Origin: a virus
Length of the DNA: 54,818 nt
IMG/VR virus record: IMGVR_UViG_3300008113_010961
Span: 1 to 54,818 of that record
Reading direction: 5' to 3' (one strand)
Positions 1-54,818 of this stretch are shown piece after piece. The translations under genes were made by a program, and so were the position numbers. The stretch's first letter is position 1. Each line of letters begins with the position of its first letter. Under the pieces are notes generated by a model that was given only the letters and a program-made list of their open reading frames with translations, was not told where the DNA came from and ran no database searches.

Positions 1-350
1 ATGCTTTTGGCGTTCCTTTTCACCCGCATAGACCATGTGCTTTTCATCAAGGAAAGTGCTTGGTCTATTCCTTCAGACCACATGTTTGCAAGAAATTCTT
101 CTGTGCATGGGCACAGGGACTTTTTCCAGACTGGATGCGTCCAGATTTGACTAATGTTCTTATTTCAATAGGTGATTGGAGCAAAGGTCAATACCTTAAA
201 ATAATTTTATGTGACCAACCTATGCCGCAAAATGTGGAAGAAGAGATTAAAAAGTTTATTAATTTGCATAAAACGCCGTGCATGGTTCATGATAATGGGA
301 AAACCGATTTATACGGACAACCAGAATTTATCAAAGAATTTACTCAATAA
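1..350 (+). CDS. C-terminal part of an unrecognised protein
   Basis: The reading frame is open from base 3 to the TAA at 348-350, so the gene enters from the left of the window. About 115 residues are visible. They are rich in Cys, His and aromatic residues near the start (for example FHPHRPC and FRPHVCKKFFCAWAQG), followed by a charged helical stretch (NVEEEIKKFINLHK). I do not recognise the family. Its last seven bases overlap the end of the convergent GT25-like gene. A TTG at base 60 could be an internal start, but nothing supports it over a longer gene. Confidence 0.6.
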   Translation, partial: AFGVPFHPHRPCAFHQGKCLVYSFRPHVCKKFFCAWAQGLFPDWMRPDLTNVLISIGDWSKGQYLKIILCDQPMPQNVEEEIKKFINLHKTPCMVHDNGKTDLYGQPEFIKEFTQ

Positions 351-1042
351 ACCTTGCTGCAAATTCTTATTTCTTCTTGAGTTTTGTCTCTATTTACAAT
401 AGAGCTTCCTTCCGATACATCATATGCGTATAGTCCTAACTGCACTTGCGTATACACATCTGCACGCATGAAAACATCAATGCTTCTTGTGACTCCACTA
501 GAAATAACATTCGCCATCAATCTTCTGGCGATGAATGGATCAACTGAATAAGCATGGGCTTTGTAAAGGCAATTAAGTCCTTCCCATTTTAAATGTACAG
601 GGACTGGCGCAATTTGCAATTTCCCTGCCTGTTGCTCTTCGCATCCCAAATAAACTATGGCATTTAGGCAGGGATGTTCAACAAAAGGCTTCACCATAAC
701 TGCATCATGTTCGAGAACCACAATTGGCTGATCAATTTCTATACATTTTGCCCATAATGATACGTGACCTAAAAATGCCGCAACTTCACCATTTTTCAAT
801 GCAGTGTTTGGACACTTTATCCATTTGAGCCAAGGTTCATTTTCTAAATGTTTTGGAGCAATAATGCCTTCCCCAGTACCATCAAATCCATTCCACAAAA
901 CGTATTTTTGACCGACCTCTTCACATGATTTAACACAACGCTTGGTCATCCTTTCAGACTGTTTGTTGCCCGGCAAAGTAAGAATGTACGCTTGCTCTAC
1001 CTTTATGTTGTAGCCATAAGATAGGCTATCTCGCATGTTCAT
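344..1042 (-). CDS. GT25-like glycosyltransferase, copy 1
   Basis: This 232-residue protein resembles glycosyltransferase family 25 (LPS-type and collagen-type galactosyl/glucosyltransferases). It shows the family layout: an N-terminal strand (QAYILTLPGNKQSERM), a middle motif EVAAFLGHVSLWAKCIE near residues 86-102, and an acidic motif LEHDAVM at 110-116, where E111 and D113 would fill the usual E-D-D metal/sugar-nucleotide site. It is the last gene of a minus-strand cassette. Its ATG overlaps the stop of copy 2 (ATGA), so the two are probably translationally coupled. The paralogue next door shares the same motifs, so the pair arose by duplication. The acceptor is unknown: host surface glycan or the phage's own fibres are both possible. 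Confidence 0.75.
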   Translation of the reverse strand: MNMRDSLSYGYNIKVEQAYILTLPGNKQSERMTKRCVKSCEEVGQKYVLWNGFDGTGEGIIAPKHLENEPWLKWIKCPNTALKNGEVAAFLGHVSLWAKCIEIDQPIVVLEHDAVMVKPFVEHPCLNAIVYLGCEEQQAGKLQIAPVPVHLKWEGLNCLYKAHAYSVDPFIARRLMANVISSGVTRSIDVFMRADVYTQVQLGLYAYDVSEGSSIVNRDKTQEEIRICSKVY

Positions 1043-1722
1043 TCTTTTTCCTTTCTAAGCTCTGGAATAGTAGTAGGACCGGGCACATCCATCGCATAAA
1101 TGCCGAAACACAAAAAGCTGCACCGATTTAAACTCATCATGCAATCAGCAGAAGTATGAATACCTCTTTCAATAATGTGGCTAACTAAATTTTTAGCAGC
1201 ACACGGATCAATGCTGTAAGAGTGCGTTCTAAGTAGGTGTCGATAATCTTTATTAAGCTGCGCATGAGGAGGAATTATGCTCCAGAAATTGTTTCTTACC
1301 ATTTCTTGACAGCCGAGATAAACAATGCTGTTTATTGCCATGTGATGTGTGAATTTTTGCAACATCACAGCATCATGCTCTAAAGCTACAATTGGTCTAT
1401 CAAGTTCTATGCACCTACACCATAAGCTAAAGTGACTTAGCAAACAGCAAACTTCTTGAGGTGTTAGTTCATGATTTATTTGCTTCAACCATGGCAACCA
1501 AGTCTTTTCCTGCGCATGAGGAGGGACGACTATCCCCTCCATCATATTTCCTGTACCATCAAATGCGTCCCAATATTGAGCTTTTTGCCCAACTTGTTCG
1601 CAAGAATCCATGCATCGCTTGGCCATCTGCTCACTAAGCTTGTGATTCCTAATCCTGATGATGTAGGTTCCTTCTACTTCAGAATTATGTGACCAAGAAA
1701 GAGTTTTGTTTAATACTTTCAT
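1039..1722 (-). CDS. GT25-like glycosyltransferase, copy 2
   Basis: This 227-residue paralogue of the neighbouring downstream gene has the same order of motifs: EVCCLLSHFSLWCRCIE near residues 90-106 and LEHDAVM near 114-120, with E115 and D117 as candidate metal ligands. The shared Cys-rich helix (AKRCMDSCEQVGQK versus TKRCVKSCEEVGQK) confirms the duplication. The gene lies one base after the sulfotransferase stop and overlaps the following copy by four bases. Family GT25 enzymes transfer hexoses from nucleotide sugars, usually during surface-glycan synthesis. No membrane segment is visible, so the enzyme is probably cytoplasmic. Divergence between copies suggests different donors or acceptors. 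Confidence 0.75.
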   Translation of the reverse strand: MKVLNKTLSWSHNSEVEGTYIIRIRNHKLSEQMAKRCMDSCEQVGQKAQYWDAFDGTGNMMEGIVVPPHAQEKTWLPWLKQINHELTPQEVCCLLSHFSLWCRCIELDRPIVALEHDAVMLQKFTHHMAINSIVYLGCQEMVRNNFWSIIPPHAQLNKDYRHLLRTHSYSIDPCAAKNLVSHIIERGIHTSADCMMSLNRCSFLCFGIYAMDVPGPTTIPELRKEKE

Positions 1723-1723
1723 A

Positions 1724-2518
1724 TTAATATTTTAGGTTAAATTGATTGTAATGAGATTCCAAAAAAGCCCCCAAGACTTCTTTGGCTGGCTTACTTGTTT
1801 TGCCAAGATTTTTTCTTATATCATGCAGGTTTCTCAAGCCCCAAGCTTGGTCTTTTTCTTCTGCACAATAATTGTGAATGTTGTTGAATTGATGCTTGTT
1901 AAATGGTTCCAACTCAAGAAATTCATAAATTTCTTTCAAAATTCTCTTTGGGTCATTTACTAAAGAATCATACTCGACGATGTACAGATTATTTCTGGCA
2001 TTCTTGATGCCATGAACCATGCTGTTATAAGGATCAGATACAAACCCTTCCCATAAAATCTTGGCCCTATTAGCACTATTGACGGCCAATCCTTGTTTGC
2101 GTAATTCTTCGTCAACAAAGTTTACAGGATCGTTATTTTTTTCAATCAACGATATGTAGCTAGTAAGCACATCTGCAACTGGTCTATTTGTGCAAATAAT
2201 TTTTGGGTTAGGTTCAAAAAACATTCGTAAAGGCACTATGTTTTTTGGATAACCTCGGTGTTTATCGATGATGTATTTGGTTTTTATGTCTGCATAAAAA
2301 CCTTCAATCATAGCCTTATAAATATTTTCTGATTTAGTTTTATAGTCAAAAGTGTATGTTTTATTAACCATGTCCAGAGCGCCATTTGTAGCGCAAAGTA
2401 AATCTAGAATAGGACTGGTTGGAGTTACAGTAAAGTCTGGATTCTGTCCCAATAAGCTTCCTAGTAGCGTAGAGCCACTTCTAGGCAATCCCGACAAGAA
2501 AAATACTCTCTTATCCAT
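1724..2518 (-). CDS. Sulfotransferase family protein
   Basis: The 264-residue product starts with the sulfotransferase nucleotide loop FFLSGLPRSGSTLLGSLL (residues 6-23). This is the 5'-phosphosulfate-binding motif that holds PAPS. A conserved late motif, YIVEYDSLVNDPKRILKEIY, is also typical of the family. Sulfotransferases move a sulfuryl group from PAPS to a hydroxyl or amine on a sugar, peptide or small molecule. Its stop overlaps no neighbour, but its start codon overlaps the stop of the TPR-glycosyltransferase upstream (TAATG). Sitting between glycosyltransferase genes, it may sulfate the glycan the cassette builds. A family-wide alternative is transfer to a protein tyrosine. Confidence 0.8.
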   Translation of the reverse strand: MDKRVFFLSGLPRSGSTLLGSLLGQNPDFTVTPTSPILDLLCATNGALDMVNKTYTFDYKTKSENIYKAMIEGFYADIKTKYIIDKHRGYPKNIVPLRMFFEPNPKIICTNRPVADVLTSYISLIEKNNDPVNFVDEELRKQGLAVNSANRAKILWEGFVSDPYNSMVHGIKNARNNLYIVEYDSLVNDPKRILKEIYEFLELEPFNKHQFNNIHNYCAEEKDQAWGLRNLHDIRKNLGKTSKPAKEVLGAFLESHYNQFNLKY

Positions 2519-3867
2519 TAAATCTTAAGTTCCTTTTCTACTAATTTTCGTAAATCAGGCATTACATCGCTCCATACCTTTGGAGTTTTTTGCCTTAGAA
2601 GCGTCATGCTATTTCCAAACCAAGGCGTCTTGTTAGTTTTGGTATTGAATACGTAATAATCAGAACAGGGTGTTAAAACTATACATTTTTTATCCAAAGC
2701 GCCTGCAATTGTACAACTTACGGTCGGACACGTTATAGTCAGATCAAATGAATTTATGTAGTCAGCCATGTCAGAAAGACTTTCAAGCTTTTCCGACAAA
2801 TCAACAATTTCTGGAAAATCTTTTAATTCGTCCATGCATTCATCTTTTTGAATGCTATAGAATGTAACATCTAAATCCTTTAGAGCATTGTAAACGTCTG
2901 ACAAAGCGAAGTTCCTAAATCTTGGGAAACGATTTCCAGACCAGCGAAGTCCTATTTTCTTTTTGCCCTTGAGCTTTTTCTTATCTGCTTTGAGGTATGG
3001 GCCTTTCCACAAATCTTTCTCTTCTAGTCCTAGCAAAATTGGCAGATACTGTGAATAAGTCCACTGATAATCTTTGTATTCTTCTGGATCAAATTTGGTT
3101 ATCATTTCATAACCATTTTTAGTGTAGAATTCAGGCAGCCCTTTTCGTCCCTCTCTTTCCGCATTTTCATAAAAAATATTGTATACTTTGCAGTTTATTC
3201 CTATGGTTTTTAAATTATTTAAAAACCTTATATTGATTATTTCATCACCCAAACCAGCTTCCAAATATACTATTAAATTCTTACAGTCTGGTGTTCCCTC
3301 CCAAAATTGCAGAGGAAGCTCCATTCTGTTATGATAATTGCGACCATTTTCAACTTTTTGCAACTCGTCTCTTGTTAAAATAACATGCCTAAGGCCATCT
3401 TTAAATTGCCCATTTCTTAGTAAATGATTTGACATCACCGCATTGTATTTGATCTTTTCTAGTTCATTAAAAGTATCTTGATCAACTGATTTCAAAAGCT
3501 TGTATGCTTCGTCTTTTTTGTTAGAATCGTAAAGGCACGTTGCTTTCTCGAATGCCAAAGAAACTTGTGCCTCCTTGATATTTACACTCTCGATAACTTG
3601 AATTGCTTTGTCAAATTCATTTTCTTGCTTGTAAGAACCATATAGATAGAATTTTATATTCTCATCAGCACGTAATTCTTCATTTTCAATAGCTTTTTCA
3701 CCATGTTCAATCGACTTTGAAAAGTTGTTCTCGAAATAAAAGAGCATGCAAAGCATGGCATGCTCTTGAGGAGTGAATGCTGTTTTTGACAAAACATTAA
3801 GTATTTCGGCTACTAAATCATTTTCGCCAAACTGTTTTAAGGTTCGCAGAACATTAAATACATCCAT
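2518..3867 (-). CDS. TPR protein with GT-B (family 9-like) glycosyltransferase domain, copy 1
   Basis: This 449-residue protein has two parts. Residues 1-160 are helical repeats of TPR type, with paired helices rich in Ala, Leu and Tyr. The second half looks like a GT-B glycosyltransferase of the heptosyltransferase/TPR-GT kind. Signs are NLIVYLEAGLGDEIINIRF near 195-215, KKIGLRWSGNRFPRFRN near 300 and a late nucleotide-binding-like stretch (DLSEKLESLSDMADYINS, then TITCPTVSCTIAGAL). Proteins of this build are common beside glycan genes in bacteria. It is co-oriented and one-base-overlapped with both neighbours. It is a paralogue of the next gene, with the same domain order. Donor and acceptor are not predictable. 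Confidence 0.7.
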   Translation of the reverse strand: MDVFNVLRTLKQFGENDLVAEILNVLSKTAFTPQEHAMLCMLFYFENNFSKSIEHGEKAIENEELRADENIKFYLYGSYKQENEFDKAIQVIESVNIKEAQVSLAFEKATCLYDSNKKDEAYKLLKSVDQDTFNELEKIKYNAVMSNHLLRNGQFKDGLRHVILTRDELQKVENGRNYHNRMELPLQFWEGTPDCKNLIVYLEAGLGDEIINIRFLNNLKTIGINCKVYNIFYENAEREGRKGLPEFYTKNGYEMITKFDPEEYKDYQWTYSQYLPILLGLEEKDLWKGPYLKADKKKLKGKKKIGLRWSGNRFPRFRNFALSDVYNALKDLDVTFYSIQKDECMDELKDFPEIVDLSEKLESLSDMADYINSFDLTITCPTVSCTIAGALDKKCIVLTPCSDYYVFNTKTNKTPWFGNSMTLLRQKTPKVWSDVMPDLRKLVEKELKI

Positions 3868-5372
3868 TACTTTACAATCCCTCTATTCTTCAGGACTTCT
3901 GTGAGTTCAGACATAGCTTCATCCCAAATCCTAGGATTTTTCTGCTTAACAAGTGTGACATTATCCCCATACCAATGGCTCTTGTTGCCTACTTGACACC
4001 AAAGATAATATGCACTGATTGGTACCATGACAATTACGTCTTTACCTTGCGAAGCGGCCATGTGAGCAATGCTGGTGCAAGATGTAATAACCAAGTCCAG
4101 ATTACTGATGAGTGCAAAAGTATCTTCCAAAGTTTCAAGCTTGTCCTCAACATTTATAATTTTTGGGAAATCAGGCAATTCTTCTATGCCATCATGCTTT
4201 TGTAGACTGTAGAAATCCGCATCCACATCCTTCAATACGTCATACATTTGCTTGAGAGGGTAGCTTCTATGCAAGTCATGCTCATAATGCTTGCTGCCTC
4301 TCCAGCGAATGCCAATCTTCAACTTATTGCCTTTAAGCTTCCACTTCTTCTTAAACTTGGGGCATGCATGCAAGTATGGTCCGTACCATAGGTCTTTGTA
4401 TTCGCAGTTAAGGTAAATTGGCAAACGCATGGACAGTGTCCAATGCACATCCTCTAATTTAAGCTTCTTAACTTCTGCCAAGTCTTCAATGACCGGAACA
4501 CCATTCTTCTTAAGAATTTGCGTTAGGCCAACCCTGTCATTCTTATCCCTGTCGGACTGTGTGGCAGTATACCAATAAGCATTTATTCCTCTGTCCTTTA
4601 GGTGCTTCATGAATCTGCTATTGATAATCTCATCACCAATACCAGCTTCACCGTACACAATAAGATTTTTGCAATCGGGCGAGCCTTCCCAGAAAGTAAA
4701 GCCAAGCTTCTTATTCCTTTCCTGTAGAGCTTCAGCCTGCCACAACTTCATCTTGGCACCTTCCAACATGAAGTTTCTCAGACCTTCTTGCAAACGATCT
4801 TCATAAAGGTAGTACGTACCTAAATTAAACCTGATCTTAATTTTTGTCTCGTCATCTAGTTCATCTGCATGATTAAATAATGCGTCTTCAAGAATGTTCT
4901 TAGCTTCAGGTTTTCTTTCTAGCAAATACAAGCTATAAGCCTTGTCTAAGGCCAAACTAACTCCTACAGAGTTTCTTTCCTGAATTTTGATGTAGGTCAT
5001 AGCCTTTTCAGGATAATTGCAGCGATTATAAATGTTAATCAAATTACTTCTAAGTACGTTAGTAAATTCTTCAGCTGGAGATATGGCAATAGCCTTCTCT
5101 GCATTACGCATAGCGCCATGCCAATTCTTCAGCTTGAAATAGCACTTACTAATATTTTCAAGTTGAAAAAATGTTCTACTGTTCTTTTCAAAAGCTGCAA
5201 CTACCTTATCTGCTAGTTCTGGCTCGCCTAGCTTTTCAAGAGTCACAATAAACGGTTCTAGATCATTAATTCCAACATTTTCTTGACCAGCCTGCTGTTG
5301 TCCCTGCGGATTTTGCGAAGGCAACTGCGGGAACGGAGGAGGAGTTCTTGGAAAATTATTTACGTCACTCAT
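3867..5372 (-). CDS. TPR protein with GT-B (family 9-like) glycosyltransferase domain, copy 2
   Basis: The 501-residue protein starts with a Pro/Gln-rich tail (about 30 residues, including PRTPPPFPQLPSQNPQG), then TPR-like helices to about residue 215. A GT-B-like half follows, with NLIVYGEAGIGDEIINSRF, KLKIGIRWRGSKHYEHD and VITSCTSIAHMAASQG. The matching strings in copy 1 (LEAGLGDEIINIRF; GLRWSGNRF) show that the two are duplicates. The flexible Pro/Gln leader is absent from copy 1 and could tether the enzyme. Its ATG overlaps the methyltransferase stop (ATGA). It probably acts in the same glycan pathway as the other cassette enzymes. Confidence 0.7.
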   Translation of the reverse strand: MSDVNNFPRTPPPFPQLPSQNPQGQQQAGQENVGINDLEPFIVTLEKLGEPELADKVVAAFEKNSRTFFQLENISKCYFKLKNWHGAMRNAEKAIAISPAEEFTNVLRSNLINIYNRCNYPEKAMTYIKIQERNSVGVSLALDKAYSLYLLERKPEAKNILEDALFNHADELDDETKIKIRFNLGTYYLYEDRLQEGLRNFMLEGAKMKLWQAEALQERNKKLGFTFWEGSPDCKNLIVYGEAGIGDEIINSRFMKHLKDRGINAYWYTATQSDRDKNDRVGLTQILKKNGVPVIEDLAEVKKLKLEDVHWTLSMRLPIYLNCEYKDLWYGPYLHACPKFKKKWKLKGNKLKIGIRWRGSKHYEHDLHRSYPLKQMYDVLKDVDADFYSLQKHDGIEELPDFPKIINVEDKLETLEDTFALISNLDLVITSCTSIAHMAASQGKDVIVMVPISAYYLWCQVGNKSHWYGDNVTLVKQKNPRIWDEAMSELTEVLKNRGIVK

Positions 5373-5914
5373 TTCATCACCACCAATTTCACTTCGGTTA
5401 CACGATAAACATTATTAAATCTTTTTGCTATTTCTGCTAAATCTTGAAATTTTGAATTTCTAACCAAATCAATATAATCATCATCAACTAACAAGTTGTG
5501 TGACATTACTTCAAAGTCAACATCAATCTTGTCGGCAATACCATTAGTTTTACCAGCAAAATCCTTATACCAAGCGCAATACTTCTTGCTTAATTGCCTC
5601 AGAAGATTGAGTGTAATTGGTCTTTTGCAATCAAGATCTGATAGATACTCTTCGTGTCTAGGATGGACACTACGAATTTCTACCGTTGCTCCACTCTCAC
5701 AAACCCTGTAGATTTCCTTGAGTAAATTCAAAAATCCATCGCCAATGTATTCTAAAACATAATTGGCAACTACTTCATCTACAGTATTGTCTTTGAGTGG
5801 CAATTTGCCTGATTCAAGATCTAAAACCTTATCGGGATTGACATTCTTATCAATGTCTATGTTTAAAAAACCATCGAGTTTTTTAAGACCGCAGCCAAGA
5901 TTGAGTTTTTGCAT
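5369..5914 (-). CDS. SAM-dependent methyltransferase, first gene of the glycan cassette
   Basis: The 181-residue product is a small class I methyltransferase. It begins with motif I, LNLGCGLKKLDGFLNIDI, where the Gly-rich loop (G7-C8-G9) binds SAM and the acidic residue after the second strand would hold its ribose. LPLKDNTVDEVVANYVLEYI follows, as in Methyltransf_11-type sugar or small-molecule methylases. It is the promoter-proximal gene of a six-gene minus-strand unit whose members overlap or abut. No Shine-Dalgarno site precedes the ATG; instead a TATAAT box ends five bases before it. That suggests a leaderless transcript. The substrate is unknown; sugar O-methylation would fit the neighbours. 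Confidence 0.8.
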   Translation of the reverse strand: MQKLNLGCGLKKLDGFLNIDIDKNVNPDKVLDLESGKLPLKDNTVDEVVANYVLEYIGDGFLNLLKEIYRVCESGATVEIRSVHPRHEEYLSDLDCKRPITLNLLRQLSKKYCAWYKDFAGKTNGIADKIDVDFEVMSHNLLVDDDYIDLVRNSKFQDLAEIAKRFNNVYRVTEVKLVVMK

Positions 5915-5925
5915 ACATAATTATA
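5915..5925 (-). promoter_or_regulatory. TATAAT box abutting the methyltransferase ATG
   Basis: Read on the minus strand, TATAAT (5925-5920) is followed by TATGT and then the ATG at 5914. There is no Shine-Dalgarno site. If this is a -10 element, transcription would begin at or next to the start codon. Confidence 0.5.
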
Positions 5926-5944
5926 TCCATATCGGAGAAATCAA

Positions 5945-6064
5945 ATGCAAAAAAATAGTGAATATTTTGAAGGATATAAAACAGGATACAGAGAAGGAGT
6001 GCTGGTTATGTTTTTGCCAGCACTATTCGTATTTGTAAGTATGTTATTGTTTATATACTTATAA
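5945..6064 (+). CDS. Small single-span membrane protein (39 aa)
   Basis: A 39-residue frame lies in what would otherwise be an intergenic gap. It has a good ribosome site (GGAG at 5934-5937, seven bases before the ATG). A polar, Tyr/Gly-rich N-terminus (about residues 1-18, EYFEGYKTGYREG) is followed by an uninterrupted hydrophobic segment of about 20 residues (from VLVMFLPALF to the C-terminus), long enough to cross a membrane once. It stands alone on the plus strand between two minus-strand genes. Small phage membrane proteins of this shape include holins, spanin parts and superinfection-exclusion proteins, but nothing here picks between them. Confidence 0.55.
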   Translation: MQKNSEYFEGYKTGYREGVLVMFLPALFVFVSMLLFIYL

Positions 6065-6066
6065 GC

Positions 6067-6945
6067 CTATCCGAGAGTTATGGGGAGTACATCACCATAC
6101 CTAGTAATTAGATCCTCTAGCCACTTTTTCTTGTCCTCATTCCCTTCTTGAAGAAGTGTGTCACCATCAAGTTGTACACCGCCATTAGGACCGGGAGGAT
6201 TCTTAATTTTGCTGCGAATGCGACCAAGCATAATTTTTGCAAATGCTAAAGCACCATCCTGCATAGCCTGTTGGACTCTTGTATAGTCATTATTCTTTTG
6301 GATATACTGAACAATAACGTGGTGAACTTTATGAGGTCTAGGGTATAGTTTAATGTGATCATACCCACCATACCACTCCCAACCACCGATATTACTTGCT
6401 ATGCGGCTATATTGATACTCATAAGAACTATATAAAGACCATTCACCGGCTCTACCCCAGATAGGAGTTGTTGGGTCTATCATACCACCTTGTATACTTG
6501 CATATGCGCCGCCGGGATAAAAATATTCAATAGGTATAGCTCCACCTAGGTCACTACTACTAAATGCAAATGTTGGCGTAGTTTTGTAGTATACATTCCT
6601 AATCCAGCCGACTTCTGGTGGCATTTTGTAAATAGATTGACCGGGATTAGTCTTGAAAACATAGTAACGGAAGAACTCCATAGGAGCCCATTCTTCATAA
6701 ATCTGAAATGCTAAATCAACAGCTGCATCTAGCTGTTGATCATCTAATTCGATTGATACAACAGGTGCGCCAAGCATCAATAGAATGTAATCTTTTAATT
6801 GTTGAGTTATTTTAGCTCTACCCGGTCTTGGCCCTAGTAAAGCTACATCTAAAGGGTCTGAAACTCCTAAATTGCTTGCCTGTCCACAATTTATTGAATT
6901 TGTGGTTGGCATGCTGAGGTATAGCTCGCTTGAATAATCGTTCAT
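6067..6945 (-). CDS. Neck protein, gp13-like
   Basis: The 292-residue product resembles the T4/cyanophage gp13 neck family. Near residues 40-80 it has the typical helix RAKITQQLKDYILLMLGAP followed by VVSIELDDQQLDAAVDLAF, matching the family pattern of 'LKDY..RRLGAPV..I.V..DQ..D.ID.AL'. The C-terminus carries the second family signature, with ALAFAKIMLGRIRSKI, then a Gly-rich turn and VQLDGDTLLQEG. Gp13 helps complete the head and join it to the tail. I chose the ATG at 6945 rather than an upstream TTG/CTG-type start that would run into the divergent gene. It has no Shine-Dalgarno site and a TATA-rich box directly upstream. Confidence 0.72.
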   Translation of the reverse strand: MNDYSSELYLSMPTTNSINCGQASNLGVSDPLDVALLGPRPGRAKITQQLKDYILLMLGAPVVSIELDDQQLDAAVDLAFQIYEEWAPMEFFRYYVFKTNPGQSIYKMPPEVGWIRNVYYKTTPTFAFSSSDLGGAIPIEYFYPGGAYASIQGGMIDPTTPIWGRAGEWSLYSSYEYQYSRIASNIGGWEWYGGYDHIKLYPRPHKVHHVIVQYIQKNNDYTRVQQAMQDGALAFAKIMLGRIRSKIKNPPGPNGGVQLDGDTLLQEGNEDKKKWLEDLITRYGDVLPITLG

Positions 6946-6956
6946 ACTAATATATA
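6946..6956 (-). promoter_or_regulatory. TATATA box abutting the neck gene ATG
   Basis: On the minus strand TATATA (6956-6951) is followed by TTAGT and the ATG at 6945, with no Shine-Dalgarno site. The same spacing is seen at six other minus-strand starts. The divergent gene at 6973 instead uses GAGG at 6962-6965. Confidence 0.45.
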
Positions 6957-6972
6957 TTGATGAGGTAGCAAA

Positions 6973-9900
6973 ATGTCTGATAAGCAAGCCATGATCCGTA
7001 TTTATGAGCAGTTTGCCACAAAACTAAGCTCTGAAATAATCAACGAGGGTATAGAAAATTCTGTACCTAAAATACCTAAATTGTTAAATAATACCGATAT
7101 AGATTTTTTGATGAAGCAGTTTGACAGGCGAGATTGGGCGCAGGCTATGGCTAAGCGCTACGTTATGCTTTTTCACTATCTTGTAACCCTAGATCACTTA
7201 CGCAAAGAGGTTGTTAAATACTATAAAGAACGAGAAGAGCTAAATGCTCAAAATTACTACAGTCAGCCTCAGTTTGCTCGATTGTCAAAGTGGGCCAAGG
7301 ACAGAAAAGTTAAAGATATGGCAAATTCAACTGCCAAGGCTAGGGCAACTCAACTTTTTCCAGCAGGAGAAACAATAAATCCGAAAATTATAAATAGACC
7401 AGAATTTAGATCGGCTGATAAGCAGGAATTATCAAAAATAATAAACAAAATTAACAATTATTACATGGCTGATAATAAGATTGAATTTGCAAACTTTGTC
7501 ACAGGATCAGAGTCAAATCCTAGAAGCTACAAAGCTTATCCCCACCTCAAAGATTTGGCCAAAAGTTTAGAGGGTGAATTTGGCAAACCTGACGGTTTTG
7601 ATTTGCATAATCCAAGAAGAATTGCCAGAAGCAAAGATGATAAACCTATTGAGCCAAAATACATTACAGATGGTTTTATTTTCCCGACAAAGAAAGAAAT
7701 TGAAGATGCCATCAGAAATAAATTAAAAGACATAAGTAGGGGTATTAGTGTTCCAACAGATACGGATGATGAGGCAAGACTCGTAGGACACTTCCCCAAA
7801 AGAGAAAAACTTGTATCTGATGAAGGCACATCACCACTGGAAAAACAATTAATCAATATATACTTGCGTAAAGCTGAAGAAAATTTGAAAGCAAAAAAAA
7901 AGAGCAATCCTCATTTCAATTACAAAAGAAGTGATGTCAGAAAAGAAGCAGCACGCCTAGCTAGATTAAAAATAAAAAATTATACCTACGGCCAGTTCGC
8001 TGACTTTTTGAAAAACCAAAAAGGAATTAGCCAAGCAGATGTTGCTGGCATCGGAGATGTTTTTCCCAATACCACAATTGAGGGCATCGGAGACAAGGAC
8101 TTTATCAAACAAATAAATCGTAAAACTGACATTCCACATCAAAAAATGCAAATTACACGCCTGCAAAACGGTAAGGAAAAAATTGACACTGTGGAAAATC
8201 CTGTTTTAAACAAAACGATAATGTACAAGGATGTAAAGCTAAGATATCCACATGATACTGATGATCCAGATTTGACAGTTGACACCACGCAAACAGATTT
8301 GGTTGGCAGGGGTTTAGGCGAGAAAACTTTTGATCCTATTTTATTTGATAGACTTTTTTCTAGGTGGAAGGCTTTGAAAGATGGAAAAATTGATCCTAAC
8401 AAAGCTAGACAATTAGAACTAATTCTTAATAAACATGGTTTAAGTTCAACTAGTCCTTTAAAAAGTGTTGTGGAAGCAGCAAAGCGTTTTTATTACCAGC
8501 AAGCGGATCCTTCGGCTTACAAACAGGGAAGTGACGTTTCTTCGACATTTAGTCATCACCCCTTGAGAATGTCAGCAGAGTCAAAAAATCTAAACAGGTT
8601 TCACAACCAAGCAGATTTTGATGCAAAAATGGATATTTTATTTAAAAAAGGCTGTAAATATAAGGCATCTGGACAAACAATACCTTTGCATGTAGTGATA
8701 AAAAAAGCCGTGAATAGGTTTGTTACACCGAAGAAGGATATGCCATTAGGACAAGCTTTGCCAAGATTGCTGATGGGCAGATCAAAAAACACGCTTAATT
8801 CGCTAGCACAAGAACGTGTGTTGGGCGATTTGGGAAATGATAGATTATACATGAATGTTGGTAGTGCCAGAGCACCTGATTATTATGGTGATGCAAATAC
8901 AATTAGAAATATTGTAAACAAAGAAATGAAACGCTATTTCGATCAAAATCTTTTGGCTGGCGCAGCTAGAGGCAGAGGCGATTTCATCCAGATATTAGAT
9001 AGAGAGTCGGAGGATCTAAATTGCCGGCAGGGAGCAAGAAGTTTTACTTCCGGTCAATGCTTGTTTGGCAATGATATAAAAGCAAATATTGAAAAGGCGT
9101 CAGATGGTTATGATTCCGCAACTAGTGGAGTAATGCCTAGTGCTGCAGGCGGCATTATTGAACAAAGACAAAAAATTTATAGAGCAATACAAGGCACGTA
9201 TGAAATGATGCAAGCTTTGTATGCCATGAAGAAAACAAGATTCGCTTTGGAAAGTCATCATGATGAAATGATAAGCAAAAACAATCAAATGCAGACTTTA
9301 AACGCCAAACCAACAAAAACACAAAAAGATTTGGATTCAATTAAAAAATTGCAAAAAGAAATTGCAGGTCTGAAATCAAAAGAGAGAGAAAAAGCAATTT
9401 ATGACATAACAAAATTCTTTTCTGATAATATCTCACTAACACCAGAACAATTTCTAAATGCATTTTATAAAGAGTATCAAGATGATTTGAATTTTGTCAG
9501 AGCCAGCGGGAAAAATGTTAATCTTAATATGCCTCAGGAGTTAGCTGGCACTAACAAGGCCGATCCATACAGCTTGGCTTCTGTTGAGCAATATAAAAAA
9601 CGACTTAAAGATAAAAAGATTAGTGCCGCACAAACAAAAAATATTGACACCAAATTTATGTCAGCTATAGAAAAAAATGACATAGCGCAACTTGCACACA
9701 ATTATATTGAGCAAGTAAAACAATTTCCAACAAATATGGAGAAACTTTACACTTCATTAATAAACCAGATTCCAAATCCTCTCGATAAGCAACAATTCGA
9801 AATGCTTGTGCGGGGAGTAAACCAACAAGTTCAGGAAAAACTAAACAAATACGCAAATGAAGATGAAGTTATTGAAGATCTATATTCGCTTTGGAATTTA

Positions 9901-10338
9901 ACAGGCAACCATCGAAGAAAAATTGGTCCGGATATATTAAAAGGTTTTCAAGAAAACGGTAAATATATATCCAGACCACTTTTGCTTAATATGGCTAGTG
10001 TTATGATGAGTGATTATGGTCATGACATCGAAAAGGAAAACAAACTTTTCCCCGATGATGATCCAGTGCCAGAGCATATTACGAAAGAACCATTTTTCAT
10101 AGATTGGAAAAAACGCAGAAAAGAATCCGAACCTTATAGAAAACAGGCTATGACCTTGGTCTTTAAAGAAATAGAACGAAGAAATATGTTCCTAAGATTG
10201 GCTGCTGGCGTACGTAATCCAGAAAAGTTCGAAAAGAACTTAGAATTAATTAACGCCGAGTCAAGACCGCCTAAAAAGAAAGCCGGCAGACCTCGCAAAA
10301 ACCCAATAATACCACCTACACAGCCACCTAAAAAATGA
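6973..10338 (+). CDS. Very large protein of unknown function, possible internal virion protein
   Basis: This 1121-residue protein is highly charged, Lys/Asn-rich and mostly helical in look. I recognise no catalytic motif. The start is set by GAGG seven bases before the ATG. The N-terminus (MIRIYEQFATKLSSEIINEG) contains I-N-E followed by G, the kind of site cut by T4-type prohead protease, preceded by an F-containing helix as in capsid-targeting leaders. A coiled-coil-like region lies near residues 770-805 (KNNQMQTLNAKPTKTQKDLD). The C-terminus is Lys/Pro-rich with an AT-hook-like core (KKKAGRPRKNP). It is surrounded by virion genes and its stop overlaps the next ATG. A DNA-associated internal head protein or a structural protein is possible. 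Confidence 0.75.
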   Translation: MSDKQAMIRIYEQFATKLSSEIINEGIENSVPKIPKLLNNTDIDFLMKQFDRRDWAQAMAKRYVMLFHYLVTLDHLRKEVVKYYKEREELNAQNYYSQPQFARLSKWAKDRKVKDMANSTAKARATQLFPAGETINPKIINRPEFRSADKQELSKIINKINNYYMADNKIEFANFVTGSESNPRSYKAYPHLKDLAKSLEGEFGKPDGFDLHNPRRIARSKDDKPIEPKYITDGFIFPTKKEIEDAIRNKLKDISRGISVPTDTDDEARLVGHFPKREKLVSDEGTSPLEKQLINIYLRKAEENLKAKKKSNPHFNYKRSDVRKEAARLARLKIKNYTYGQFADFLKNQKGISQADVAGIGDVFPNTTIEGIGDKDFIKQINRKTDIPHQKMQITRLQNGKEKIDTVENPVLNKTIMYKDVKLRYPHDTDDPDLTVDTTQTDLVGRGLGEKTFDPILFDRLFSRWKALKDGKIDPNKARQLELILNKHGLSSTSPLKSVVEAAKRFYYQQADPSAYKQGSDVSSTFSHHPLRMSAESKNLNRFHNQADFDAKMDILFKKGCKYKASGQTIPLHVVIKKAVNRFVTPKKDMPLGQALPRLLMGRSKNTLNSLAQERVLGDLGNDRLYMNVGSARAPDYYGDANTIRNIVNKEMKRYFDQNLLAGAARGRGDFIQILDRESEDLNCRQGARSFTSGQCLFGNDIKANIEKASDGYDSATSGVMPSAAGGIIEQRQKIYRAIQGTYEMMQALYAMKKTRFALESHHDEMISKNNQMQTLNAKPTKTQKDLDSIKKLQKEIAGLKSKEREKAIYDITKFFSDNISLTPEQFLNAFYKEYQDDLNFVRASGKNVNLNMPQELAGTNKADPYSLASVEQYKKRLKDKKISAAQTKNIDTKFMSAIEKNDIAQLAHNYIEQVKQFPTNMEKLYTSLINQIPNPLDKQQFEMLVRGVNQQVQEKLNKYANEDEVIEDLYSLWNLTGNHRRKIGPDILKGFQENGKYISRPLLLNMASVMMSDYGHDIEKENKLFPDDDPVPEHITKEPFFIDWKKRRKESEPYRKQAMTLVFKEIERRNMFLRLAAGVRNPEKFEKNLELINAESRPPKKKAGRPRKNPIIPPTQPPKK

Positions 10339-10604
10339 GCCAAGTACCAAACAACGACGCAGGTTACGTAAATTTTCTTAAAACTCATGGATTGCTCTCT
10401 CATATTGCTCAATGGAATATTGATGGCAAGGAGGCTTACTATCCCATAATATACAAAATATGTTCAGTTATAAATAGCAATCAGGAATTAGAATTAGCCG
10501 CATCGTTTTTAAATAAAATTTATGAAAGTGGTTATTACAAATCAGTACAAGATCACCAAGCCGCTCTCGAAAAACTTGGACTTAGCACAAAAATTTCTAT
10601 CTAA
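10335..10604 (+). CDS. Small protein of unknown function (89 aa)
   Basis: The ATG overlaps the stop of the 1121-residue gene (ATGA), so the pair is probably translationally coupled. The 89-residue product is predicted helical and acidic-to-neutral, with no recognised motif (NFLKTHGLLSHIAQWN near the start, ELAASFLNKIYESGYY in the middle). Its last eight bases overlap the convergent gene at 10597. It may assist the large upstream protein, since coupled small partners often do, but that is inference only. Confidence 0.6.
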   Translation: MSQVPNNDAGYVNFLKTHGLLSHIAQWNIDGKEAYYPIIYKICSVINSNQELELAASFLNKIYESGYYKSVQDHQAALEKLGLSTKISI

Positions 10605-11265
10605 AACTTGGCTGTGTTGAAGTTGGAACACAGGAAAAGAATGATCCTTCAGGCGCAGATCGTATAGAACTAATTTTCCACCATCTTCTGCCATCATTTT
10701 TAGGATAAACAATGGAGTTTTTAGTTAAAAAATCAAGATGTGACCAGAATATTAATTCCATATCACTTTCTTGAATGATAATATTTTCAAATACAAATGT
10801 TCTTGTAAAGTTAACTTTTACAGTTTTATCGTCGTATAAAGGATCTATTATTTCTTTAGTTTCTGCAAGCATGCAGTGCATAACGTCTTTTCTGTAGTTT
10901 TTAAGTTTTTCGTTTATACTAGATGGCCGCAATACATCTGGATCTTCCTTCTTAGGCTCTGGACTTGGTTCTGGTTTTTTGAAATCTGGAATTACAAATT
11001 CCTGTATCTTGTTATTTTGTACGACTTTAGGAGGTTCCGATGGCGGAATCTTAGGCAGTTCCACCTTTTCTTCTTTTTTTATGGTTGTAGAAACTCCAAA
11101 ATCAATTTTTTTGGAAACAGGTTTTACGGTTTCTTTATTGTTTACCGTATCTGCATCAAAATTCATGTTATGTACAGTAAACTTATCCCAGACCTCTTGA
11201 GTCATCATTATAGGGTTCGGAGATCGGACTTTATATACCGTACCATCTTTATTTTTAATTACCAT
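10597..11265 (-). CDS. Protein of unknown function with Pro/Lys-rich middle (222 aa)
   Basis: The 222-residue product has a short N-terminal segment (MVIKNKDGTVYKVRSPNP), a disordered middle of about 80 residues rich in Pro, Lys and Glu (for example FKKPEPSPEPKKEDPDVL), and a compact C-terminal half ending SVPTSTQPSFR-like. The last half contains Trp-rich strands (DGRRWWKISSIRSAPEGSFF). I do not recognise it. Position among neck and tail genes suggests a virion or assembly role. It has no Shine-Dalgarno site. Instead TATAAA ends four bases before the ATG, so it may be expressed late as a leaderless message. Confidence 0.65.
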   Translation of the reverse strand: MVIKNKDGTVYKVRSPNPIMMTQEVWDKFTVHNMNFDADTVNNKETVKPVSKKIDFGVSTTIKKEEKVELPKIPPSEPPKVVQNNKIQEFVIPDFKKPEPSPEPKKEDPDVLRPSSINEKLKNYRKDVMHCMLAETKEIIDPLYDDKTVKVNFTRTFVFENIIIQESDMELIFWSHLDFLTKNSIVYPKNDGRRWWKISSIRSAPEGSFFSCVPTSTQPSFR

Positions 11266-11275
11266 GCTATTTATA
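11266..11275 (-). promoter_or_regulatory. TATAAATA late-type box abutting an ATG
   Basis: Read on the minus strand the sequence is TATAAATAGC followed by the ATG at 11265. TATAAATA is the T4 late promoter core, and this window encodes a gp55-like factor. The region 11266-11302 is a divergent promoter gap; the plus-strand gene at 11303 has GGAGG. Confidence 0.55.
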
Positions 11276-11302
11276 TATATAGTATAGAATTGCGGAGGCA
11301 GA

Positions 11303-11719
11303 ATGGCTTTAGTAGTACCAAATGTTGGAGAAGTGCAACTTCTACAAAAAATGCTTAATCAAAACCAGACAGCAACCATGTTGTTGGGTCTGTACCAGAA
11401 CAATCTTACCCCCAATGCTTTGACAACAAATAGCGACATAGTTCCAGTAAGTGCAGTTGGTTATGCGCAAGCTACTATCACTAATGCTAACTGGTCGGTT
11501 GCCACTCCAATAGGATCAACTTACGCCGAAGCTGGTTATGCAGAACAAACCTTTACTTTGGGCGTAAATCCAACCACTATTGATGTTTATGGATATTACG
11601 TTACTGATTCTTCAGGTAACTTATTATGGCTAGAACGTTTCACTAATGCACCTTTTGTTGTACCTATGGCCGGTGGAACTATTAGCGTTACACTAACTAT
11701 TAACTTGGAAAATGTATAA
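11303..11719 (+). CDS. Probable virion structural protein (138 aa)
   Basis: The 138-residue protein begins MALVVPNVGEVQLLQKMLNQ and continues with a beta-rich body containing VDVYGYYVT-like strands and LLWLERFTNAPFVVPMAGGT. I recall this pattern (ALVVPNVGE..LL, then 'YGYYV', then 'LLWAERF') from small phage structural proteins of unknown exact place in the virion. GGAGG lies seven bases upstream of the ATG. It heads a plus-strand run that ends at the terminator at 14352. Its stop overlaps the start of the next gene by eight bases. Low Lys/Arg content and regular alternation of polar and nonpolar residues fit a beta-sandwich. Confidence 0.65.
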   Translation: MALVVPNVGEVQLLQKMLNQNQTATMLLGLYQNNLTPNALTTNSDIVPVSAVGYAQATITNANWSVATPIGSTYAEAGYAEQTFTLGVNPTTIDVYGYYVTDSSGNLLWLERFTNAPFVVPMAGGTISVTLTINLENV

Positions 11720-13076
11720 GTTTATTGGGTTAAGCAATTTTGCTGAATGGTTTTTTGCGGAAAGCTTGGCAACCCAAGCAGAAAATTTTCGTAGATTTAG
11801 AGATGTTTTTATAAATCCATATATTGATGATATTTTAGCTCATGCAAATTCAAACCCTGCATTTGCAACTCCTGCTCAAAAAATTCAATTGCAAAATTTG
11901 AAAACTGATGACGAGTTATTCAATGCACTGCCGACTTATGTAAAAAAAAGATTCGATCAAGAAGAACTAAGGGATGATGAAAAAGTCAGACAAAACATAG
12001 CAAGAGAGAAAGCAAAGAATGACCCAAACTCTTTTGCTAATTTAGATGAACTAATTCAGAATGCAAGTGAAGCAAAATTACGTAAGGGAAGTGCCAAACT
12101 TGGACTTACTAACATAATTCAGTTTATAAACCATGTTGTTACCATGAAAGCCAAGTATGCTACTGCACAGGCTGAAAGAGAATTTTTAACAGGTGGTGCT
12201 CTTGGCGGAGAAGAAGGCGCATCATCTGCACCTGACGTTGAAGTTGATGATCAAGAAATAAGAGACAGAGCCGAAGAGAAAGCTGATATCACCGAGAAAA
12301 CAAATAAGATTTATCAGTGCGTAAGATTTTTTATTGAAAAGAAAGCTGCTAAACAAGCAAATAGACTTCTCGGTTCGCAAAATGAAATAAATAGCCAACT
12401 TAGTAATGAAGGTGAAGTATTAGATTTGGCACTTCTTACAGATGTCAAAACACTTAGCATCTTGAATTTAGCTGCTAATTTCATAAAATCTAAAGAAAAA
12501 ACAGTGGATGAAGATGGCACTCCACATGTAAGAAATATGTTCCCAGACAGGGATTTGATGGAATTACTATCTGCAAAAACCAAGTATTTAAAGAAAATTG
12601 TTGACAATGAAAACTTCAAACCTTGGGTTCTACGACAACTGCAAAAAGACGATCCGGCTGCTAAGGCATTGATGAAATCTACTTTAGGAATCGCATTTAT
12701 TTATGCGTTGCTAAATAAGCAAGAAAAAGGTGGCAGTCTGAAAGATGTGAGCAACGTATTCAATACTATAGCTTCAGTTAGCGCAGATGAAACATTAGCA
12801 TCTTTCTTAAATGCTATAAAGGAAAAGTTCATAGAGGGAAAAGTAAGGTTTATAAGGAATTCTAAACTAGGAAGCATGATAAATACTGAAGTTTCTGGGG
12901 GCGGTGACGATGCGATCAAGAATTACATGTTTGATCACAAATTCCCGAATCCAACGAAAGGTGAAGCGGATGCTACCGATTTCTTTAATTTCCTAACACA
13001 AATAAAAGGCAATAGAGAAATAGATTGGCAGGATAGTTGTGAAGAGATTTTGGCCGCTTTAGGGGGTTCCAAATAA
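11712..13076 (+). CDS. Protein of unknown function (454 aa), possible head or internal protein
   Basis: The 454-residue product is largely helical, with many Lys and Glu residues. It is acidic around residues 165-200, with a Gly-rich break (GGALGGEEGASS). I recognise no enzyme motif. Its first residues (KFIGLSNFAEWFFAES) resemble the F-x-x-[FW] leader seen on several other proteins here, although the cleavage-type residue before x-E is Phe rather than Leu or Ile. The start codon overlaps the previous stop region. The gene lies in a virion-gene run, so a structural or internal head role is likely but unproven. Confidence 0.65.
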   Translation: MYKFIGLSNFAEWFFAESLATQAENFRRFRDVFINPYIDDILAHANSNPAFATPAQKIQLQNLKTDDELFNALPTYVKKRFDQEELRDDEKVRQNIAREKAKNDPNSFANLDELIQNASEAKLRKGSAKLGLTNIIQFINHVVTMKAKYATAQAEREFLTGGALGGEEGASSAPDVEVDDQEIRDRAEEKADITEKTNKIYQCVRFFIEKKAAKQANRLLGSQNEINSQLSNEGEVLDLALLTDVKTLSILNLAANFIKSKEKTVDEDGTPHVRNMFPDRDLMELLSAKTKYLKKIVDNENFKPWVLRQLQKDDPAAKALMKSTLGIAFIYALLNKQEKGGSLKDVSNVFNTIASVSADETLASFLNAIKEKFIEGKVRFIRNSKLGSMINTEVSGGGDDAIKNYMFDHKFPNPTKGEADATDFFNFLTQIKGNREIDWQDSCEEILAALGGSK

Positions 13077-13077
13077 T

Positions 13078-13614
13078 ATGACTATCTATAACTGCGATGG
13101 CCGTCCTTATCGTCCTACAGGAAGTGTGCAGCAATTTAGCGACCAGCTTCCTGAACACCAATTGTTTAATCAATGGGATGAAGAGGCAATTAAATGGGGT
13201 GGTTCACCAATATTTTATTACGAATTGTTCGTAAATATGAATAATATTGATCCTTTATATTTGGAGACGAGAACTAAAATTTATAGCCCTCAGCCTGTAC
13301 AACTTTGGTGCTATTATGAACCAGTTCCAAGCCAAAACTTTCAAACACCATTCGGCATAGATAGTCCTGATGATATGTTGTTTGAATTTAATTATAAAGC
13401 GACACTAGATAAATTAGGACATGTCCCGAAAATTGGCAGTCGATTTTTTACGCCTTTTTTAAAAGAAAACTGGGTAATTATTGAACGCAAAACGGGAGAA
13501 ATGAAGATGTATGGTGTCGTTAGGCTGCAATGTTTATGTCAACGATTCCAAGAGGATTCGGTTAGCGGTACTTCTGTTAACGAATCACAAAATGTAAACT
13601 ACAAGATTGTTTAA
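13078..13614 (+). CDS. Neck or connector protein, tentatively gp14-like
   Basis: The 178-residue protein contains DEEAIKWGGSPIFYYELFV, IDPLYLETRTKIYSPQPVQL and LGHVPKIGSRFFTPFLKENW followed by VIIERKTGEMKMYGVVRLQC. The order 'intended for a two-stranded start, IDPL-x-E, then IGS-F and W-x-I-x-x' is reminiscent of phage neck/connector proteins such as gp14, whose family also has a 'PK.GDLI...W.EI' step. This is a weak, remembered resemblance. The start codon follows the previous stop by one base. Context (gp13-like and gp15-like genes nearby) supports a head-tail connector. Confidence 0.5.
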   Translation: MTIYNCDGRPYRPTGSVQQFSDQLPEHQLFNQWDEEAIKWGGSPIFYYELFVNMNNIDPLYLETRTKIYSPQPVQLWCYYEPVPSQNFQTPFGIDSPDDMLFEFNYKATLDKLGHVPKIGSRFFTPFLKENWVIIERKTGEMKMYGVVRLQCLCQRFQEDSVSGTSVNESQNVNYKIV

Positions 13615-13624
13615 AGGAGAAGTC

Positions 13625-14329
13625 ATGAAAAGTTTTTTTGAATTTTATGAGAAGTTGAAACTTAAGAAGCTACATGAACAAGACGCTATGGTTGCACCGA
13701 ATATGGGTATGGGCGCTGCTCCTCCCGGTGGCGGCATGCCTCCCGGCGGTGGCATGGGTGGTGGCATGGGTGGCGGTATGGCTCCTGCCGGCGGCGGAAT
13801 GGACGGTATGGGCGCACCTATGGGTCAGGATGGTGGCGATAATAACCTCGACACAGAAATAAGCGATGAGGGAGGTGGTGATGAATCACGCAGCCAAACT
13901 GCTCCTCCTGAGGGGGAAAACACTCCTGAAGAGTTATATCCTATGGTTGACAATATTGTTAAGTTTGTAAAAGAATTCAGTATTGGCGATGACGATGATA
14001 AGAAATCCACTCGTGAAGAATTAATGTCTCAGTTAGATGCAGTAAAAAATAATATTGCTAAATTAACAGGTGTTCAGCCCTCTTCTGACAATTCAGAGGA
14101 TGAAGAAAGTGATGACAGCGTAGGGTCTAAAGATATTCCAGTTTCTGGTGATGAGATTCCTCCCGGCAAGACCACAGCTTATGGTGGTGAATTCGGAGAT
14201 TCCGCTGGCAATCAGTTCCCTAGCAATGGCAGCGGTAGCGGTGACATGGGCGGAAATATGGCTGGCGGATCAAACCCAGCCACCACCGGCGCTGGCGCAC
14301 TAGGTTTTGGCGGCGGTTTTTCTGGCTAA
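13625..14329 (+). CDS. Gly/Met/Pro-rich protein with a capsid-targeting-like leader
   Basis: The start at 13625 is chosen over a TTG-type start at 13607 because AAAGGAGA ends four bases before it. The 234-residue product has three parts. The leader MKSFFEFYEKLKLKKLHEQ carries F-x-x-F then L16-H17-E18, a T4-type prohead protease site. A very low-complexity stretch of Gly, Met and Pro follows (residues 28-75, repeats such as PPGGGM and GGGMGGGM). The rest is acidic and polar, with a helical section near residues 100-145 and a Gly/Ser/Asn-rich tail. A similar composition is seen in the small gene at 36165. It may be a scaffold or internal head protein. It is the last gene before a strong terminator. 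Confidence 0.65.
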   Translation: MKSFFEFYEKLKLKKLHEQDAMVAPNMGMGAAPPGGGMPPGGGMGGGMGGGMAPAGGGMDGMGAPMGQDGGDNNLDTEISDEGGGDESRSQTAPPEGENTPEELYPMVDNIVKFVKEFSIGDDDDKKSTREELMSQLDAVKNNIAKLTGVQPSSDNSEDEESDDSVGSKDIPVSGDEIPPGKTTAYGGEFGDSAGNQFPSNGSGSGDMGGNMAGGSNPATTGAGALGFGGGFSG

Positions 14330-14351
14330 TTTTATTTGATTGACTCTCCTA

Positions 14352-14379
14352 GGGGGCTTCCAATGAAGCCCCCTTTTTT
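14352..14379 (+). terminator. Rho-independent terminator
   Basis: GGGGGCTTC (14352-14360), a four-base loop CAAT, GAAGCCCCC (14365-14373), then six T. It ends the plus-strand run 11303-14329. The T tract is on the plus strand only, and it just touches the end of the convergent gene. Confidence 0.92.
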
Positions 14380-15163
14380 ATTTGAATAACTTGCATTTTA
14401 ACTTAATGTAATTTTCAACTTTCATGTTTAGCTTGTTTACTAATACTTTAAGTTGTATTAGACCATATAATTGAACATACTTTGATAGTTTTTTATATAA
14501 ATTGTCAAAATAATTGTTTTGATTATCCTTATGTCCCTTGGCTATTATGTCTCTTCTTAGTGCAAATGTAGATGCTTGCCATCTTCTGTAATTTTTTTCT
14601 TCACTGTTCATTTCTTCTATGGTAATTTCTTTATCCAACACAGGAAAAACTTGGCAAATTTTATCGCCCTTCTTAAAAGTTAATTTCTGTCCTTCTTGCG
14701 GAGCTTTGAATACTATAAAAAACAAGCTACTCCACCAGTTTGTTTCAAGATGCCCTGAGATTACACATGGTACATTATCTTCTGAATAAAACCTTGGATG
14801 ATTTTCAATTCGCAGAACATAGTTCTTTTCAACCATAATATCAAGGCATGTATTCATACTGAAATGCGATTCACCTAAGCATCCTACAGGAACTCCTATT
14901 TTTTGAACTATTTCTGCATCTTTATTCCAATCCTCTGCTGTAATTTCAATTTTGCCATTTATTTTAGTGACGGTTATTTCTGTGTTAAATGGATAAAAAA
15001 TTTCTAAACCATATGTGTTTGCATCAACAAATGGCTTACACATGTATGGTTGTATTTTCCGTTCAGTTTTATGCTCAGAAGGTGAACCGGCCCATACTTC
15101 TAATTCCAAATGTATTAGTTTTGGAGGTAATTCGTTAGTTAATTGTCTGTATTTTAAATGCAT
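14378..15163 (-). CDS. Conserved phage protein of unknown function, tentatively DUF6065-like
   Basis: The 261-residue product has KIQPYMCKPFVDANTYGLE near residue 40, SHFSMNTCLDIMVEKNY in the middle, then SGHLETNWWSSLFFIVFKAP and GDKICQVFPVL. This order (a 'FxDAxTYGLE' step, a long beta-rich centre and an 'ETDW' step) recalls the DUF6065 family, but I cannot confirm it. I chose the ATG at 15163 because GGAG (15173-15170) sits six bases upstream; the ATG at 15181 has none. The last 80 residues are Lys-rich and helical. It is the only minus-strand gene in a plus-strand virion block. Confidence 0.6.
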   Translation of the reverse strand: MHLKYRQLTNELPPKLIHLELEVWAGSPSEHKTERKIQPYMCKPFVDANTYGLEIFYPFNTEITVTKINGKIEITAEDWNKDAEIVQKIGVPVGCLGESHFSMNTCLDIMVEKNYVLRIENHPRFYSEDNVPCVISGHLETNWWSSLFFIVFKAPQEGQKLTFKKGDKICQVFPVLDKEITIEEMNSEEKNYRRWQASTFALRRDIIAKGHKDNQNNYFDNLYKKLSKYVQLYGLIQLKVLVNKLNMKVENYIKLKCKLFK

Positions 15164-15196
15164 TTTTAACTCCACAAACATAACTATTTTAGTATT

Positions 15197-16195
15197 ATGT
15201 TACCAATAGGACCAAATCCCAATCCGTATGATAAAACATTAAACCCTTGTCCTGATCAAGGGCCAATGTGGAGATCAGAGAATATAGACCCGCCACCGGG
15301 TTTTTGTGATCAACCTCCGGATAACCAAAACAATCAATTAAACAATCTTCCATCGCCATCTGACTGGTTTGATGATTTCCTAGACAAAAAATACATGTTG
15401 GGATCTCAGAACAACTCAGATCCTATGCAAACCGGTCAGATTGTAAACAATCTTAATCCTCCAAACAGAAATGTTGTTTACCGTTATGCAAGATCTATTA
15501 GATCTTGTGATGAAGCGATAATGGACTTATTTAGGAATATTGTTGTAATTGATGACGATGGAAAAAGTCATCAGGTGCCGATAATTTGGGGCACACAAGA
15601 ACGTGCGGTAGCCGCAGTTGTCCAGCAGAATGTAAGAAAAGATTTAACATTAGTTGTTGACAGAATTAGACTGCCGATGCTTGCTATAAGCAGCACTGAA
15701 TACAGTATAGATCCAGCGAGATACACTTACCACAAAGCCATAAATTTTTTAAGTGACAATAAAGGATTGCCAACTTTTACTGAGTCGGAGAGATACGAAA
15801 GAGACACAGTATTTGGTTTGGCTAGAGGCATTCCCGTAAACATTGGTTACACAATGTATGCTTGGACATTGCAGCTAGAGGACATGAATCAAATATTAGA
15901 ACAAATCGTAACTAAATTCTCACCTGTTGCATATATAAAAGTCAGAGGAGTACTCTGGGAAGTTTGTGTTAAGCTTGATAGTATAGCTAACAATTTAGAG
16001 ACTGAGCCCGGAGATGCTGCTTTAAGAGTTATCAAATTTCAATTTGGTATCACTGCTGAAACTTATGTTAATCAACCGATTACTAGGAACAAAGCGGTGC
16101 TCAACACTAAAGTTGATTTTGTTAATGCTCTTAATGAAGCGGAAATCTCCGAAGTGATTAAGCGCTTGGAAGAATCGGTAGAAGGGGTACAATGA
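15197..16195 (+). CDS. Tail sheath stabiliser/terminator, gp15-like
   Basis: The 332-residue protein starts with about 80 Pro/Asn-rich residues, then a domain matching the logic of T4 gp15. It has RYARSIRSCDEAIMDLFRNI, VPIIWGTQERAVAAVVQQN, LPMLAISSTEYSIDPARY and the family hallmark YAWTLQLEDMNQILEQIV followed by KFSPVAYIKV. Gp15 caps the tail tube and sheath and joins the tail to the neck. A sheath gene directly downstream fits. No Shine-Dalgarno site precedes the ATG at 15197; a TATTTT box lies upstream. It may begin instead at a later Met. Confidence 0.72.
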   Translation: MLPIGPNPNPYDKTLNPCPDQGPMWRSENIDPPPGFCDQPPDNQNNQLNNLPSPSDWFDDFLDKKYMLGSQNNSDPMQTGQIVNNLNPPNRNVVYRYARSIRSCDEAIMDLFRNIVVIDDDGKSHQVPIIWGTQERAVAAVVQQNVRKDLTLVVDRIRLPMLAISSTEYSIDPARYTYHKAINFLSDNKGLPTFTESERYERDTVFGLARGIPVNIGYTMYAWTLQLEDMNQILEQIVTKFSPVAYIKVRGVLWEVCVKLDSIANNLETEPGDAALRVIKFQFGITAETYVNQPITRNKAVLNTKVDFVNALNEAEISEVIKRLEESVEGVQ

Positions 16196-16395
16196 TTGAA
16201 ATAACCAATATGCAAAAGTCGCCTATTCAGTTGGTGATTAAGTCTAGGAGAGCGTTACACTCTTATGACACGGTTGATATTCCCGGACTAGGCAACGGGC
16301 AAAATAAAATATTGATAGAAGATCATTTGCATACACCATATATAGATAGGGCAGAGAAGTCTGGTTATATCAAACAGAGAATTTTGAAAGACTAA
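16192..16395 (+). CDS. Small protein of unknown function (67 aa)
   Basis: The ATG at 16192 overlaps the gp15-like stop (ATGA). The 67-residue product has a beta-like first half (ITNMQKSPIQLVIKSRRAL) and a central Gly-rich turn (IPGLGNGQNKILIEDH). I recognise no family. Lying between the sheath terminator and the sheath, it is probably a small tail assembly or accessory protein. Confidence 0.6.
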   Translation: MIEITNMQKSPIQLVIKSRRALHSYDTVDIPGLGNGQNKILIEDHLHTPYIDRAEKSGYIKQRILKD

Positions 16396-16413
16396 AAGAC
16401 ATAGGAGTAAATT

Positions 16414-18966
16414 ATGGCACTATTACAAGCATTTCCGCCTTCAAACACAATAAGTCCCTCAGTAAGATTCACTGAGCAAGACTTGACCCTCTTAACCACC
16501 ACTCCTGCAACTAATGCAATTGGTTTGGTTGGATATGCCAGCAAGGGTCCCATTAATACACCCACCTTGGTAACGTCAACCTACGAGCTTCATACTCTGT
16601 TCGGTTATCCACATCCTTCGATGGGATACGCTCCATATCTAATGTATGCAGCGCAAAATGCCTTGGCATTCACTAATGCCGTTTGGATTGTTCGTGTAGC
16701 CGACACTGACCCAATTTCTCAGTGGTATGCCACTACAGCTAGCGTGCAAGTGCCTGCAGCCGGTGGTCTATTGAAGGTACATGGTGCCTTCTTCGACGTT
16801 GGCGACCAGATTACATTCACCTCCAGAGCTGGCGGCGAAGACTACAGTTTCCGTTGGGCTTTAAATACAGTTCTTAGCAGCAAAGCAGTAACACTTCCTG
16901 CAGGCGCATACACTGTTGAAGAAGTTGTCGATCACTTGAATCTTCAACTAAATCCAACCGTTGATGGTGTTGAATTCTTTGTTTACGAGAACCCATCTGA
17001 TGCAACTCAGGTAGCATTAGGATTCCAAACTGTTTGGGCTTACGGCGATCAATCAAGCTTAGAATTAGTAAGCGTATACAACAACCTTATCGGTGCCACA
17101 CCAAATTCTACTGGTACTTCTCCAGCATTTACGAATGTTAATAACATCCTAGGACTTGGCAATATGATGACCGTTCCTTCTAAGAGCGGTGCGTATACAC
17201 ACTATCCAATTGATGCATCTCATGCTACAGCAGGTGTTTGGATTTTCCCAGTTGGAACCTACACTTTGCAGGTAGTTACAGATGGCTCTGGATTAGTAAG
17301 TGTTGATAACGTTATTCGTACATATGACTTCTCTGCAACCTTGAGCGGCCAAACATACAATACAACTGCCGATTTGGTAACAGCATTGAACACAGCTGTA
17401 GTAACCCTAAATCCAACCGTAAACGGTGTGGTTGTAGAAGACCTACCTGTCTGCTTCCAATTCGAAGCTGATGGTGACGCAGTTGCTGTTAGCACTGATA
17501 CAACAAACACAGACAACGCTGGTGTTCTTTGTGGTCGTTACGCCAAGATTAACGCCAGAGGTGGTACCTTGGCTGCTATCTTGGGCATGAGCGCTCAGGG
17601 AGCTATCGGCGATACTCCTACAGGAGTTGCCGATAATGAGGATTCAGACGCTAATGATGGTTTGTGGATTGGTAGCAATACTTTGGTACCAACTGATACT
17701 GGTTACTACACCTTCCAGTTGTTCGCAGACAGTCCCGGTATTGAAGGAAACCAGACATTTGTTACATTCAAGAAATATCCTGAAGGAAATACATTCAGCA
17801 TGGATGTTTTCCTTAAAAATCCTGTGAATGGAGCAACTTTGCAGGTTGAAAGCTGGGGCAATCTATCAAAGGATCCCAATTCTGCTTTCTACATCCAGAG
17901 CTATATTAACAGTTTTAGCAATTACATTCGTGTAGTTGATAACACCGAAACTACAGCACCCCCTCCCTCAAGCGTAATGTTGACTCAGGTTGCTGAGAAT
18001 GATCTTCGCTTGAGCGGCGGTTCCGATGGCTATCCTACAGGAACATCCTCTGCTGCGCTAGCTTTACGTGACGCTTTGTTAATTGGTAGTCCAGTAAACA
18101 TGAGTGGACTTTTCGCATTCAGCGATCCTGAACAGGTTAATATCGACCTATGTGCAGTTCCCGGAGCAACTACAACTTTGGTTATCTTGGCACTTATTAA
18201 TATGTGCGAAGAGTATCGTCAGGACTGCATGGCTATTATTGATCCGCCATCTGGCTTATCTCCCACAGAAGTTATTCAGTGGCAGAATGGACAGAGCCAA
18301 GTTAACGCAGTAAGGTTTGACAGTGACTTTGCAGCTCTCTACTGGCCATGGATTTACATTTATGATAGCTACAACAACATCAATGTATGGTGTCCTCCAA
18401 GTGTTGGCACAGTTGCTGCTATTGTAAATAGCGACAATATTAGCGCTCCTTGGTTTGCTCCTGCTGGCATCCAGAGAGGTGTAGTACCTAACGTTCTTGA
18501 CGTTGCATATGTACCTACCCTAAAAGAAAAAGACAATATGTATGGCAATAGCAACGCCATCAATCCAATCGTTCGTTATGCTGGTTCTGTTGACTATGTA
18601 ATTTGGGGTCAGAAAACTCTCCAGAGAGCACCAACAGCTCTTGACCGCATCAACGTTCGTAGAATGATGTTCTACGTGGAAAAGCAAATTCGCAGCCTTT
18701 CCCGTCAGCTATTATTCCAACCACACACCGAAGCTCTGAGAAACCAGTTTATTCTTTTAGCTAATGGTGTGTTAAACAACGTTCAGAATCAGCAGGGTAT
18801 TGCTGCCTACAAGGTTGTTTGCGATGCAAATCTTAATCCGCCTGACGTAATTGACAGAAATGAACTGAGGGCGCAAATCGGTATAGTACCGACCCGAGCA
18901 GTGGAATTCATCTTTATTGAATTCACCCTGTACAGAACTGGTGCATTGGATACGGTTACGGCTTAG
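16414..18966 (+). CDS. Contractile tail sheath protein, gp18-like
   Basis: The 850-residue protein is a contractile sheath (Phage_sheath family, T4 gp18). The N-terminal domain starts FTEQDLTLLTTTPATNAIGLVGYASKGPINTPTLVTSTYELHTLFG, a classic sheath opening in which the subunit hooks to its neighbours; I give it in parts: TNAIGLVGYASKGPINTP, then STYELHTLFGYPHP. The C-terminal domain has the family features KTLQRAPTALDRINVRRMMF, VEKQIRSLSRQLLFQPH and GIVPTRAVEFIFIEFTLYRTG. The centre (about 130-500) is a large beta insertion, so it is longer than T4 gp18 (659). Shine-Dalgarno AGGAG lies upstream. It contracts on infection to drive the tube through the cell envelope. Confidence 0.93.
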   Translation: MALLQAFPPSNTISPSVRFTEQDLTLLTTTPATNAIGLVGYASKGPINTPTLVTSTYELHTLFGYPHPSMGYAPYLMYAAQNALAFTNAVWIVRVADTDPISQWYATTASVQVPAAGGLLKVHGAFFDVGDQITFTSRAGGEDYSFRWALNTVLSSKAVTLPAGAYTVEEVVDHLNLQLNPTVDGVEFFVYENPSDATQVALGFQTVWAYGDQSSLELVSVYNNLIGATPNSTGTSPAFTNVNNILGLGNMMTVPSKSGAYTHYPIDASHATAGVWIFPVGTYTLQVVTDGSGLVSVDNVIRTYDFSATLSGQTYNTTADLVTALNTAVVTLNPTVNGVVVEDLPVCFQFEADGDAVAVSTDTTNTDNAGVLCGRYAKINARGGTLAAILGMSAQGAIGDTPTGVADNEDSDANDGLWIGSNTLVPTDTGYYTFQLFADSPGIEGNQTFVTFKKYPEGNTFSMDVFLKNPVNGATLQVESWGNLSKDPNSAFYIQSYINSFSNYIRVVDNTETTAPPPSSVMLTQVAENDLRLSGGSDGYPTGTSSAALALRDALLIGSPVNMSGLFAFSDPEQVNIDLCAVPGATTTLVILALINMCEEYRQDCMAIIDPPSGLSPTEVIQWQNGQSQVNAVRFDSDFAALYWPWIYIYDSYNNINVWCPPSVGTVAAIVNSDNISAPWFAPAGIQRGVVPNVLDVAYVPTLKEKDNMYGNSNAINPIVRYAGSVDYVIWGQKTLQRAPTALDRINVRRMMFYVEKQIRSLSRQLLFQPHTEALRNQFILLANGVLNNVQNQQGIAAYKVVCDANLNPPDVIDRNELRAQIGIVPTRAVEFIFIEFTLYRTGALDTVTA

Positions 18967-18989
18967 TAGTTTTACAAGGAGATACAAAT

Positions 18990-19625
18990 ATGGCACAACC
19001 AATTAAAATGGGCATCGGCCCAATCGGTACGACAAACGACATCATCTTCAAAAGGAAGTTTAGATGGACCTTTGAAGTAAACCAAGTTTGCGGTGGTGGA
19101 AACCAGTTCGGAAACATCCCTGCTGCCTTCGTAAAAGTTGCTTCTAGGCCAAACGTTTCTTTTGATGAAACTGAAATTAACTTCTTGCAGGGCAAAATGT
19201 ATATTCCCGGCAAAGCAACTTTCGAGACTGTCACAGTAACTTACTATGACATCACTCCTGTTCGTAGCGATACAATCTTGAATCTCTACAACTGGATTGG
19301 TTCTGTTTACAATTTCCTTGGTCAGCCAAATGCTGCAAATAACTTTGCCGGCAGCTGGGAGAACCCCACCATGTCCTCCTTCGGTAATGGTGTTGGCGGC
19401 TACGGTGGCACAGGCGTCCTCACCATGTATGATGGCGGCGGAGCACCTTTGGAGCAGTGGACACTATACACATGCTGGCCACAGTCTGTTAACTTTGGTG
19501 ACCTAGACTATGCAACATCTGATGAATGTAACATCGAATTAACCCTTCGTTATACATTTGCTAAGTGGTCAAACCTTTGCGGTTACGAGCAGCCCAATCC
19601 TTGCTACGCTGGTTGCCGCTTCTAA
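18990..19625 (+). CDS. Tail tube protein, gp19-like, copy 1
   Basis: The 211-residue protein follows the sheath gene, as in T4. It has the tube-protein pattern: KRKFRWTFEVNQVCGG near residue 20, FVKVASRPNVSFDETEINFL, then KMYIPGKATFETVTVTYYDI and a late EQWTLYTCWPQSVNFGDLDY. The C-terminus (CNIELTLRYTFAKW) is a typical closing strand pair. Tube subunits stack as hexameric rings through which DNA passes. GGAG precedes the ATG. It is followed by a strong terminator, so it closes the first tail unit. Confidence 0.88.
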   Translation: MAQPIKMGIGPIGTTNDIIFKRKFRWTFEVNQVCGGGNQFGNIPAAFVKVASRPNVSFDETEINFLQGKMYIPGKATFETVTVTYYDITPVRSDTILNLYNWIGSVYNFLGQPNAANNFAGSWENPTMSSFGNGVGGYGGTGVLTMYDGGGAPLEQWTLYTCWPQSVNFGDLDYATSDECNIELTLRYTFAKWSNLCGYEQPNPCYAGCRF

Positions 19626-19644
19626 TAAACTCAAAACCAAAATA

Positions 19645-19688
19645 AATAATCCCCGTTCTTATAAACAAAGAGCGGGGATTATTTTTTA
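19645..19688 (+). terminator. Rho-independent terminator between the two tube genes
   Basis: A near-perfect stem pairs AATCCCCG... (19648-19660) with ...CGGGGATT (19668-19680), loop about seven bases, then ATTTTTT. It separates tube copy 1 from copy 2, so the copies may be expressed at different levels. Confidence 0.88.
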
Positions 19689-19716
19689 TACTACTATATA
19701 CTTGAGGAGTAATTTT

Positions 19717-20277
19717 ATGCCAGTAGAAATGGGTATATGGAGTCTTGATAACTTTGTAATGAAAAGGCAGTTTCGCTGGCTTTTCAGTATTGAAAACATT
19801 GTTGGTAAACCAGAAGCAAACTCAGTGAATGTTAAGCCTCCACTGAAATCACAAAGACCAACAATATCCTTCAAAGACTTATCTTTTGAACACCAGAGTG
19901 AAACAATATACATGCCGGGCAAAGCTGAATGGAAGCCAATAAACCTAACCCTTTATGATATCGCTGCTTATTCTTTGTTCAACGGTGCATGTCGCAAGAT
20001 CGACAATAACGTGTGGCGCTGGATTAATATGTTTTACAGAGCATACGACTCCAATTATGGGTTTGCCACAAATCCAAACCCACAAGTGTCTTTTAAGAAA
20101 CCAGCATTCATTACCATGTTGTCAGGAACCGGCACCGTATTAGAACAATGGCGTCTAGACAACGCTTGGTGTCAGGAAGTCAATTTCGGCGAATTAGACA
20201 TGGCAAGTAGTGAAGTAATGACTGTAGATATTACTCTTCGCTATGATAGAGCTTATATTTTAAGTCCTTATTTCTAA
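19717..20277 (+). CDS. Tail tube protein, gp19-like, copy 2
   Basis: This 186-residue paralogue of the preceding tube protein shares VMKRQFRWLFSIENIVGKPE, SFKDLSFEHQSETIYMPGKA, LTLYDIAAY and EQWRLDNAWCQEVNFGELDM. I chose the ATG at 19717 because GGAGT lies about seven bases upstream; a longer frame would begin within copy 1. It comes after a terminator with its own TATA-rich upstream region (ATACTACTATATACTT). Two tube paralogues suggest a special ring or terminal tube protein in addition to the main one. The 3' end of the gene overlaps the convergent small gene by four bases. Confidence 0.82.
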   Translation: MPVEMGIWSLDNFVMKRQFRWLFSIENIVGKPEANSVNVKPPLKSQRPTISFKDLSFEHQSETIYMPGKAEWKPINLTLYDIAAYSLFNGACRKIDNNVWRWINMFYRAYDSNYGFATNPNPQVSFKKPAFITMLSGTGTVLEQWRLDNAWCQEVNFGELDMASSEVMTVDITLRYDRAYILSPYF

Positions 20278-20510
20278 TCTTGCATTTGGTCGAATTTTAT
20301 CATATGCCTGCACTTGCTTAAAAATTCGTCCAATTGTTTTGGCTTCAATCCCAAAACCCTACAAGCACCGCTTTTATTGAGTCTGCCTTTTTTAGTGTAT
20401 ACTTTGCTTTCATTCAATAAAAGTGCTTCTATTTGTTTGCCTAGTCCGCTCTTTTCAAGAATGTCTAGTATCTCTTGTCTTTCTATAAGATCTACAAAAT
20501 TATTTTTCAT
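20274..20510 (-). CDS. Small helix-turn-helix-like protein (78 aa)
   Basis: The 78-residue product is helical. RLNKSGACRVLGLKPKQLDE (residues about 43-62) reads like a helix-turn-helix segment: a small residue pair in the first helix, a Gly turn and a polar second helix. It lies directly downstream of the sigma factor on the same strand but has its own TATAAT box and no Shine-Dalgarno site. It may bind DNA or the polymerase, as T4 late transcription uses small co-factors such as gp33, but I see no sequence match to gp33. Confidence 0.5.
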   Translation of the reverse strand: MKNNFVDLIERQEILDILEKSGLGKQIEALLLNESKVYTKKGRLNKSGACRVLGLKPKQLDEFLSKCRHMIKFDQMQD

Positions 20511-20521
20511 ATAGAATTATA
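20511..20521 (-). promoter_or_regulatory. TATAAT box abutting the small HTH-like gene ATG
   Basis: Minus-strand TATAAT (20521-20516), then TCTAT, then the ATG at 20510. Spacing is five bases, the same as upstream of 5914 and 23099. No Shine-Dalgarno site is visible. Confidence 0.5.
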
Positions 20522-20526
20522 CTCAT

Positions 20527-21048
20527 CTAGTGATTTTTCTTTTTCTCTTTTTTCCTACCAGTCATAACTGGATTACCATTCTTGATAGCAAATATTTTAC
20601 TATACTTCTTTTTAAGCTCATTATAGTTTTTAGCTGTACGCCATAGTTGTCTAAAGTGATTAAGTATGCAAGTTGTCATGTAATTGAAAGCTTTACCCTT
20701 GCTTGGGTCAAATTTTTCTACTCTTTCAAAGCAAATGAGGACACCTTCTTGTATTGCATCATCCTCATCGATGTTGCTAAATTTTGCATACCTTACTATA
20801 TTTTTAGACAAGGTATAAAATGCATCTGCTAGAATTTTTTGTGCAGAAGTTAAATCTGTGCTGGCCTGAGACAACTCAGATTGTTCTAGTATTAGTGGTA
20901 TAATCATACAGCTTTTGTTTTGTATTTTTATTAGTTGAGTATTAAAATCTTCTAGTAGGATTTTGAACTTATTTTGTTGTTTTTTGGCTGTTTGGAATCG
21001 TATGATTATTGATTCGAAACTTTTGTTGTTTAAATATTCTGATGACAT
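20527..21048 (-). CDS. Late transcription sigma factor, gp55-like
   Basis: The 173-residue product resembles T4 gp55. Residues about 100-145 form a sigma region 2: FSNIDEDDAIQEGVLICFER, then VEKFDPSKGKAFNYMTTCIL and NHFRQLWRTAKNYNELKKKY. The last part matches the gp55 core that contacts the host RNA polymerase and the -10 element. The C-terminus is short and very Lys-rich (GRKKEKKKNH). Gp55 redirects host polymerase to late promoters with TATAAATA. No classical region 4 is present, as in gp55. It would be the factor for the TATAA-ATG boxes listed here, including the one in front of itself, which would make it autoregulated. It overlaps no neighbour. Confidence 0.78.
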   Translation of the reverse strand: MSSEYLNNKSFESIIIRFQTAKKQQNKFKILLEDFNTQLIKIQNKSCMIIPLILEQSELSQASTDLTSAQKILADAFYTLSKNIVRYAKFSNIDEDDAIQEGVLICFERVEKFDPSKGKAFNYMTTCILNHFRQLWRTAKNYNELKKKYSKIFAIKNGNPVMTGRKKEKKKNH

Positions 21049-21060
21049 ATACTTATAATA
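21049..21060 (-). promoter_or_regulatory. TATTATAAG box abutting the gp55-like ATG
   Basis: On the minus strand, TATTATAAGTAT is followed by the ATG at 21048. Either TATTAT (six-base spacing) or TATAAG (three bases) could be the -10. The gap to the divergent gene at 21080 is only 31 bases and AT-only. Confidence 0.45.
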
Positions 21061-21079
21061 TTAAGTAATATATTATTTT

Positions 21080-21808
21080 ATGCAAACTTTTTTAGCAATT
21101 CCTTCTGAGTCTTCTAAAGACATTCGTTTGCAAAACGAAAAATTTTGCGCCAATTTTATTGAATACGGTAAAAAAGATGACTTGGATCGATCCAAGAAAC
21201 TAATTATTTTAGAAAAAAATGAGTACATATTATCCTGTAAAGATATAGAAAATTGTAATTTAGCTTGTATTATGGATGGTAGCTGGATGACGAAGGAGCC
21301 ACGATTTCTTAACTTCCCGAAAAAAACCGAAGAAGTTTTGCCGGTAATAATCAAAAGCGAGAAAATAGAACAGCCTATTATTCAAGATAAAAGCTTAAGA
21401 AATCTTTATAAACAGAAGAACTTTGCAGAATTTGCTAATTTAGCAGAAAAGTTTATTTTTGAACACGGACATAAAAATGACTTATTTATACTTTACTATC
21501 TCAGTATAATTTATTATTACAAGCTGGATAAGCTTAGGGATGCACAAGATAAACTAGCTTTGTTGCTTGGAGAAAATGATAATTTAGCAGAGGCTTGGTG
21601 TTTACTTGGGGATTATTTTTTAAGTTCGAGACAGCTTAATGATGCAAAAAAAGCTTTTGAATTGGCCATAGAGAAAGGTCGCAACAGGAACATTTACGAT
21701 GATCTTCCAATATGGCCAATTAAATATGATACCTATCCAAACAAAAGATTACTAGAAATAAGATGTTTACTTGACTCTACAAAAGTTCTATCAGTAAACA
21801 ATTTCTAG
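21080..21808 (+). CDS. TPR-like protein of unknown function (242 aa)
   Basis: The 242-residue product has a beta-rich first half and a helical second half. Residues about 135-210 look like TPR repeats: LFILYYLSIIYYYKLDKLRD, NLAEAWCLLGDYFLSSRQLN and DAKKAFELAIEKG. The end (DDLPIWPIKYDTYPNKRL) recalls segments near carbohydrate-active TPR proteins. I do not recognise the first half. The gene faces away from the gp55-like gene across an AT-only gap. The last bases overlap the convergent small gene at 21791. A scaffold or adaptor role is likely from the TPR part. Confidence 0.6.
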   Translation: MQTFLAIPSESSKDIRLQNEKFCANFIEYGKKDDLDRSKKLIILEKNEYILSCKDIENCNLACIMDGSWMTKEPRFLNFPKKTEEVLPVIIKSEKIEQPIIQDKSLRNLYKQKNFAEFANLAEKFIFEHGHKNDLFILYYLSIIYYYKLDKLRDAQDKLALLLGENDNLAEAWCLLGDYFLSSRQLNDAKKAFELAIEKGRNRNIYDDLPIWPIKYDTYPNKRLLEIRCLLDSTKVLSVNNF

Positions 21809-22186
21809 TTCATTAATCAAAACTGTTACCTGATCTTCCCATCTTGCCAAAGTCACTTGTTTCCTGCCAGCAGGTAACTTTTTCATAGTTTCCTCAAGTT
21901 CACCTATTGAACAGTTAATTACCTTGAAACTATTTTGGGCAAGTCTTCTGGTCTGCTCTTTAACTTGTTCATCTGGATTTACGTAGGACTTATCAGGATA
22001 ATACGCAGTAATTTGCTCTTTTGCTTCTGACAAAATTTGTTGATAAATTTTGAGATTGCAAGAGCAATTAGGATTGGACAAGAATTTCTGCACGGGCTCT
22101 TGCAATGAGGCTGGAAGAGTGCTACGAAACTTCTCGTCTTTTAGGGCATTCTTTACATCAAGAACTGATATCGGGCCTGCTGACAT
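21791..22186 (-). CDS. Protein of unknown function (131 aa)
   Basis: The 131-residue protein is helical, with VPVQKFLSN-like and CSCNLKIYQQILSEAKEQIT segments. It ends in a compact strand pair (KQVTLARWEDQVTVLINELE). The start at 22186 is set by AAGGAGA seven bases upstream and it overlaps the preceding gene by 29 bases. The overlap suggests translational coupling with the zinc-ribbon gene. No family is recognised. Confidence 0.55.
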   Translation of the reverse strand: MSAGPISVLDVKNALKDEKFRSTLPASLQEPVQKFLSNPNCSCNLKIYQQILSEAKEQITAYYPDKSYVNPDEQVKEQTRRLAQNSFKVINCSIGELEETMKKLPAGRKQVTLARWEDQVTVLINELEIVY

Positions 22187-22400
22187 TTTCAATCTCCTTC
22201 ATTGTATGACCACATACGACGCACTTATAAATCTTTTTTTGCGGTATCATTTTAGATTCCGTCTTTTGTTCAAATGGCTTAGCATGATCAAAAAAAGGCG
22301 GTTTCTTTTGCAAAACGCTTCTTTCATACTGAACTAACATTTCAGCAGGCAAGAAGTATTTTTTTGTGCAATTCTGACACCAAAAAGCTTTGTTTTCCAT
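22158..22400 (-). CDS. Small two-Cys-pair zinc-binding protein (80 aa)
   Basis: The 80-residue product has two pairs of cysteines, WCQNC near residues 7-11 and CVVCGH near 60-65. This four-Cys layout would bind one zinc as a split zinc ribbon. Between them are charged helices. It lies two bases after a membrane-protein gene and overlaps the next gene. Small zinc ribbons of phages often bind nucleic acid or host proteins, but the partner here is unknown. Confidence 0.6.
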   Translation of the reverse strand: MENKAFWCQNCTKKYFLPAEMLVQYERSVLQKKPPFFDHAKPFEQKTESKMIPQKKIYKCVVCGHTMKEIENVSRPDISS

Positions 22401-22401
22401 G

Positions 22402-22740
22402 TTACTGATTTATACTAGTTTTGGATTCAATAAAAAGCATAAGCGTTGCCCAAAATACTGCCAATAATGATACTGAGCAACCTGTTGCAAAATTCTTTCC
22501 AAAATTATACAAGCTAAGTGACCAATCACCGCTTGCATCCACTGGGTTAAGGAAGAAAAGACTTACAAAAAGTCCACTCCAGAAGCCACAGCACTGATGG
22601 CAATCAAGCATTGTCATAAAAAATTTGGGCATAAACTTCTTTAAGAAATCTTTAATAGGTAGAAAAATAGTGCCCTCAACAATAATTGTTGTCATGCCTA
22701 CCCCACCCAACAACATTAATAGCAACAAACTTAACGCCAT
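22402..22740 (-). CDS. Membrane protein with a Cys-x-x-Cys-C motif (112 aa)
   Basis: The 112-residue protein has three hydrophobic segments: residues about 2-22 (LSLLLLMLLGGVGMTTIIV), about 48-65 (GFWSGLFVSLFFLNP) and about 82-105 (CSVSLLAVFWATLMLFI). Between the first two lies MLDCHQCCGFWSG, a Cys-x-x-Cys-type signature also seen in DUF1360-like small phage and bacterial membrane proteins. It sits between the zinc-ribbon gene and an unknown gene, and overlaps the latter by 10 bases. It is probably in the inner membrane. Function unknown. Confidence 0.6.
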   Translation of the reverse strand: MALSLLLLMLLGGVGMTTIIVEGTIFLPIKDFLKKFMPKFFMTMLDCHQCCGFWSGLFVSLFFLNPVDASGDWSLSLYNFGKNFATGCSVSLLAVFWATLMLFIESKTSINQ

Positions 22741-23099
22741 AGTAACACCCTTATTTCCTTTCCTTTTCTGTATAAAACAGTCTCTGTATAATTAGAGACA
22801 TCTTCTATTAAAAATTCAAGTTTATCTATATCTGTTTTAAAAAATTTAGTATGATTATATGCTAAACTTGGCACAGATACTTCAACGTTCAATTCATCTC
22901 TTATTATTTTTAGATCATCTTCTGTGACCAAACTTGAAAAGTCTAACAAACATCTGGTTGCCAAAGATTTAAGACTGGGAGAAGATTGAGCTATTCTCCA
23001 ACCGTCAAATAAAAATTTGTATTTAGGCAGCTTGCTTTGTATAATTTTATTAGAGAATACAAAATCTTCTAGTTCTTTTATAGAAAGATTTTTTTTCAT
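22731..23099 (-). CDS. Protein of unknown function (122 aa)
   Basis: The 122-residue product starts with a Lys-rich tail (MKKNLSIKELEDFV) and continues with mixed helix and strand; KFLFDGWRIAQSSPSLKSLA is in the middle. I recognise no motif. It heads a four-gene minus-strand unit (with the membrane protein, zinc ribbon and 131-residue protein). It has no Shine-Dalgarno site; TATAAT ends five bases before the ATG. Confidence 0.55.
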   Translation of the reverse strand: MKKNLSIKELEDFVFSNKIIQSKLPKYKFLFDGWRIAQSSPSLKSLATRCLLDFSSLVTEDDLKIIRDELNVEVSVPSLAYNHTKFFKTDIDKLEFLIEDVSNYTETVLYRKGKEIRVLLWR

Positions 23100-23110
23100 A
23101 CTATATTATA
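23100..23110 (-). promoter_or_regulatory. TATAAT box abutting an ATG
   Basis: Minus-strand TATAAT (23110-23105), then ATAGT and the ATG at 23099. Spacing is five bases, and there is no Shine-Dalgarno site. The divergent baseplate gene at 23135 uses AAGGAG instead. Confidence 0.5.
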
Positions 23111-23134
23111 TGAAACTATCAAGGAGAATTTATA

Positions 23135-24154
23135 ATGGCTGAAGCTTTTCCACCGAATTTCCCGAATCCTAATCAAGAAGGCGGAACGCCTCCAGCAGGT
23201 GTTCAGATTACTGGCAATGTTCCACCAGAACTCTTAGCCAAGATCAGACAACAAGATACGCAGGGACCAGCTCCTGCATCGATGCCAGCACAAGCTGTCG
23301 TTCCTCCTCAGGCTTTTAGCAATTCCGGAGCAAGTCAGTTCAAGCAGGGTAATGCAACTTTAGATGCTATCTTGAATAAGCTTCGTCAGCAAAGTAATGT
23401 TTATGAAGAAGTTGTATTGCCAAGTTTGGGACGCTTTTACAACGGTACCGATGGCCCTGTGGATGGGAAACTCCACATTCGCCCAATGTGTGGCGAGGAG
23501 GAACAAATCCTAGCTACCCCTCGTTTTGTGAGAAAGGGGCAGGCTATTGACATGATTTTTAGCCGCTGTATCCAAGAGCCTTTCAAGGCTGCCGATCTAC
23601 TTTCAGCTGATCGTACATTCCTGTTGATTTATCTTCGTGGTATTTCTTACGGCAGCGAATACGAAGTAGAAGTAAAAGACCCTGAGTCAGATCGCAAGTT
23701 TTCAACTGTTATCGATTTGGACGGTTTGGTTAAGAATTTGTGCCCAGCCGATTTCGGACCAGTTCTGTCAGATACGTTACCAAAGAGCGGTCTTTCTTTC
23801 ACCTACAGATTGTCAAGAGGTAAAGATGAGACGGAGCTACAGGAATATCGTGAACGCCGTCTAAAGCAGTTTGGTGACAATGCTGCCGATGATACGCTTC
23901 TTTTCCGTAGCACTCAATTGGTAGAGTCAATTTCAGATATCGTTGATAAGACTGAAATTCAGATCATTCTCCGTAATTTGCCAATTCAAGACCTGTCTTA
24001 CTTGCGTCAAGTTGTCAATGAGCCACCATTTGGCGTAGATACGAAGGTGCCAATCGTATCACCCTTGACCAGCGAGGAATTTGAGGTGGATCTCCCTTTG
24101 GAATCGGCCTTTTTCTTCCCCCGCCGCAAGAAGAAGGCTCCGAACCTAGTATAA
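23135..24154 (+). CDS. Baseplate hub/tail assembly protein, gp26-like (T4_baseplate family)
   Basis: The 339-residue protein has a Pro/Gln-rich N-terminal 85 residues, then a domain matching the T4 gp26/T4_baseplate family: EVVLPSLGRFYNGTDGPVDG, KLHIRPMCGEEEQILATPRF, LLIYLRGISYGSEYEVEV and the ending FGVDTKVPIVSPLTSEEFEV. AAGGAG precedes the ATG. This family is needed to build the baseplate hub and is often encoded just before a short second protein. Here a 55-residue frame in the -1 register overlaps the end of this gene, so the two could be joined by frameshifting. Near the stop is a C5 run in TTCCCCC. Confidence 0.75.
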   Translation: MAEAFPPNFPNPNQEGGTPPAGVQITGNVPPELLAKIRQQDTQGPAPASMPAQAVVPPQAFSNSGASQFKQGNATLDAILNKLRQQSNVYEEVVLPSLGRFYNGTDGPVDGKLHIRPMCGEEEQILATPRFVRKGQAIDMIFSRCIQEPFKAADLLSADRTFLLIYLRGISYGSEYEVEVKDPESDRKFSTVIDLDGLVKNLCPADFGPVLSDTLPKSGLSFTYRLSRGKDETELQEYRERRLKQFGDNAADDTLLFRSTQLVESISDIVDKTEIQIILRNLPIQDLSYLRQVVNEPPFGVDTKVPIVSPLTSEEFEVDLPLESAFFFPRRKKKAPNLV

Positions 24155-24171
24155 TTCTTTGGAAAAATCTC

Positions 24172-24339
24172 ATGGATGAGATTTTCTTTTTTATGTACCA
24201 TATGCACCAGACCAAGGAACAGGTCATGTCTCTGCCTATTGTTGAAAGACGCTACATCATAGATAAATTTGTCCAGCAAAAGAATTTAGAGAAAGAAGAG
24301 ATAGATAAAGCTAAGCGACAGGCAAATAGGAGAAAGTAA
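24172..24339 (+). CDS. Small partner of the gp26-like protein; own start or -1 frameshift product
   Basis: A 55-residue frame starts at the ATG at 24172. It contains DEIFFFMYHMHQTKEQVMSL and PIVERRYIIDKFVQQ, then a charged helix. I recall the same style of short protein after gp26-like genes in related phages ('DE...MYHM...SLP...R.YI'). The Shine-Dalgarno site is weak (GGA). The -1 frame is open back to about 24085, inside the gp26-like gene, and reads naturally (PSIILWKNLMDEIFFF). So a fusion made by -1 slippage on the C run at 24118-24122 is possible, as in other tail assembly chaperones. Confidence 0.6.
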   Translation: MDEIFFFMYHMHQTKEQVMSLPIVERRYIIDKFVQQKNLEKEEIDKAKRQANRRK

Positions 24340-24341
24340 AA

Positions 24342-25091
24342 GTGCAGCAAATCAAAGAACGTTACCAAAACCCAACCGTAGACGAAGAAGTTCGTCTACG
24401 TATGTATTTCTACAATAGCAACTTATTTTCAAACGTTTACCAAATTAAAGAAGTAAACATATTTTACATTCCACAAGGATTTTCAGCGCAAGATATCGGC
24501 GCAAGAGAACTTGTACAAACAATTCCCGGCAGCCAAGTTGTCAATGAAGCAATTGGCAAATATTACGTAGACATCTACACAACTGACGGTACTTACGTTG
24601 TTGGTAATTACACCGATGTTTGGACTGTAAATTTTGTTAATGATAATGAAGGTTTGTCTGAAATTGCAAACCTTTTTACCATTTATCCAACACTTTGGTA
24701 CTCAACTCCGGTTCCTGTAGTTTATGACTTTAACTTCATTTTTAGACCAAGCCAAATCAGAATCGGAAGCCGTCAATATTTGATTATTCAAATCACTCCT
24801 AATGTTCCAAAAGGAACAGACCTGCAACGCTATTATGAAAACTTGGCCATCTTAGGTAATGTAATGGTCTCCATAGAAAAAAGATGCGCTCCTTGCTTGC
24901 CACAAGAACAAGACCTCAGGTTAATTGTTGACAAAGAACCTGTTGAAATCAGAGAAAAAATGTTTGGTTATTATCATTTGGATACAGACAAATGCGGATT
25001 TGAAGTTGGAATTTACGATATTTGGTTCCAATTAGACATGGGCGATAACAGTTACATTTCCCCTCGTATGCAATTGCAAATTTACCCTTGA
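24342..25091 (+). CDS. Probable virion protein of unknown function (249 aa)
   Basis: The gene starts with GTG, with AGGAG about nine bases upstream. The 249-residue product is beta-rich, for example EVNIFYIPQGFSAQDIGARE and YYVDIYTTDGTYVVGNYTDV in the first half. CAPCLPQEQDLRLIVDKEPV follows in the second half. It ends in regular strands (FEVGIYDIWFQLDMGDNSYI). It reads as a structural beta protein, possibly with Ig-like folds. It follows the gp26-like gene and its partner directly. The conserved Cys pair (CAPC) could bind metal or form a disulfide. No family is named. Confidence 0.6.
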   Translation: MQQIKERYQNPTVDEEVRLRMYFYNSNLFSNVYQIKEVNIFYIPQGFSAQDIGARELVQTIPGSQVVNEAIGKYYVDIYTTDGTYVVGNYTDVWTVNFVNDNEGLSEIANLFTIYPTLWYSTPVPVVYDFNFIFRPSQIRIGSRQYLIIQITPNVPKGTDLQRYYENLAILGNVMVSIEKRCAPCLPQEQDLRLIVDKEPVEIREKMFGYYHLDTDKCGFEVGIYDIWFQLDMGDNSYISPRMQLQIYP

Positions 25092-25142
25092 TTTTAAGCA
25101 CAATTTCTCTTACCTTTCTGCTACCCAACGCAAGGAGAAGAG

Positions 25143-26570
25143 ATGTCCACAGACAAGAAATTAGACTTTTGGTTCAAGCATGGGCGCAATGTTTTATTTG
25201 TTGGTAAACATGGCTGTGGAAAAACTGCGAGTATTAAATGCTGTTTCGAAAGAAATGGCTTAATTCATAACAAAACATATTTGTACTTTAGCGCCAGCAC
25301 TTTAGATCCTTGGGTGGATCTTGTGGGCGTTCCAGAGAAAGTAGAAAAGGACGGCAAAGTTTTCCTTGAACTAGTTCGTCCTAAAGCTTTGGCTTCAGGA
25401 GAAGTAGAAGCTATCTTCTTTGATGAATTTAACAGAGCACCTAAAAAGGTCAGAAATGCCGTCATGGAATTGATGCAGTTCAAAAGCATCAACGGCATGG
25501 TATTTCCTAATTTGAAATGTGTTTGGGCAGCAATTAATCCAGAAGAAGAAGATACCTATGATGTTGAAAAAATTGATCCGGCGCAAAAGGACAGATTTCA
25601 CATTATTCAAAACATTCCATACAAGCCTAATAAGGAATGGTTTATCACTAGGTACGGTGAAGACACAGCTATTTCTGCCATAGAATGGTGGAATGATTTG
25701 CCAGATGAAGAAAAAAACAAGATCAGTCCTAGAAGATTGGAATATGCACTCAACGAATTTGAGATTGGTGGTTCATTGCAAGATGTTTTGCCATCGACAT
25801 CTAATGTTAACAAGTTGGTGCAGGCTCTCAAAAATGGCCCTGTAGAAGCTAAACTTACATTTCTTTACGAACAAAAAGACAATGTAAAGACTAAACAATT
25901 TTTGGCGAATGATAACAACTTTTCAGCTTCAGTAAAACACATTGTTGGCAATGAGGACTATTTATCTTATTTTGTTCCTCTTATGCCTAAAGAGCGTATA
26001 GTCGCTCTTATGTCAGAGTATTCACAGGTATGCAGAAGTGTTTGCCATATTGCGCAATCTAACAAAGAAATGTGGAATTTATTACGTGAAATCGTAATGG
26101 CAGGACAAGATGAAAAGCTTGTCAAGTTGTTGCATCGTTACGTTGCTGATGATGATAACTTGCCTATTAAAGATACAACCAGCGAAGAACCTGAAAAGCC
26201 TCAGTTCTTAGCTTCTCCTCACAAAATTTCCTATGCAAATTTTATTGGAATGACTTGCATTCCTTCAGCCAGCGTAGACAATTACTTTCATCAAATAAAA
26301 CAAAGCTTATCAAAATATATGACAGAAGACGATGCCTTGAATTGTCTGTTGGCTTTGGGTGAAATTACCAAAGACAGTTGGGCCACCTGTTTTATGCGTC
26401 CTGAATTCAAAGGCATATTGGGAGTAATTAATCACTGTCTGCAAGTTTTAAAAGACACCAATAAGTATACCAACGTACTCGAAGCTCTTATAACGGAACA
26501 CAGAGTTATTAGCAAATTGTTTATAAAGTTGCAACAAGCAAATATGTTCAAAAACGTTTTGAGGGTATAG
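25143..26570 (+). CDS. MoxR-type AAA+ ATPase
   Basis: The 475-residue protein has a MoxR/CobS-style AAA+ domain. Walker A is GKHGCGKT (K27, T28), Walker B IFFDEF (D94, E95), then NRAPKKVRNAV and sensor 1-type WAAINPEE. RFHIIQNIPYKPNKEWF and the arginine of DRFH would lie near the second nucleotide-site contacts. The C-terminal 250 residues are helical and unrecognised. The next gene encodes a VWA-like protein, the standard partner of MoxR ATPases. Such pairs act as chaperones that insert metals or assemble complexes. T4-like cyanophages carry related CobS-type genes. AAGGAG precedes the ATG. Confidence 0.8.
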   Translation: MSTDKKLDFWFKHGRNVLFVGKHGCGKTASIKCCFERNGLIHNKTYLYFSASTLDPWVDLVGVPEKVEKDGKVFLELVRPKALASGEVEAIFFDEFNRAPKKVRNAVMELMQFKSINGMVFPNLKCVWAAINPEEEDTYDVEKIDPAQKDRFHIIQNIPYKPNKEWFITRYGEDTAISAIEWWNDLPDEEKNKISPRRLEYALNEFEIGGSLQDVLPSTSNVNKLVQALKNGPVEAKLTFLYEQKDNVKTKQFLANDNNFSASVKHIVGNEDYLSYFVPLMPKERIVALMSEYSQVCRSVCHIAQSNKEMWNLLREIVMAGQDEKLVKLLHRYVADDDNLPIKDTTSEEPEKPQFLASPHKISYANFIGMTCIPSASVDNYFHQIKQSLSKYMTEDDALNCLLALGEITKDSWATCFMRPEFKGILGVINHCLQVLKDTNKYTNVLEALITEHRVISKLFIKLQQANMFKNVLRV

Positions 26571-26572
26571 CC

Positions 26573-27826
26573 ATGGAAAGAATGAAAGATGCGGAGTGGC
26601 AAGATATATGCCAGAATCTATTAGACCATCATTCTCTTTTCTACAAACTAGGAGAAATGGGAAGACCATTTTTTACAGATTCCATTCCAACTGCATGTGT
26701 CACATTTGATAAGTCAGGTAAGTTCTTGAATTTTCTATTTAATCCAGAATTTTGGGAGAAGTCCACGGATTACGAAAAAAGATTCGTTATCTGCCATGAA
26801 GCATTACATCTGATTTTGTCACATGGGAAAAGATTTGCAGATTCCAAAGACTCCGTGGCAGCTAACTACGCTATGGATGTTGTTGTAAACCATAGCTTGG
26901 TTAATAGATTCGGCTTTGTTAGGGAAGAAATATCAGGATGGGAAGACTATTGCTGGGTCGATACATTATTTAAGGGTAAAAAAGTAAATAATTTAGATAT
27001 ACCAGAAGATGAGACAGCTGAATACTACCTTAACCTTCTCAAAAGATTTTACCCAAATGAGAAAAATATAAAGCAATTTTCATTGGTAGATTCACACAAT
27101 TTCACCGATGATGAAATGAAAGAAATATTTGAAGCTTTGAGTGACTATCTTAGTGACGAGGAAAAAGAATCATTACGTAAGTTTTGTGATAAACAAAACC
27201 CCAACTCCAAAGCTGGCAAAAGCCAAGGCAGCGGTCTTTATTTTGTTCCAAAAGCCAAAGTGGTTGAAGTTAGAAAATGGGAATCTGTTATTCAGAAATG
27301 GACAAAATTACAACTTCTAGATTCAGAAAAAGTAAATGATCAGTGGGCCAGAAAGCATCGTAGATTTTCTATGATCAAATCTGATATGTTTCTGCCAAGT
27401 GAACTTGATGTCGAAGAAATGTCTTTAGAAAAGAACAAATTAAATGTATACTTTTTTTGTGATACAAGTGGCAGCTGTTGGCATCTAAAAGATAGGTTTT
27501 TTAAAGCTGCTGAATCTTTGCCAAAAAAGTTTTTTGATGTACAACTCTATTGCTTTGATACCGTGGTATATGAAACTGACTTGAAACAGAGAAAAATGTA
27601 CGGAGGCGGAGGAACATCATTTGATATAATCGAAACATTTATCCTTAAAGACTGCAGAGACAAAGGAATTCCCTATCCTGATTCTGTATGGGTTATCACA
27701 GATGGACATGGAGATGCAATAAACCCTGCACAGCCACAAAATTGGCATTGGTTTATATCTGAACATGGGACAACAAGATTTGTGCCCACGAAGAGCAAAT
27801 TTTATGATTTGTCAGATTTCTGTTGA
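26573..27826 (+). CDS. Metallopeptidase-like / VWA-domain protein (DUF2201-type)
   Basis: The 417-residue protein has the two-part layout of DUF2201 proteins. The N-terminal half has CHEALHLILSHGKRF, giving H75-E76-x-x-H79, a zincin-like metal site. The C-terminal half is VWA-like: VYFFCDTSGSCWHL gives the MIDAS motif D297-T-S-G-S301, with the later GGGGTSFDIIETFI and VITDGHGD supplying the usual T and D. It is one base after the MoxR-type ATPase stop and shares GAGGG as Shine-Dalgarno. The pair would form an ATPase/VWA complex. Peptidase activity is possible but not certain, since such domains can bind metal without cleaving. The end overlaps the convergent nuclease gene by 25 bases. Confidence 0.78.
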   Translation: MERMKDAEWQDICQNLLDHHSLFYKLGEMGRPFFTDSIPTACVTFDKSGKFLNFLFNPEFWEKSTDYEKRFVICHEALHLILSHGKRFADSKDSVAANYAMDVVVNHSLVNRFGFVREEISGWEDYCWVDTLFKGKKVNNLDIPEDETAEYYLNLLKRFYPNEKNIKQFSLVDSHNFTDDEMKEIFEALSDYLSDEEKESLRKFCDKQNPNSKAGKSQGSGLYFVPKAKVVEVRKWESVIQKWTKLQLLDSEKVNDQWARKHRRFSMIKSDMFLPSELDVEEMSLEKNKLNVYFFCDTSGSCWHLKDRFFKAAESLPKKFFDVQLYCFDTVVYETDLKQRKMYGGGGTSFDIIETFILKDCRDKGIPYPDSVWVITDGHGDAINPAQPQNWHWFISEHGTTRFVPTKSKFYDLSDFC

Positions 27827-28356
27827 TCTTCAAAGAAGTACTTGTCCGGTAACTTGAGGAATTCTCTGAGAGGTATACAGGTGTAATCCCTGTATTGCAG
27901 ACTGTAATTATACTGACCTTCAAGTATTGTGGTTTTGCAAAACACTAACCACGGCTTTCTGTCCCTTTTATAAAATAACAACGGTGGTCTTCCACATCTT
28001 TTACTGTCATCCTCTACTTGCTTAATAAATTCATCTAAGTCTGCTATGCTGCCGTCTATAGCCGAACTTAATTCAATTTTGTTGTAGCCTCCTTTGCTTT
28101 CACATACAAAACGGAAATTTTCCGGACAAACCAAATCGCCAGTAAAAGAATCTATGGCATGTTTGGGCATGTCTTTGATGCTGCCCCAACGGTTACCACT
28201 TCCAACTGATCTGCTAAAACCTTTACCAAATCTATCGTTGAGAAACGCAACAAGTTCTCTTTCTACTCTCTTGCCTTTTCTGCAACCGTTTGTACGCTTA
28301 GTCTTAGGCTTAAATTTCTCTATGTGAAAGGTATCTTCTATCTCATCAAAATTCAT
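27802..28356 (-). CDS. PD-(D/E)xK nuclease-like protein, possible Holliday-junction resolvase type
   Basis: The 184-residue protein has a basic N-terminus (KFKPKTKRTNGCRKGKRVER), followed by ERELVAFLNDRFG and FSRSVGSGNRWGS, as in small phage resolvase-like nucleases. The candidate active site is D74 (FTGDLVCP) and E86-S-K88 (RFVCESKGG), fitting the PD-ExK core with an acidic residue (E32/E34) from the first helix. Such enzymes cut branched or damaged DNA. Its start overlaps the stop of the amidotransferase gene (TGATG). The 3' end overlaps the VWA gene by 25 bases, so the two messages could pair. Confidence 0.68.
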   Translation of the reverse strand: MNFDEIEDTFHIEKFKPKTKRTNGCRKGKRVERELVAFLNDRFGKGFSRSVGSGNRWGSIKDMPKHAIDSFTGDLVCPENFRFVCESKGGYNKIELSSAIDGSIADLDEFIKQVEDDSKRCGRPPLLFYKRDRKPWLVFCKTTILEGQYNYSLQYRDYTCIPLREFLKLPDKYFFEDQQKSDKS

Positions 28357-29396
28357 CAGTCCCCCAAGGTTCTATTTAATAGGTCACACCTTTTATTCAT
28401 CTCTTTGAGGAAGTTGAAAACACTATTTATTTTTTGTTTATCACCTTGTTTATTCTCAAGTTTTTGAATCTTGTCATTAATAGAGTTACATGTTTGTTTC
28501 AATTTTTCAGACATTCCTAAAATAACATCCAAAATGTCTTCATTTTTCTGTACGCTTACGAGATTTTTCCACAGACTTTTATCATTTTTTATTGGATGAT
28601 ATTCCGTTTCGAAATTCTCCATGTTTTGCCAATCAACACTGAAGGAATATTCGCTTAAATCTAATTTAGAATTTTCATCCAACATTAACTCAATATAATT
28701 GTTATGTGGAATTTCATATAATTTGTAATTTCTTATTCTAGTTTTTATCAAATCTAAACTTTCAAAAAATATTGCAGGTGTGCTGCAAAAGAATATTTGA
28801 CCAAGTTCTTCTAGCAAATTAACCAACACAAGAGGCCTGTGCTCATTTCTAAACAAGTGAAGCTTTCTGGATTTCTCTTCTGCTTCGGCGTAAGCAACAG
28901 CATAGTGGCTATCCCTGCTGTTATACAAGAAGCTTTTTGCTTTGTTTATAAATGATTCTTCTTGCTCTAGGATTCTTAAGAATATTTCTGAGTCACATTC
29001 TGTTTCTACTTCATAATAGGTCTTTAAATAATCATATTCTTTACGACTTATAACCCCGTTATGTATCACTGCTTTCTTATTACACTTGCTAACGAATGGA
29101 TGATTGTTTTCATTGTATGCCGGAATGCCAACTCCCACTGAAGCAGCTCTGCAATGAAATAGCCCTAAATTGGTAGGCTTTTTCCAAATGCTTTTGTATT
29201 CATCTAATTGAATAAACTCAGTTGCAGGTACTGGTTTCTTGTAATAAGATATTGTTTTCTCAGGATAACTTGTAACGCAATAAAACCCAGAGGCATCCAA
29301 ACCTCTGGACTGCGTCTTAACAAATAAAGCAGTGCTTAAGTCTTCAGTCAATTCATTGTTTTTGCTACTGCCAATAAAACCAAATAATCCACACAT
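28356..29396 (-). CDS. Stand-alone class II glutamine amidotransferase-like protein
   Basis: The 346-residue protein begins MCGLFGFIGS, so Cys2 is the N-terminal nucleophile of an Ntn-hydrolase glutaminase. Other hallmarks follow: QSRGLDASGFYC (RG.D..G), LFHCRAASVGVG (a 'HxR' step), YNENNHPF, KKAVIHNGVISRKE and ETECDSEIFLR. These shape the glutamine site in class II amidotransferases (GlmS, PurF, AsnB types). No synthetase or isomerase domain follows; the last 120 residues are helical and coiled-coil-like (KMSEKLKQTCNSINDKIQKL, approximately). It could release ammonia for an unknown synthase encoded elsewhere. It is followed by a two-base gap to the next gene. Confidence 0.78.
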   Translation of the reverse strand: MCGLFGFIGSSKNNELTEDLSTALFVKTQSRGLDASGFYCVTSYPEKTISYYKKPVPATEFIQLDEYKSIWKKPTNLGLFHCRAASVGVGIPAYNENNHPFVSKCNKKAVIHNGVISRKEYDYLKTYYEVETECDSEIFLRILEQEESFINKAKSFLYNSRDSHYAVAYAEAEEKSRKLHLFRNEHRPLVLVNLLEELGQIFFCSTPAIFFESLDLIKTRIRNYKLYEIPHNNYIELMLDENSKLDLSEYSFSVDWQNMENFETEYHPIKNDKSLWKNLVSVQKNEDILDVILGMSEKLKQTCNSINDKIQKLENKQGDKQKINSVFNFLKEMNKRCDLLNRTLGD

Positions 29397-29398
29397 GG

Positions 29399-29938
29399 TT
29401 ATGAGTTTGGCCTCGATTGATCTGTTGGTCCACCAAGAGGTGGAATGGTGCTTAAATCCGTCATTCCATTAGTCATGGCTGTTTGGTTATCAAAATTGGT
29501 ACCGCCAACTTTGCTCATATCATTTTGATCTGATCCCAATTCTTCGGCTCCCTGCTTATCTGAAACAGCAAGATTATTGATAGGTCCTTTAATTTTATCA
29601 AGAATTTTTTGATTTATTAAATCTAAACATCCCTTGATAATAGAAGCTATATCTTGATTTTTAGCATCTTTGTCACCATCTGCTAATAACTTCATATTAT
29701 AAGCAACTGTTTGTAATGGTACCAAAAATGTTTGCTGTTGTTTTAGCCAATGTCCATGTAACATAGTTTGAATTATACTAAATACATCTTCGCAATCGCC
29801 TTTTAGCTCAACTAATCCACTAGTAGCTAAATTTAGCATAGATTGAAGGCGCTCCGCAATATCGGATGCGGCTTGCTTTAAAACTCTGTTATCTTCTAAA
29901 AGAACAAAGCTTTTGAAGGATATTATTTCATCAAACAT
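29399..29938 (-). CDS. Protein with capsid-targeting-like leader (179 aa)
   Basis: The 179-residue product begins MFDEIISFKSFVLLEDNR. It has F-x-x-F, then L13-L14-E15 before D16, a T4-type prohead protease site. The body is helical to about residue 125 (for example LKGDCEDVFSIIQTMLHGHW), and then polar, Gly/Asn/Gln-rich and probably disordered. No Shine-Dalgarno site is visible; TAAATAAAG precedes the ATG. A packaged internal head protein is possible. The first gene of a unit with the amidotransferase and nuclease genes. Confidence 0.6.
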   Translation of the reverse strand: MFDEIISFKSFVLLEDNRVLKQAASDIAERLQSMLNLATSGLVELKGDCEDVFSIIQTMLHGHWLKQQQTFLVPLQTVAYNMKLLADGDKDAKNQDIASIIKGCLDLINQKILDKIKGPINNLAVSDKQGAEELGSDQNDMSKVGGTNFDNQTAMTNGMTDLSTIPPLGGPTDQSRPNS

Positions 29939-29964
29939 ACTTTATTTAGGTTCCTTACATATAA

Positions 29965-30492
29965 TTATACCTGCTCCAATGCCATTTTTTTTGCAATTTC
30001 AAAAGGCACAGGGGTGTAATTGTGGTGTTCGACACAACAATTAAAGTAGGCAGGATCAATATTTTTGTCATCTAACATGACTTTGCGATAGTGTATATGT
30101 CCATGCATGTTTATCAAACCATCGCCTAAGCAACTAGGATGGACAGGGTAATGAGATAAAATAAAGCTTCTGTCCAATCTATGCGTTCCACGTACATCTT
30201 TGAAATATGGTAAGTAGTCTGATATTTTGAATATATCATGATTGCCTCTAATAAGAACCTTCTTGCCATTTAATTGTTCAAGTATATTTATATCTTTTCT
30301 GGCTATACTAACATCACCAAGATGATAAACTTGGTCATTTTTATTTACAACTTTATTCCAGTTTTCTATCATAGTTTGATCCATGGCTTCTACGGAGGGA
30401 AACTCACGTATCAAACTACCATCATCCTTAACAAAAGTTAAGAATTTAGCGTGTCCAAAATGTGTATCAGAAATAAGAAAAAGGTTCGCCAT
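29965..30492 (-). CDS. Calcineurin-like metallophosphoesterase
   Basis: The 175-residue protein has the full set of metallophosphoesterase motifs. These are FLISDTHFGH (D9, H11), VYHLGDVSIAR (GD), LIRGNHDI (GNHD), FILSHYPVH and NMHGHIHY (GHxH). Two metal ions are bound by these residues. Small phage enzymes of this kind hydrolyse phosphodiesters, nucleotides or protein phosphates. The substrate is not predictable. The start codon and its GAAGG lie inside a long hairpin (30481-30513), which may control translation or end the upstream ribonucleotide reductase message. Confidence 0.82.
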   Translation of the reverse strand: MANLFLISDTHFGHAKFLTFVKDDGSLIREFPSVEAMDQTMIENWNKVVNKNDQVYHLGDVSIARKDINILEQLNGKKVLIRGNHDIFKISDYLPYFKDVRGTHRLDRSFILSHYPVHPSCLGDGLINMHGHIHYRKVMLDDKNIDPAYFNCCVEHHNYTPVPFEIAKKMALEQV

Positions 30493-30513
30493 AAATTAAT
30501 TATGACGAACCTT
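30481..30513 (-). promoter_or_regulatory. Hairpin covering the phosphoesterase start codon (attenuator- or terminator-like)
   Basis: AAGGTTCG pairs with CGAACCTT over 8 bp (30481-30488 with 30506-30513). After one mismatch CATAA pairs with TTATG, and the loop is five bases. On the minus strand it is followed by TTTTCTTATTT, so it looks like a terminator for the ribonucleotide reductase message. The ATG (30492-30490) and upstream GAAGG of the next gene lie in the stem, so folding would also hide the start. Confidence 0.6.
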
Positions 30514-30533
30514 CATTTGATTTGCAAGTTAAA

Positions 30534-32987
30534 TTAACCGCATTTACTCCAGCCACAGTCCCTGCAAACGATACAACCATCATCCCTTTGGATGTTGCTG
30601 TTCTTGCATTCTGGGCACTCTTCTCCAGTTACCTTGGTTCCATCCTTGATATACTTTTTGAGAGTTCTAGCCAATACTTTACTTAGACTGGCCAAGTCAC
30701 CCTTGGTTTTTTCAAGTTGATGTACCACAAATTCAATGCTGGTTCCATGTCTTAAAGCAGTGCTAACCATCCTGCACAAGGCATCGCCATTTTCATGGTT
30801 GTTGATGTTGGTAAGAGGATAGCTTTCGTCACCAGCTATAAAGTGATAATTGCTTCTTGACTTCTTTTTAAGAGAGCCTTTTGTGATAGACTTCTTGATG
30901 ATAGGCTGATCATTTTGCTGATTGTATCCAGCAAAGACCTCATATGGGTCCCCACCTAAAAGGCCTACTACAACGTAGTATGGGTCACTCTTAATGATGG
31001 GGAAATGAACTTCTGCCTCAATAGCTTGTGGCCTTTTTGGAGCATCATTTTTGACTATCTTGTCTACAGACTGCTTGTCTTCTTTTTTGGGCTTCTCAAT
31101 TAGCACACCTGTGCGACAATTTTTCCTATATACAGTCATACCTTTGCAACCGAACTTCCAAGCAGCTTCATAAATTGCAGCAACTTGTTCTTCAGTTACA
31201 TCTTCAGGCAGATTAACTGTCTTAGAAATCGCATGGTCAACAAACTTCTGCGCCTCTGCTTGAAGCTTTACAGCTGCAACCCAATCGATATCTTCCGCAC
31301 AGTGTTTGTACCAAGGGGACTCTTCAAGATTTGTATTCCCTGTAACTTTTCTCCACTGGGCTACCTTGGGGTGAATTACCTCGAACTCCTGCCAGCAGTC
31401 GCCATTTTGATCTTTGAAATCAATCCTTACATTCTTGTCGGTTGGATTTACCTTCTTACGACGAGTGTAGGGATTTAACATAAACAAAGGCTCAATTCCA
31501 CTTGTGGTCTGAGTCATAATAGACACAGAGCCAGTAGGAGCGATTGTTAAGTTGGCAATGTTTCTTCTGCCGTGAACGCTGATGTCATTGTAAAGAGATG
31601 GATCACACTCCTTGATCATCTTCAGGAATTGCGTATCTTTTTCCTTCTCCCAATTCCAAACTTTGAATGGCCCAAGCTCTTTTGCCATTTCCATGCTGCT
31701 TCTAAAGCTGGAAAGGCATAAGGTCTTCATAATCTTGCCGGTAGTGGCTATGCTTTCTTCGCTGCCATAACCAATACCTAAAGCAGCCAAAGTGTCGCCT
31801 AAAGCTGTAATTCCTGTTCCTGTTCTGCGACCTTTTTCACACTTGTCATAGACCATCTTCCAAAGATCAAGCTCTCTTTGGCGAATTGCTTTATCTTCTG
31901 GATCTTTCTTTACCTTGTCTATAATTGCCTGAACCTTCTCAAGCTCCATGTCAATCATGTCATCCATCATTCTCTGGATGATTTCGCCATGTTTGCTGAA
32001 AAGTTCGTAGTCAAAATAAGCATCCTTGGTAAAGGGATTGACTACATAGCTAAACAGATTCAATACCATTAAGCGGCAACTATCGTAGGCACACAATGGT
32101 AATTCACTGCAAGGATTGGTGCTAATGGTTTTAAAGCCTTCGTCTGCATAGCAGTCAACGGCATTATAATTTGTTACTTTATCCCAGAACAACAGACCCG
32201 GTTCTGCTCGCAACCAAGCATTATGGATAATCTTCTTCCATAAATCCTTAGCTTTTATAACCTTGTCATTTTCACTTGGCGGAGCATCGACAGGGAATCT
32301 CAGTCGGAAATCCTCATCCTTTTCTACTGCTTTGAGGAATTCATCGCTGAGCAACACACTGACATTTGCACCAGTTACTTTGGTGTCATCATTTTTTACT
32401 GTTATAAAACTCTCAACATCTTTATGAGCTACATTGATTGAAAGCATCAATGCACCTCTGCGACCGCTTTGTCCAACTTCTCGAATGGTGTTAGAGTACC
32501 TTTCCATCCAGCTTGTAATGCCAGTTGAGCTTCTAGCAGCATTCTTTACTGGAGCTTGTGCTGGTCTAAGCTTGCTGATATCGACTCCGACACCACCTCT
32601 TCTCTTGCTGATCTGCGCAAGAGTTTCGTCTACCTTCATAATGCCGCCATAAGAATCTTCTGGGCTTTCTACAACATAGCAATTGCTCAGACTGATAATT
32701 TGGTGATTGTTGCCAATACCAAACATCGGGCTGCCTTGGGGCACAACATACTTGAAATGCTCTAACAAGCCGTAAAACTGATCTTCGTTAAGCGGATTTT
32801 TGAATTTTTTGCTTTCAATTCTTGCAAATTCTTTTGCCAAACGCCTGTGCATTTGGTCAGGAGTTGCCTCCAAAAGCTTGCCATTGTTGTCTTTCAGGGC
32901 GTACTTATCAAGGAAAACCTTGGCCGCTAACTCATCACCTTCAAAATAAGCAACACTGCTCTCAAAAGCATTCTCATAACTATACAT
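30534..32987 (-). CDS. nrdJ: Ribonucleotide reductase, adenosylcobalamin-dependent class II
   Basis: The 817-residue protein is a class II (B12-dependent) ribonucleotide reductase, which makes deoxynucleotides for DNA synthesis. It has a reductase-fold core with SNCYVVES (C103), RRGGVGVDISKLRPAQAP, the hallmark NPCSELPL (C293 and E295 of the radical site), and RRTGTGITALGDTLAALG. IAPTGSVSIMTQTTSGIEP follows, with a phosphate-binding loop. The C-terminus has a Cys-rich zinc ribbon, GEECPECKNSN and GCIVCRDCGWSKCG, typical of NrdJ, which may shuttle electrons. Only one chain is seen and no small (NrdB) subunit lies beside it, fitting class II. B12 must come from the host or surroundings. Confidence 0.9.
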   Translation of the reverse strand: MYSYENAFESSVAYFEGDELAAKVFLDKYALKDNNGKLLEATPDQMHRRLAKEFARIESKKFKNPLNEDQFYGLLEHFKYVVPQGSPMFGIGNNHQIISLSNCYVVESPEDSYGGIMKVDETLAQISKRRGGVGVDISKLRPAQAPVKNAARSSTGITSWMERYSNTIREVGQSGRRGALMLSINVAHKDVESFITVKNDDTKVTGANVSVLLSDEFLKAVEKDEDFRLRFPVDAPPSENDKVIKAKDLWKKIIHNAWLRAEPGLLFWDKVTNYNAVDCYADEGFKTISTNPCSELPLCAYDSCRLMVLNLFSYVVNPFTKDAYFDYELFSKHGEIIQRMMDDMIDMELEKVQAIIDKVKKDPEDKAIRQRELDLWKMVYDKCEKGRRTGTGITALGDTLAALGIGYGSEESIATTGKIMKTLCLSSFRSSMEMAKELGPFKVWNWEKEKDTQFLKMIKECDPSLYNDISVHGRRNIANLTIAPTGSVSIMTQTTSGIEPLFMLNPYTRRKKVNPTDKNVRIDFKDQNGDCWQEFEVIHPKVAQWRKVTGNTNLEESPWYKHCAEDIDWVAAVKLQAEAQKFVDHAISKTVNLPEDVTEEQVAAIYEAAWKFGCKGMTVYRKNCRTGVLIEKPKKEDKQSVDKIVKNDAPKRPQAIEAEVHFPIIKSDPYYVVVGLLGGDPYEVFAGYNQQNDQPIIKKSITKGSLKKKSRSNYHFIAGDESYPLTNINNHENGDALCRMVSTALRHGTSIEFVVHQLEKTKGDLASLSKVLARTLKKYIKDGTKVTGEECPECKNSNIQRDDGCIVCRDCGWSKCG

Positions 32988-33064
32988 TTTTACTCGCTTT
33001 CTTTATGTTTTGAAACTAAAAAAATATGTAAGCGGCTCTTAGAAATTTTAGGTCAAATGCAAAA

Positions 33065-35068
33065 TTAAACCAAAAAACTTGTCCCGTTTTTCATCACTAA
33101 GTTCAAGTCCTGACAGCCATTTAGTAATTCTAATAAATTTGCATCATGACTGGTTACAAATACCTGTTTTTCTCTGGCAAGCTCACAAATCATGTTATAA
33201 ATGCCTTCAACACCAACAGGATCTATGTTGCTGCTTACTTCATCTAAGAACACCAAACTTGGTGACCTTCCAGTGTTTAGAGTCATGACATGAGCAAAAG
33301 CTTGACTCAAAGCTAGGTTAATTCTTCTTCTTTGTCCGTTGCTAAGAATAGGATAACCCAAAGGTTTCTTATCAGGAAACTTTGTAATAGTTTCATTCAA
33401 TTCATTGTCAAAATTAACTTCCAATTTACCATCAATCAAAAATTGCAACCAATAGTTCAAGTTACCGTTTAATGCTGGTATTATCTCATCAACAATGTAT
33501 TTCCTAATGCCATTGTCACCAAAAGCAGTTGACCAGAATGCGTAGTAATCGGTTTCTGCAACAAGTGATTCTAACTGGTCATTCTTTTGCTTAATTTGAC
33601 TTGACAGTTCTGCTAGCTTGCCTTCACTTGAAGATATAAGACCGTCATATGGACACACGGTCTCTATTTCCTCTAATAGCTTTTTCATACTGTTTTTGCA
33701 TATTTTAATTTTTTCTTCTAAGCCGCCCTTCTTTGCTGAATTATCAGGTACTTTTATTTGCTGCAAGCTTGTCAATTTATTTCTTTTAATACGAAGATCG
33801 TTTTCAACAGTTTGTAATCCAGTCTTGTTAGACTGCATGTCTGTCTGAACTTTTAACAGATTTGCTTCGATTGTTTGAATTTCAGAATCTATTTGCTTGA
33901 TGTTTGCATCGGCATTCGCATACTTTACTTTTATTTCAGCTATTTCTGCCTCATGCTCTGCCTTAATTTTTTCGTAGTTTTCTGGCTTAACTTCACCAAA
34001 ACAATGTGAGCATACTACGCCGGCTTCCAGCTTGTCTATTTTTACAATAACTTCCTTGAGCTTTGTGGCATTAGCTATGCATTCTTTTTTCTCCAAACTA
34101 TGTGGCTGCTTCAATTCGTTTTGAGTGTTTTTAGCATTTAAGAGATTATTTACCTGCGTTTGCAGTTCATTTGTTTTGTTAACGAATTCATCTCGTTTGC
34201 CTTCAAGAACTTTTAACTGTTCTGTTATAACAGCAGCTTCTTTCTGTGCTGACTCATAGGCAAGAACATCTTCTTGCTTGTCGAGTTCTGCCAATTCTTT
34301 TTCAGCAATTTCGATTTCTTTACCTAAATTTTTGATTTCCTGTACTTTGGTTGTCTTCCAAATCTTTTTCTTTTCCGCATACATCTGCAAATTTTTGTTC
34401 TCATCAGAAACTGATTTTTCAACATAGATTATTTCTGTTTGTAAATTCTTTATTGATCCAGCGTGTTCCTTTTGCAGTGATTTTGCTGCTTCCAAATAGC
34501 TGCGATACTTCTCCAAGCTAAGCAAATTTTCAACTATGCTGCGTTTTTCCGCTGCATCGCATTCCAGAAAGGATGTGCTGTTATCGTCTGTGAAAACAAA
34601 TATGTTTATAAATGTTTGGTAATTAAGACCTATAATATCCTCAATTAACTTTTGTGTGGCTGGCATACCGCCAAGTGTTAATTCTTCAGCGTGGTCAAAA
34701 TCACCAGAATCAGATTTCCACAGTCTTAAAGTATCTGGTTTTCTCTTTCTTTCTATTTTGTAATTGTCCCAATAAATTTCAATCGCCAAACCTTTGGTGG
34801 TCTTGTTATGAACCACATCTTTGTGGCTGATTTTCTTGGGGCTTTTGATTGTTTTGCCAAATAGTCCATAAACAATTATTTCTGGAATACTGCTTTTGCC
34901 GCTTCCATTTGAGGAAAGCTTTTCTTCTTCGCCTTTGCGTAAGCTGTCTAGGTTCTTGCCTTTGACAAGAACAATGTTGCCATAACTGGCCAAGTGTAAG
35001 TCTATGCCATCTTCGCCAAAACACATAAAGTTTTTGGCGACTACTCGTTTGAAATTAATTTTTTGCAT
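33065..35068 (-). CDS. Recombination nuclease ATPase subunit, gp46-like (SbcC/Rad50 type)
   Basis: The 667-residue protein has the Rad50/SbcC layout. Walker A is NGSGKSS (K58). Long coiled coils (about 190-320 and 370-490) flank a zinc hook, VVCSHCFGEV. The second ATPase half has LSNGQRRRINLALSQAF (signature) and SLVFLDEVSSN (Walker B). I chose the ATG at 35068 because AAAGG lies about nine bases upstream; a TTG start at 35077 is less likely. It overlaps the end of the gp47-like gene by 14 bases, so the two are coupled. In T4 the gp46/gp47 complex resects DNA ends for recombination-dependent replication. Confidence 0.9.
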   Translation of the reverse strand: MQKINFKRVVAKNFMCFGEDGIDLHLASYGNIVLVKGKNLDSLRKGEEEKLSSNGSGKSSIPEIIVYGLFGKTIKSPKKISHKDVVHNKTTKGLAIEIYWDNYKIERKRKPDTLRLWKSDSGDFDHAEELTLGGMPATQKLIEDIIGLNYQTFINIFVFTDDNSTSFLECDAAEKRSIVENLLSLEKYRSYLEAAKSLQKEHAGSIKNLQTEIIYVEKSVSDENKNLQMYAEKKKIWKTTKVQEIKNLGKEIEIAEKELAELDKQEDVLAYESAQKEAAVITEQLKVLEGKRDEFVNKTNELQTQVNNLLNAKNTQNELKQPHSLEKKECIANATKLKEVIVKIDKLEAGVVCSHCFGEVKPENYEKIKAEHEAEIAEIKVKYANADANIKQIDSEIQTIEANLLKVQTDMQSNKTGLQTVENDLRIKRNKLTSLQQIKVPDNSAKKGGLEEKIKICKNSMKKLLEEIETVCPYDGLISSSEGKLAELSSQIKQKNDQLESLVAETDYYAFWSTAFGDNGIRKYIVDEIIPALNGNLNYWLQFLIDGKLEVNFDNELNETITKFPDKKPLGYPILSNGQRRRINLALSQAFAHVMTLNTGRSPSLVFLDEVSSNIDPVGVEGIYNMICELAREKQVFVTSHDANLLELLNGCQDLNLVMKNGTSFLV

Positions 35069-36128
35069 CGTCTGCAACCTTTATGATCTTATCACAAATT
35101 GTCATTAACTTCTGCTTGTCTAATTTCAAATCAACTATGTGATCAACATACTTTTCAAGTAAAGTGTTTTGATTTGCCATCAAGGTTTTTACATCTGCGA
35201 TTGCATGTTCGTCTTGCTTAACAACCTGTTTTTTAACTTGTACAGAAGATGCCTTAAGATCTTCCACAACCTTAGACATATTCTTTTTATGAGACAAGCT
35301 GTCGGTGTTTTCCGTTATAAGACAAACAAATCCATTAGCTAATTCTTCACTTGTGTAATTGTCAATTTCATCATCTTTGATGTAGAAGTGTTTCGGGCTA
35401 AATGTGTTTTCTATGTACTCAAGCTTGTTGGTATCAGAATCCAACAAAATAATGTGTTTCTTTTCGTGTGCTTCGCCAAATGATAATTGCAAAGGGCTAC
35501 CTATGTATTCAACAGTAGGCGACAACTTCTGCGCACTGTGATAGTGCCCAAAAAAAGCTCTTTTGTAATGATTGAATAAATCTCTTCCAACTATTGTCAT
35601 GTCACCATCATGTTCAATGACTACATCTGCAATACTACCGGCAGAATTTAATCTGGCTCCGTCCACTGCAATGTGTGCAAGTAAATAGGAATCTTTGATT
35701 CGATCTGCAAGTTTTGTAAGTTCTGCGACAGGGTCGTGTGTGTAAGGCATGAAATGCCAATTTACACCACAAATGGCTTGGGTTGATGTCTGATCAATTA
35801 CTTCATAATTTTTGAGTGCTTTGAATGGCCTAACACTGCTTACTGATAAATCTGTAGCAAACCAAAGATCATGATTGCCAAGAAGTAGGAATGTTTTAAA
35901 GCATTCATTTTGGTATTTTTCAAGAACATTGAAAACTTTGTTGTATGTTAGTGAATCAATCTTTTGTCTATCATGAAGCAAATCGCCGCCAAATAAAACG
36001 GCATCTACTTTCCTAGCTTTTGCTGTTTCAAACACCCATTCAAGAGCTTCAATGCAGTGTTGAAGTCTTTCTTGGCTTTTTTTGTGCGGATGTACATGAA
36101 CATCCGAAAAAAGTAGGAATTTTGGCAT
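35055..36128 (-). CDS. Recombination nuclease subunit, gp47-like (SbcD/Mre11 type)
   Basis: The 357-residue protein is a metallophosphoesterase of the Mre11/SbcD/gp47 group. Motifs in order are FLLFSDVHVHPH (D9, H11), AVLFGGDLLHDRQ, FLLLGNHDLWF and RAFFGHYHSAQ. After about residue 230 the helical C-terminal part would bind the ATPase subunit. It lies upstream of and overlaps the gp46-like gene, as in T4 where 47 and 46 are adjacent. No Shine-Dalgarno site is clear. It supplies the endo/exonuclease activity. Confidence 0.9.
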   Translation of the reverse strand: MPKFLLFSDVHVHPHKKSQERLQHCIEALEWVFETAKARKVDAVLFGGDLLHDRQKIDSLTYNKVFNVLEKYQNECFKTFLLLGNHDLWFATDLSVSSVRPFKALKNYEVIDQTSTQAICGVNWHFMPYTHDPVAELTKLADRIKDSYLLAHIAVDGARLNSAGSIADVVIEHDGDMTIVGRDLFNHYKRAFFGHYHSAQKLSPTVEYIGSPLQLSFGEAHEKKHIILLDSDTNKLEYIENTFSPKHFYIKDDEIDNYTSEELANGFVCLITENTDSLSHKKNMSKVVEDLKASSVQVKKQVVKQDEHAIADVKTLMANQNTLLEKYVDHIVDLKLDKQKLMTICDKIIKVADDAKN

Positions 36129-36164
36129 AACCTAATTCTACTTTTTTTCTGTTAATTTAGCAAG

Positions 36165-36536
36165 TTATTTTGCTTTTTCTTTTTTCTGTTGATCGAAGAA
36201 TTTATCCATCCTGTACCAAACATCTGTATTTTTGAGATCGATGTTGGTTGGCTGTTGTGGTGGGCCTCCCATGCCACCACCCAAACCTCCGCCCATATCA
36301 GGTGCTCCGCCTCCAAGTGGTGGCGCTCCTCCTCCCATTCCTCCTCCGGGTGGCGCTGCTCCTAATCCTCCTGCATCCCCACCAATTCCACCTGCTGGCA
36401 ATGGTGGTGCGCCTCCCATTCCACCTGCATCTCCTCCTGTTGGAGGTGCCGGTGCTGCTCCTGCTGCTCCCCCTGCTGGGGCTGCGTCGGCCTCTGTAAT
36501 TAGGCTTCTTACAAAATTCTTAAATGTAATCATCAT
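36165..36536 (-). CDS. Gly/Pro/Ala-rich protein with capsid-targeting-like leader (123 aa)
   Basis: The 123-residue product begins MMITFKNFVRSLITEADAAP. F-x-x-F is followed by I13-T14-E15 before A16, matching both T4 internal-protein leaders and the (L/I)-x-E cleavage rule. Residues about 18-95 are low complexity: Gly, Pro and Ala in short repeats (APAGGAAGAAP, GGAPPLPAGGIGG). The last 30 residues are charged (YRMDKFFDQQKKEKAK). Composition and leader match the larger gene at 13625. No Shine-Dalgarno site is present and TATAAATAAT abuts the ATG, so it is likely late-expressed. A disordered internal head protein or scaffold component is plausible. Confidence 0.65.
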   Translation of the reverse strand: MMITFKNFVRSLITEADAAPAGGAAGAAPAPPTGGDAGGMGGAPPLPAGGIGGDAGGLGAAPPGGGMGGGAPPLGGGAPDMGGGLGGGMGGPPQQPTNIDLKNTDVWYRMDKFFDQQKKEKAK

Positions 36537-36546
36537 ATTATTTATA
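36537..36546 (-). promoter_or_regulatory. TATAAATA late-type box abutting an ATG
   Basis: On the minus strand TATAAATAAT is followed directly by the ATG at 36536. It contains the exact T4 late core TATAAATA and there is no ribosome site. A second ATG follows immediately. The divergent gene at 36568 starts after a similar AT-rich stretch. Confidence 0.6.
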
Positions 36547-36567
36547 TCTAATTGATAAATATTTTAT

Positions 36568-37023
36568 ATGAAAACGTTCAGAACATGGCTGGAGGAAGTT
36601 TCTCCAACTGCTGAAGATGATCCCACATTGGCCGCAAGCCCTTCTCCTGAAGAGGCTATGGCCGCTCCTCAGCAAAAAATGACAACCAAACAATATCTTG
36701 AAAAGTATAAAATTAAGCCTTGGAAGGCTAGCAAAGAACAGATTTTAAGCTTCTGGAGAACTCTTTCTCCCGGCGCACCTATCGCTATAAAACCAATTCC
36801 TTATGACCATGAAGGGTCAACTATTCAGGAAGATACAGTGCGTATTACTGGCTCAAAGGAATTCATAGCCAGCGTTTTGACCAGATTGAAAGACTTTTTA
36901 AATTACGAAAACAAAGACACCAAAATTATGGCTGCCTATCGTCAAAGTCCTAGAAGTTTTCTACCGGGTAATAAAAATAGCTACATTTTCTATTTGCAAG
37001 TGATGGAACGTGGTAAGGATTGA
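36568..37023 (+). CDS. Protein with capsid-targeting-like leader (151 aa)
   Basis: The 151-residue product starts MKTFRTWLEEVSPTAEDD. F4-x-x-W7 is followed by L8-E9-E10 before V11, very close to the leader of T4 internal protein III (MKTYQEFIAEA). A Pro/Ala-rich spacer (about 20-40) leads to a compact basic domain from about residue 38: TTKQYLEKYKIKPWKASKEQ and ITGSKEFIASVLTRLKDFLN. No enzyme motif is recognised. No Shine-Dalgarno site is visible, as for its divergent neighbour. A packaged internal protein is the best guess. Confidence 0.62.
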   Translation: MKTFRTWLEEVSPTAEDDPTLAASPSPEEAMAAPQQKMTTKQYLEKYKIKPWKASKEQILSFWRTLSPGAPIAIKPIPYDHEGSTIQEDTVRITGSKEFIASVLTRLKDFLNYENKDTKIMAAYRQSPRSFLPGNKNSYIFYLQVMERGKD

Positions 37024-37178
37024 TATTCCGAATGATAAAATGTAAGCTCTTGCGTTTCTCTTATTTTGTCATCAATTCTTTCGGCAAGATCCTCCTGCTT
37101 CTTAGTCATGCCCGTAAATCTCTTTTCAATCTTATCAATAAGATCCCGATAAATCGACATATCTTCAAAGCTGTGCAT
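36990..37178 (-). CDS. Small coiled-coil-like protein (62 aa)
   Basis: The start at 37178 is set by GGAGG five bases upstream (strong). The 62-residue product is a charged helix with a heptad-like pattern (IYRDLIDKIEKRFTGMTKKQ and EDLAERIDDKIRETQ). It is convergent with, and overlaps by 34 bases, the end of the previous gene. TATACT lies upstream of the Shine-Dalgarno site. Function unknown; such short coiled coils often oligomerise or bind larger proteins. Confidence 0.5.
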   Translation of the reverse strand: MHSFEDMSIYRDLIDKIEKRFTGMTKKQEDLAERIDDKIRETQELTFYHSEYQSLPRSITCK

Positions 37179-37297
37179 CTTGACCTCCGTAAAAGTCACA
37201 TATAGTATAAATGACTCATGGGTCAAATAATTAATACATTTGTGTGGAAGATTTTTTAGCAAAAAGCCTAGAATTAATTATAGACAGAGGAACAACA

Positions 37298-38710
37298 ATG
37301 GCAAAAATAATTTTAAAAAACGATATTAGCCAAATTGTAACCACTAATGAAACTTTGGCTAAGTTTCTTTACGACAACTTGCGTTTTCGTGACCGCAATT
37401 ATTTTCATAATCGTGCCTATCGTCAGCGTATCTGGGATGGTTTTACAAACTTCTTTAACAAAAATAATGGCAAATTTCTAACTGGCCTGTTGCCAGAAAT
37501 ACTTATGGCTTGCAAAGCACACAAAGAAGAAGTTCAAATCTTAGATCAAAGAACAAAGGTTGACTTTGCGGTAAATGAAATAAATTCCACATTCTTGCAT
37601 TCTTGCACACCGGCTGGATCGCCTGTCATTACTCTTGAAGACTACCAAGTCGATTTGGTTAATTCTGCTATAAAAAATAAACGTGGAGTTATATTTGCTC
37701 CAACCAGCGCTGGCAAATCGTTGACCATGCTTTCAATTTTGAAATGCTTACCTGCCGGTACTAAAACTCTGGTTTTGCAAAACCGTAAAACCTTGGCTAT
37801 TCAGAACTATGAAGAATACACGAAATGGGGTCTGCATAACGTTGGAAGGATTTGGGGTGGAGTTGACGAACCAAATGACATCACAGTCAGTACTGTGCAA
37901 TCTATATCCAAAGCCGCTGATCTCTTGCCAGAGGTTGAAGTTCTTTTAGTCGATGAAATTCACGACATGATGAGTACCGCCCCCAAAGCCGTTTACCGCA
38001 TGTTAAAGAAATGCAGTGTTAGAATAGCAGTTAGTGCTACACCATTTAAATTTGGTGATAGCGACAAAATTCAAAAGTTTTATGTTAAAGGTTTTTTTGG
38101 CCCTCCTTTTAAAATTAAATCAACTGAGACTGGAATTGTTACAACACAGGAATTGCAAAACAGAGGAAGACTCTCAAAAAGCCGTTGCATATTCCACAAA
38201 ATTAACAGTCCTGACCTCGAATATGAATTGTATCAAGATGCCGTAAACCTTGGTATCGTTGAAAACAACACTTTGCATGAAAAGGTTGTTGAATTAGCTA
38301 CTGCCCAATCTGGCAGAACATTGATTCTTGTGGATCGTCTGGCACATGGCGATACACTGCAAAGTCTAATTCCAAATGCTCTCTGGGTTCAAGGCAAAGA
38401 CAATGATGAAACTCGCAAACAAGTAATTGAGCAACTACAAAAATCAGAAAATTGTATTGCAATTGCTACTCAAGGTATATTTAATACCGGAATTAACGTA
38501 TTTGTTCACACGTTAATTAATGCTGCGGGCGGCCAAGCTGATCATCAAATTATCCAAAGAATGGGTAGAGGTTTAAGAACTGCAAAGGACAAAGAAGAGT
38601 TGCTTTATATTGATTTCATATTTGAAACCAATCCTTATTTGCACAAACACAGTATGAAAAGAGTAAAGATTTTGCAGAAACAAGGGCATTCAATTGAAAT
38701 ATTAGATTAA
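37298..38710 (+). CDS. UvsW-like DNA helicase
   Basis: The 470-residue protein is a superfamily 2 helicase of the UvsW group. The first 100 residues (with NETLAKFLYDNLRFRDRNYF) would form the DNA-binding domain seen in UvsW. The helicase core has Walker A APTSAGKS (K140), DEIH (219-222), VSATPFKFG, and the late motif QRMGRGLRT. In T4, UvsW moves branched DNA, unwinds R-loops and helps switch replication to the recombination mode, together with gp46/47. I chose the ATG at 37298 (AGAGG eight bases upstream) rather than one at 37244. The gene overlaps the convergent small gene by four bases. Confidence 0.85.
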   Translation: MAKIILKNDISQIVTTNETLAKFLYDNLRFRDRNYFHNRAYRQRIWDGFTNFFNKNNGKFLTGLLPEILMACKAHKEEVQILDQRTKVDFAVNEINSTFLHSCTPAGSPVITLEDYQVDLVNSAIKNKRGVIFAPTSAGKSLTMLSILKCLPAGTKTLVLQNRKTLAIQNYEEYTKWGLHNVGRIWGGVDEPNDITVSTVQSISKAADLLPEVEVLLVDEIHDMMSTAPKAVYRMLKKCSVRIAVSATPFKFGDSDKIQKFYVKGFFGPPFKIKSTETGIVTTQELQNRGRLSKSRCIFHKINSPDLEYELYQDAVNLGIVENNTLHEKVVELATAQSGRTLILVDRLAHGDTLQSLIPNALWVQGKDNDETRKQVIEQLQKSENCIAIATQGIFNTGINVFVHTLINAAGGQADHQIIQRMGRGLRTAKDKEELLYIDFIFETNPYLHKHSMKRVKILQKQGHSIEILD

Positions 38711-39039
38711 GGATTGCCAGTCATGATGTCCACAATGTCTCCAATTGTGCCATCAATTTCATCTACAGAGTCCAATTGCTTCCTTCTTGGATCGTTTTCT
38801 GGCAATTCCTTGTAAAACTGCAGATTTTTAATGGTGTTTTTTACACCCATTTGCATTGAAGTGCCTTTAGGACCGGGAACTTCTTGGGTTTCAAGATTCC
38901 TTAAAGGCTGCTTTCTCAGTTCGCCACGGTTGCCTATTCCGCCTAAATCAAATGCACTACGAAGAATATCAAGATAATTATTTTCTTGATTCTGTATGGC
39001 TTCTTGGAGCCAGCTCGAAAATTCTAGTTTAACTGCCAT
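38707..39039 (-). CDS. Protein with capsid-targeting-like leader (110 aa)
   Basis: The 110-residue product starts MAVKLEFSSWLQEAIQNQEN. F7-x-x-W10 leads to L11-Q12-E13 before A14, a fit to the T4-type prohead cleavage rule. The rest is polar and probably helical with a Gly turn (RSAFDLGGIGNRGELRKQPL). There is no enzyme motif. It is alone on the minus strand, between UvsW and an unknown gene. No Shine-Dalgarno site is seen; TAAATATATTT precedes the ATG. Internal head protein is plausible. Confidence 0.58.
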   Translation of the reverse strand: MAVKLEFSSWLQEAIQNQENNYLDILRSAFDLGGIGNRGELRKQPLRNLETQEVPGPKGTSMQMGVKNTIKNLQFYKELPENDPRRKQLDSVDEIDGTIGDIVDIMTGNP

Positions 39040-39071
39040 AAATATATTTACAATGATGCTAGGTATTTTTA

Positions 39072-39887
39072 ATGAACTATAAAATGCTTTTTAAAGAATG
39101 GCTTGGAAAAAGTCCAGAAGTTAAGTATGGATTTAGGCCAAATGTCACTGCTATTCAAACTCCATTCTATGAGCTTGAACCCATCGAAGTATTTGACGTT
39201 GAAAAATGCCTTAATGCTTTGGCTGATACTGGAAGATTGGATGGCAAAGAAGCAAATGATATATGGAAGACTCAATTGTCATACGGACATGGACTAGGAA
39301 AGATTACAGTAACCAGCTCTCCATACGGATCTTATAAATTTGTAATACGAAGATATGTTCCAGATGCAGTAGGTAATCTAATTCCTTTGTGCAGACTTGT
39401 AATACCGCTAACAAATGATTACAACCACAGGGGTCCAAATGATCCCGGTGAGGAAATTCTTGCAGTCAAAATTTATGATAAACTAAAACAAATCATGTCT
39501 GAGCCTTATCCGGCTCCAAACAAGAATTATCAGAATAAATTTGCAAAATTAGTTTACAACTTCAGCAAGGCAGTCAAACTAAAACACCCAGCTATTATGG
39601 TTTATCAAGGTACTGTAAAGCTAGATGATAACAACTATATCATTAGTTTTACATTTAAAGGTTATGGAAATGGTGTTCCTAATTCACTGAAAGCCGAAGA
39701 ATTCCTTATCAACTGGCAATATCTTCCAGAAGTAGGGCTCTTACGATGCTGGGGATATGATGTTGTATCGCCTGTTAAACAAAGAGAGTGGCAGCCAGCA
39801 CCAAGCGAATGGGATGAATATTTTTCTCCAAACCAGCCAGAAAAACAAATCATGAGCTGTGTTATGGAAGCATTCATGACATATTAG
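39072..39887 (+). CDS. Protein of unknown function (271 aa)
   Basis: The 271-residue product begins MNYKMLFKEWLGKSPEVKYG. This has the F-x-x-W pattern of the leader group but lacks the Glu at the cut site. The body contains VFDVEKCLNALADTGRLDGK, a beta-rich centre (KITVTSSPYGSYKFVIRRYV) and an acidic Trp-rich end (QREWQPAPSEWDEYF). It is not a family I know. The start lacks a Shine-Dalgarno site and follows TATTTTTA. The 3' end overlaps the convergent gene by 14 bases. Confidence 0.58.
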   Translation: MNYKMLFKEWLGKSPEVKYGFRPNVTAIQTPFYELEPIEVFDVEKCLNALADTGRLDGKEANDIWKTQLSYGHGLGKITVTSSPYGSYKFVIRRYVPDAVGNLIPLCRLVIPLTNDYNHRGPNDPGEEILAVKIYDKLKQIMSEPYPAPNKNYQNKFAKLVYNFSKAVKLKHPAIMVYQGTVKLDDNNYIISFTFKGYGNGVPNSLKAEEFLINWQYLPEVGLLRCWGYDVVSPVKQREWQPAPSEWDEYFSPNQPEKQIMSCVMEAFMTY

Positions 39888-40563
39888 TCTCAAATGCAAA
39901 TAAATCTTGATAAATCTTTTTAGCATTATCCACGTTAAATTTATCAAAACTTACCGCATCCGTTCTTTCATACAGATCTTTTTTAATTTCTTCTGGCAAT
40001 TTTTTAACCCATTCCGACAAGTAAAAGTAAATTGGCTTTATTTTTTTTAAAATAGCAGCAGTTCTAACCTTGCTACTTTTTGAATTGAATGTCTCAAATG
40101 TTAAATTAGCACCGCAAATATTTTGTATTTCCTTTAAACTAACTATCAAATCATATTCCATGTCTGAATCTTGCATGGAATAAGTTTGTTTTGTTAACTT
40201 ATTGGCTTCTGCTACTAATTTCTTCCAATAGAACCAACGTCTTTCTGCTGGCTCTCCTGTTAAAATAACAGGCTCAACTAACACAGGTAAACCTTGTTGT
40301 TGTATCTTTTTAAACAGTGTTAATTGTGCTTTGATGAAATATTCGTATTCCTCTATGGTTTTGAATTGTCTTTCTTTAATTAACTTGAGAATTGTTCTAA
40401 AGAGAACACTTTTGCGTAAATTTTTTAATTGCGGTATTTTTGAATGCATGTATGTAGGGAAAAGCGTTCTTGAGTGTTTAATCCAGACGCAACATATTCT
40501 GTATGCCGTATCCTCTGGGCCTTCAAAATTAAATTTCATGCTTAGTTCTGGATCGTAATTCAT
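39874..40563 (-). CDS. Protein of unknown function (229 aa)
   Basis: The 229-residue product is helical and basic. It contains AYRICCVWIKHSRTLFPTYM, LFRTILKLIKERQFKTIEEY and a conserved-looking PVILTGEPAERRWFYWKKLV, ending in a helical stretch (IKKDLYERTDAVSFDKF). Trp/Arg-rich patches and Lys content suggest nucleic-acid contact, but no family is recognised. I chose the ATG at 40563 because AGGA lies about eight bases upstream; a longer frame to 40674 would lack any ribosome site. It lies next to the noncoding block that precedes the DNA polymerase. Confidence 0.55.
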   Translation of the reverse strand: MNYDPELSMKFNFEGPEDTAYRICCVWIKHSRTLFPTYMHSKIPQLKNLRKSVLFRTILKLIKERQFKTIEEYEYFIKAQLTLFKKIQQQGLPVLVEPVILTGEPAERRWFYWKKLVAEANKLTKQTYSMQDSDMEYDLIVSLKEIQNICGANLTFETFNSKSSKVRTAAILKKIKPIYFYLSEWVKKLPEEIKKDLYERTDAVSFDKFNVDNAKKIYQDLFAFETNMS

Positions 40564-40674
40564 AAGTTTAATCCTAGTCAGTTTATTTATGTTTGACAAT
40601 GGCGGAAGCACTAAAATATTGCATGCATGAGTAAGGCGAATTAACGGCCTGAAAGTACATCGAGTTTCCTTCAT

Positions 40675-41129
40675 AAAACTTGTGTTTTAACTGAACACCT
40701 GTGGAAATAAGGAAATGGAAAAACCATGCTGGGTCTTAATGATCAAGAATTCTTAACCTAGTCGGTTATTTATTCAGATCACTTAGGATGAACCCCTAGG
40801 GTACCCACGAGATCCTTAGTACTGGCAACAACAACAAGGTGTGCCTTATTCCAATCCAATTTAGGCGGGTAGTTCCATACAAGAATGAGTATTACTCAAG
40901 GTGGTATGGACAGGAATTAAGGTTAAGAGTTGTAAACAGTTAAGTAAGTCATTCGAGTATCTTAAAGACCCTTTAAACACAGTAGATAACACTTAAATTA
41001 TCTATTGTTTTTTAAAACGGCTCTTTAAGAACCCGCCCCTCGGTCTGTAGTGGTGATTAAAGAATTCTCATATCTCTTGCAATTTGTTATATTTGTGGTA
41101 GAATGTTAGAATTAATGCAAGGAGATTAC
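40675..41129. other. 455-base noncoding block with RNA-like structure, upstream of the DNA polymerase
   Basis: I see no reading frame of useful length here, which is unusual in this compact genome. Stem candidates are TAACC/GGTTA (40754-40758 with 40764-40768), a nested hairpin TCCATAC/GTATGGA (40874-40880 with 40904-40910) enclosing TGAGT/ACTCA (40886-40890 with 40894-40898), and a long-range GC pairing GGCGGGT/ACCCGCC (40864-40870 with 41031-41037). A hairpin plus T tract lies at 40983-41013. It could be a small RNA, a leader of the polymerase gene or a replication origin. No tRNA, RNase P, tmRNA or group I intron core could be recognised. Confidence 0.5.
40983..41013 (+). terminator. Weak terminator-like hairpin in the noncoding block
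   Basis: TAGATAA (40983-40989), loop of eight, TTATCTA (40998-41004), then TTGTTTTTT. The stem has only one GC pair, so termination would be weak, but the T tract is long. Confidence 0.4.
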
Positions 41130-42434
41130 ATGCAATTGCAAGACATAACAACTAAGTTGTTTGATTTCTTCAAGCAAACAAAAGTTATCTTCGTTACATG
41201 GGATCCAAAATCCTTTGATTCTACCACTCTAGCTAAGTTACAGGTGCGCATAAAATTTGAAAATTCAAAAGGCCTCTCTGTTACATTTCCGCTGAACGCC
41301 AGCAATTGTTTGCTATTTACAAATATTCTTGAAAAAATGGATCAGGCAAAGCGAACTGTATTTGTCGGTCATGATTTCAAAATACTTTTTACTTTTTTCC
41401 GTAGGCTTAACAACAAACTTTTGGACATAGCTAACGTATTTGATTTAGAATGGTTTGAATCCTACTACAGCAAAGAAAGCTCTGTTGGCAACCTTGCACT
41501 TCAGGCCAAACACCTCAAAGAATGGCTTGGTAATGAAGAAGCACTCAAGACTTATTCCAACGTATTTTCAAAATTAATTGTTAAGACTTTGCCAGCAATA
41601 GAAAGCAATGGTCTGATTAACAACAACCTTGGGCTTATGGTTTTCCCGAACTTCGTTGTAGAAGGTCAGACTAACGGCAGATTATCTTGCATTTGTGAAT
41701 ACAAACGTTGTTACAACCCTCACAGCTTGTCTGATGATGAAAAGGCTGATCTGCATTTAACTAAGGAATCCGAAATGTTTGTTTGGTTTGATTACAACAA
41801 TATGGAAGTTAGTGTTCTGGCGGAATTGGCTGAAGATGACCAATTGAAAGAAATAATTACTAATCATCCGAAGCTAGTTTATGAAAAAATATTTGAAGCT
41901 GTCACAGGGACAACAAACACAGAAGCAAGAAAAATTGCCAAACAAATGTTCTTGCCATGCATCTATGGTCAAGGTGCTTCAGGCTTGGCCAAAAGCCTTG
42001 ATATAAGTCTGGACCAAGCAGCAATCTATTTGCACAACATGAGAAATAAGTTTTCAAAAAGTTTTGCATTTGTTGAGAATGCTCAAAAATTGGCAGAGGA
42101 AAACCAAGCAGTTTCTGACAGGTTTGGAAGGATCCGTAGGTTCCCTTCTGGCGACTCGTTTAAGGCTCGAAATTTCGCAATACAGGCACCTTCTGCCCTT
42201 CTTTGCCTCGAAGCCCTTGTGAACCTGCAAGAGGTCGCAGAATCGCTTTTTAAGGTCATGTTTACGGTACATGACGGGTATTGTATTTCTGGTGATAAGA
42301 GGAATTTGGAAGAGGCTTACAGAAAGGCAAAGACCGTTCTGGAAAAGCCCTCACGGTTTCTATCAGTAAAGTTGAACGTTTCAGCAAAACTAGGGAGAAA
42401 CTTAGCGAAAATGACATCCATAGGAAAAAGGTAG
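41130..42434 (+). CDS. Compact family A DNA polymerase (PolA-like)
   Basis: The 434-residue protein is a small family A polymerase. Motif A is WFDYNNMEVSVLAELA (catalytic D221), motif B ARKIAKQMFLPCIYGQG (R267, K271, Y279, matching E. coli R754, K758, Y766), GRIRRFPSG follows, and motif C is FTVHDGY (catalytic D382). The residue at the E. coli F762 place is Leu275, and Glu883 is replaced by Gly383. The N-terminal 130 residues resemble a 3'-5' exonuclease domain but lack its DxE and N-x-x-x-D acids, so proofreading is probably lost. I chose the ATG at 41130 (AAGGAG six bases upstream). Most T4 relatives use a family B polymerase, so the gene is notable. Confidence 0.82.
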   Translation: MQLQDITTKLFDFFKQTKVIFVTWDPKSFDSTTLAKLQVRIKFENSKGLSVTFPLNASNCLLFTNILEKMDQAKRTVFVGHDFKILFTFFRRLNNKLLDIANVFDLEWFESYYSKESSVGNLALQAKHLKEWLGNEEALKTYSNVFSKLIVKTLPAIESNGLINNNLGLMVFPNFVVEGQTNGRLSCICEYKRCYNPHSLSDDEKADLHLTKESEMFVWFDYNNMEVSVLAELAEDDQLKEIITNHPKLVYEKIFEAVTGTTNTEARKIAKQMFLPCIYGQGASGLAKSLDISLDQAAIYLHNMRNKFSKSFAFVENAQKLAEENQAVSDRFGRIRRFPSGDSFKARNFAIQAPSALLCLEALVNLQEVAESLFKVMFTVHDGYCISGDKRNLEEAYRKAKTVLEKPSRFLSVKLNVSAKLGRNLAKMTSIGKR

Positions 42435-42437
42435 ATT

Positions 42438-42998
42438 ATGTTATCAGTTTTTAAAAACTTTCCAGTAAGCAATGATGAGTATATCAAGCTAGATAAAAAA
42501 TTCGGACAGCTTTGTTATTATGCTTCTTGGCAACTTATCAGGAAAAACAGTGCTAATAATCACCAGTTTGATCTTGAGGATGTTTCACAAGAACTAATGG
42601 TTGCCGTGTTGAGGGCTGCTAGTTACTACAAAAGACAGGTGTATATTGACAGCAGTTTAACAGCGTTGCAGTCTGCAAAGTTAGATAAAACAAGCAAGTT
42701 TATTTTGAAGGAATTAGAAAACCTTTGGAAAAATAGAACTAGGCATGGTGCTAGCAGGCAGAAGTTTGGAGATTATCAGGAACAAATTCTAAAAGACTTT
42801 TGTAAAAAATTTCTCCCTGCTAATTTAATTCCGCCCGTTGATCGGCCATTAATTATGGAAACCAAATTTTTAACTTATTGCAAACAAATTTTATGGAATG
42901 CAACAAAGCATTTGGGTCGTAAAATTAGTAGAGAAAAGCCACTAAGAGCAGGTCAGGTTAGCTTGAGCGACCACGATTACTTAAGCTCGATTGAGTAG
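42438..42998 (+). CDS. Sigma-factor-like protein of unknown role (186 aa)
   Basis: The 186-residue product has a sigma region 2-like segment: LCYYASWQLIRKNSANNHQF then DLEDVSQELMVAVLRAASYY, matching the 'DD..QE....l..a...y' pattern. A second helix, LTYCKQILWNATKHLGRKI, resembles the -10-binding helix (compare the gp55-like NYMTTCILNHFRQLWRTAKN). Between them is a Lys-rich linker. It follows the polymerase by three bases, with AAGG as ribosome site. It is distinct from the gp55-like gene at 20527. It could be a second phage sigma or a polymerase-binding protein; the match is weak. Confidence 0.5.
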   Translation: MLSVFKNFPVSNDEYIKLDKKFGQLCYYASWQLIRKNSANNHQFDLEDVSQELMVAVLRAASYYKRQVYIDSSLTALQSAKLDKTSKFILKELENLWKNRTRHGASRQKFGDYQEQILKDFCKKFLPANLIPPVDRPLIMETKFLTYCKQILWNATKHLGRKISREKPLRAGQVSLSDHDYLSSIE

Positions 42999-43000
42999 AT

Positions 43001-43073
43001 TGGAGAGTTAAGGAGTTGAACCTTATGTACAGCTTTATAAGAACTGCCCTCAAAACCGTCGAGGACACTCTCC
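43001..43073 (-). tRNA. tRNA-Ile, anticodon TAT (tentative)
   Basis: On the minus strand the 5' acceptor strand GGAGAGT pairs with ACTCTCC, and A is the discriminator. D arm CCTC/GAGG, anticodon stem CAGTT/AGCTG with loop CTTATAA (anticodon TAT), and T arm TAAGG-TTCAACT-CCTTA. Position 8 is G rather than the near-universal T, so it may be atypical or partly degenerate. It would read ATA codons. No CCA is encoded. Confidence 0.72.
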
Positions 43074-43076
43074 ATT

Positions 43077-43150
43077 TGGGCTTCCTCGGACTTGAACCGA
43101 GAACCGAACGATTATGAGTCGTTTGCTCTAACCGATTGAGCTAGAAGCCC
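43077..43150 (-). tRNA. tRNA with anticodon CAT (Met or Ile2)
   Basis: Acceptor GGGCTTC/GAAGCCC, T8-A9, D arm GCTC/GAGC with GG in the loop, anticodon stem AACGA/TCGTT with loop CTCATAA (anticodon CAT), T arm CTCGG-TTCAAGT-CCGAG, discriminator A. All standard features are present. CAT could be elongator Met or, after lysidine modification, Ile for ATA; the anticodon-stem ends resemble E. coli Ile2 more than Met. Three bases separate it from the TAT tRNA. Confidence 0.93.
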
Positions 43151-43199
43151 TCGTAAAAATAGTAACAAAAGTAAAATTGAAAAGCAAGAGGATTTTATC

Positions 43200-43352
43200 A
43201 TGCTATTCCGTTCATATTGTGTTTCATATTCAAGGGTATTTGCCTTGCAAATTTACAGTACACCGATTACAACATTGGGATTCAGTTTTTGCAATTGTTG
43301 GACTGGGAGAAAGATGTGGAGCAGCCCATTAAGTTCAAGAAGGGTGATATAA
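43200..43352 (+). CDS. Possible small Cys/Trp-containing protein (50 aa)
   Basis: A 50-residue frame starts at ATG 43200, with AGAGG nine bases upstream. It contains FSFCNCWTGRKMW, faintly like the FCYCWG part of the gene at 44635. It overlaps the start of the next gene in another frame. It is weakly supported and could be noise. Confidence 0.3.
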   Translation: MLFRSYCVSYSRVFALQIYSTPITTLGFSFCNCWTGRKMWSSPLSSRRVI

Positions 43353-44074
43353 GGGAAGACGGTAGGTTATTTTGGAAATACGATGGAAAAGTGTGCTTGG
43401 GTCGTCCTATTTGGTTAACACCAGAATCATTTGCAAAGATGGAGAATAGTGTAAAGTCCAGAAATAAGAGACATTTAGAAAGATACAAAGAGGAGCAGAG
43501 CAAACTGCCTCCAGAGGAAAGAAACTATAGAGGAAAATTTATACCTGAAACCGGACTGTATTTTGCTTATGTTAGCACAAGTGGTAAAGCGGTTTATAAA
43601 ACTGCTGAAGAATACAAAGCTTGGATATTCAAACTTAGAAAAACCTGCCGCAATTATCATAGTCGTTGCAAGAAATTACCACCACCATCTTGTGTAGTTG
43701 GTGATCGTCATCCGACTAATCCTAATTTGTATGTGCGAAGAATTTATGGTCATAAAGTTTTTTATGGCACATATGAAGAGGCGCAAAGATGCATCAAGGC
43801 CGCACAAGAAAGAAACATCAAGCATAAGCTCAAAAATAGAATTAAAATCAAGGAAAGGTGTAATGAACTCAGGAATGAAAGGTTAAAGCATACGATTGAC
43901 AATCCTGAATTACGTAGGAAGAGAGGGGATATAGATCCTGTTCTAGGCAGAGTATTTTGGGAATATTCTCATTGCGGATTTGAAAGGTGGGTTAGCAAAG
44001 AAAAATATGACGAGAAGATTGCTAAGAGGAGGATAGCTCATTTGAAAAGGACTGAGAAAAAAAATAAAAGTTGA
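43316..44074 (+). CDS. Protein with four short aromatic repeats, unknown function (252 aa)
   Basis: I chose the GTG at 43316 because GGGAG lies six bases upstream; a TTG at 43217 would add 33 residues without a ribosome site. The protein has about four repeats of similar shape: GRLFWKYDGK...RPIWLTPESF, GLYFAYVSTSGKAVYKTAEE, NLYVRRIYGHKVFYGTYEEA and GRVFWEYSHCGFERWVSKEK. The repeat reads 'G-x-x-F/Y-...-Y-K/R-T/S-x-E-x'. Between them are Lys/Arg-rich helices (KRHLERYKEEQSKL and NIKHKLKNRIKIKERC). Such Trp/Lys repeats often bind nucleic acid, as in homing-endonuclease-associated domains, but no catalytic motif is seen. Confidence 0.6.
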   Translation: MEQPIKFKKGDIREDGRLFWKYDGKVCLGRPIWLTPESFAKMENSVKSRNKRHLERYKEEQSKLPPEERNYRGKFIPETGLYFAYVSTSGKAVYKTAEEYKAWIFKLRKTCRNYHSRCKKLPPPSCVVGDRHPTNPNLYVRRIYGHKVFYGTYEEAQRCIKAAQERNIKHKLKNRIKIKERCNELRNERLKHTIDNPELRRKRGDIDPVLGRVFWEYSHCGFERWVSKEKYDEKIAKRRIAHLKRTEKKNKS

Positions 44075-44088
44075 AAATGTTTATTTCT

Positions 44089-44120
44089 TCGCAATGCATA
44101 TAATTTTATAATTATTGCGA
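44089..44120 (+). promoter_or_regulatory. Hairpin overlapping the nuclease ribosome site
   Basis: TCGCAAT (44089-44095) pairs with ATTGCGA (44114-44120) around an AT-rich 18-base loop that contains TATAAT-like sequence. The right arm runs into GAGG (44119-44122), the Shine-Dalgarno site of the gene at 44129, so pairing would partly hide it. Confidence 0.35.
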
Positions 44121-44128
44121 GGAATAAA

Positions 44129-44650
44129 ATGATAGAGTTACCCTTGGATCAGGAAATTTTAAATGCAGCAAAAGAGAAAGCTATAGCACAAGGAAGTAAC
44201 CGAACTTCTTTTATGCGTGGCAAGGGAAATTATGTTGGTTATGTAGGTGAGTATGCTGTAAAGAAAGCATTGGGTATTCCATTTGAGCCGTCAACAAGGG
44301 ACTACGATTTTATTTTGAACGATAAGCGGTATGACGTTAAGTCTAAGAAGACGAGCGTTATTCCGAAGATGACTTATGATGCGAGCATCTGCAAATTTAG
44401 CAAAGCGCAAGAATGTGACTTTTACATTTTTTGCAGGGTTTATTTTCCAATCAAAGACGCTGGTCCCGAAAAAGTATTTGTAATGTCGTATTATCCTAAG
44501 AGTGATTACATGGCGGAGGCCAAGTTTCTACAGAAGGGGGAATACGATCCCTCTAACAGGTATTCGGTTATGGAAGACTGTTACAACTTGAGGTATGACC
44601 AGTTGAAATGTGCTAAGGAAATATTTGGAGAAGTATGTTGTTTAGGCTAA
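44129..44650 (+). CDS. PD-(D/E)xK-like phage endonuclease
   Basis: The 173-residue protein matches a small phage endonuclease pattern: NYVGYVGEYAVKKALGI (E41 in the first helix), DYDFILNDKRYDVKSKKTSV (D60 and D69-V-K71) and ECDFYIFCRVYFPIKD. This is the restriction-type PD-(D/E)xK core with D in place of the second acid. The last third has FVMSYYPKSDYMAEAKFLQK. Related phage proteins are hypothetical endonucleases that act on DNA in late infection. GAGG lies seven bases before the ATG. Its stop region overlaps the next gene by 16 bases. Confidence 0.68.
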   Translation: MIELPLDQEILNAAKEKAIAQGSNRTSFMRGKGNYVGYVGEYAVKKALGIPFEPSTRDYDFILNDKRYDVKSKKTSVIPKMTYDASICKFSKAQECDFYIFCRVYFPIKDAGPEKVFVMSYYPKSDYMAEAKFLQKGEYDPSNRYSVMEDCYNLRYDQLKCAKEIFGEVCCLG

Positions 44651-44856
44651 AACCTGAAATGTATATAGTAAGGGGCGAGACATTGGAAAGTGCCCCCAAG
44701 TATGGCAGATCATTTTCTTGTCATTGGATGAGAAGTTGGTATTGGAGTTGGACCAAGATATTTAATTACAATGACAATTTTTGTTATTGTTGGGGCAGCA
44801 AAACGATGTCGCAGTACACTTGGTATGGTATAAGGCATGATAAGAGTAAGGTGTGA
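44635..44856 (+). CDS. Small Trp/Cys-rich protein (73 aa)
   Basis: The 73-residue product is unusually rich in Trp, Tyr, Cys and Ser (SFSCHWMRSWYWSWTKIF and NDNFCYCWGSKTMSQY). GGAG lies five bases before the ATG and it overlaps the nuclease end by 16 bases. No family is recognised. Aromatic and Cys richness could mean metal binding or a carbohydrate-binding patch. Confidence 0.5.
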   Translation: MLFRLKPEMYIVRGETLESAPKYGRSFSCHWMRSWYWSWTKIFNYNDNFCYCWGSKTMSQYTWYGIRHDKSKV

Positions 44857-45082
44857 TGCTAATTTAACAGGCGTACCATTAGACAGGGCGACTCCGTTTT
44901 TTCTTTACAAAAACAGTTTAAATTATTCTCAATCATTACAAAATAGTAAGATTTTTGGTGATAGCTCTGATAGTAATTTTAAAGGCTTTTCTTGTTCACA
45001 TTCTTGGAAACAAATTTCATTTAGACATATTGGCAGTATATTTGGTAGGCAGCCTGAAAGTAGTATTAAATTAATAGTCTAA
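44837..45082 (+). CDS. Small protein of unknown function (81 aa)
   Basis: The 81-residue product overlaps the previous gene by 20 bases. KGFSCSHSWKQISFRHIGSI recalls the FSCHW segment of the previous protein. Ser/Asn-rich middle (NSLNYSQSLQNSKIFGDSSD). No clear ribosome site. It may be coupled to the previous gene or may be spurious. Confidence 0.42.
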   Translation: MIRVRCDANLTGVPLDRATPFFLYKNSLNYSQSLQNSKIFGDSSDSNFKGFSCSHSWKQISFRHIGSIFGRQPESSIKLIV

Positions 45083-45134
45083 TAATTCATATATTTTAAT
45101 ATATAACTCTATAGTCCCATACTATGGAGTTGGC

Positions 45135-46016
45135 ATGCCTAGTTGTATTTCTGTTTTTAGCAATGTGGATTTTATATACACAACTTTACCTCCATCTCAA
45201 GATGGGTTTAGTATAGCCATTGCACAGGCAACACCTACTCCAACTCCAGCGCCGACTACGCCGCCGACACCTACACCAAGTCCTTCGCCGAGCGAATCGC
45301 CAGCGCCTACAGCGTCACCAACAGCCACACCAGCATCAACTCCAAATCCGTCAGCTAGTGCAACGCCTGTTCCTACTGAGTCGCCAACGGCTACGCCTGC
45401 ACCTACAAATTCACCTACAGAAACACCTTCGCCATCACCGAGTGCGACACCAGCACCAACGCCGTCTCCGACATCGGCGGCGTTGTGTATTACTGTTGAC
45501 GGATCTACCAACAACTTTAGTACTGCACAATTATCAAGTCCTAATAATGGATTCAGTTTCTTCAATAATGTGATTGTTAATCCAACGCCTACTGTAACTC
45601 CAGTGCCGCCAACACCATCGCCTACACCGGCGGCTGGATTTAGCACTGATGCTTGTGCTCCAAGCAGCCCAACAGGTTATGGGTCAGGATTTACAATGTC
45701 GGTAACTTTCCAATCGGCAAATGCTGGAGACCCAACAAGCTTTGTTTGGTTCCAAATGGATACAACAGGAAGGATACTGCATATAGATAATGCTGTAGAT
45801 GTTGGGTTAGATAGTGCTGGATTGCAGAGAGCCGCTTACACAGGAAATGATGCAGGATGCCCGGGAGCAACTAATCCCATAGGTGTGCAGAATTTAAAAT
45901 ATAGCGACATGACAGGTGCTGGTAAGAACTTGGCCGGTGTAACTTTGGTTGGATTAGCTTACACTAGTTCTACTGTTGGTGGTGGCCCCGGGCCTTATAC
46001 TGTTTGGTTTGAATAA
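45135..46016 (+). CDS. Fibre-like protein with Pro/Thr/Ser linker (293 aa)
   Basis: The 293-residue protein opens with a short beta segment (CISVFSNVDFIYTTLPPSQDGFS), then a Pro/Thr/Ser linker of about 85 residues (repeats such as [10 protein letters not shown]). A second beta segment (CITVDGSTNNFSTAQLSSPN) resembles the first, so the opening module is duplicated. A short linker leads to a C-terminal beta domain (SGFTMSVTFQSANAGDPTSF, then GPGPYTVWFE). GGAG lies seven bases before the ATG. This is the first gene in the fibre block. Linkers of this kind are disordered and stiff, and could be O-glycosylated. A tail fibre or head fibre is likely. Confidence 0.6.
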   Translation: MPSCISVFSNVDFIYTTLPPSQDGFSIAIAQATPTPTPAPTTPPTPTPSPSPSESPAPTASPTATPASTPNPSASATPVPTESPTATPAPTNSPTETPSPSPSATPAPTPSPTSAALCITVDGSTNNFSTAQLSSPNNGFSFFNNVIVNPTPTVTPVPPTPSPTPAAGFSTDACAPSSPTGYGSGFTMSVTFQSANAGDPTSFVWFQMDTTGRILHIDNAVDVGLDSAGLQRAAYTGNDAGCPGATNPIGVQNLKYSDMTGAGKNLAGVTLVGLAYTSSTVGGGPGPYTVWFE

Positions 46017-46030
46017 AATAAAGAGGAAAA

Positions 46031-46702
46031 ATGGCAACAGATCAAGTAAAGTTCAATATGGTATGTGACGGATGTGTTGAAATAGCAGTCAATGTGGCTG
46101 CTGGTTCTCCTACCGTCACGGTTGTTGATACTAATGGTACTTTGGGTACTGTTACTGCTGGAAATAGCCAGACTTTCAATGATTATCTTGTAAACGGCAA
46201 TTCAGCTACTGTTTCAATACCAGACGGAAGTACTGTAGCATCGGGTAAAATAACAGGAACAATAAAGTATACAGTTTGTCCCACACCGACTCCTGCACCA
46301 CCAACGCCAAGTCCTACGATAGCGCCTACACCATCGCCAACGCCCGGAGGCGGACCATTAATTAGTGGTGGCGGAAGTTGTTTCGTCCCAGAGCCGTGGC
46401 CTTCCTCCTATGGTTCTGGCAATCAATATACTGTCACGTTTACTGGTGATAGTAATATCCAGTCGTTCCAGCTGCCGAGTGATTCTTATTGGTTATTCGC
46501 AAATAATCCTAATTGCATAGTGTTTATAAATGGTTGCGATCAGTTTGTATCGGATTTCATGGCAAGCGGATTGGGCAATGTATCTGGTGCTGTGAATGGA
46601 GCGTTCTATCTTGGTAACACTCCCGCTTTGACAACATTGGCTTTGAATGTTTCTGGCGCACCAAGCTATCCGCAATCAATACAAATGTGGGCAAATACAT
46701 AA
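46031..46702 (+). CDS. Fibre-like protein with short Pro/Thr linker (223 aa)
   Basis: The 223-residue protein has an N-terminal beta domain of about 85 residues (VNVAAGSPTVTVVDTNGTLG and VTAGNSQTFNDYLVNGNSAT). A short linker (VCPTPTPAPPTPSPTIAPT) and a C-terminal beta domain follow. The N-terminal domain matches that of the next gene ([20 protein letters not shown]), so modules were copied. The C-terminal YGSGNQYTVTF echoes the 45135 gene (YGSGFTMSVTF). GAGG precedes the ATG. It probably forms part of the same fibre set. Confidence 0.58.
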   Translation: MATDQVKFNMVCDGCVEIAVNVAAGSPTVTVVDTNGTLGTVTAGNSQTFNDYLVNGNSATVSIPDGSTVASGKITGTIKYTVCPTPTPAPPTPSPTIAPTPSPTPGGGPLISGGGSCFVPEPWPSSYGSGNQYTVTFTGDSNIQSFQLPSDSYWLFANNPNCIVFINGCDQFVSDFMASGLGNVSGAVNGAFYLGNTPALTTLALNVSGAPSYPQSIQMWANT

Positions 46703-46710
46703 GGTAAACT

Positions 46711-49245
46711 ATGAGCAATACAACTACTAACGTCCCTGAGTTTTTTGCATTATCAACACAGCCCCAGATTGTATTCAATGTGGATTGTGCTGTTGGTACT
46801 GCTAAGGCTGTTATTACTGTTGCTGGTGGTTCTGCTTCTTCGGCGTATGTACTTAAGAACGGCGTATCTCAAGGAACAGTTTTTGCAGGTAGTCCTCCTC
46901 AAACAATAAGTTTTGCTGTAGTAAGTGGTGATAAGGTAACAATCGAGACGGACGCTGGTGTTTATGTATCGCCAAATGATGTTACGGGAACAGTAGAATT
47001 CATTGCTCCAGCAACTCCTACACCGACAGAAAGCCCAACACCTACCGCCACTGAATCTCCTACTCCAAGTCCCTCACCAAGTCAGAGTCCATCTCCAACT
47101 CCTTCGCCTAGTCCCAGTGAGTCACCGATACCGACTGGAACACCATTCCCAACAGGAATGGCAACACCAACAGAAACACCAAGTCCTACAGTTAGTCCTA
47201 ATCCAACTGCTACACCAACGCCTAGTCCATCGGGAAGCCCATCACCAACGCCAAGTCCTTCACCTAGTGAATCTCCTAGTCCGACACCTAGTGAATCACC
47301 AAGCCCAACGCCTTCACCTAGTCCCAGTGAGTCACCGATACCGACTGGAACACCGTTCCCAACAGGAATGGCAACACCAACAGAGACGCCAAGCCCTACA
47401 GTTAGTCCTAGTCCAACTGCTACACCAACGCCAAGTCCTTCACCTAGTGAATCTCCTAGCCCGACACCTAGTGAATCACCAAGCCCAACGCCTTCTCCTA
47501 GTCCTAGTGAATCACCTATACCAACTGGAACACCTTTTCCTACTGGAATGGCAACACCAACAGAAACACCAAGTCCTACAGTTAGTCCTAATCCAACACC
47601 TACTCCTACACCTAGTAGTAGTACTAGTCCTACTCCAAGTCCTAGTCCATCAAATAGTCCGTCACCTACACCGAGTGCATCGCCGTCACCCAGTCCTAGT
47701 AGCACACCAGCTCCTACAGGGACACCTTTCCCTACTGGAATGGCAACACCAACAGAAACACCAAGTCCTACAGTCAGTCCCAATCCAACTGCTACACCAA
47801 CGCCGAGTCCATCAGAAAGTCCGACGCCGTCACCAACACCATCGGATTCACCGAGTCCGACTCCAAGTGAGAGTCCAACACCGACACCTAGCGAGAGCCC
47901 GACACCAACTCCATCAGAAAGTCCTACTCCCTCTCCCTCTGAGAGTCCAACACCGACACCTAGCGAGAGCCCAAGTCCTACTCCGAGTCCAAGTCCATCG
48001 GAAAGTCCGTCGCCTACTCCTAGCGACAGTCCAAGTCCTACACCGTCACCAACCCCCAGTGACAGTCCTAGTCCAACGCCAAGTCCGACACCGAGCGAAT
48101 CGCCAAGTCCAACTCCTTCTCCGAGTCCTTCACCGGGAATACTTCCAATAAGTCCTCCGACTTTAGGCGATACGACTGTTAACATTTCCTTTAATCAATT
48201 GTTGACAACAAGTGGCGGGACATCTCCTTACACATTCAGCATCAATAGTGGATCTTTGCCTGCTGGTGTAACTTTGGATTCAAGTGGTTTGCTAAGTGGA
48301 ACACCAAATGTAGATGGAACATTCAGTTTCAATGTTCATGTCGTTGATTCCGGCGCACCAACAGCAACAGGAGATCAGCCCTACACATGGACAATTAATC
48401 CGCCTGTTAGCGTAGAGCCACCAACACTAAATGCAATGGTGCAAGGCATCACATTTATGGGTGGGTGCTACTCAGTAGGCGGAACTCCTGCTTACACGTA
48501 TTCTGTTGTTGGCGGAGCTTTACCTGCTGGATTAACTCTAGATGTTGGCGGAACGATTAATGGAGCGCCTACAGTAGTTGGCCCTTACTCCGTAACCATT
48601 CAGTCAACGGATTCAGTGGGAGCTACAGGAACTAGAACTTACACAGGAGAAGTAGTTCCAGAAGACATTGAAGTCCAAGCATCAACTGATTTTGCTGTAG
48701 CTGCTATAGCCATGCCTTATCAAGGTTGGGCTTTTGGAAATATGGGCACAGGCATGGGCAGCCCCAGCATTAGATTTGTTCAAATAAGTGGTTCTACACA
48801 AAGTGTAAGAATTACTTTAAGGAATAACTCTACCCAGACATTCTTGGTAAATGTAAATAGCATAAATTATGCGGTTTACGCCTCTGAGAATTTCGACAAG
48901 ACATTTGCTGTACCACAGAATGGAATCATGACAGTTGGCGCATTGACAGGAGGATTCTTCCCTGCAAGTTCTGTTACAGGAGCGGTTTATGTAAATGCAC
49001 CTGCAGATTGTGCTTACAGGCTAAAACTGACACCAACCGTAAGAGCAGTAGAAGGCGACGAAGGCAGTTTGGATACTTCTGTAATCAATGGCAGAAGCAT
49101 GCAAAGAACTGGCTATTTGACCATTACAGAAAATGTAACTCAGGTAAAAGTAATGGAATTACCAGATGGTAGCTGCATAAATACACAAATACAGCAATTG
49201 CCTGATGTAATTCCTTTGATTACTGATGGTTATCCCCAAGGTTAA
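46711..49245 (+). CDS. Long fibre-like protein with giant Pro/Thr/Ser linker and Ig-like repeats (844 aa)
   Basis: The 844-residue protein has four parts. The N-terminal beta domain (about 1-100) matches that of the previous gene. A Pro/Thr/Ser linker of about 375 residues follows (101-475), with four near-copies of [20 protein letters not shown]. Two Ig-like repeats come next: [20 protein letters not shown], then [20 protein letters not shown], as in He_PIG domains. A C-terminal domain (about 651-844) ends [20 protein letters not shown] and is shared with the RCC1 protein. The linker would span several tens of nanometres if extended. It is probably a tail or head fibre with glycan or host contacts. 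Confidence 0.68.
47111..47802. repeat. Four imperfect direct repeats of about 100 bases in the linker coding region
   Basis: Near-copies start at 47111, 47321, 47501 and about 47711. Each has an ACTGGAACACC...GGAATGGCAACACC core followed by a CAGTTAGTCC-type step. Spacings (210, 180, about 210) are multiples of three, so unit gain or loss keeps the frame. They look like recombination-driven growth of the linker. Confidence 0.72.
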
Positions 49246-49255
49246 GGTGTAAACT

Positions 49256-52200
49256 ATGGCAATTAGAGTCTATGCTTGCGGTTATAACAGTTTCGGTAAT
49301 TTAGGAAACAATTCTACTGTTCAAACATCAAGCCCGATCATAATGAGCACCACGGGTTGGTATCAGATGCCAGTTGGTAGCAGTACTATGGCTGCTATAG
49401 GTATAGACAGAAATGTTTATACGTGGGGATCTGGAAATAGTGGCGCTTTGGGAAATGATACTACAAATATAAGTGTTAGTAGCCCAATACAGATTACTTC
49501 TGATGGTACTTGGAGTATGGTTGGTGGTGGGTATTTCTTTGTTGCATTAAAAAATGATGGCACAATTTGGTCATGGGGGAATGGATCTCAAGGAGGAATT
49601 GGAAATAGTCTTAAAATAAACATTTCTTCGATGATTCAAATAGGGACGGAAAATAATTGGACTTTTGTAACTGCAAACCAACAGGCAGGTTGTGCTTTTG
49701 GAATTAAAACCGATGGTAGTTTGTGGTCATGGGGTAGCAATCTAAGTGGCCAACAGGGGCGAAATACTACCGTTTCTGTATCTAGTCCAGTGCAAGTAGG
49801 AACTGCATCTAACTGGTCACAAATTGCTTGCGGTCAGAGCAGCTTTGCAATTAAGACAGATGGCACATTGTGGGCTACTGGAGACGGAACTTCTGGAAAC
49901 AATGGACTAAACAGAGTAACTGCTGTTAGTAGTTGGACTCAAGTAGGCGCAGGCACTGATTGGGCATATTGCTGCAGTCAGAGTAACAACATGGCTTTGA
50001 AGAAGAATGGGACCCTTTGGGTTTGGGGTTTGAATAGTGTAGGAAATTTAGGAGATGGGACAGTAATAAACAAGAGTAGCCCCATTCAAATCGCTGGTAG
50101 CTGGACGATGGCTACCGCACAAGGTGACGGTTATAAAGGCGTAAAGACAGATGGGACTTTATGGAGTTGGGGAGCATCCACATATGGTCAAATAGCTGAC
50201 GGTTTTGCAATAAACAGAAGCAGTCCTGTTCAAATTTTGATTGGCTCTGGTCCTTTTACTAATCTTGGATATAATAATCAGCAATTATGGGTTCAGGCTG
50301 ATGGCCCTACTCCAACGCCTACCAACACGCCTTCTCCAACACCTTCGCCGTCTCCTTCGGGAAGTCCATCACCAACTCCATCTCCCACAACAAATAACTA
50401 CAATCTTTATGGATGGGGTCAAAATGGTACCACAGGACTTGTAGGAAATAATTCTACAGTAAATGTTAACAGTCCTGTTTTGGTTATGTCTAGCATAGAT
50501 CCATTTGTTCCAACAACTGGTAAAAGTTCTGCACTATTAAAATATGGACAATTGTATACTTGGGGCAGAAGTGCAAGCGGGGAATCAGGAAGAAATACCA
50601 CAGTAGCAGCTCTAAGTCCTGTGCTAGTAGGGTTAGAAAATAACTGGGTTTTTGTTTGCACGGGTTATAACTGCGGCGGCATAAAATCTGACGGTAGCCT
50701 ATGGATGTGGGGCACAGGCGCAAATGGTTGTATAGGAGATGGAGTGGTAGTCAGCAGGAGCAGTCCGGTTCAGATTGCAGGAAGCTGGTCAGTAGTTCGC
50801 ACTACTTCTTTCTCTAGTCCATTTAATACAGTTGCGATTAGAACTGATGGGACCTTGTGGGCGTGGGGCGATAACTCAATTGGTCAATTAGGCCAAAATG
50901 ATCTTATAAGCAGAAGTTCTCCAGTACAAATAGGTAATGCAAATAATTATATTGATTGTGCTTACCTTTCTGTAGGATTAGCTCCTCCTTTCCAAACATC
51001 ACTAATTATTGCTTTAAGAGCTGATGGCACTTTATGGGCTGTTGGGAATGGCGCATATGAAGGAAGAACTGGAACGGGTGTCCTTACAAATTACTCAAGT
51101 ATTACGCAAATTGGAACTTCAACAGATTGGGCTTCATTTTCTGGAACTACTAACTGTGTTGGTGCAATTAAAAAGGACGGCACCCTATGGATGTGGGGCA
51201 CTGGCGGTAATGGCGCATTAGGTCTTGGAAACACAATATCACGATCCAGTCCCACACAAATGGGAACTGGAAATGATTGGGCTGAGGTGCAATGCAATTA
51301 CTATTACGGAATGGCAAGAAAAACAAATGGTACAATTTGGTCTTGGGGTATTGGTGGAACAGGAAATCTAGGTAATGGAACTGTAAGTAGAAGTTCCCCC
51401 TTGCAGATAGGACCAAGCACAAACGCTTGGTATGCCTTAGGTGGTGGAGAATATACTTCTTTTGGAATTAGATTGCCAGATCCAACTCCGACTCCAACTT
51501 TAACACCGTTGCCAACTCCTCCTGTGCAAGGAGATATTTTCGGCTGGGGTATTGGAACCACAGGGCAATTAGCCCAAGTGACAAAAGCTGTTAACTCATC
51601 TTCTCCTGTGATAATGCCTAATTATTCTTGGGCACAAGTTGCAGGTATATACAGCAATTTTGCTTGCGTAACCGCTGATGGGAACCTTGTTCTGTGGGGT
51701 GCTAATGGCAATGGCCAATTTGGTATTGGCAACGTTTCTAGTTATTCTAGTCCAGTAATTAATCCAGCAACAGGAGTTTGGGCATCTGTATCTGGTGGTG
51801 TTGTTGTTGGAGCAATTAAAAAAGATGGCACATTATGGATGGCAGGGCAAGGAAATAATGGTGCTTTAGGCACAAATACTGCGGTTGGCAGATCATCATT
51901 TGTACAGGTAGGTGCCGCAACTGATTGGACAAAAATAAGTTGTTCTGCATATGGTAATGGGTCAGTTTTTGGATGGCGTGGCAATAATACTTTTGCGTGG
52001 GGGGAAAACACTGTTGGACAATTAGGAATAGGTACCATAGTGAATGTTTCCACTCCAGTGCTTATAGACGCAACAGGTAGTTGGCAGGATATATTAACTG
52101 GAAACAGCTATAGTATAGGACTTAAGAAAGATGGTACGCTTTGGGCAACTGGAATGGGGTCAAATGGCAGGACGGGACTTAATTCCACCACAAATAGAAG

Positions 52201-53734
52201 TTCGTGGACACAAATTGGCACATCCAATGATTGGGGTTACGTAGCGGTTGGAAACTTAAATGTAGGCGCTGTGAAAAAAGATGGCACTGCATGGATATGG
52301 GGGGCCGGAACTAACGGAGCAAACGCTAATAATTCTATTACAGACGTTTCTTCTCCCCTTCAAATAGGTTCTGCAACTAACTGGAGGTTTATAGGGGTTG
52401 CTACTAGTGCAGCAGGAGCTGTAAAATCCGATGGTACGCTCTGGATGTGGGGTGTAAATACTTTTGGTAATCTTGGAAATAATACCACTGTAAATTACAG
52501 TAGTCCTGTGCAAACAGTATATGCAGACACTAGTTGGGTTAATATTATAGGTGGATTAAATGGTTTTATCGGTTATAGAATAGCACCGAGTCCAACAGCA
52601 ACTACAACACCTACTGTGACTGCGAGTCCAACTCCAACGCCAAGCGAGAGTCCTAGTCCAACTCCATCACCAAGTCCGAGCAATAGCCCTAGTCCATCTC
52701 CGAGTCCATCGCATAGTCCGTCACCGACACCAAGTCCGAGTCCATCGCATAGTCCGTCACCGACACCAAGTCCGACAAACAGTCCGAGCCCGACTCCTAG
52801 TCCTAGCCCTTCACCAAGTCCGACAACAACGGCCACGCCATTTCCGTCACAAAGTCCCTTCCCGACTTTAACACCGCAACCAACTCAATCTCCTCAGCCA
52901 ACTTTCACTCCACAACCGACTTTGAGTCCTGTTCCGACCGTAACGCCATTCCCGACTACAACTCAGGATCCAACTCCTACGGGTAGTCCAACACCTTTAC
53001 CTACTGACACGCCACAGCCAACAGTAACGCCAGTGCCAACTGTAACGCCTTTCCCAACTTTAACGCCGTTGCCAACGTTTACGCCGGTACCGACATACAC
53101 ACCACAGCCAACTCCCGTGTATCCAGCAACTAACAATTACATTTTGGTTCCTTATCAGAACAATATGAATGTTACTAATATTGTGCCTTCACAGGAAGGA
53201 TACGCATTCAATAATGGTGGAGGTTCAGGAATTAATTTACTGTTGCAGTTCATGCAGAACGATCCTACGCCGCAACAAGTATACATCGAATTAACAAATA
53301 ATAGTTCTGTTGACATGGTGATTACTGTAGGTAATTTGGTTTACGTTATTGAACCCGGTCAATACTTCAATACAGTTGCTTTGATGCCGTTTGGCCAGAA
53401 AGTTACTGTGCAAAGTTCAGAGTCTTCAACATTTACACCAAGTTCAGTGTATGGACAGATTTTTGTTCTGCCTACTCCTACGCCAACGCCAGCAGAAATA
53501 TTGAAGCTACAAAGAAATATTATAGCTGTGGAAGGCGATGCAGGAAGTGTTGATACAGGATTAATCAATGGCACCAGCATTCAAAGAACTGGTTACATTA
53601 CGATTACAGAAAATGTAACGCAGGTAAAAGTCATGGAAATACCTGACGGTGGATTAATAGACAAGACTATACAGCAGATCCCAGAAGTTATACCTTTGGT
53701 TTGTTCTGGATATCTATGGGTAGGGGATGTTTAA
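49256..53734 (+). CDS. Giant fibre-like protein with three RCC1-type propellers and Pro/Thr/Ser linkers (1492 aa)
   Basis: The 1492-residue protein has three blocks of seven RCC1-like repeats, each repeat ending with a step like DGTLWSWG and starting a turn such as GNSGALGN...SSPIQI. Block 1 is about residues 2-345, block 2 383-739 and block 3 760-1108. Each would close into one seven-bladed beta-propeller. Linkers are at 350-380 ([16 protein letters not shown]), 740-758 and a long one at about 1109-1290. The C-terminal 200 residues match the C-terminus of the 844-residue protein, including [20 protein letters not shown]. Phage RCC1 propellers probably bind a surface ligand, by analogy with other propeller adhesins. 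It is the largest protein in the window. The last four bases overlap the convergent glycosyltransferase gene. Confidence 0.82.
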   Translation: MAIRVYACGYNSFGNLGNNSTVQTSSPIIMSTTGWYQMPVGSSTMAAIGIDRNVYTWGSGNSGALGNDTTNISVSSPIQITSDGTWSMVGGGYFFVALKNDGTIWSWGNGSQGGIGNSLKINISSMIQIGTENNWTFVTANQQAGCAFGIKTDGSLWSWGSNLSGQQGRNTTVSVSSPVQVGTASNWSQIACGQSSFAIKTDGTLWATGDGTSGNNGLNRVTAVSSWTQVGAGTDWAYCCSQSNNMALKKNGTLWVWGLNSVGNLGDGTVINKSSPIQIAGSWTMATAQGDGYKGVKTDGTLWSWGASTYGQIADGFAINRSSPVQILIGSGPFTNLGYNNQQLWVQADGPTPTPTNTPSPTPSPSPSGSPSPTPSPTTNNYNLYGWGQNGTTGLVGNNSTVNVNSPVLVMSSIDPFVPTTGKSSALLKYGQLYTWGRSASGESGRNTTVAALSPVLVGLENNWVFVCTGYNCGGIKSDGSLWMWGTGANGCIGDGVVVSRSSPVQIAGSWSVVRTTSFSSPFNTVAIRTDGTLWAWGDNSIGQLGQNDLISRSSPVQIGNANNYIDCAYLSVGLAPPFQTSLIIALRADGTLWAVGNGAYEGRTGTGVLTNYSSITQIGTSTDWASFSGTTNCVGAIKKDGTLWMWGTGGNGALGLGNTISRSSPTQMGTGNDWAEVQCNYYYGMARKTNGTIWSWGIGGTGNLGNGTVSRSSPLQIGPSTNAWYALGGGEYTSFGIRLPDPTPTPTLTPLPTPPVQGDIFGWGIGTTGQLAQVTKAVNSSSPVIMPNYSWAQVAGIYSNFACVTADGNLVLWGANGNGQFGIGNVSSYSSPVINPATGVWASVSGGVVVGAIKKDGTLWMAGQGNNGALGTNTAVGRSSFVQVGAATDWTKISCSAYGNGSVFGWRGNNTFAWGENTVGQLGIGTIVNVSTPVLIDATGSWQDILTGNSYSIGLKKDGTLWATGMGSNGRTGLNSTTNRSSWTQIGTSNDWGYVAVGNLNVGAVKKDGTAWIWGAGTNGANANNSITDVSSPLQIGSATNWRFIGVATSAAGAVKSDGTLWMWGVNTFGNLGNNTTVNYSSPVQTVYADTSWVNIIGGLNGFIGYRIAPSPTATTTPTVTASPTPTPSESPSPTPSPSPSNSPSPSPSPSHSPSPTPSPSPSHSPSPTPSPTNSPSPTPSPSPSPSPTTTATPFPSQSPFPTLTPQPTQSPQPTFTPQPTLSPVPTVTPFPTTTQDPTPTGSPTPLPTDTPQPTVTPVPTVTPFPTLTPLPTFTPVPTYTPQPTPVYPATNNYILVPYQNNMNVTNIVPSQEGYAFNNGGGSGINLLLQFMQNDPTPQQVYIELTNNSSVDMVITVGNLVYVIEPGQYFNTVALMPFGQKVTVQSSESSTFTPSSVYGQIFVLPTPTPTPAEILKLQRNIIAVEGDAGSVDTGLINGTSIQRTGYITITENVTQVKVMEIPDGGLIDKTIQQIPEVIPLVCSGYLWVGDV

Positions 53735-54447
53735 AACGTGCCTGTCCAATGATGCATTTCAAATTCTTCGTACATGAGTTTTTTTTCTAATTCATAATCA
53801 ACATTTTCAAACTCTGGTGTTGCTTTAAACACCAGAGTATCTTTCCATGGGACTTCTCTGTATGTTTTAGCAAATCCGGTTTTTTCAATTTGTTCTCGGA
53901 GTTTTTGCATGGTTTCTTCGCCGGGACTTGATTCAATTATTTGTCCAGTCAAATTTTTAGTGACTGCGTTCATGTAAGTCTGAGGACCCAAACCGTAAAT
54001 ATGGTTCCACCCCATGCGTCTTCTGTGCATGTTTAAATTAGCAGCGTCTAAAAACATAGGATTATTTGGAGCGCACAGCATTAAATCCTGTGAAAAATCA
54101 TGGTCAAGATGAGTAGGCAACACACAACGAATGCCATTTGTGACTATTTGTGATAAAGGAATATTGTAAAATCTATCTAAATCTATGTAAAGGCCTCCCT
54201 CAAGGTACATTTTTAGCAGCCGCCATAAGTCTAATTTTTCTACTATAGTTTTTGGTTTTATCAATTCGTAATCAACTTGGCTAATATTCTCTTTGAGATA
54301 GGCATCTACTTTTTCATCGTTGCTAAAATAAACTTTCCAATCTGCATTCAATTTGATTAGATTTTGCAATCCTTTTTGGATCATAAAAGATTTCCCAGAA
54401 AATATTTTTTCTGTTTTCCAAGAAATATGTACAATTTTTGGTATCAT
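53731..54447 (-). CDS. DXD-type glycosyltransferase (Gly_transf_sug-like)
   Basis: The 238-residue protein starts MIPKIVHISWKTEKIFSGKS, the usual opening of capsule/OCH1-type glycosyltransferases. The key segment LDLWRLLKMYLEGGLYIDLD gives D89-x-D91, the DXD metal and sugar-nucleotide site. Later MHRRRMGWNHIYGLGPQTYM resembles the family's acceptor loop. It transfers a hexose, often mannose or galactose, to a glycan or peptide. The gene lies inside the fibre block and points against it, overlapping the RCC1 gene end by four bases. An 11-bp hairpin (53811-53838) lies within its coding end. It may modify the fibres around it. Confidence 0.75.
   Translation of the reverse strand: MIPKIVHISWKTEKIFSGKSFMIQKGLQNLIKLNADWKVYFSNDEKVDAYLKENISQVDYELIKPKTIVEKLDLWRLLKMYLEGGLYIDLDRFYNIPLSQIVTNGIRCVLPTHLDHDFSQDLMLCAPNNPMFLDAANLNMHRRRMGWNHIYGLGPQTYMNAVTKNLTGQIIESSPGEETMQKLREQIEKTGFAKTYREVPWKDTLVFKATPEFENVDYELEKKLMYEEFEMHHWTGTF
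53811..53838. promoter_or_regulatory. Perfect 11-bp hairpin in the coding end of the DXD glycosyltransferase
   Basis: ACTCTGGTGTT (53811-53821) and AACACCAGAGT (53828-53838) are perfect inverted repeats with a six-base loop. It lies 77 bases past the RCC1 stop on the plus strand. There is no T tract, so it is not a standard terminator, but it could pause or stabilise the end of the fibre transcript. Confidence 0.35.
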
Positions 54448-54578
54448 AAAATTAATACAGTAAGCATATATACTTATTGGTGTATAGATAGCACAATTGT
54501 AGGCTGAGCCTAGAGAATGATTATAAAGTTCGAATGATAGAATGTTTGAATGCTATAATTATTTTTTAGGAGAAATAT

Positions 54579-54818
54579 ATGCCTATAACACCGACACCGT
54601 TTCCAACATCGACGGCTGCACCAACTCCAACACCATTTCCAACATTGACACAGATGCCAACAGGCACCGCAATGCCAGTCCCTACTGATACACCGATGCC
54701 AACCCTAACACCGTTTCCAACAGCAACTGGTGGTCCGGTTCCTACCGACACTCCGTTGCCTACTTTGGCACCGAATCCCTCTGGAACTGCTATGCCAGTT
54801 CCTACGGACCCTCCTCTA
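54579..54818 (+). CDS. Start of another Pro/Thr-rich fibre-like protein (continues past the window)
   Basis: AGGAG (54568-54572) lies six bases before the ATG. The first 80 residues are Pro/Thr-rich repeats with almost no charge, for example [30 protein letters not shown] recurs in two places (as [12 protein letters not shown] and [12 protein letters not shown]), about 45 residues apart. It has no beta domain before the linker, unlike the other three fibre genes, so the folded part must lie downstream, outside the window. A TATAAT-like step (54552-54557) lies upstream. Confidence 0.7.

Follow-up and report, generated by a model that had tools for sequence, protein, structure and literature searches.

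The window analysed here, the whole 54,818-nt (54.8 kb) stretch of IMG/VR virus record IMGVR_UViG_3300008113_010961, carries a T4-like myovirus gene set comprising gp13, gp15, sheath, tube and a gp26-type hub protein, and further encodes a gp55-type sigma factor, SbcC/SbcD, UvsW and a polA-type polymerase. Its landmarks are a gp13-like neck protein (head-tail adaptor Ad2; 6067..6987, minus strand; PHROG 211, E=1e-15), a gp15-like sheath stabilizer with tail sheath and tail tube (15197..19625, plus strand; PHROGs 227, 23 and 4542) and a gp55-like late sigma factor (20527..21048, minus strand; PHROGs 351 and 234). Genes for a terminase, a portal, a major capsid protein and a prohead protease are missing from the 55-kb window, and counterparts of T4 gp17, gp20, gp21 and gp23 are absent both from it and from its four short relatives.

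These four colinear IMG/VR relatives differ in their distance from the window, with DNA identities of about 95% for G001 and about 65-76% for G002 and G003, G004 being more distant; G006 and G008 were added to the comparison later. In the annotated phage collection the closest genome is LR756511.1, a 595-kb unannotated uncultured phage whose SbcC shares 38% identity with that of the window across 99% of its length; no other phage of the collection exceeds about 26%. The 343-kb IMG/VR contig G016 is closer still, matching about 25 window genes (sheath, E=2e-200), and a third huge phage, G017 (323 kb), is more distant. The core genes of the window are most similar to T4-like phages of more than 300 kb, and because they match LR756511.1 and G016 best, the window is, on gene similarity, part of a huge T4-like phage genome.

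Five proteins had been claimed in an earlier note to open with F-x-x-[FW] followed by [LI]-x-E, at the genes 13625, 29399, 36165, 36568 and 38707, and the pattern opens all five (a slash marks the predicted cut hereafter). The leader of the 13625-14329 protein, whose body is disordered and Gly/Pro/Met-rich, is MKSFFEFYEKLKLKKLHE/Q (13625..13678, plus strand; predicted cut L-H-E/Q); it begins at ATG 13625, the longest open reading frame beginning at TTG 13607. Its counterparts are MKSFFEFYDKLKSKRLNE/Q in G002, MKNFYEFYRKLNANKLFE/Q in G004 (686 aa) and both MKSFFSFYDKLKNINE/Q (193 aa) and MKSFYEFYRKLQADKLFE/Q (1055 aa) in G006. The 29399-29938 protein begins with MFDEIISFKSFVLLE/D (29894..29938, minus strand; predicted cut L-L-E/D), matched by ISFKRFVLLE in G002, ISFKNFILNE in G004, MRFKDFLLNE in G008 and MEFKKFLITE in the positional counterpart of LR756511; across this slot FK.F.L.E is kept while body identity falls to 23%. 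The Gly/Pro/Ala-rich 36165-36536 protein begins with MMITFKNFVRSLITE/A (36492..36536, minus strand; predicted cut I-T-E/A) and provides the best example of a spacer that varies in length among relatives while the cut site stays: MITFRNFVKNMLNE/AD in G002, MRTFKEFILLTE/AD in G004, MISFSRFLDAKILLE/QD in G008 and MRSFRQYITEVLLNE/Q in LR756511.

The 36568-37023 protein begins with MKTFRTWLEE/V (36568..36597, plus strand; predicted cut L-E-E/V). Every relative retains F-x-x-[WY] in this slot as the site varies (WLEE, WLED, KILNE, KMRE), a clear LxE being confined to G004, the window and its near-twin G001; G002 has LED, G008 has MRE, and G016 and LR756511 have no site. In the 38707-39039 protein the leader is MAVKLEFSSWLQE/A (39001..39039, minus strand; predicted cut L-Q-E/A), which in G002 reads LEFKSWYLTVLNE/T, with an insertion before the site that keeps LxE (LNE replacing LQE); the same slot holds MENFKIWLEE in G004 and MKNFRVWLEE in LR756511.

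The anchor is also present in the near matches named at 6973, 11712 and 39072, whose cut site is weaker or missing. A 1121-aa protein adjoining the gp13 homologue opens with the weaker leader MSDKQAMIRIYEQFATKLSSEIINE/G (6973..7047, plus strand), represented by IYESFATKLSSKVVNE in G002 and IYCAYSKDKKNNLFE in G004; the LR756511 slot opens MLLKFKEFL and that of G006 has no cut site. The weaker leader of a 454-aa protein, MYKFIGLSNFAEWFFAE/S (11712..11762, plus strand), holds F-x-E only, and its G002 equivalent MYKIIVNICFKEWLLVE/D has a full anchor and the site-like LLVE. A 271-aa protein carries only the anchor, MNYKMLFKEWL (MNYKMLFKEWLGKSPEV; 39072..39104, plus strand), and this slot keeps F-x-x-W and no cut site in G002, G004, G016 (MQFREWF) and LR756511 (MKSFASWF). 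The gp21 cut site (L/I)-x-E thus follows the anchor in five of the eight window leaders. As claimed, the bodies are unrelated, with no detectable similarity among them; searches of Pfam and PHROG with the eight proteins gave no significant family and no body homology to IPI, IPII, IPIII or Alt. AlphaFold models built from 3-4 sequences were of low confidence (pLDDT 59 for 39072 and 50 for 36568), a fold search with the 39072 model returned no match, and PDB profile searches were empty.

Within the window, a search of the first 35 residues for F-x-x-[FWY]..[LI]xE, a pattern itself derived from the window, gave hits in 6 of 56 genes where interior windows predict 0.24 (P=1.6e-7); one of the six, the metallophosphoesterase at 29965, is a coincidental match. 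For that reason, stronger tests come from leader conservation in relatives and from scanning whole genomes of phages picked independently of the leader. The window leaders are kept in four to six diverged relatives, even as the number of residues before [LI]xE shifts. For the genome-wide scans, which follow the motif search proposed by the earlier note, the anchor was defined as M.{1,3}F[polar]{2}[FWY]. A very large N-terminal excess was found in the genomes of relatives. LR756511, selected by homology without regard to the leader, has 56 N-termini with the anchor against 9.8 expected from its own interior methionines (P=1.5e-24), or 25 against 2.1 when [LI]xE is also required. With the pattern fixed beforehand, G016 gave 24 leaders against 2.9 expected (P=8e-15) and G017 gave 29 against 2.0 (P=3.5e-24), counts that carry a bias of one hit because each contig was chosen for holding one MKTFxxWLxE match. 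Across IMG/VR, MKTFxxWLxE was found in 86 stretches and the scrambled MKTWxxFLxE in 14; most matches to the former lie near an ORF start and ten are on contigs above 200 kb, the largest 533 kb, whereas the scrambled form has no match on contigs above 136 kb.

An origin of the leaders in chance or in compositional bias at N-termini is extremely improbable in the light of these counts. F-x-x-[FWY] alone is indeed common, occurring at 7% of interior Met positions in LR756511, and false matches also occur, for example 29965 and a SpoVR protein of LR756511, which was rejected as cargo because homologues without the leader share the same native N-terminus. Against this, the anchor is at chance in phiKZ (3 vs 2.9), lambda, phiM12, S-PM2, Mosig and RHph_Y65 and barely above it in syn9 (4 vs 1.3 expected, p=0.04), while the three huge phages show the excess, up to P=1e-24; orthologues retain the leader, and a promoter association described below is independent of the motif.

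Of the 132 leaders pooled from the three huge phages, 45 (34%) have [LI]xE no more than 17 residues from the anchor, compared with 13% for interior segments (P=1e-9), and none of the control motifs E.[LI], [LI].Q, [LI].K and [LI].[ST] was enriched behind the anchor. The enrichment ratio of 2.6 for [LI]xE exceeds those of [LI]E (1.8), [LI]..E (1.9) and [LI]...E (1.7), whose mild enrichment arises because the leaders are Glu-rich. Such a composition leaves room for a different interpretation, in which the leader targets the prohead core but mostly stays on the protein, and the excess of [LI]xE reflects an amphipathic Glu-rich helix instead of selection by a protease. Strict [LI]xE is present in only about a third of the leaders and missing from two thirds, E is enriched at several positions behind the anchor, and the site is usually lacking in two window slots that retain the anchor, 39072 and 36568. 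We nevertheless regard this interpretation as unlikely, though by some way the most serious of the rivals, since the 2.6-fold enrichment tops that of the other spacings (1.7-1.9) with E.[LI] flat, slots 36165 and 38707 change spacer length yet keep the site, and a Peptidase_S77 is present in the large relatives. As (L/I)-x-E is clear in a subset of leaders only, the sequences support the description 'trimmed' for some of these proteins and 'targeted' for more of them.

The gp21-type protease, whose presence the earlier note proposed to check, was found in large relatives and not in the window. Neither the window, a fragment lacking the terminase-portal-capsid module, nor its four short relatives encode a prohead protease, and the window genes alone were accordingly rejected as evidence for one. 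The closest large relatives, G016 and LR756511, encode a T4-like terminase, portal (gp20), major capsid protein (gp23) and gp21-type Peptidase_S77, LR756511 having two Peptidase_S77 copies, one of which adjoins gp23. The family is present in 11/16 large leader contigs, including G016 and G017. Near residue 25, TGLLEGI recurs in the major capsid protein of each of the three huge phages and is plausibly a propeptide cut of the same type. A leader cohort is not a property of any S77-bearing T4-like phage, an idea rejected on phiM12, S-PM2, syn9, Mosig and RHph_Y65, which show no or marginal excess; S77 alone does not predict the leader, because cyanophages and rhizobial T4-like phages with S77 lack a clear excess. 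With both anchor excess and protease found in the relatives, the phenomenon holds, as far as gene content tells, on a scale larger than the window shows.

Upstream regions were searched for the octamer NATA[AT]ATA within 30 bp of the start codon, a pattern close to the T4 late promoter TATAAATA. In the window, TATAAATA lies 10 bp before the start codon of 36165 (36539..36546, minus strand), and the late-promoter-like octamers GATAAATA (36554..36561, plus strand) and CATAAATA (39037..39044, plus strand) lie 14 bp before that of 36568 and 35 bp before that of 39072. The octamer precedes 2/4 leader genes of the window against 4/54 others, 16/56 leader genes of LR756511 (29%) against 24/966 others (2%; p=2e-11), 16/29 of G017 (55%) against 18/410 (4%; p=1e-12) and 5/24 of G016 (21%) against 5/391 (1%; p=9e-5). 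It also precedes structural genes, among them gp13 and gp17 in LR756511 and gp21 in G017. Being independent of the protein motif, this association supports the assigned leader start codons and suggests late expression.

Mullaney and Black reportedly described the capsid-targeting sequence of the T4 internal proteins IPI, IPII and IPIII. As in these proteins, the leaders reported here combine an M-K-T-[FY]-x-x-F anchor, a variable spacer and (L/I)-x-E with unrelated bodies, and a gp21-type protease is encoded in the same kind of genome, that of the huge relatives. The closest parallel is T4 IPI, a 95-aa precursor with a mature form of 76 residues (PMC3012670), whose leader MKTFKEFTSTTTPVSTITE/A (MKTFKEF..ITE/A) resembles that of 36165 (MMITFKNFVRSLITE/A) in its F-x-x-F anchor, variable spacer and I-T-E, and whose mature length fits a cut at ITE. 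With a length of about 10 aa, the T4 targeting sequence brings GFP into the core (PMC9958956), three T4 proteins of this kind have all been shown to block restriction enzymes (PMC12373910), and T-even ip genes were found via the signal, according to the citations of Repoila et al. 1994 in PMC12373910 and PMC3012670. Unlike T4 with its three, the huge phages have 24 to 56 candidates per genome, their anchor is often F-x-x-W, many of their leaders lack a strict cut site, and their cargo takes in large proteins and enzymes; on the best reading of the sequences, the scale in the three huge phages would far exceed the three T4 internal proteins.

Two further systems were compared. The Campylobacter T4-like phage CPt10, which encodes S77, has N-termini of the same type (MKFSDFLEEQ twice, MTFTKFINEA, MKFSEYLINES and MTFKDYLNNITINEA), with anchor and site in nine against 0.9 expected, but its proteins are fewer and smaller than in the huge phages and show no clear leader-specific promoter association. 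The giant phages phiKZ and SPN3US eject a bolus of protease-processed head proteins (PMC5694885) and resemble the huge phages here in size, in having a prohead protease and in the many head-internal proteins predicted here. In contrast to them, phiKZ has no excess of the leader and no PF03420 match, and one of its inner head proteins has a long propeptide that ends with a cut at SQE-122; with a count at chance and no PF03420, phiKZ-type ejection propeptides do not belong to the same leader or protease family. In the searchable literature, mostly that outside subscription journals, no description of a cohort of such leaders in huge phages was found.

An amphipathic helix could bind other partners, and the leader might therefore be a different sorting tag, for instance to a phage replication compartment or membrane instead of the head. 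We consider this improbable, as the architecture matches the leaders of IPI, IPII and IPIII, late-type promoters are common to leader and structural genes, the prohead protease motif follows the anchor, and phiKZ, a nucleus-forming giant phage, has no leader cohort. The proposal that the N-termini are T4-type capsid-targeting leaders is instead supported by conservation, genome-wide excess, S77 in the relatives and the IPI architecture. We place at roughly 0.8 the probability that the shared N-termini are leaders of the T4 internal-protein type, a subset of them trimmed by a gp21-type protease, with their cargo in the head.

Packaging, core binding, cleavage and injection are inferred. The leader, M-[KN]-[TNS]-F-x-x-[WFY]-[LVI], would form a short amphipathic stretch at the N-terminus of proteins synthesized late in infection; the scaffolding core would bind it during prohead assembly and so bring each tagged protein into the head. 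In a subset of the proteins, the leader would then be removed after [LI]-x-E by a gp21-type (Peptidase_S77) protease, presumably encoded elsewhere in the genome. Bodies would be free to vary, and cargo, trimmed or untrimmed, would stay alongside the DNA in the head and probably enter the host with it. The window would encode about eight such proteins and the whole genome, judged by the relatives, some 20 to 50.

Most leader-bearing bodies belong to no known family. Of 16 CCA-adding/poly(A)-polymerase-type enzymes on huge-phage contigs, some of them almost the same in sequence, 14 carry the leader, and the linker between leader and body varies. The leader was also seen in one case each on a tRNA-ligase phosphodiesterase, an RNA-repair HAD, an AAA_33 kinase, a radical SAM protein, an SNF2-type helicase and a C39-type peptidase, assignments that need care, the SpoVR match having turned out false. 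A basic-charge bias of the cargo was rejected as a general feature, being significant in LR756511 only (p=7e-4) and not in G016 or G017. Dozens of tagged unrelated proteins per genome suggest a large, uncatalogued virion protein cargo. It is an evenly balanced question whether several huge-phage lineages (300 to 600 kb) load ~20 to 50 proteins that include RNA/tRNA-repair enzymes acting at infection. The repair enzymes concerned are the CCA-adding/poly(A)-polymerase type, the tRNA-ligase phosphodiesterase, the RNA-repair HAD phosphatase and the AAA_33 kinase.

Most huge-phage genes have no known function. If the reading as capsid-targeting leaders is correct, the leader would be a sequence-only label listing the injected proteome of uncultured huge phages, and dozens of orphan genes per genome would become candidate counter-defence or takeover factors of the first minute of infection. 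tRNA-repair enzymes would then be predicted to travel in the virion, and, should they act at infection, could undo host tRNA cleavage ahead of phage gene expression.

The octamer AGCTGTAC occurs in 134 copies genome-wide, both strands counted, in LR756511, the 595-kb uncultured phage closest to the window in the annotated phage collection, where it lies upstream of 34 genes compared with 7 expected; it is a repeated element of that genome, regulatory or structural in nature. In LR756511 and the more distant 323-kb phage G017, genes for proteins with the N-terminal F-x-x-[FWY] leader often have only 3 to 10 bases between the end of the late-type octamer (NATA[AT]ATA) and the ATG, and a Shine-Dalgarno sequence is absent where the two lie this close, which suggests that the late mRNAs of these genes are nearly leaderless.

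Small leader-bearing proteins recur (loci L166, L167, L169, L170 and L210; G017 56441 and 218787; LR756511 71311), one family combining CKDxxNPNFQIWG with a Lys-rich tail and another carrying GLYPxGYGGxGxYPP. In the relatives G004 (8646-10706) and G006 (14238-17405), the disordered 13625-type leader protein carries a fused domain several hundred residues long, and these fusions suggest modular exchange behind the leader. Three LR756511 proteins (L133, 242240-243133; L131, 217923-218561; L132, 224453-225196) have twin-arginine-like N-termini (NRRTFMSVLGSM, TRRGWIAGICSFLG and NRRCFIAECAYG) followed by a segment resembling gp15, gp13 or the S77 protease; several more gp23-like fragments are found elsewhere in this genome.

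The window's tail-fibre region (45135-49245 and 49256-53734) encodes proteins with long repeats of a stretch of 10 protein letters, and a 1492-residue protein with RCC1-like repeats; these have resembling counterparts in G002, another relative, and G017. Adjoining the adhesin region is a series of enzymes (344-5914 and 53731-54447) assigned by eye to sugar- and methyl-transfer types, which perhaps serve in glycan decoration.
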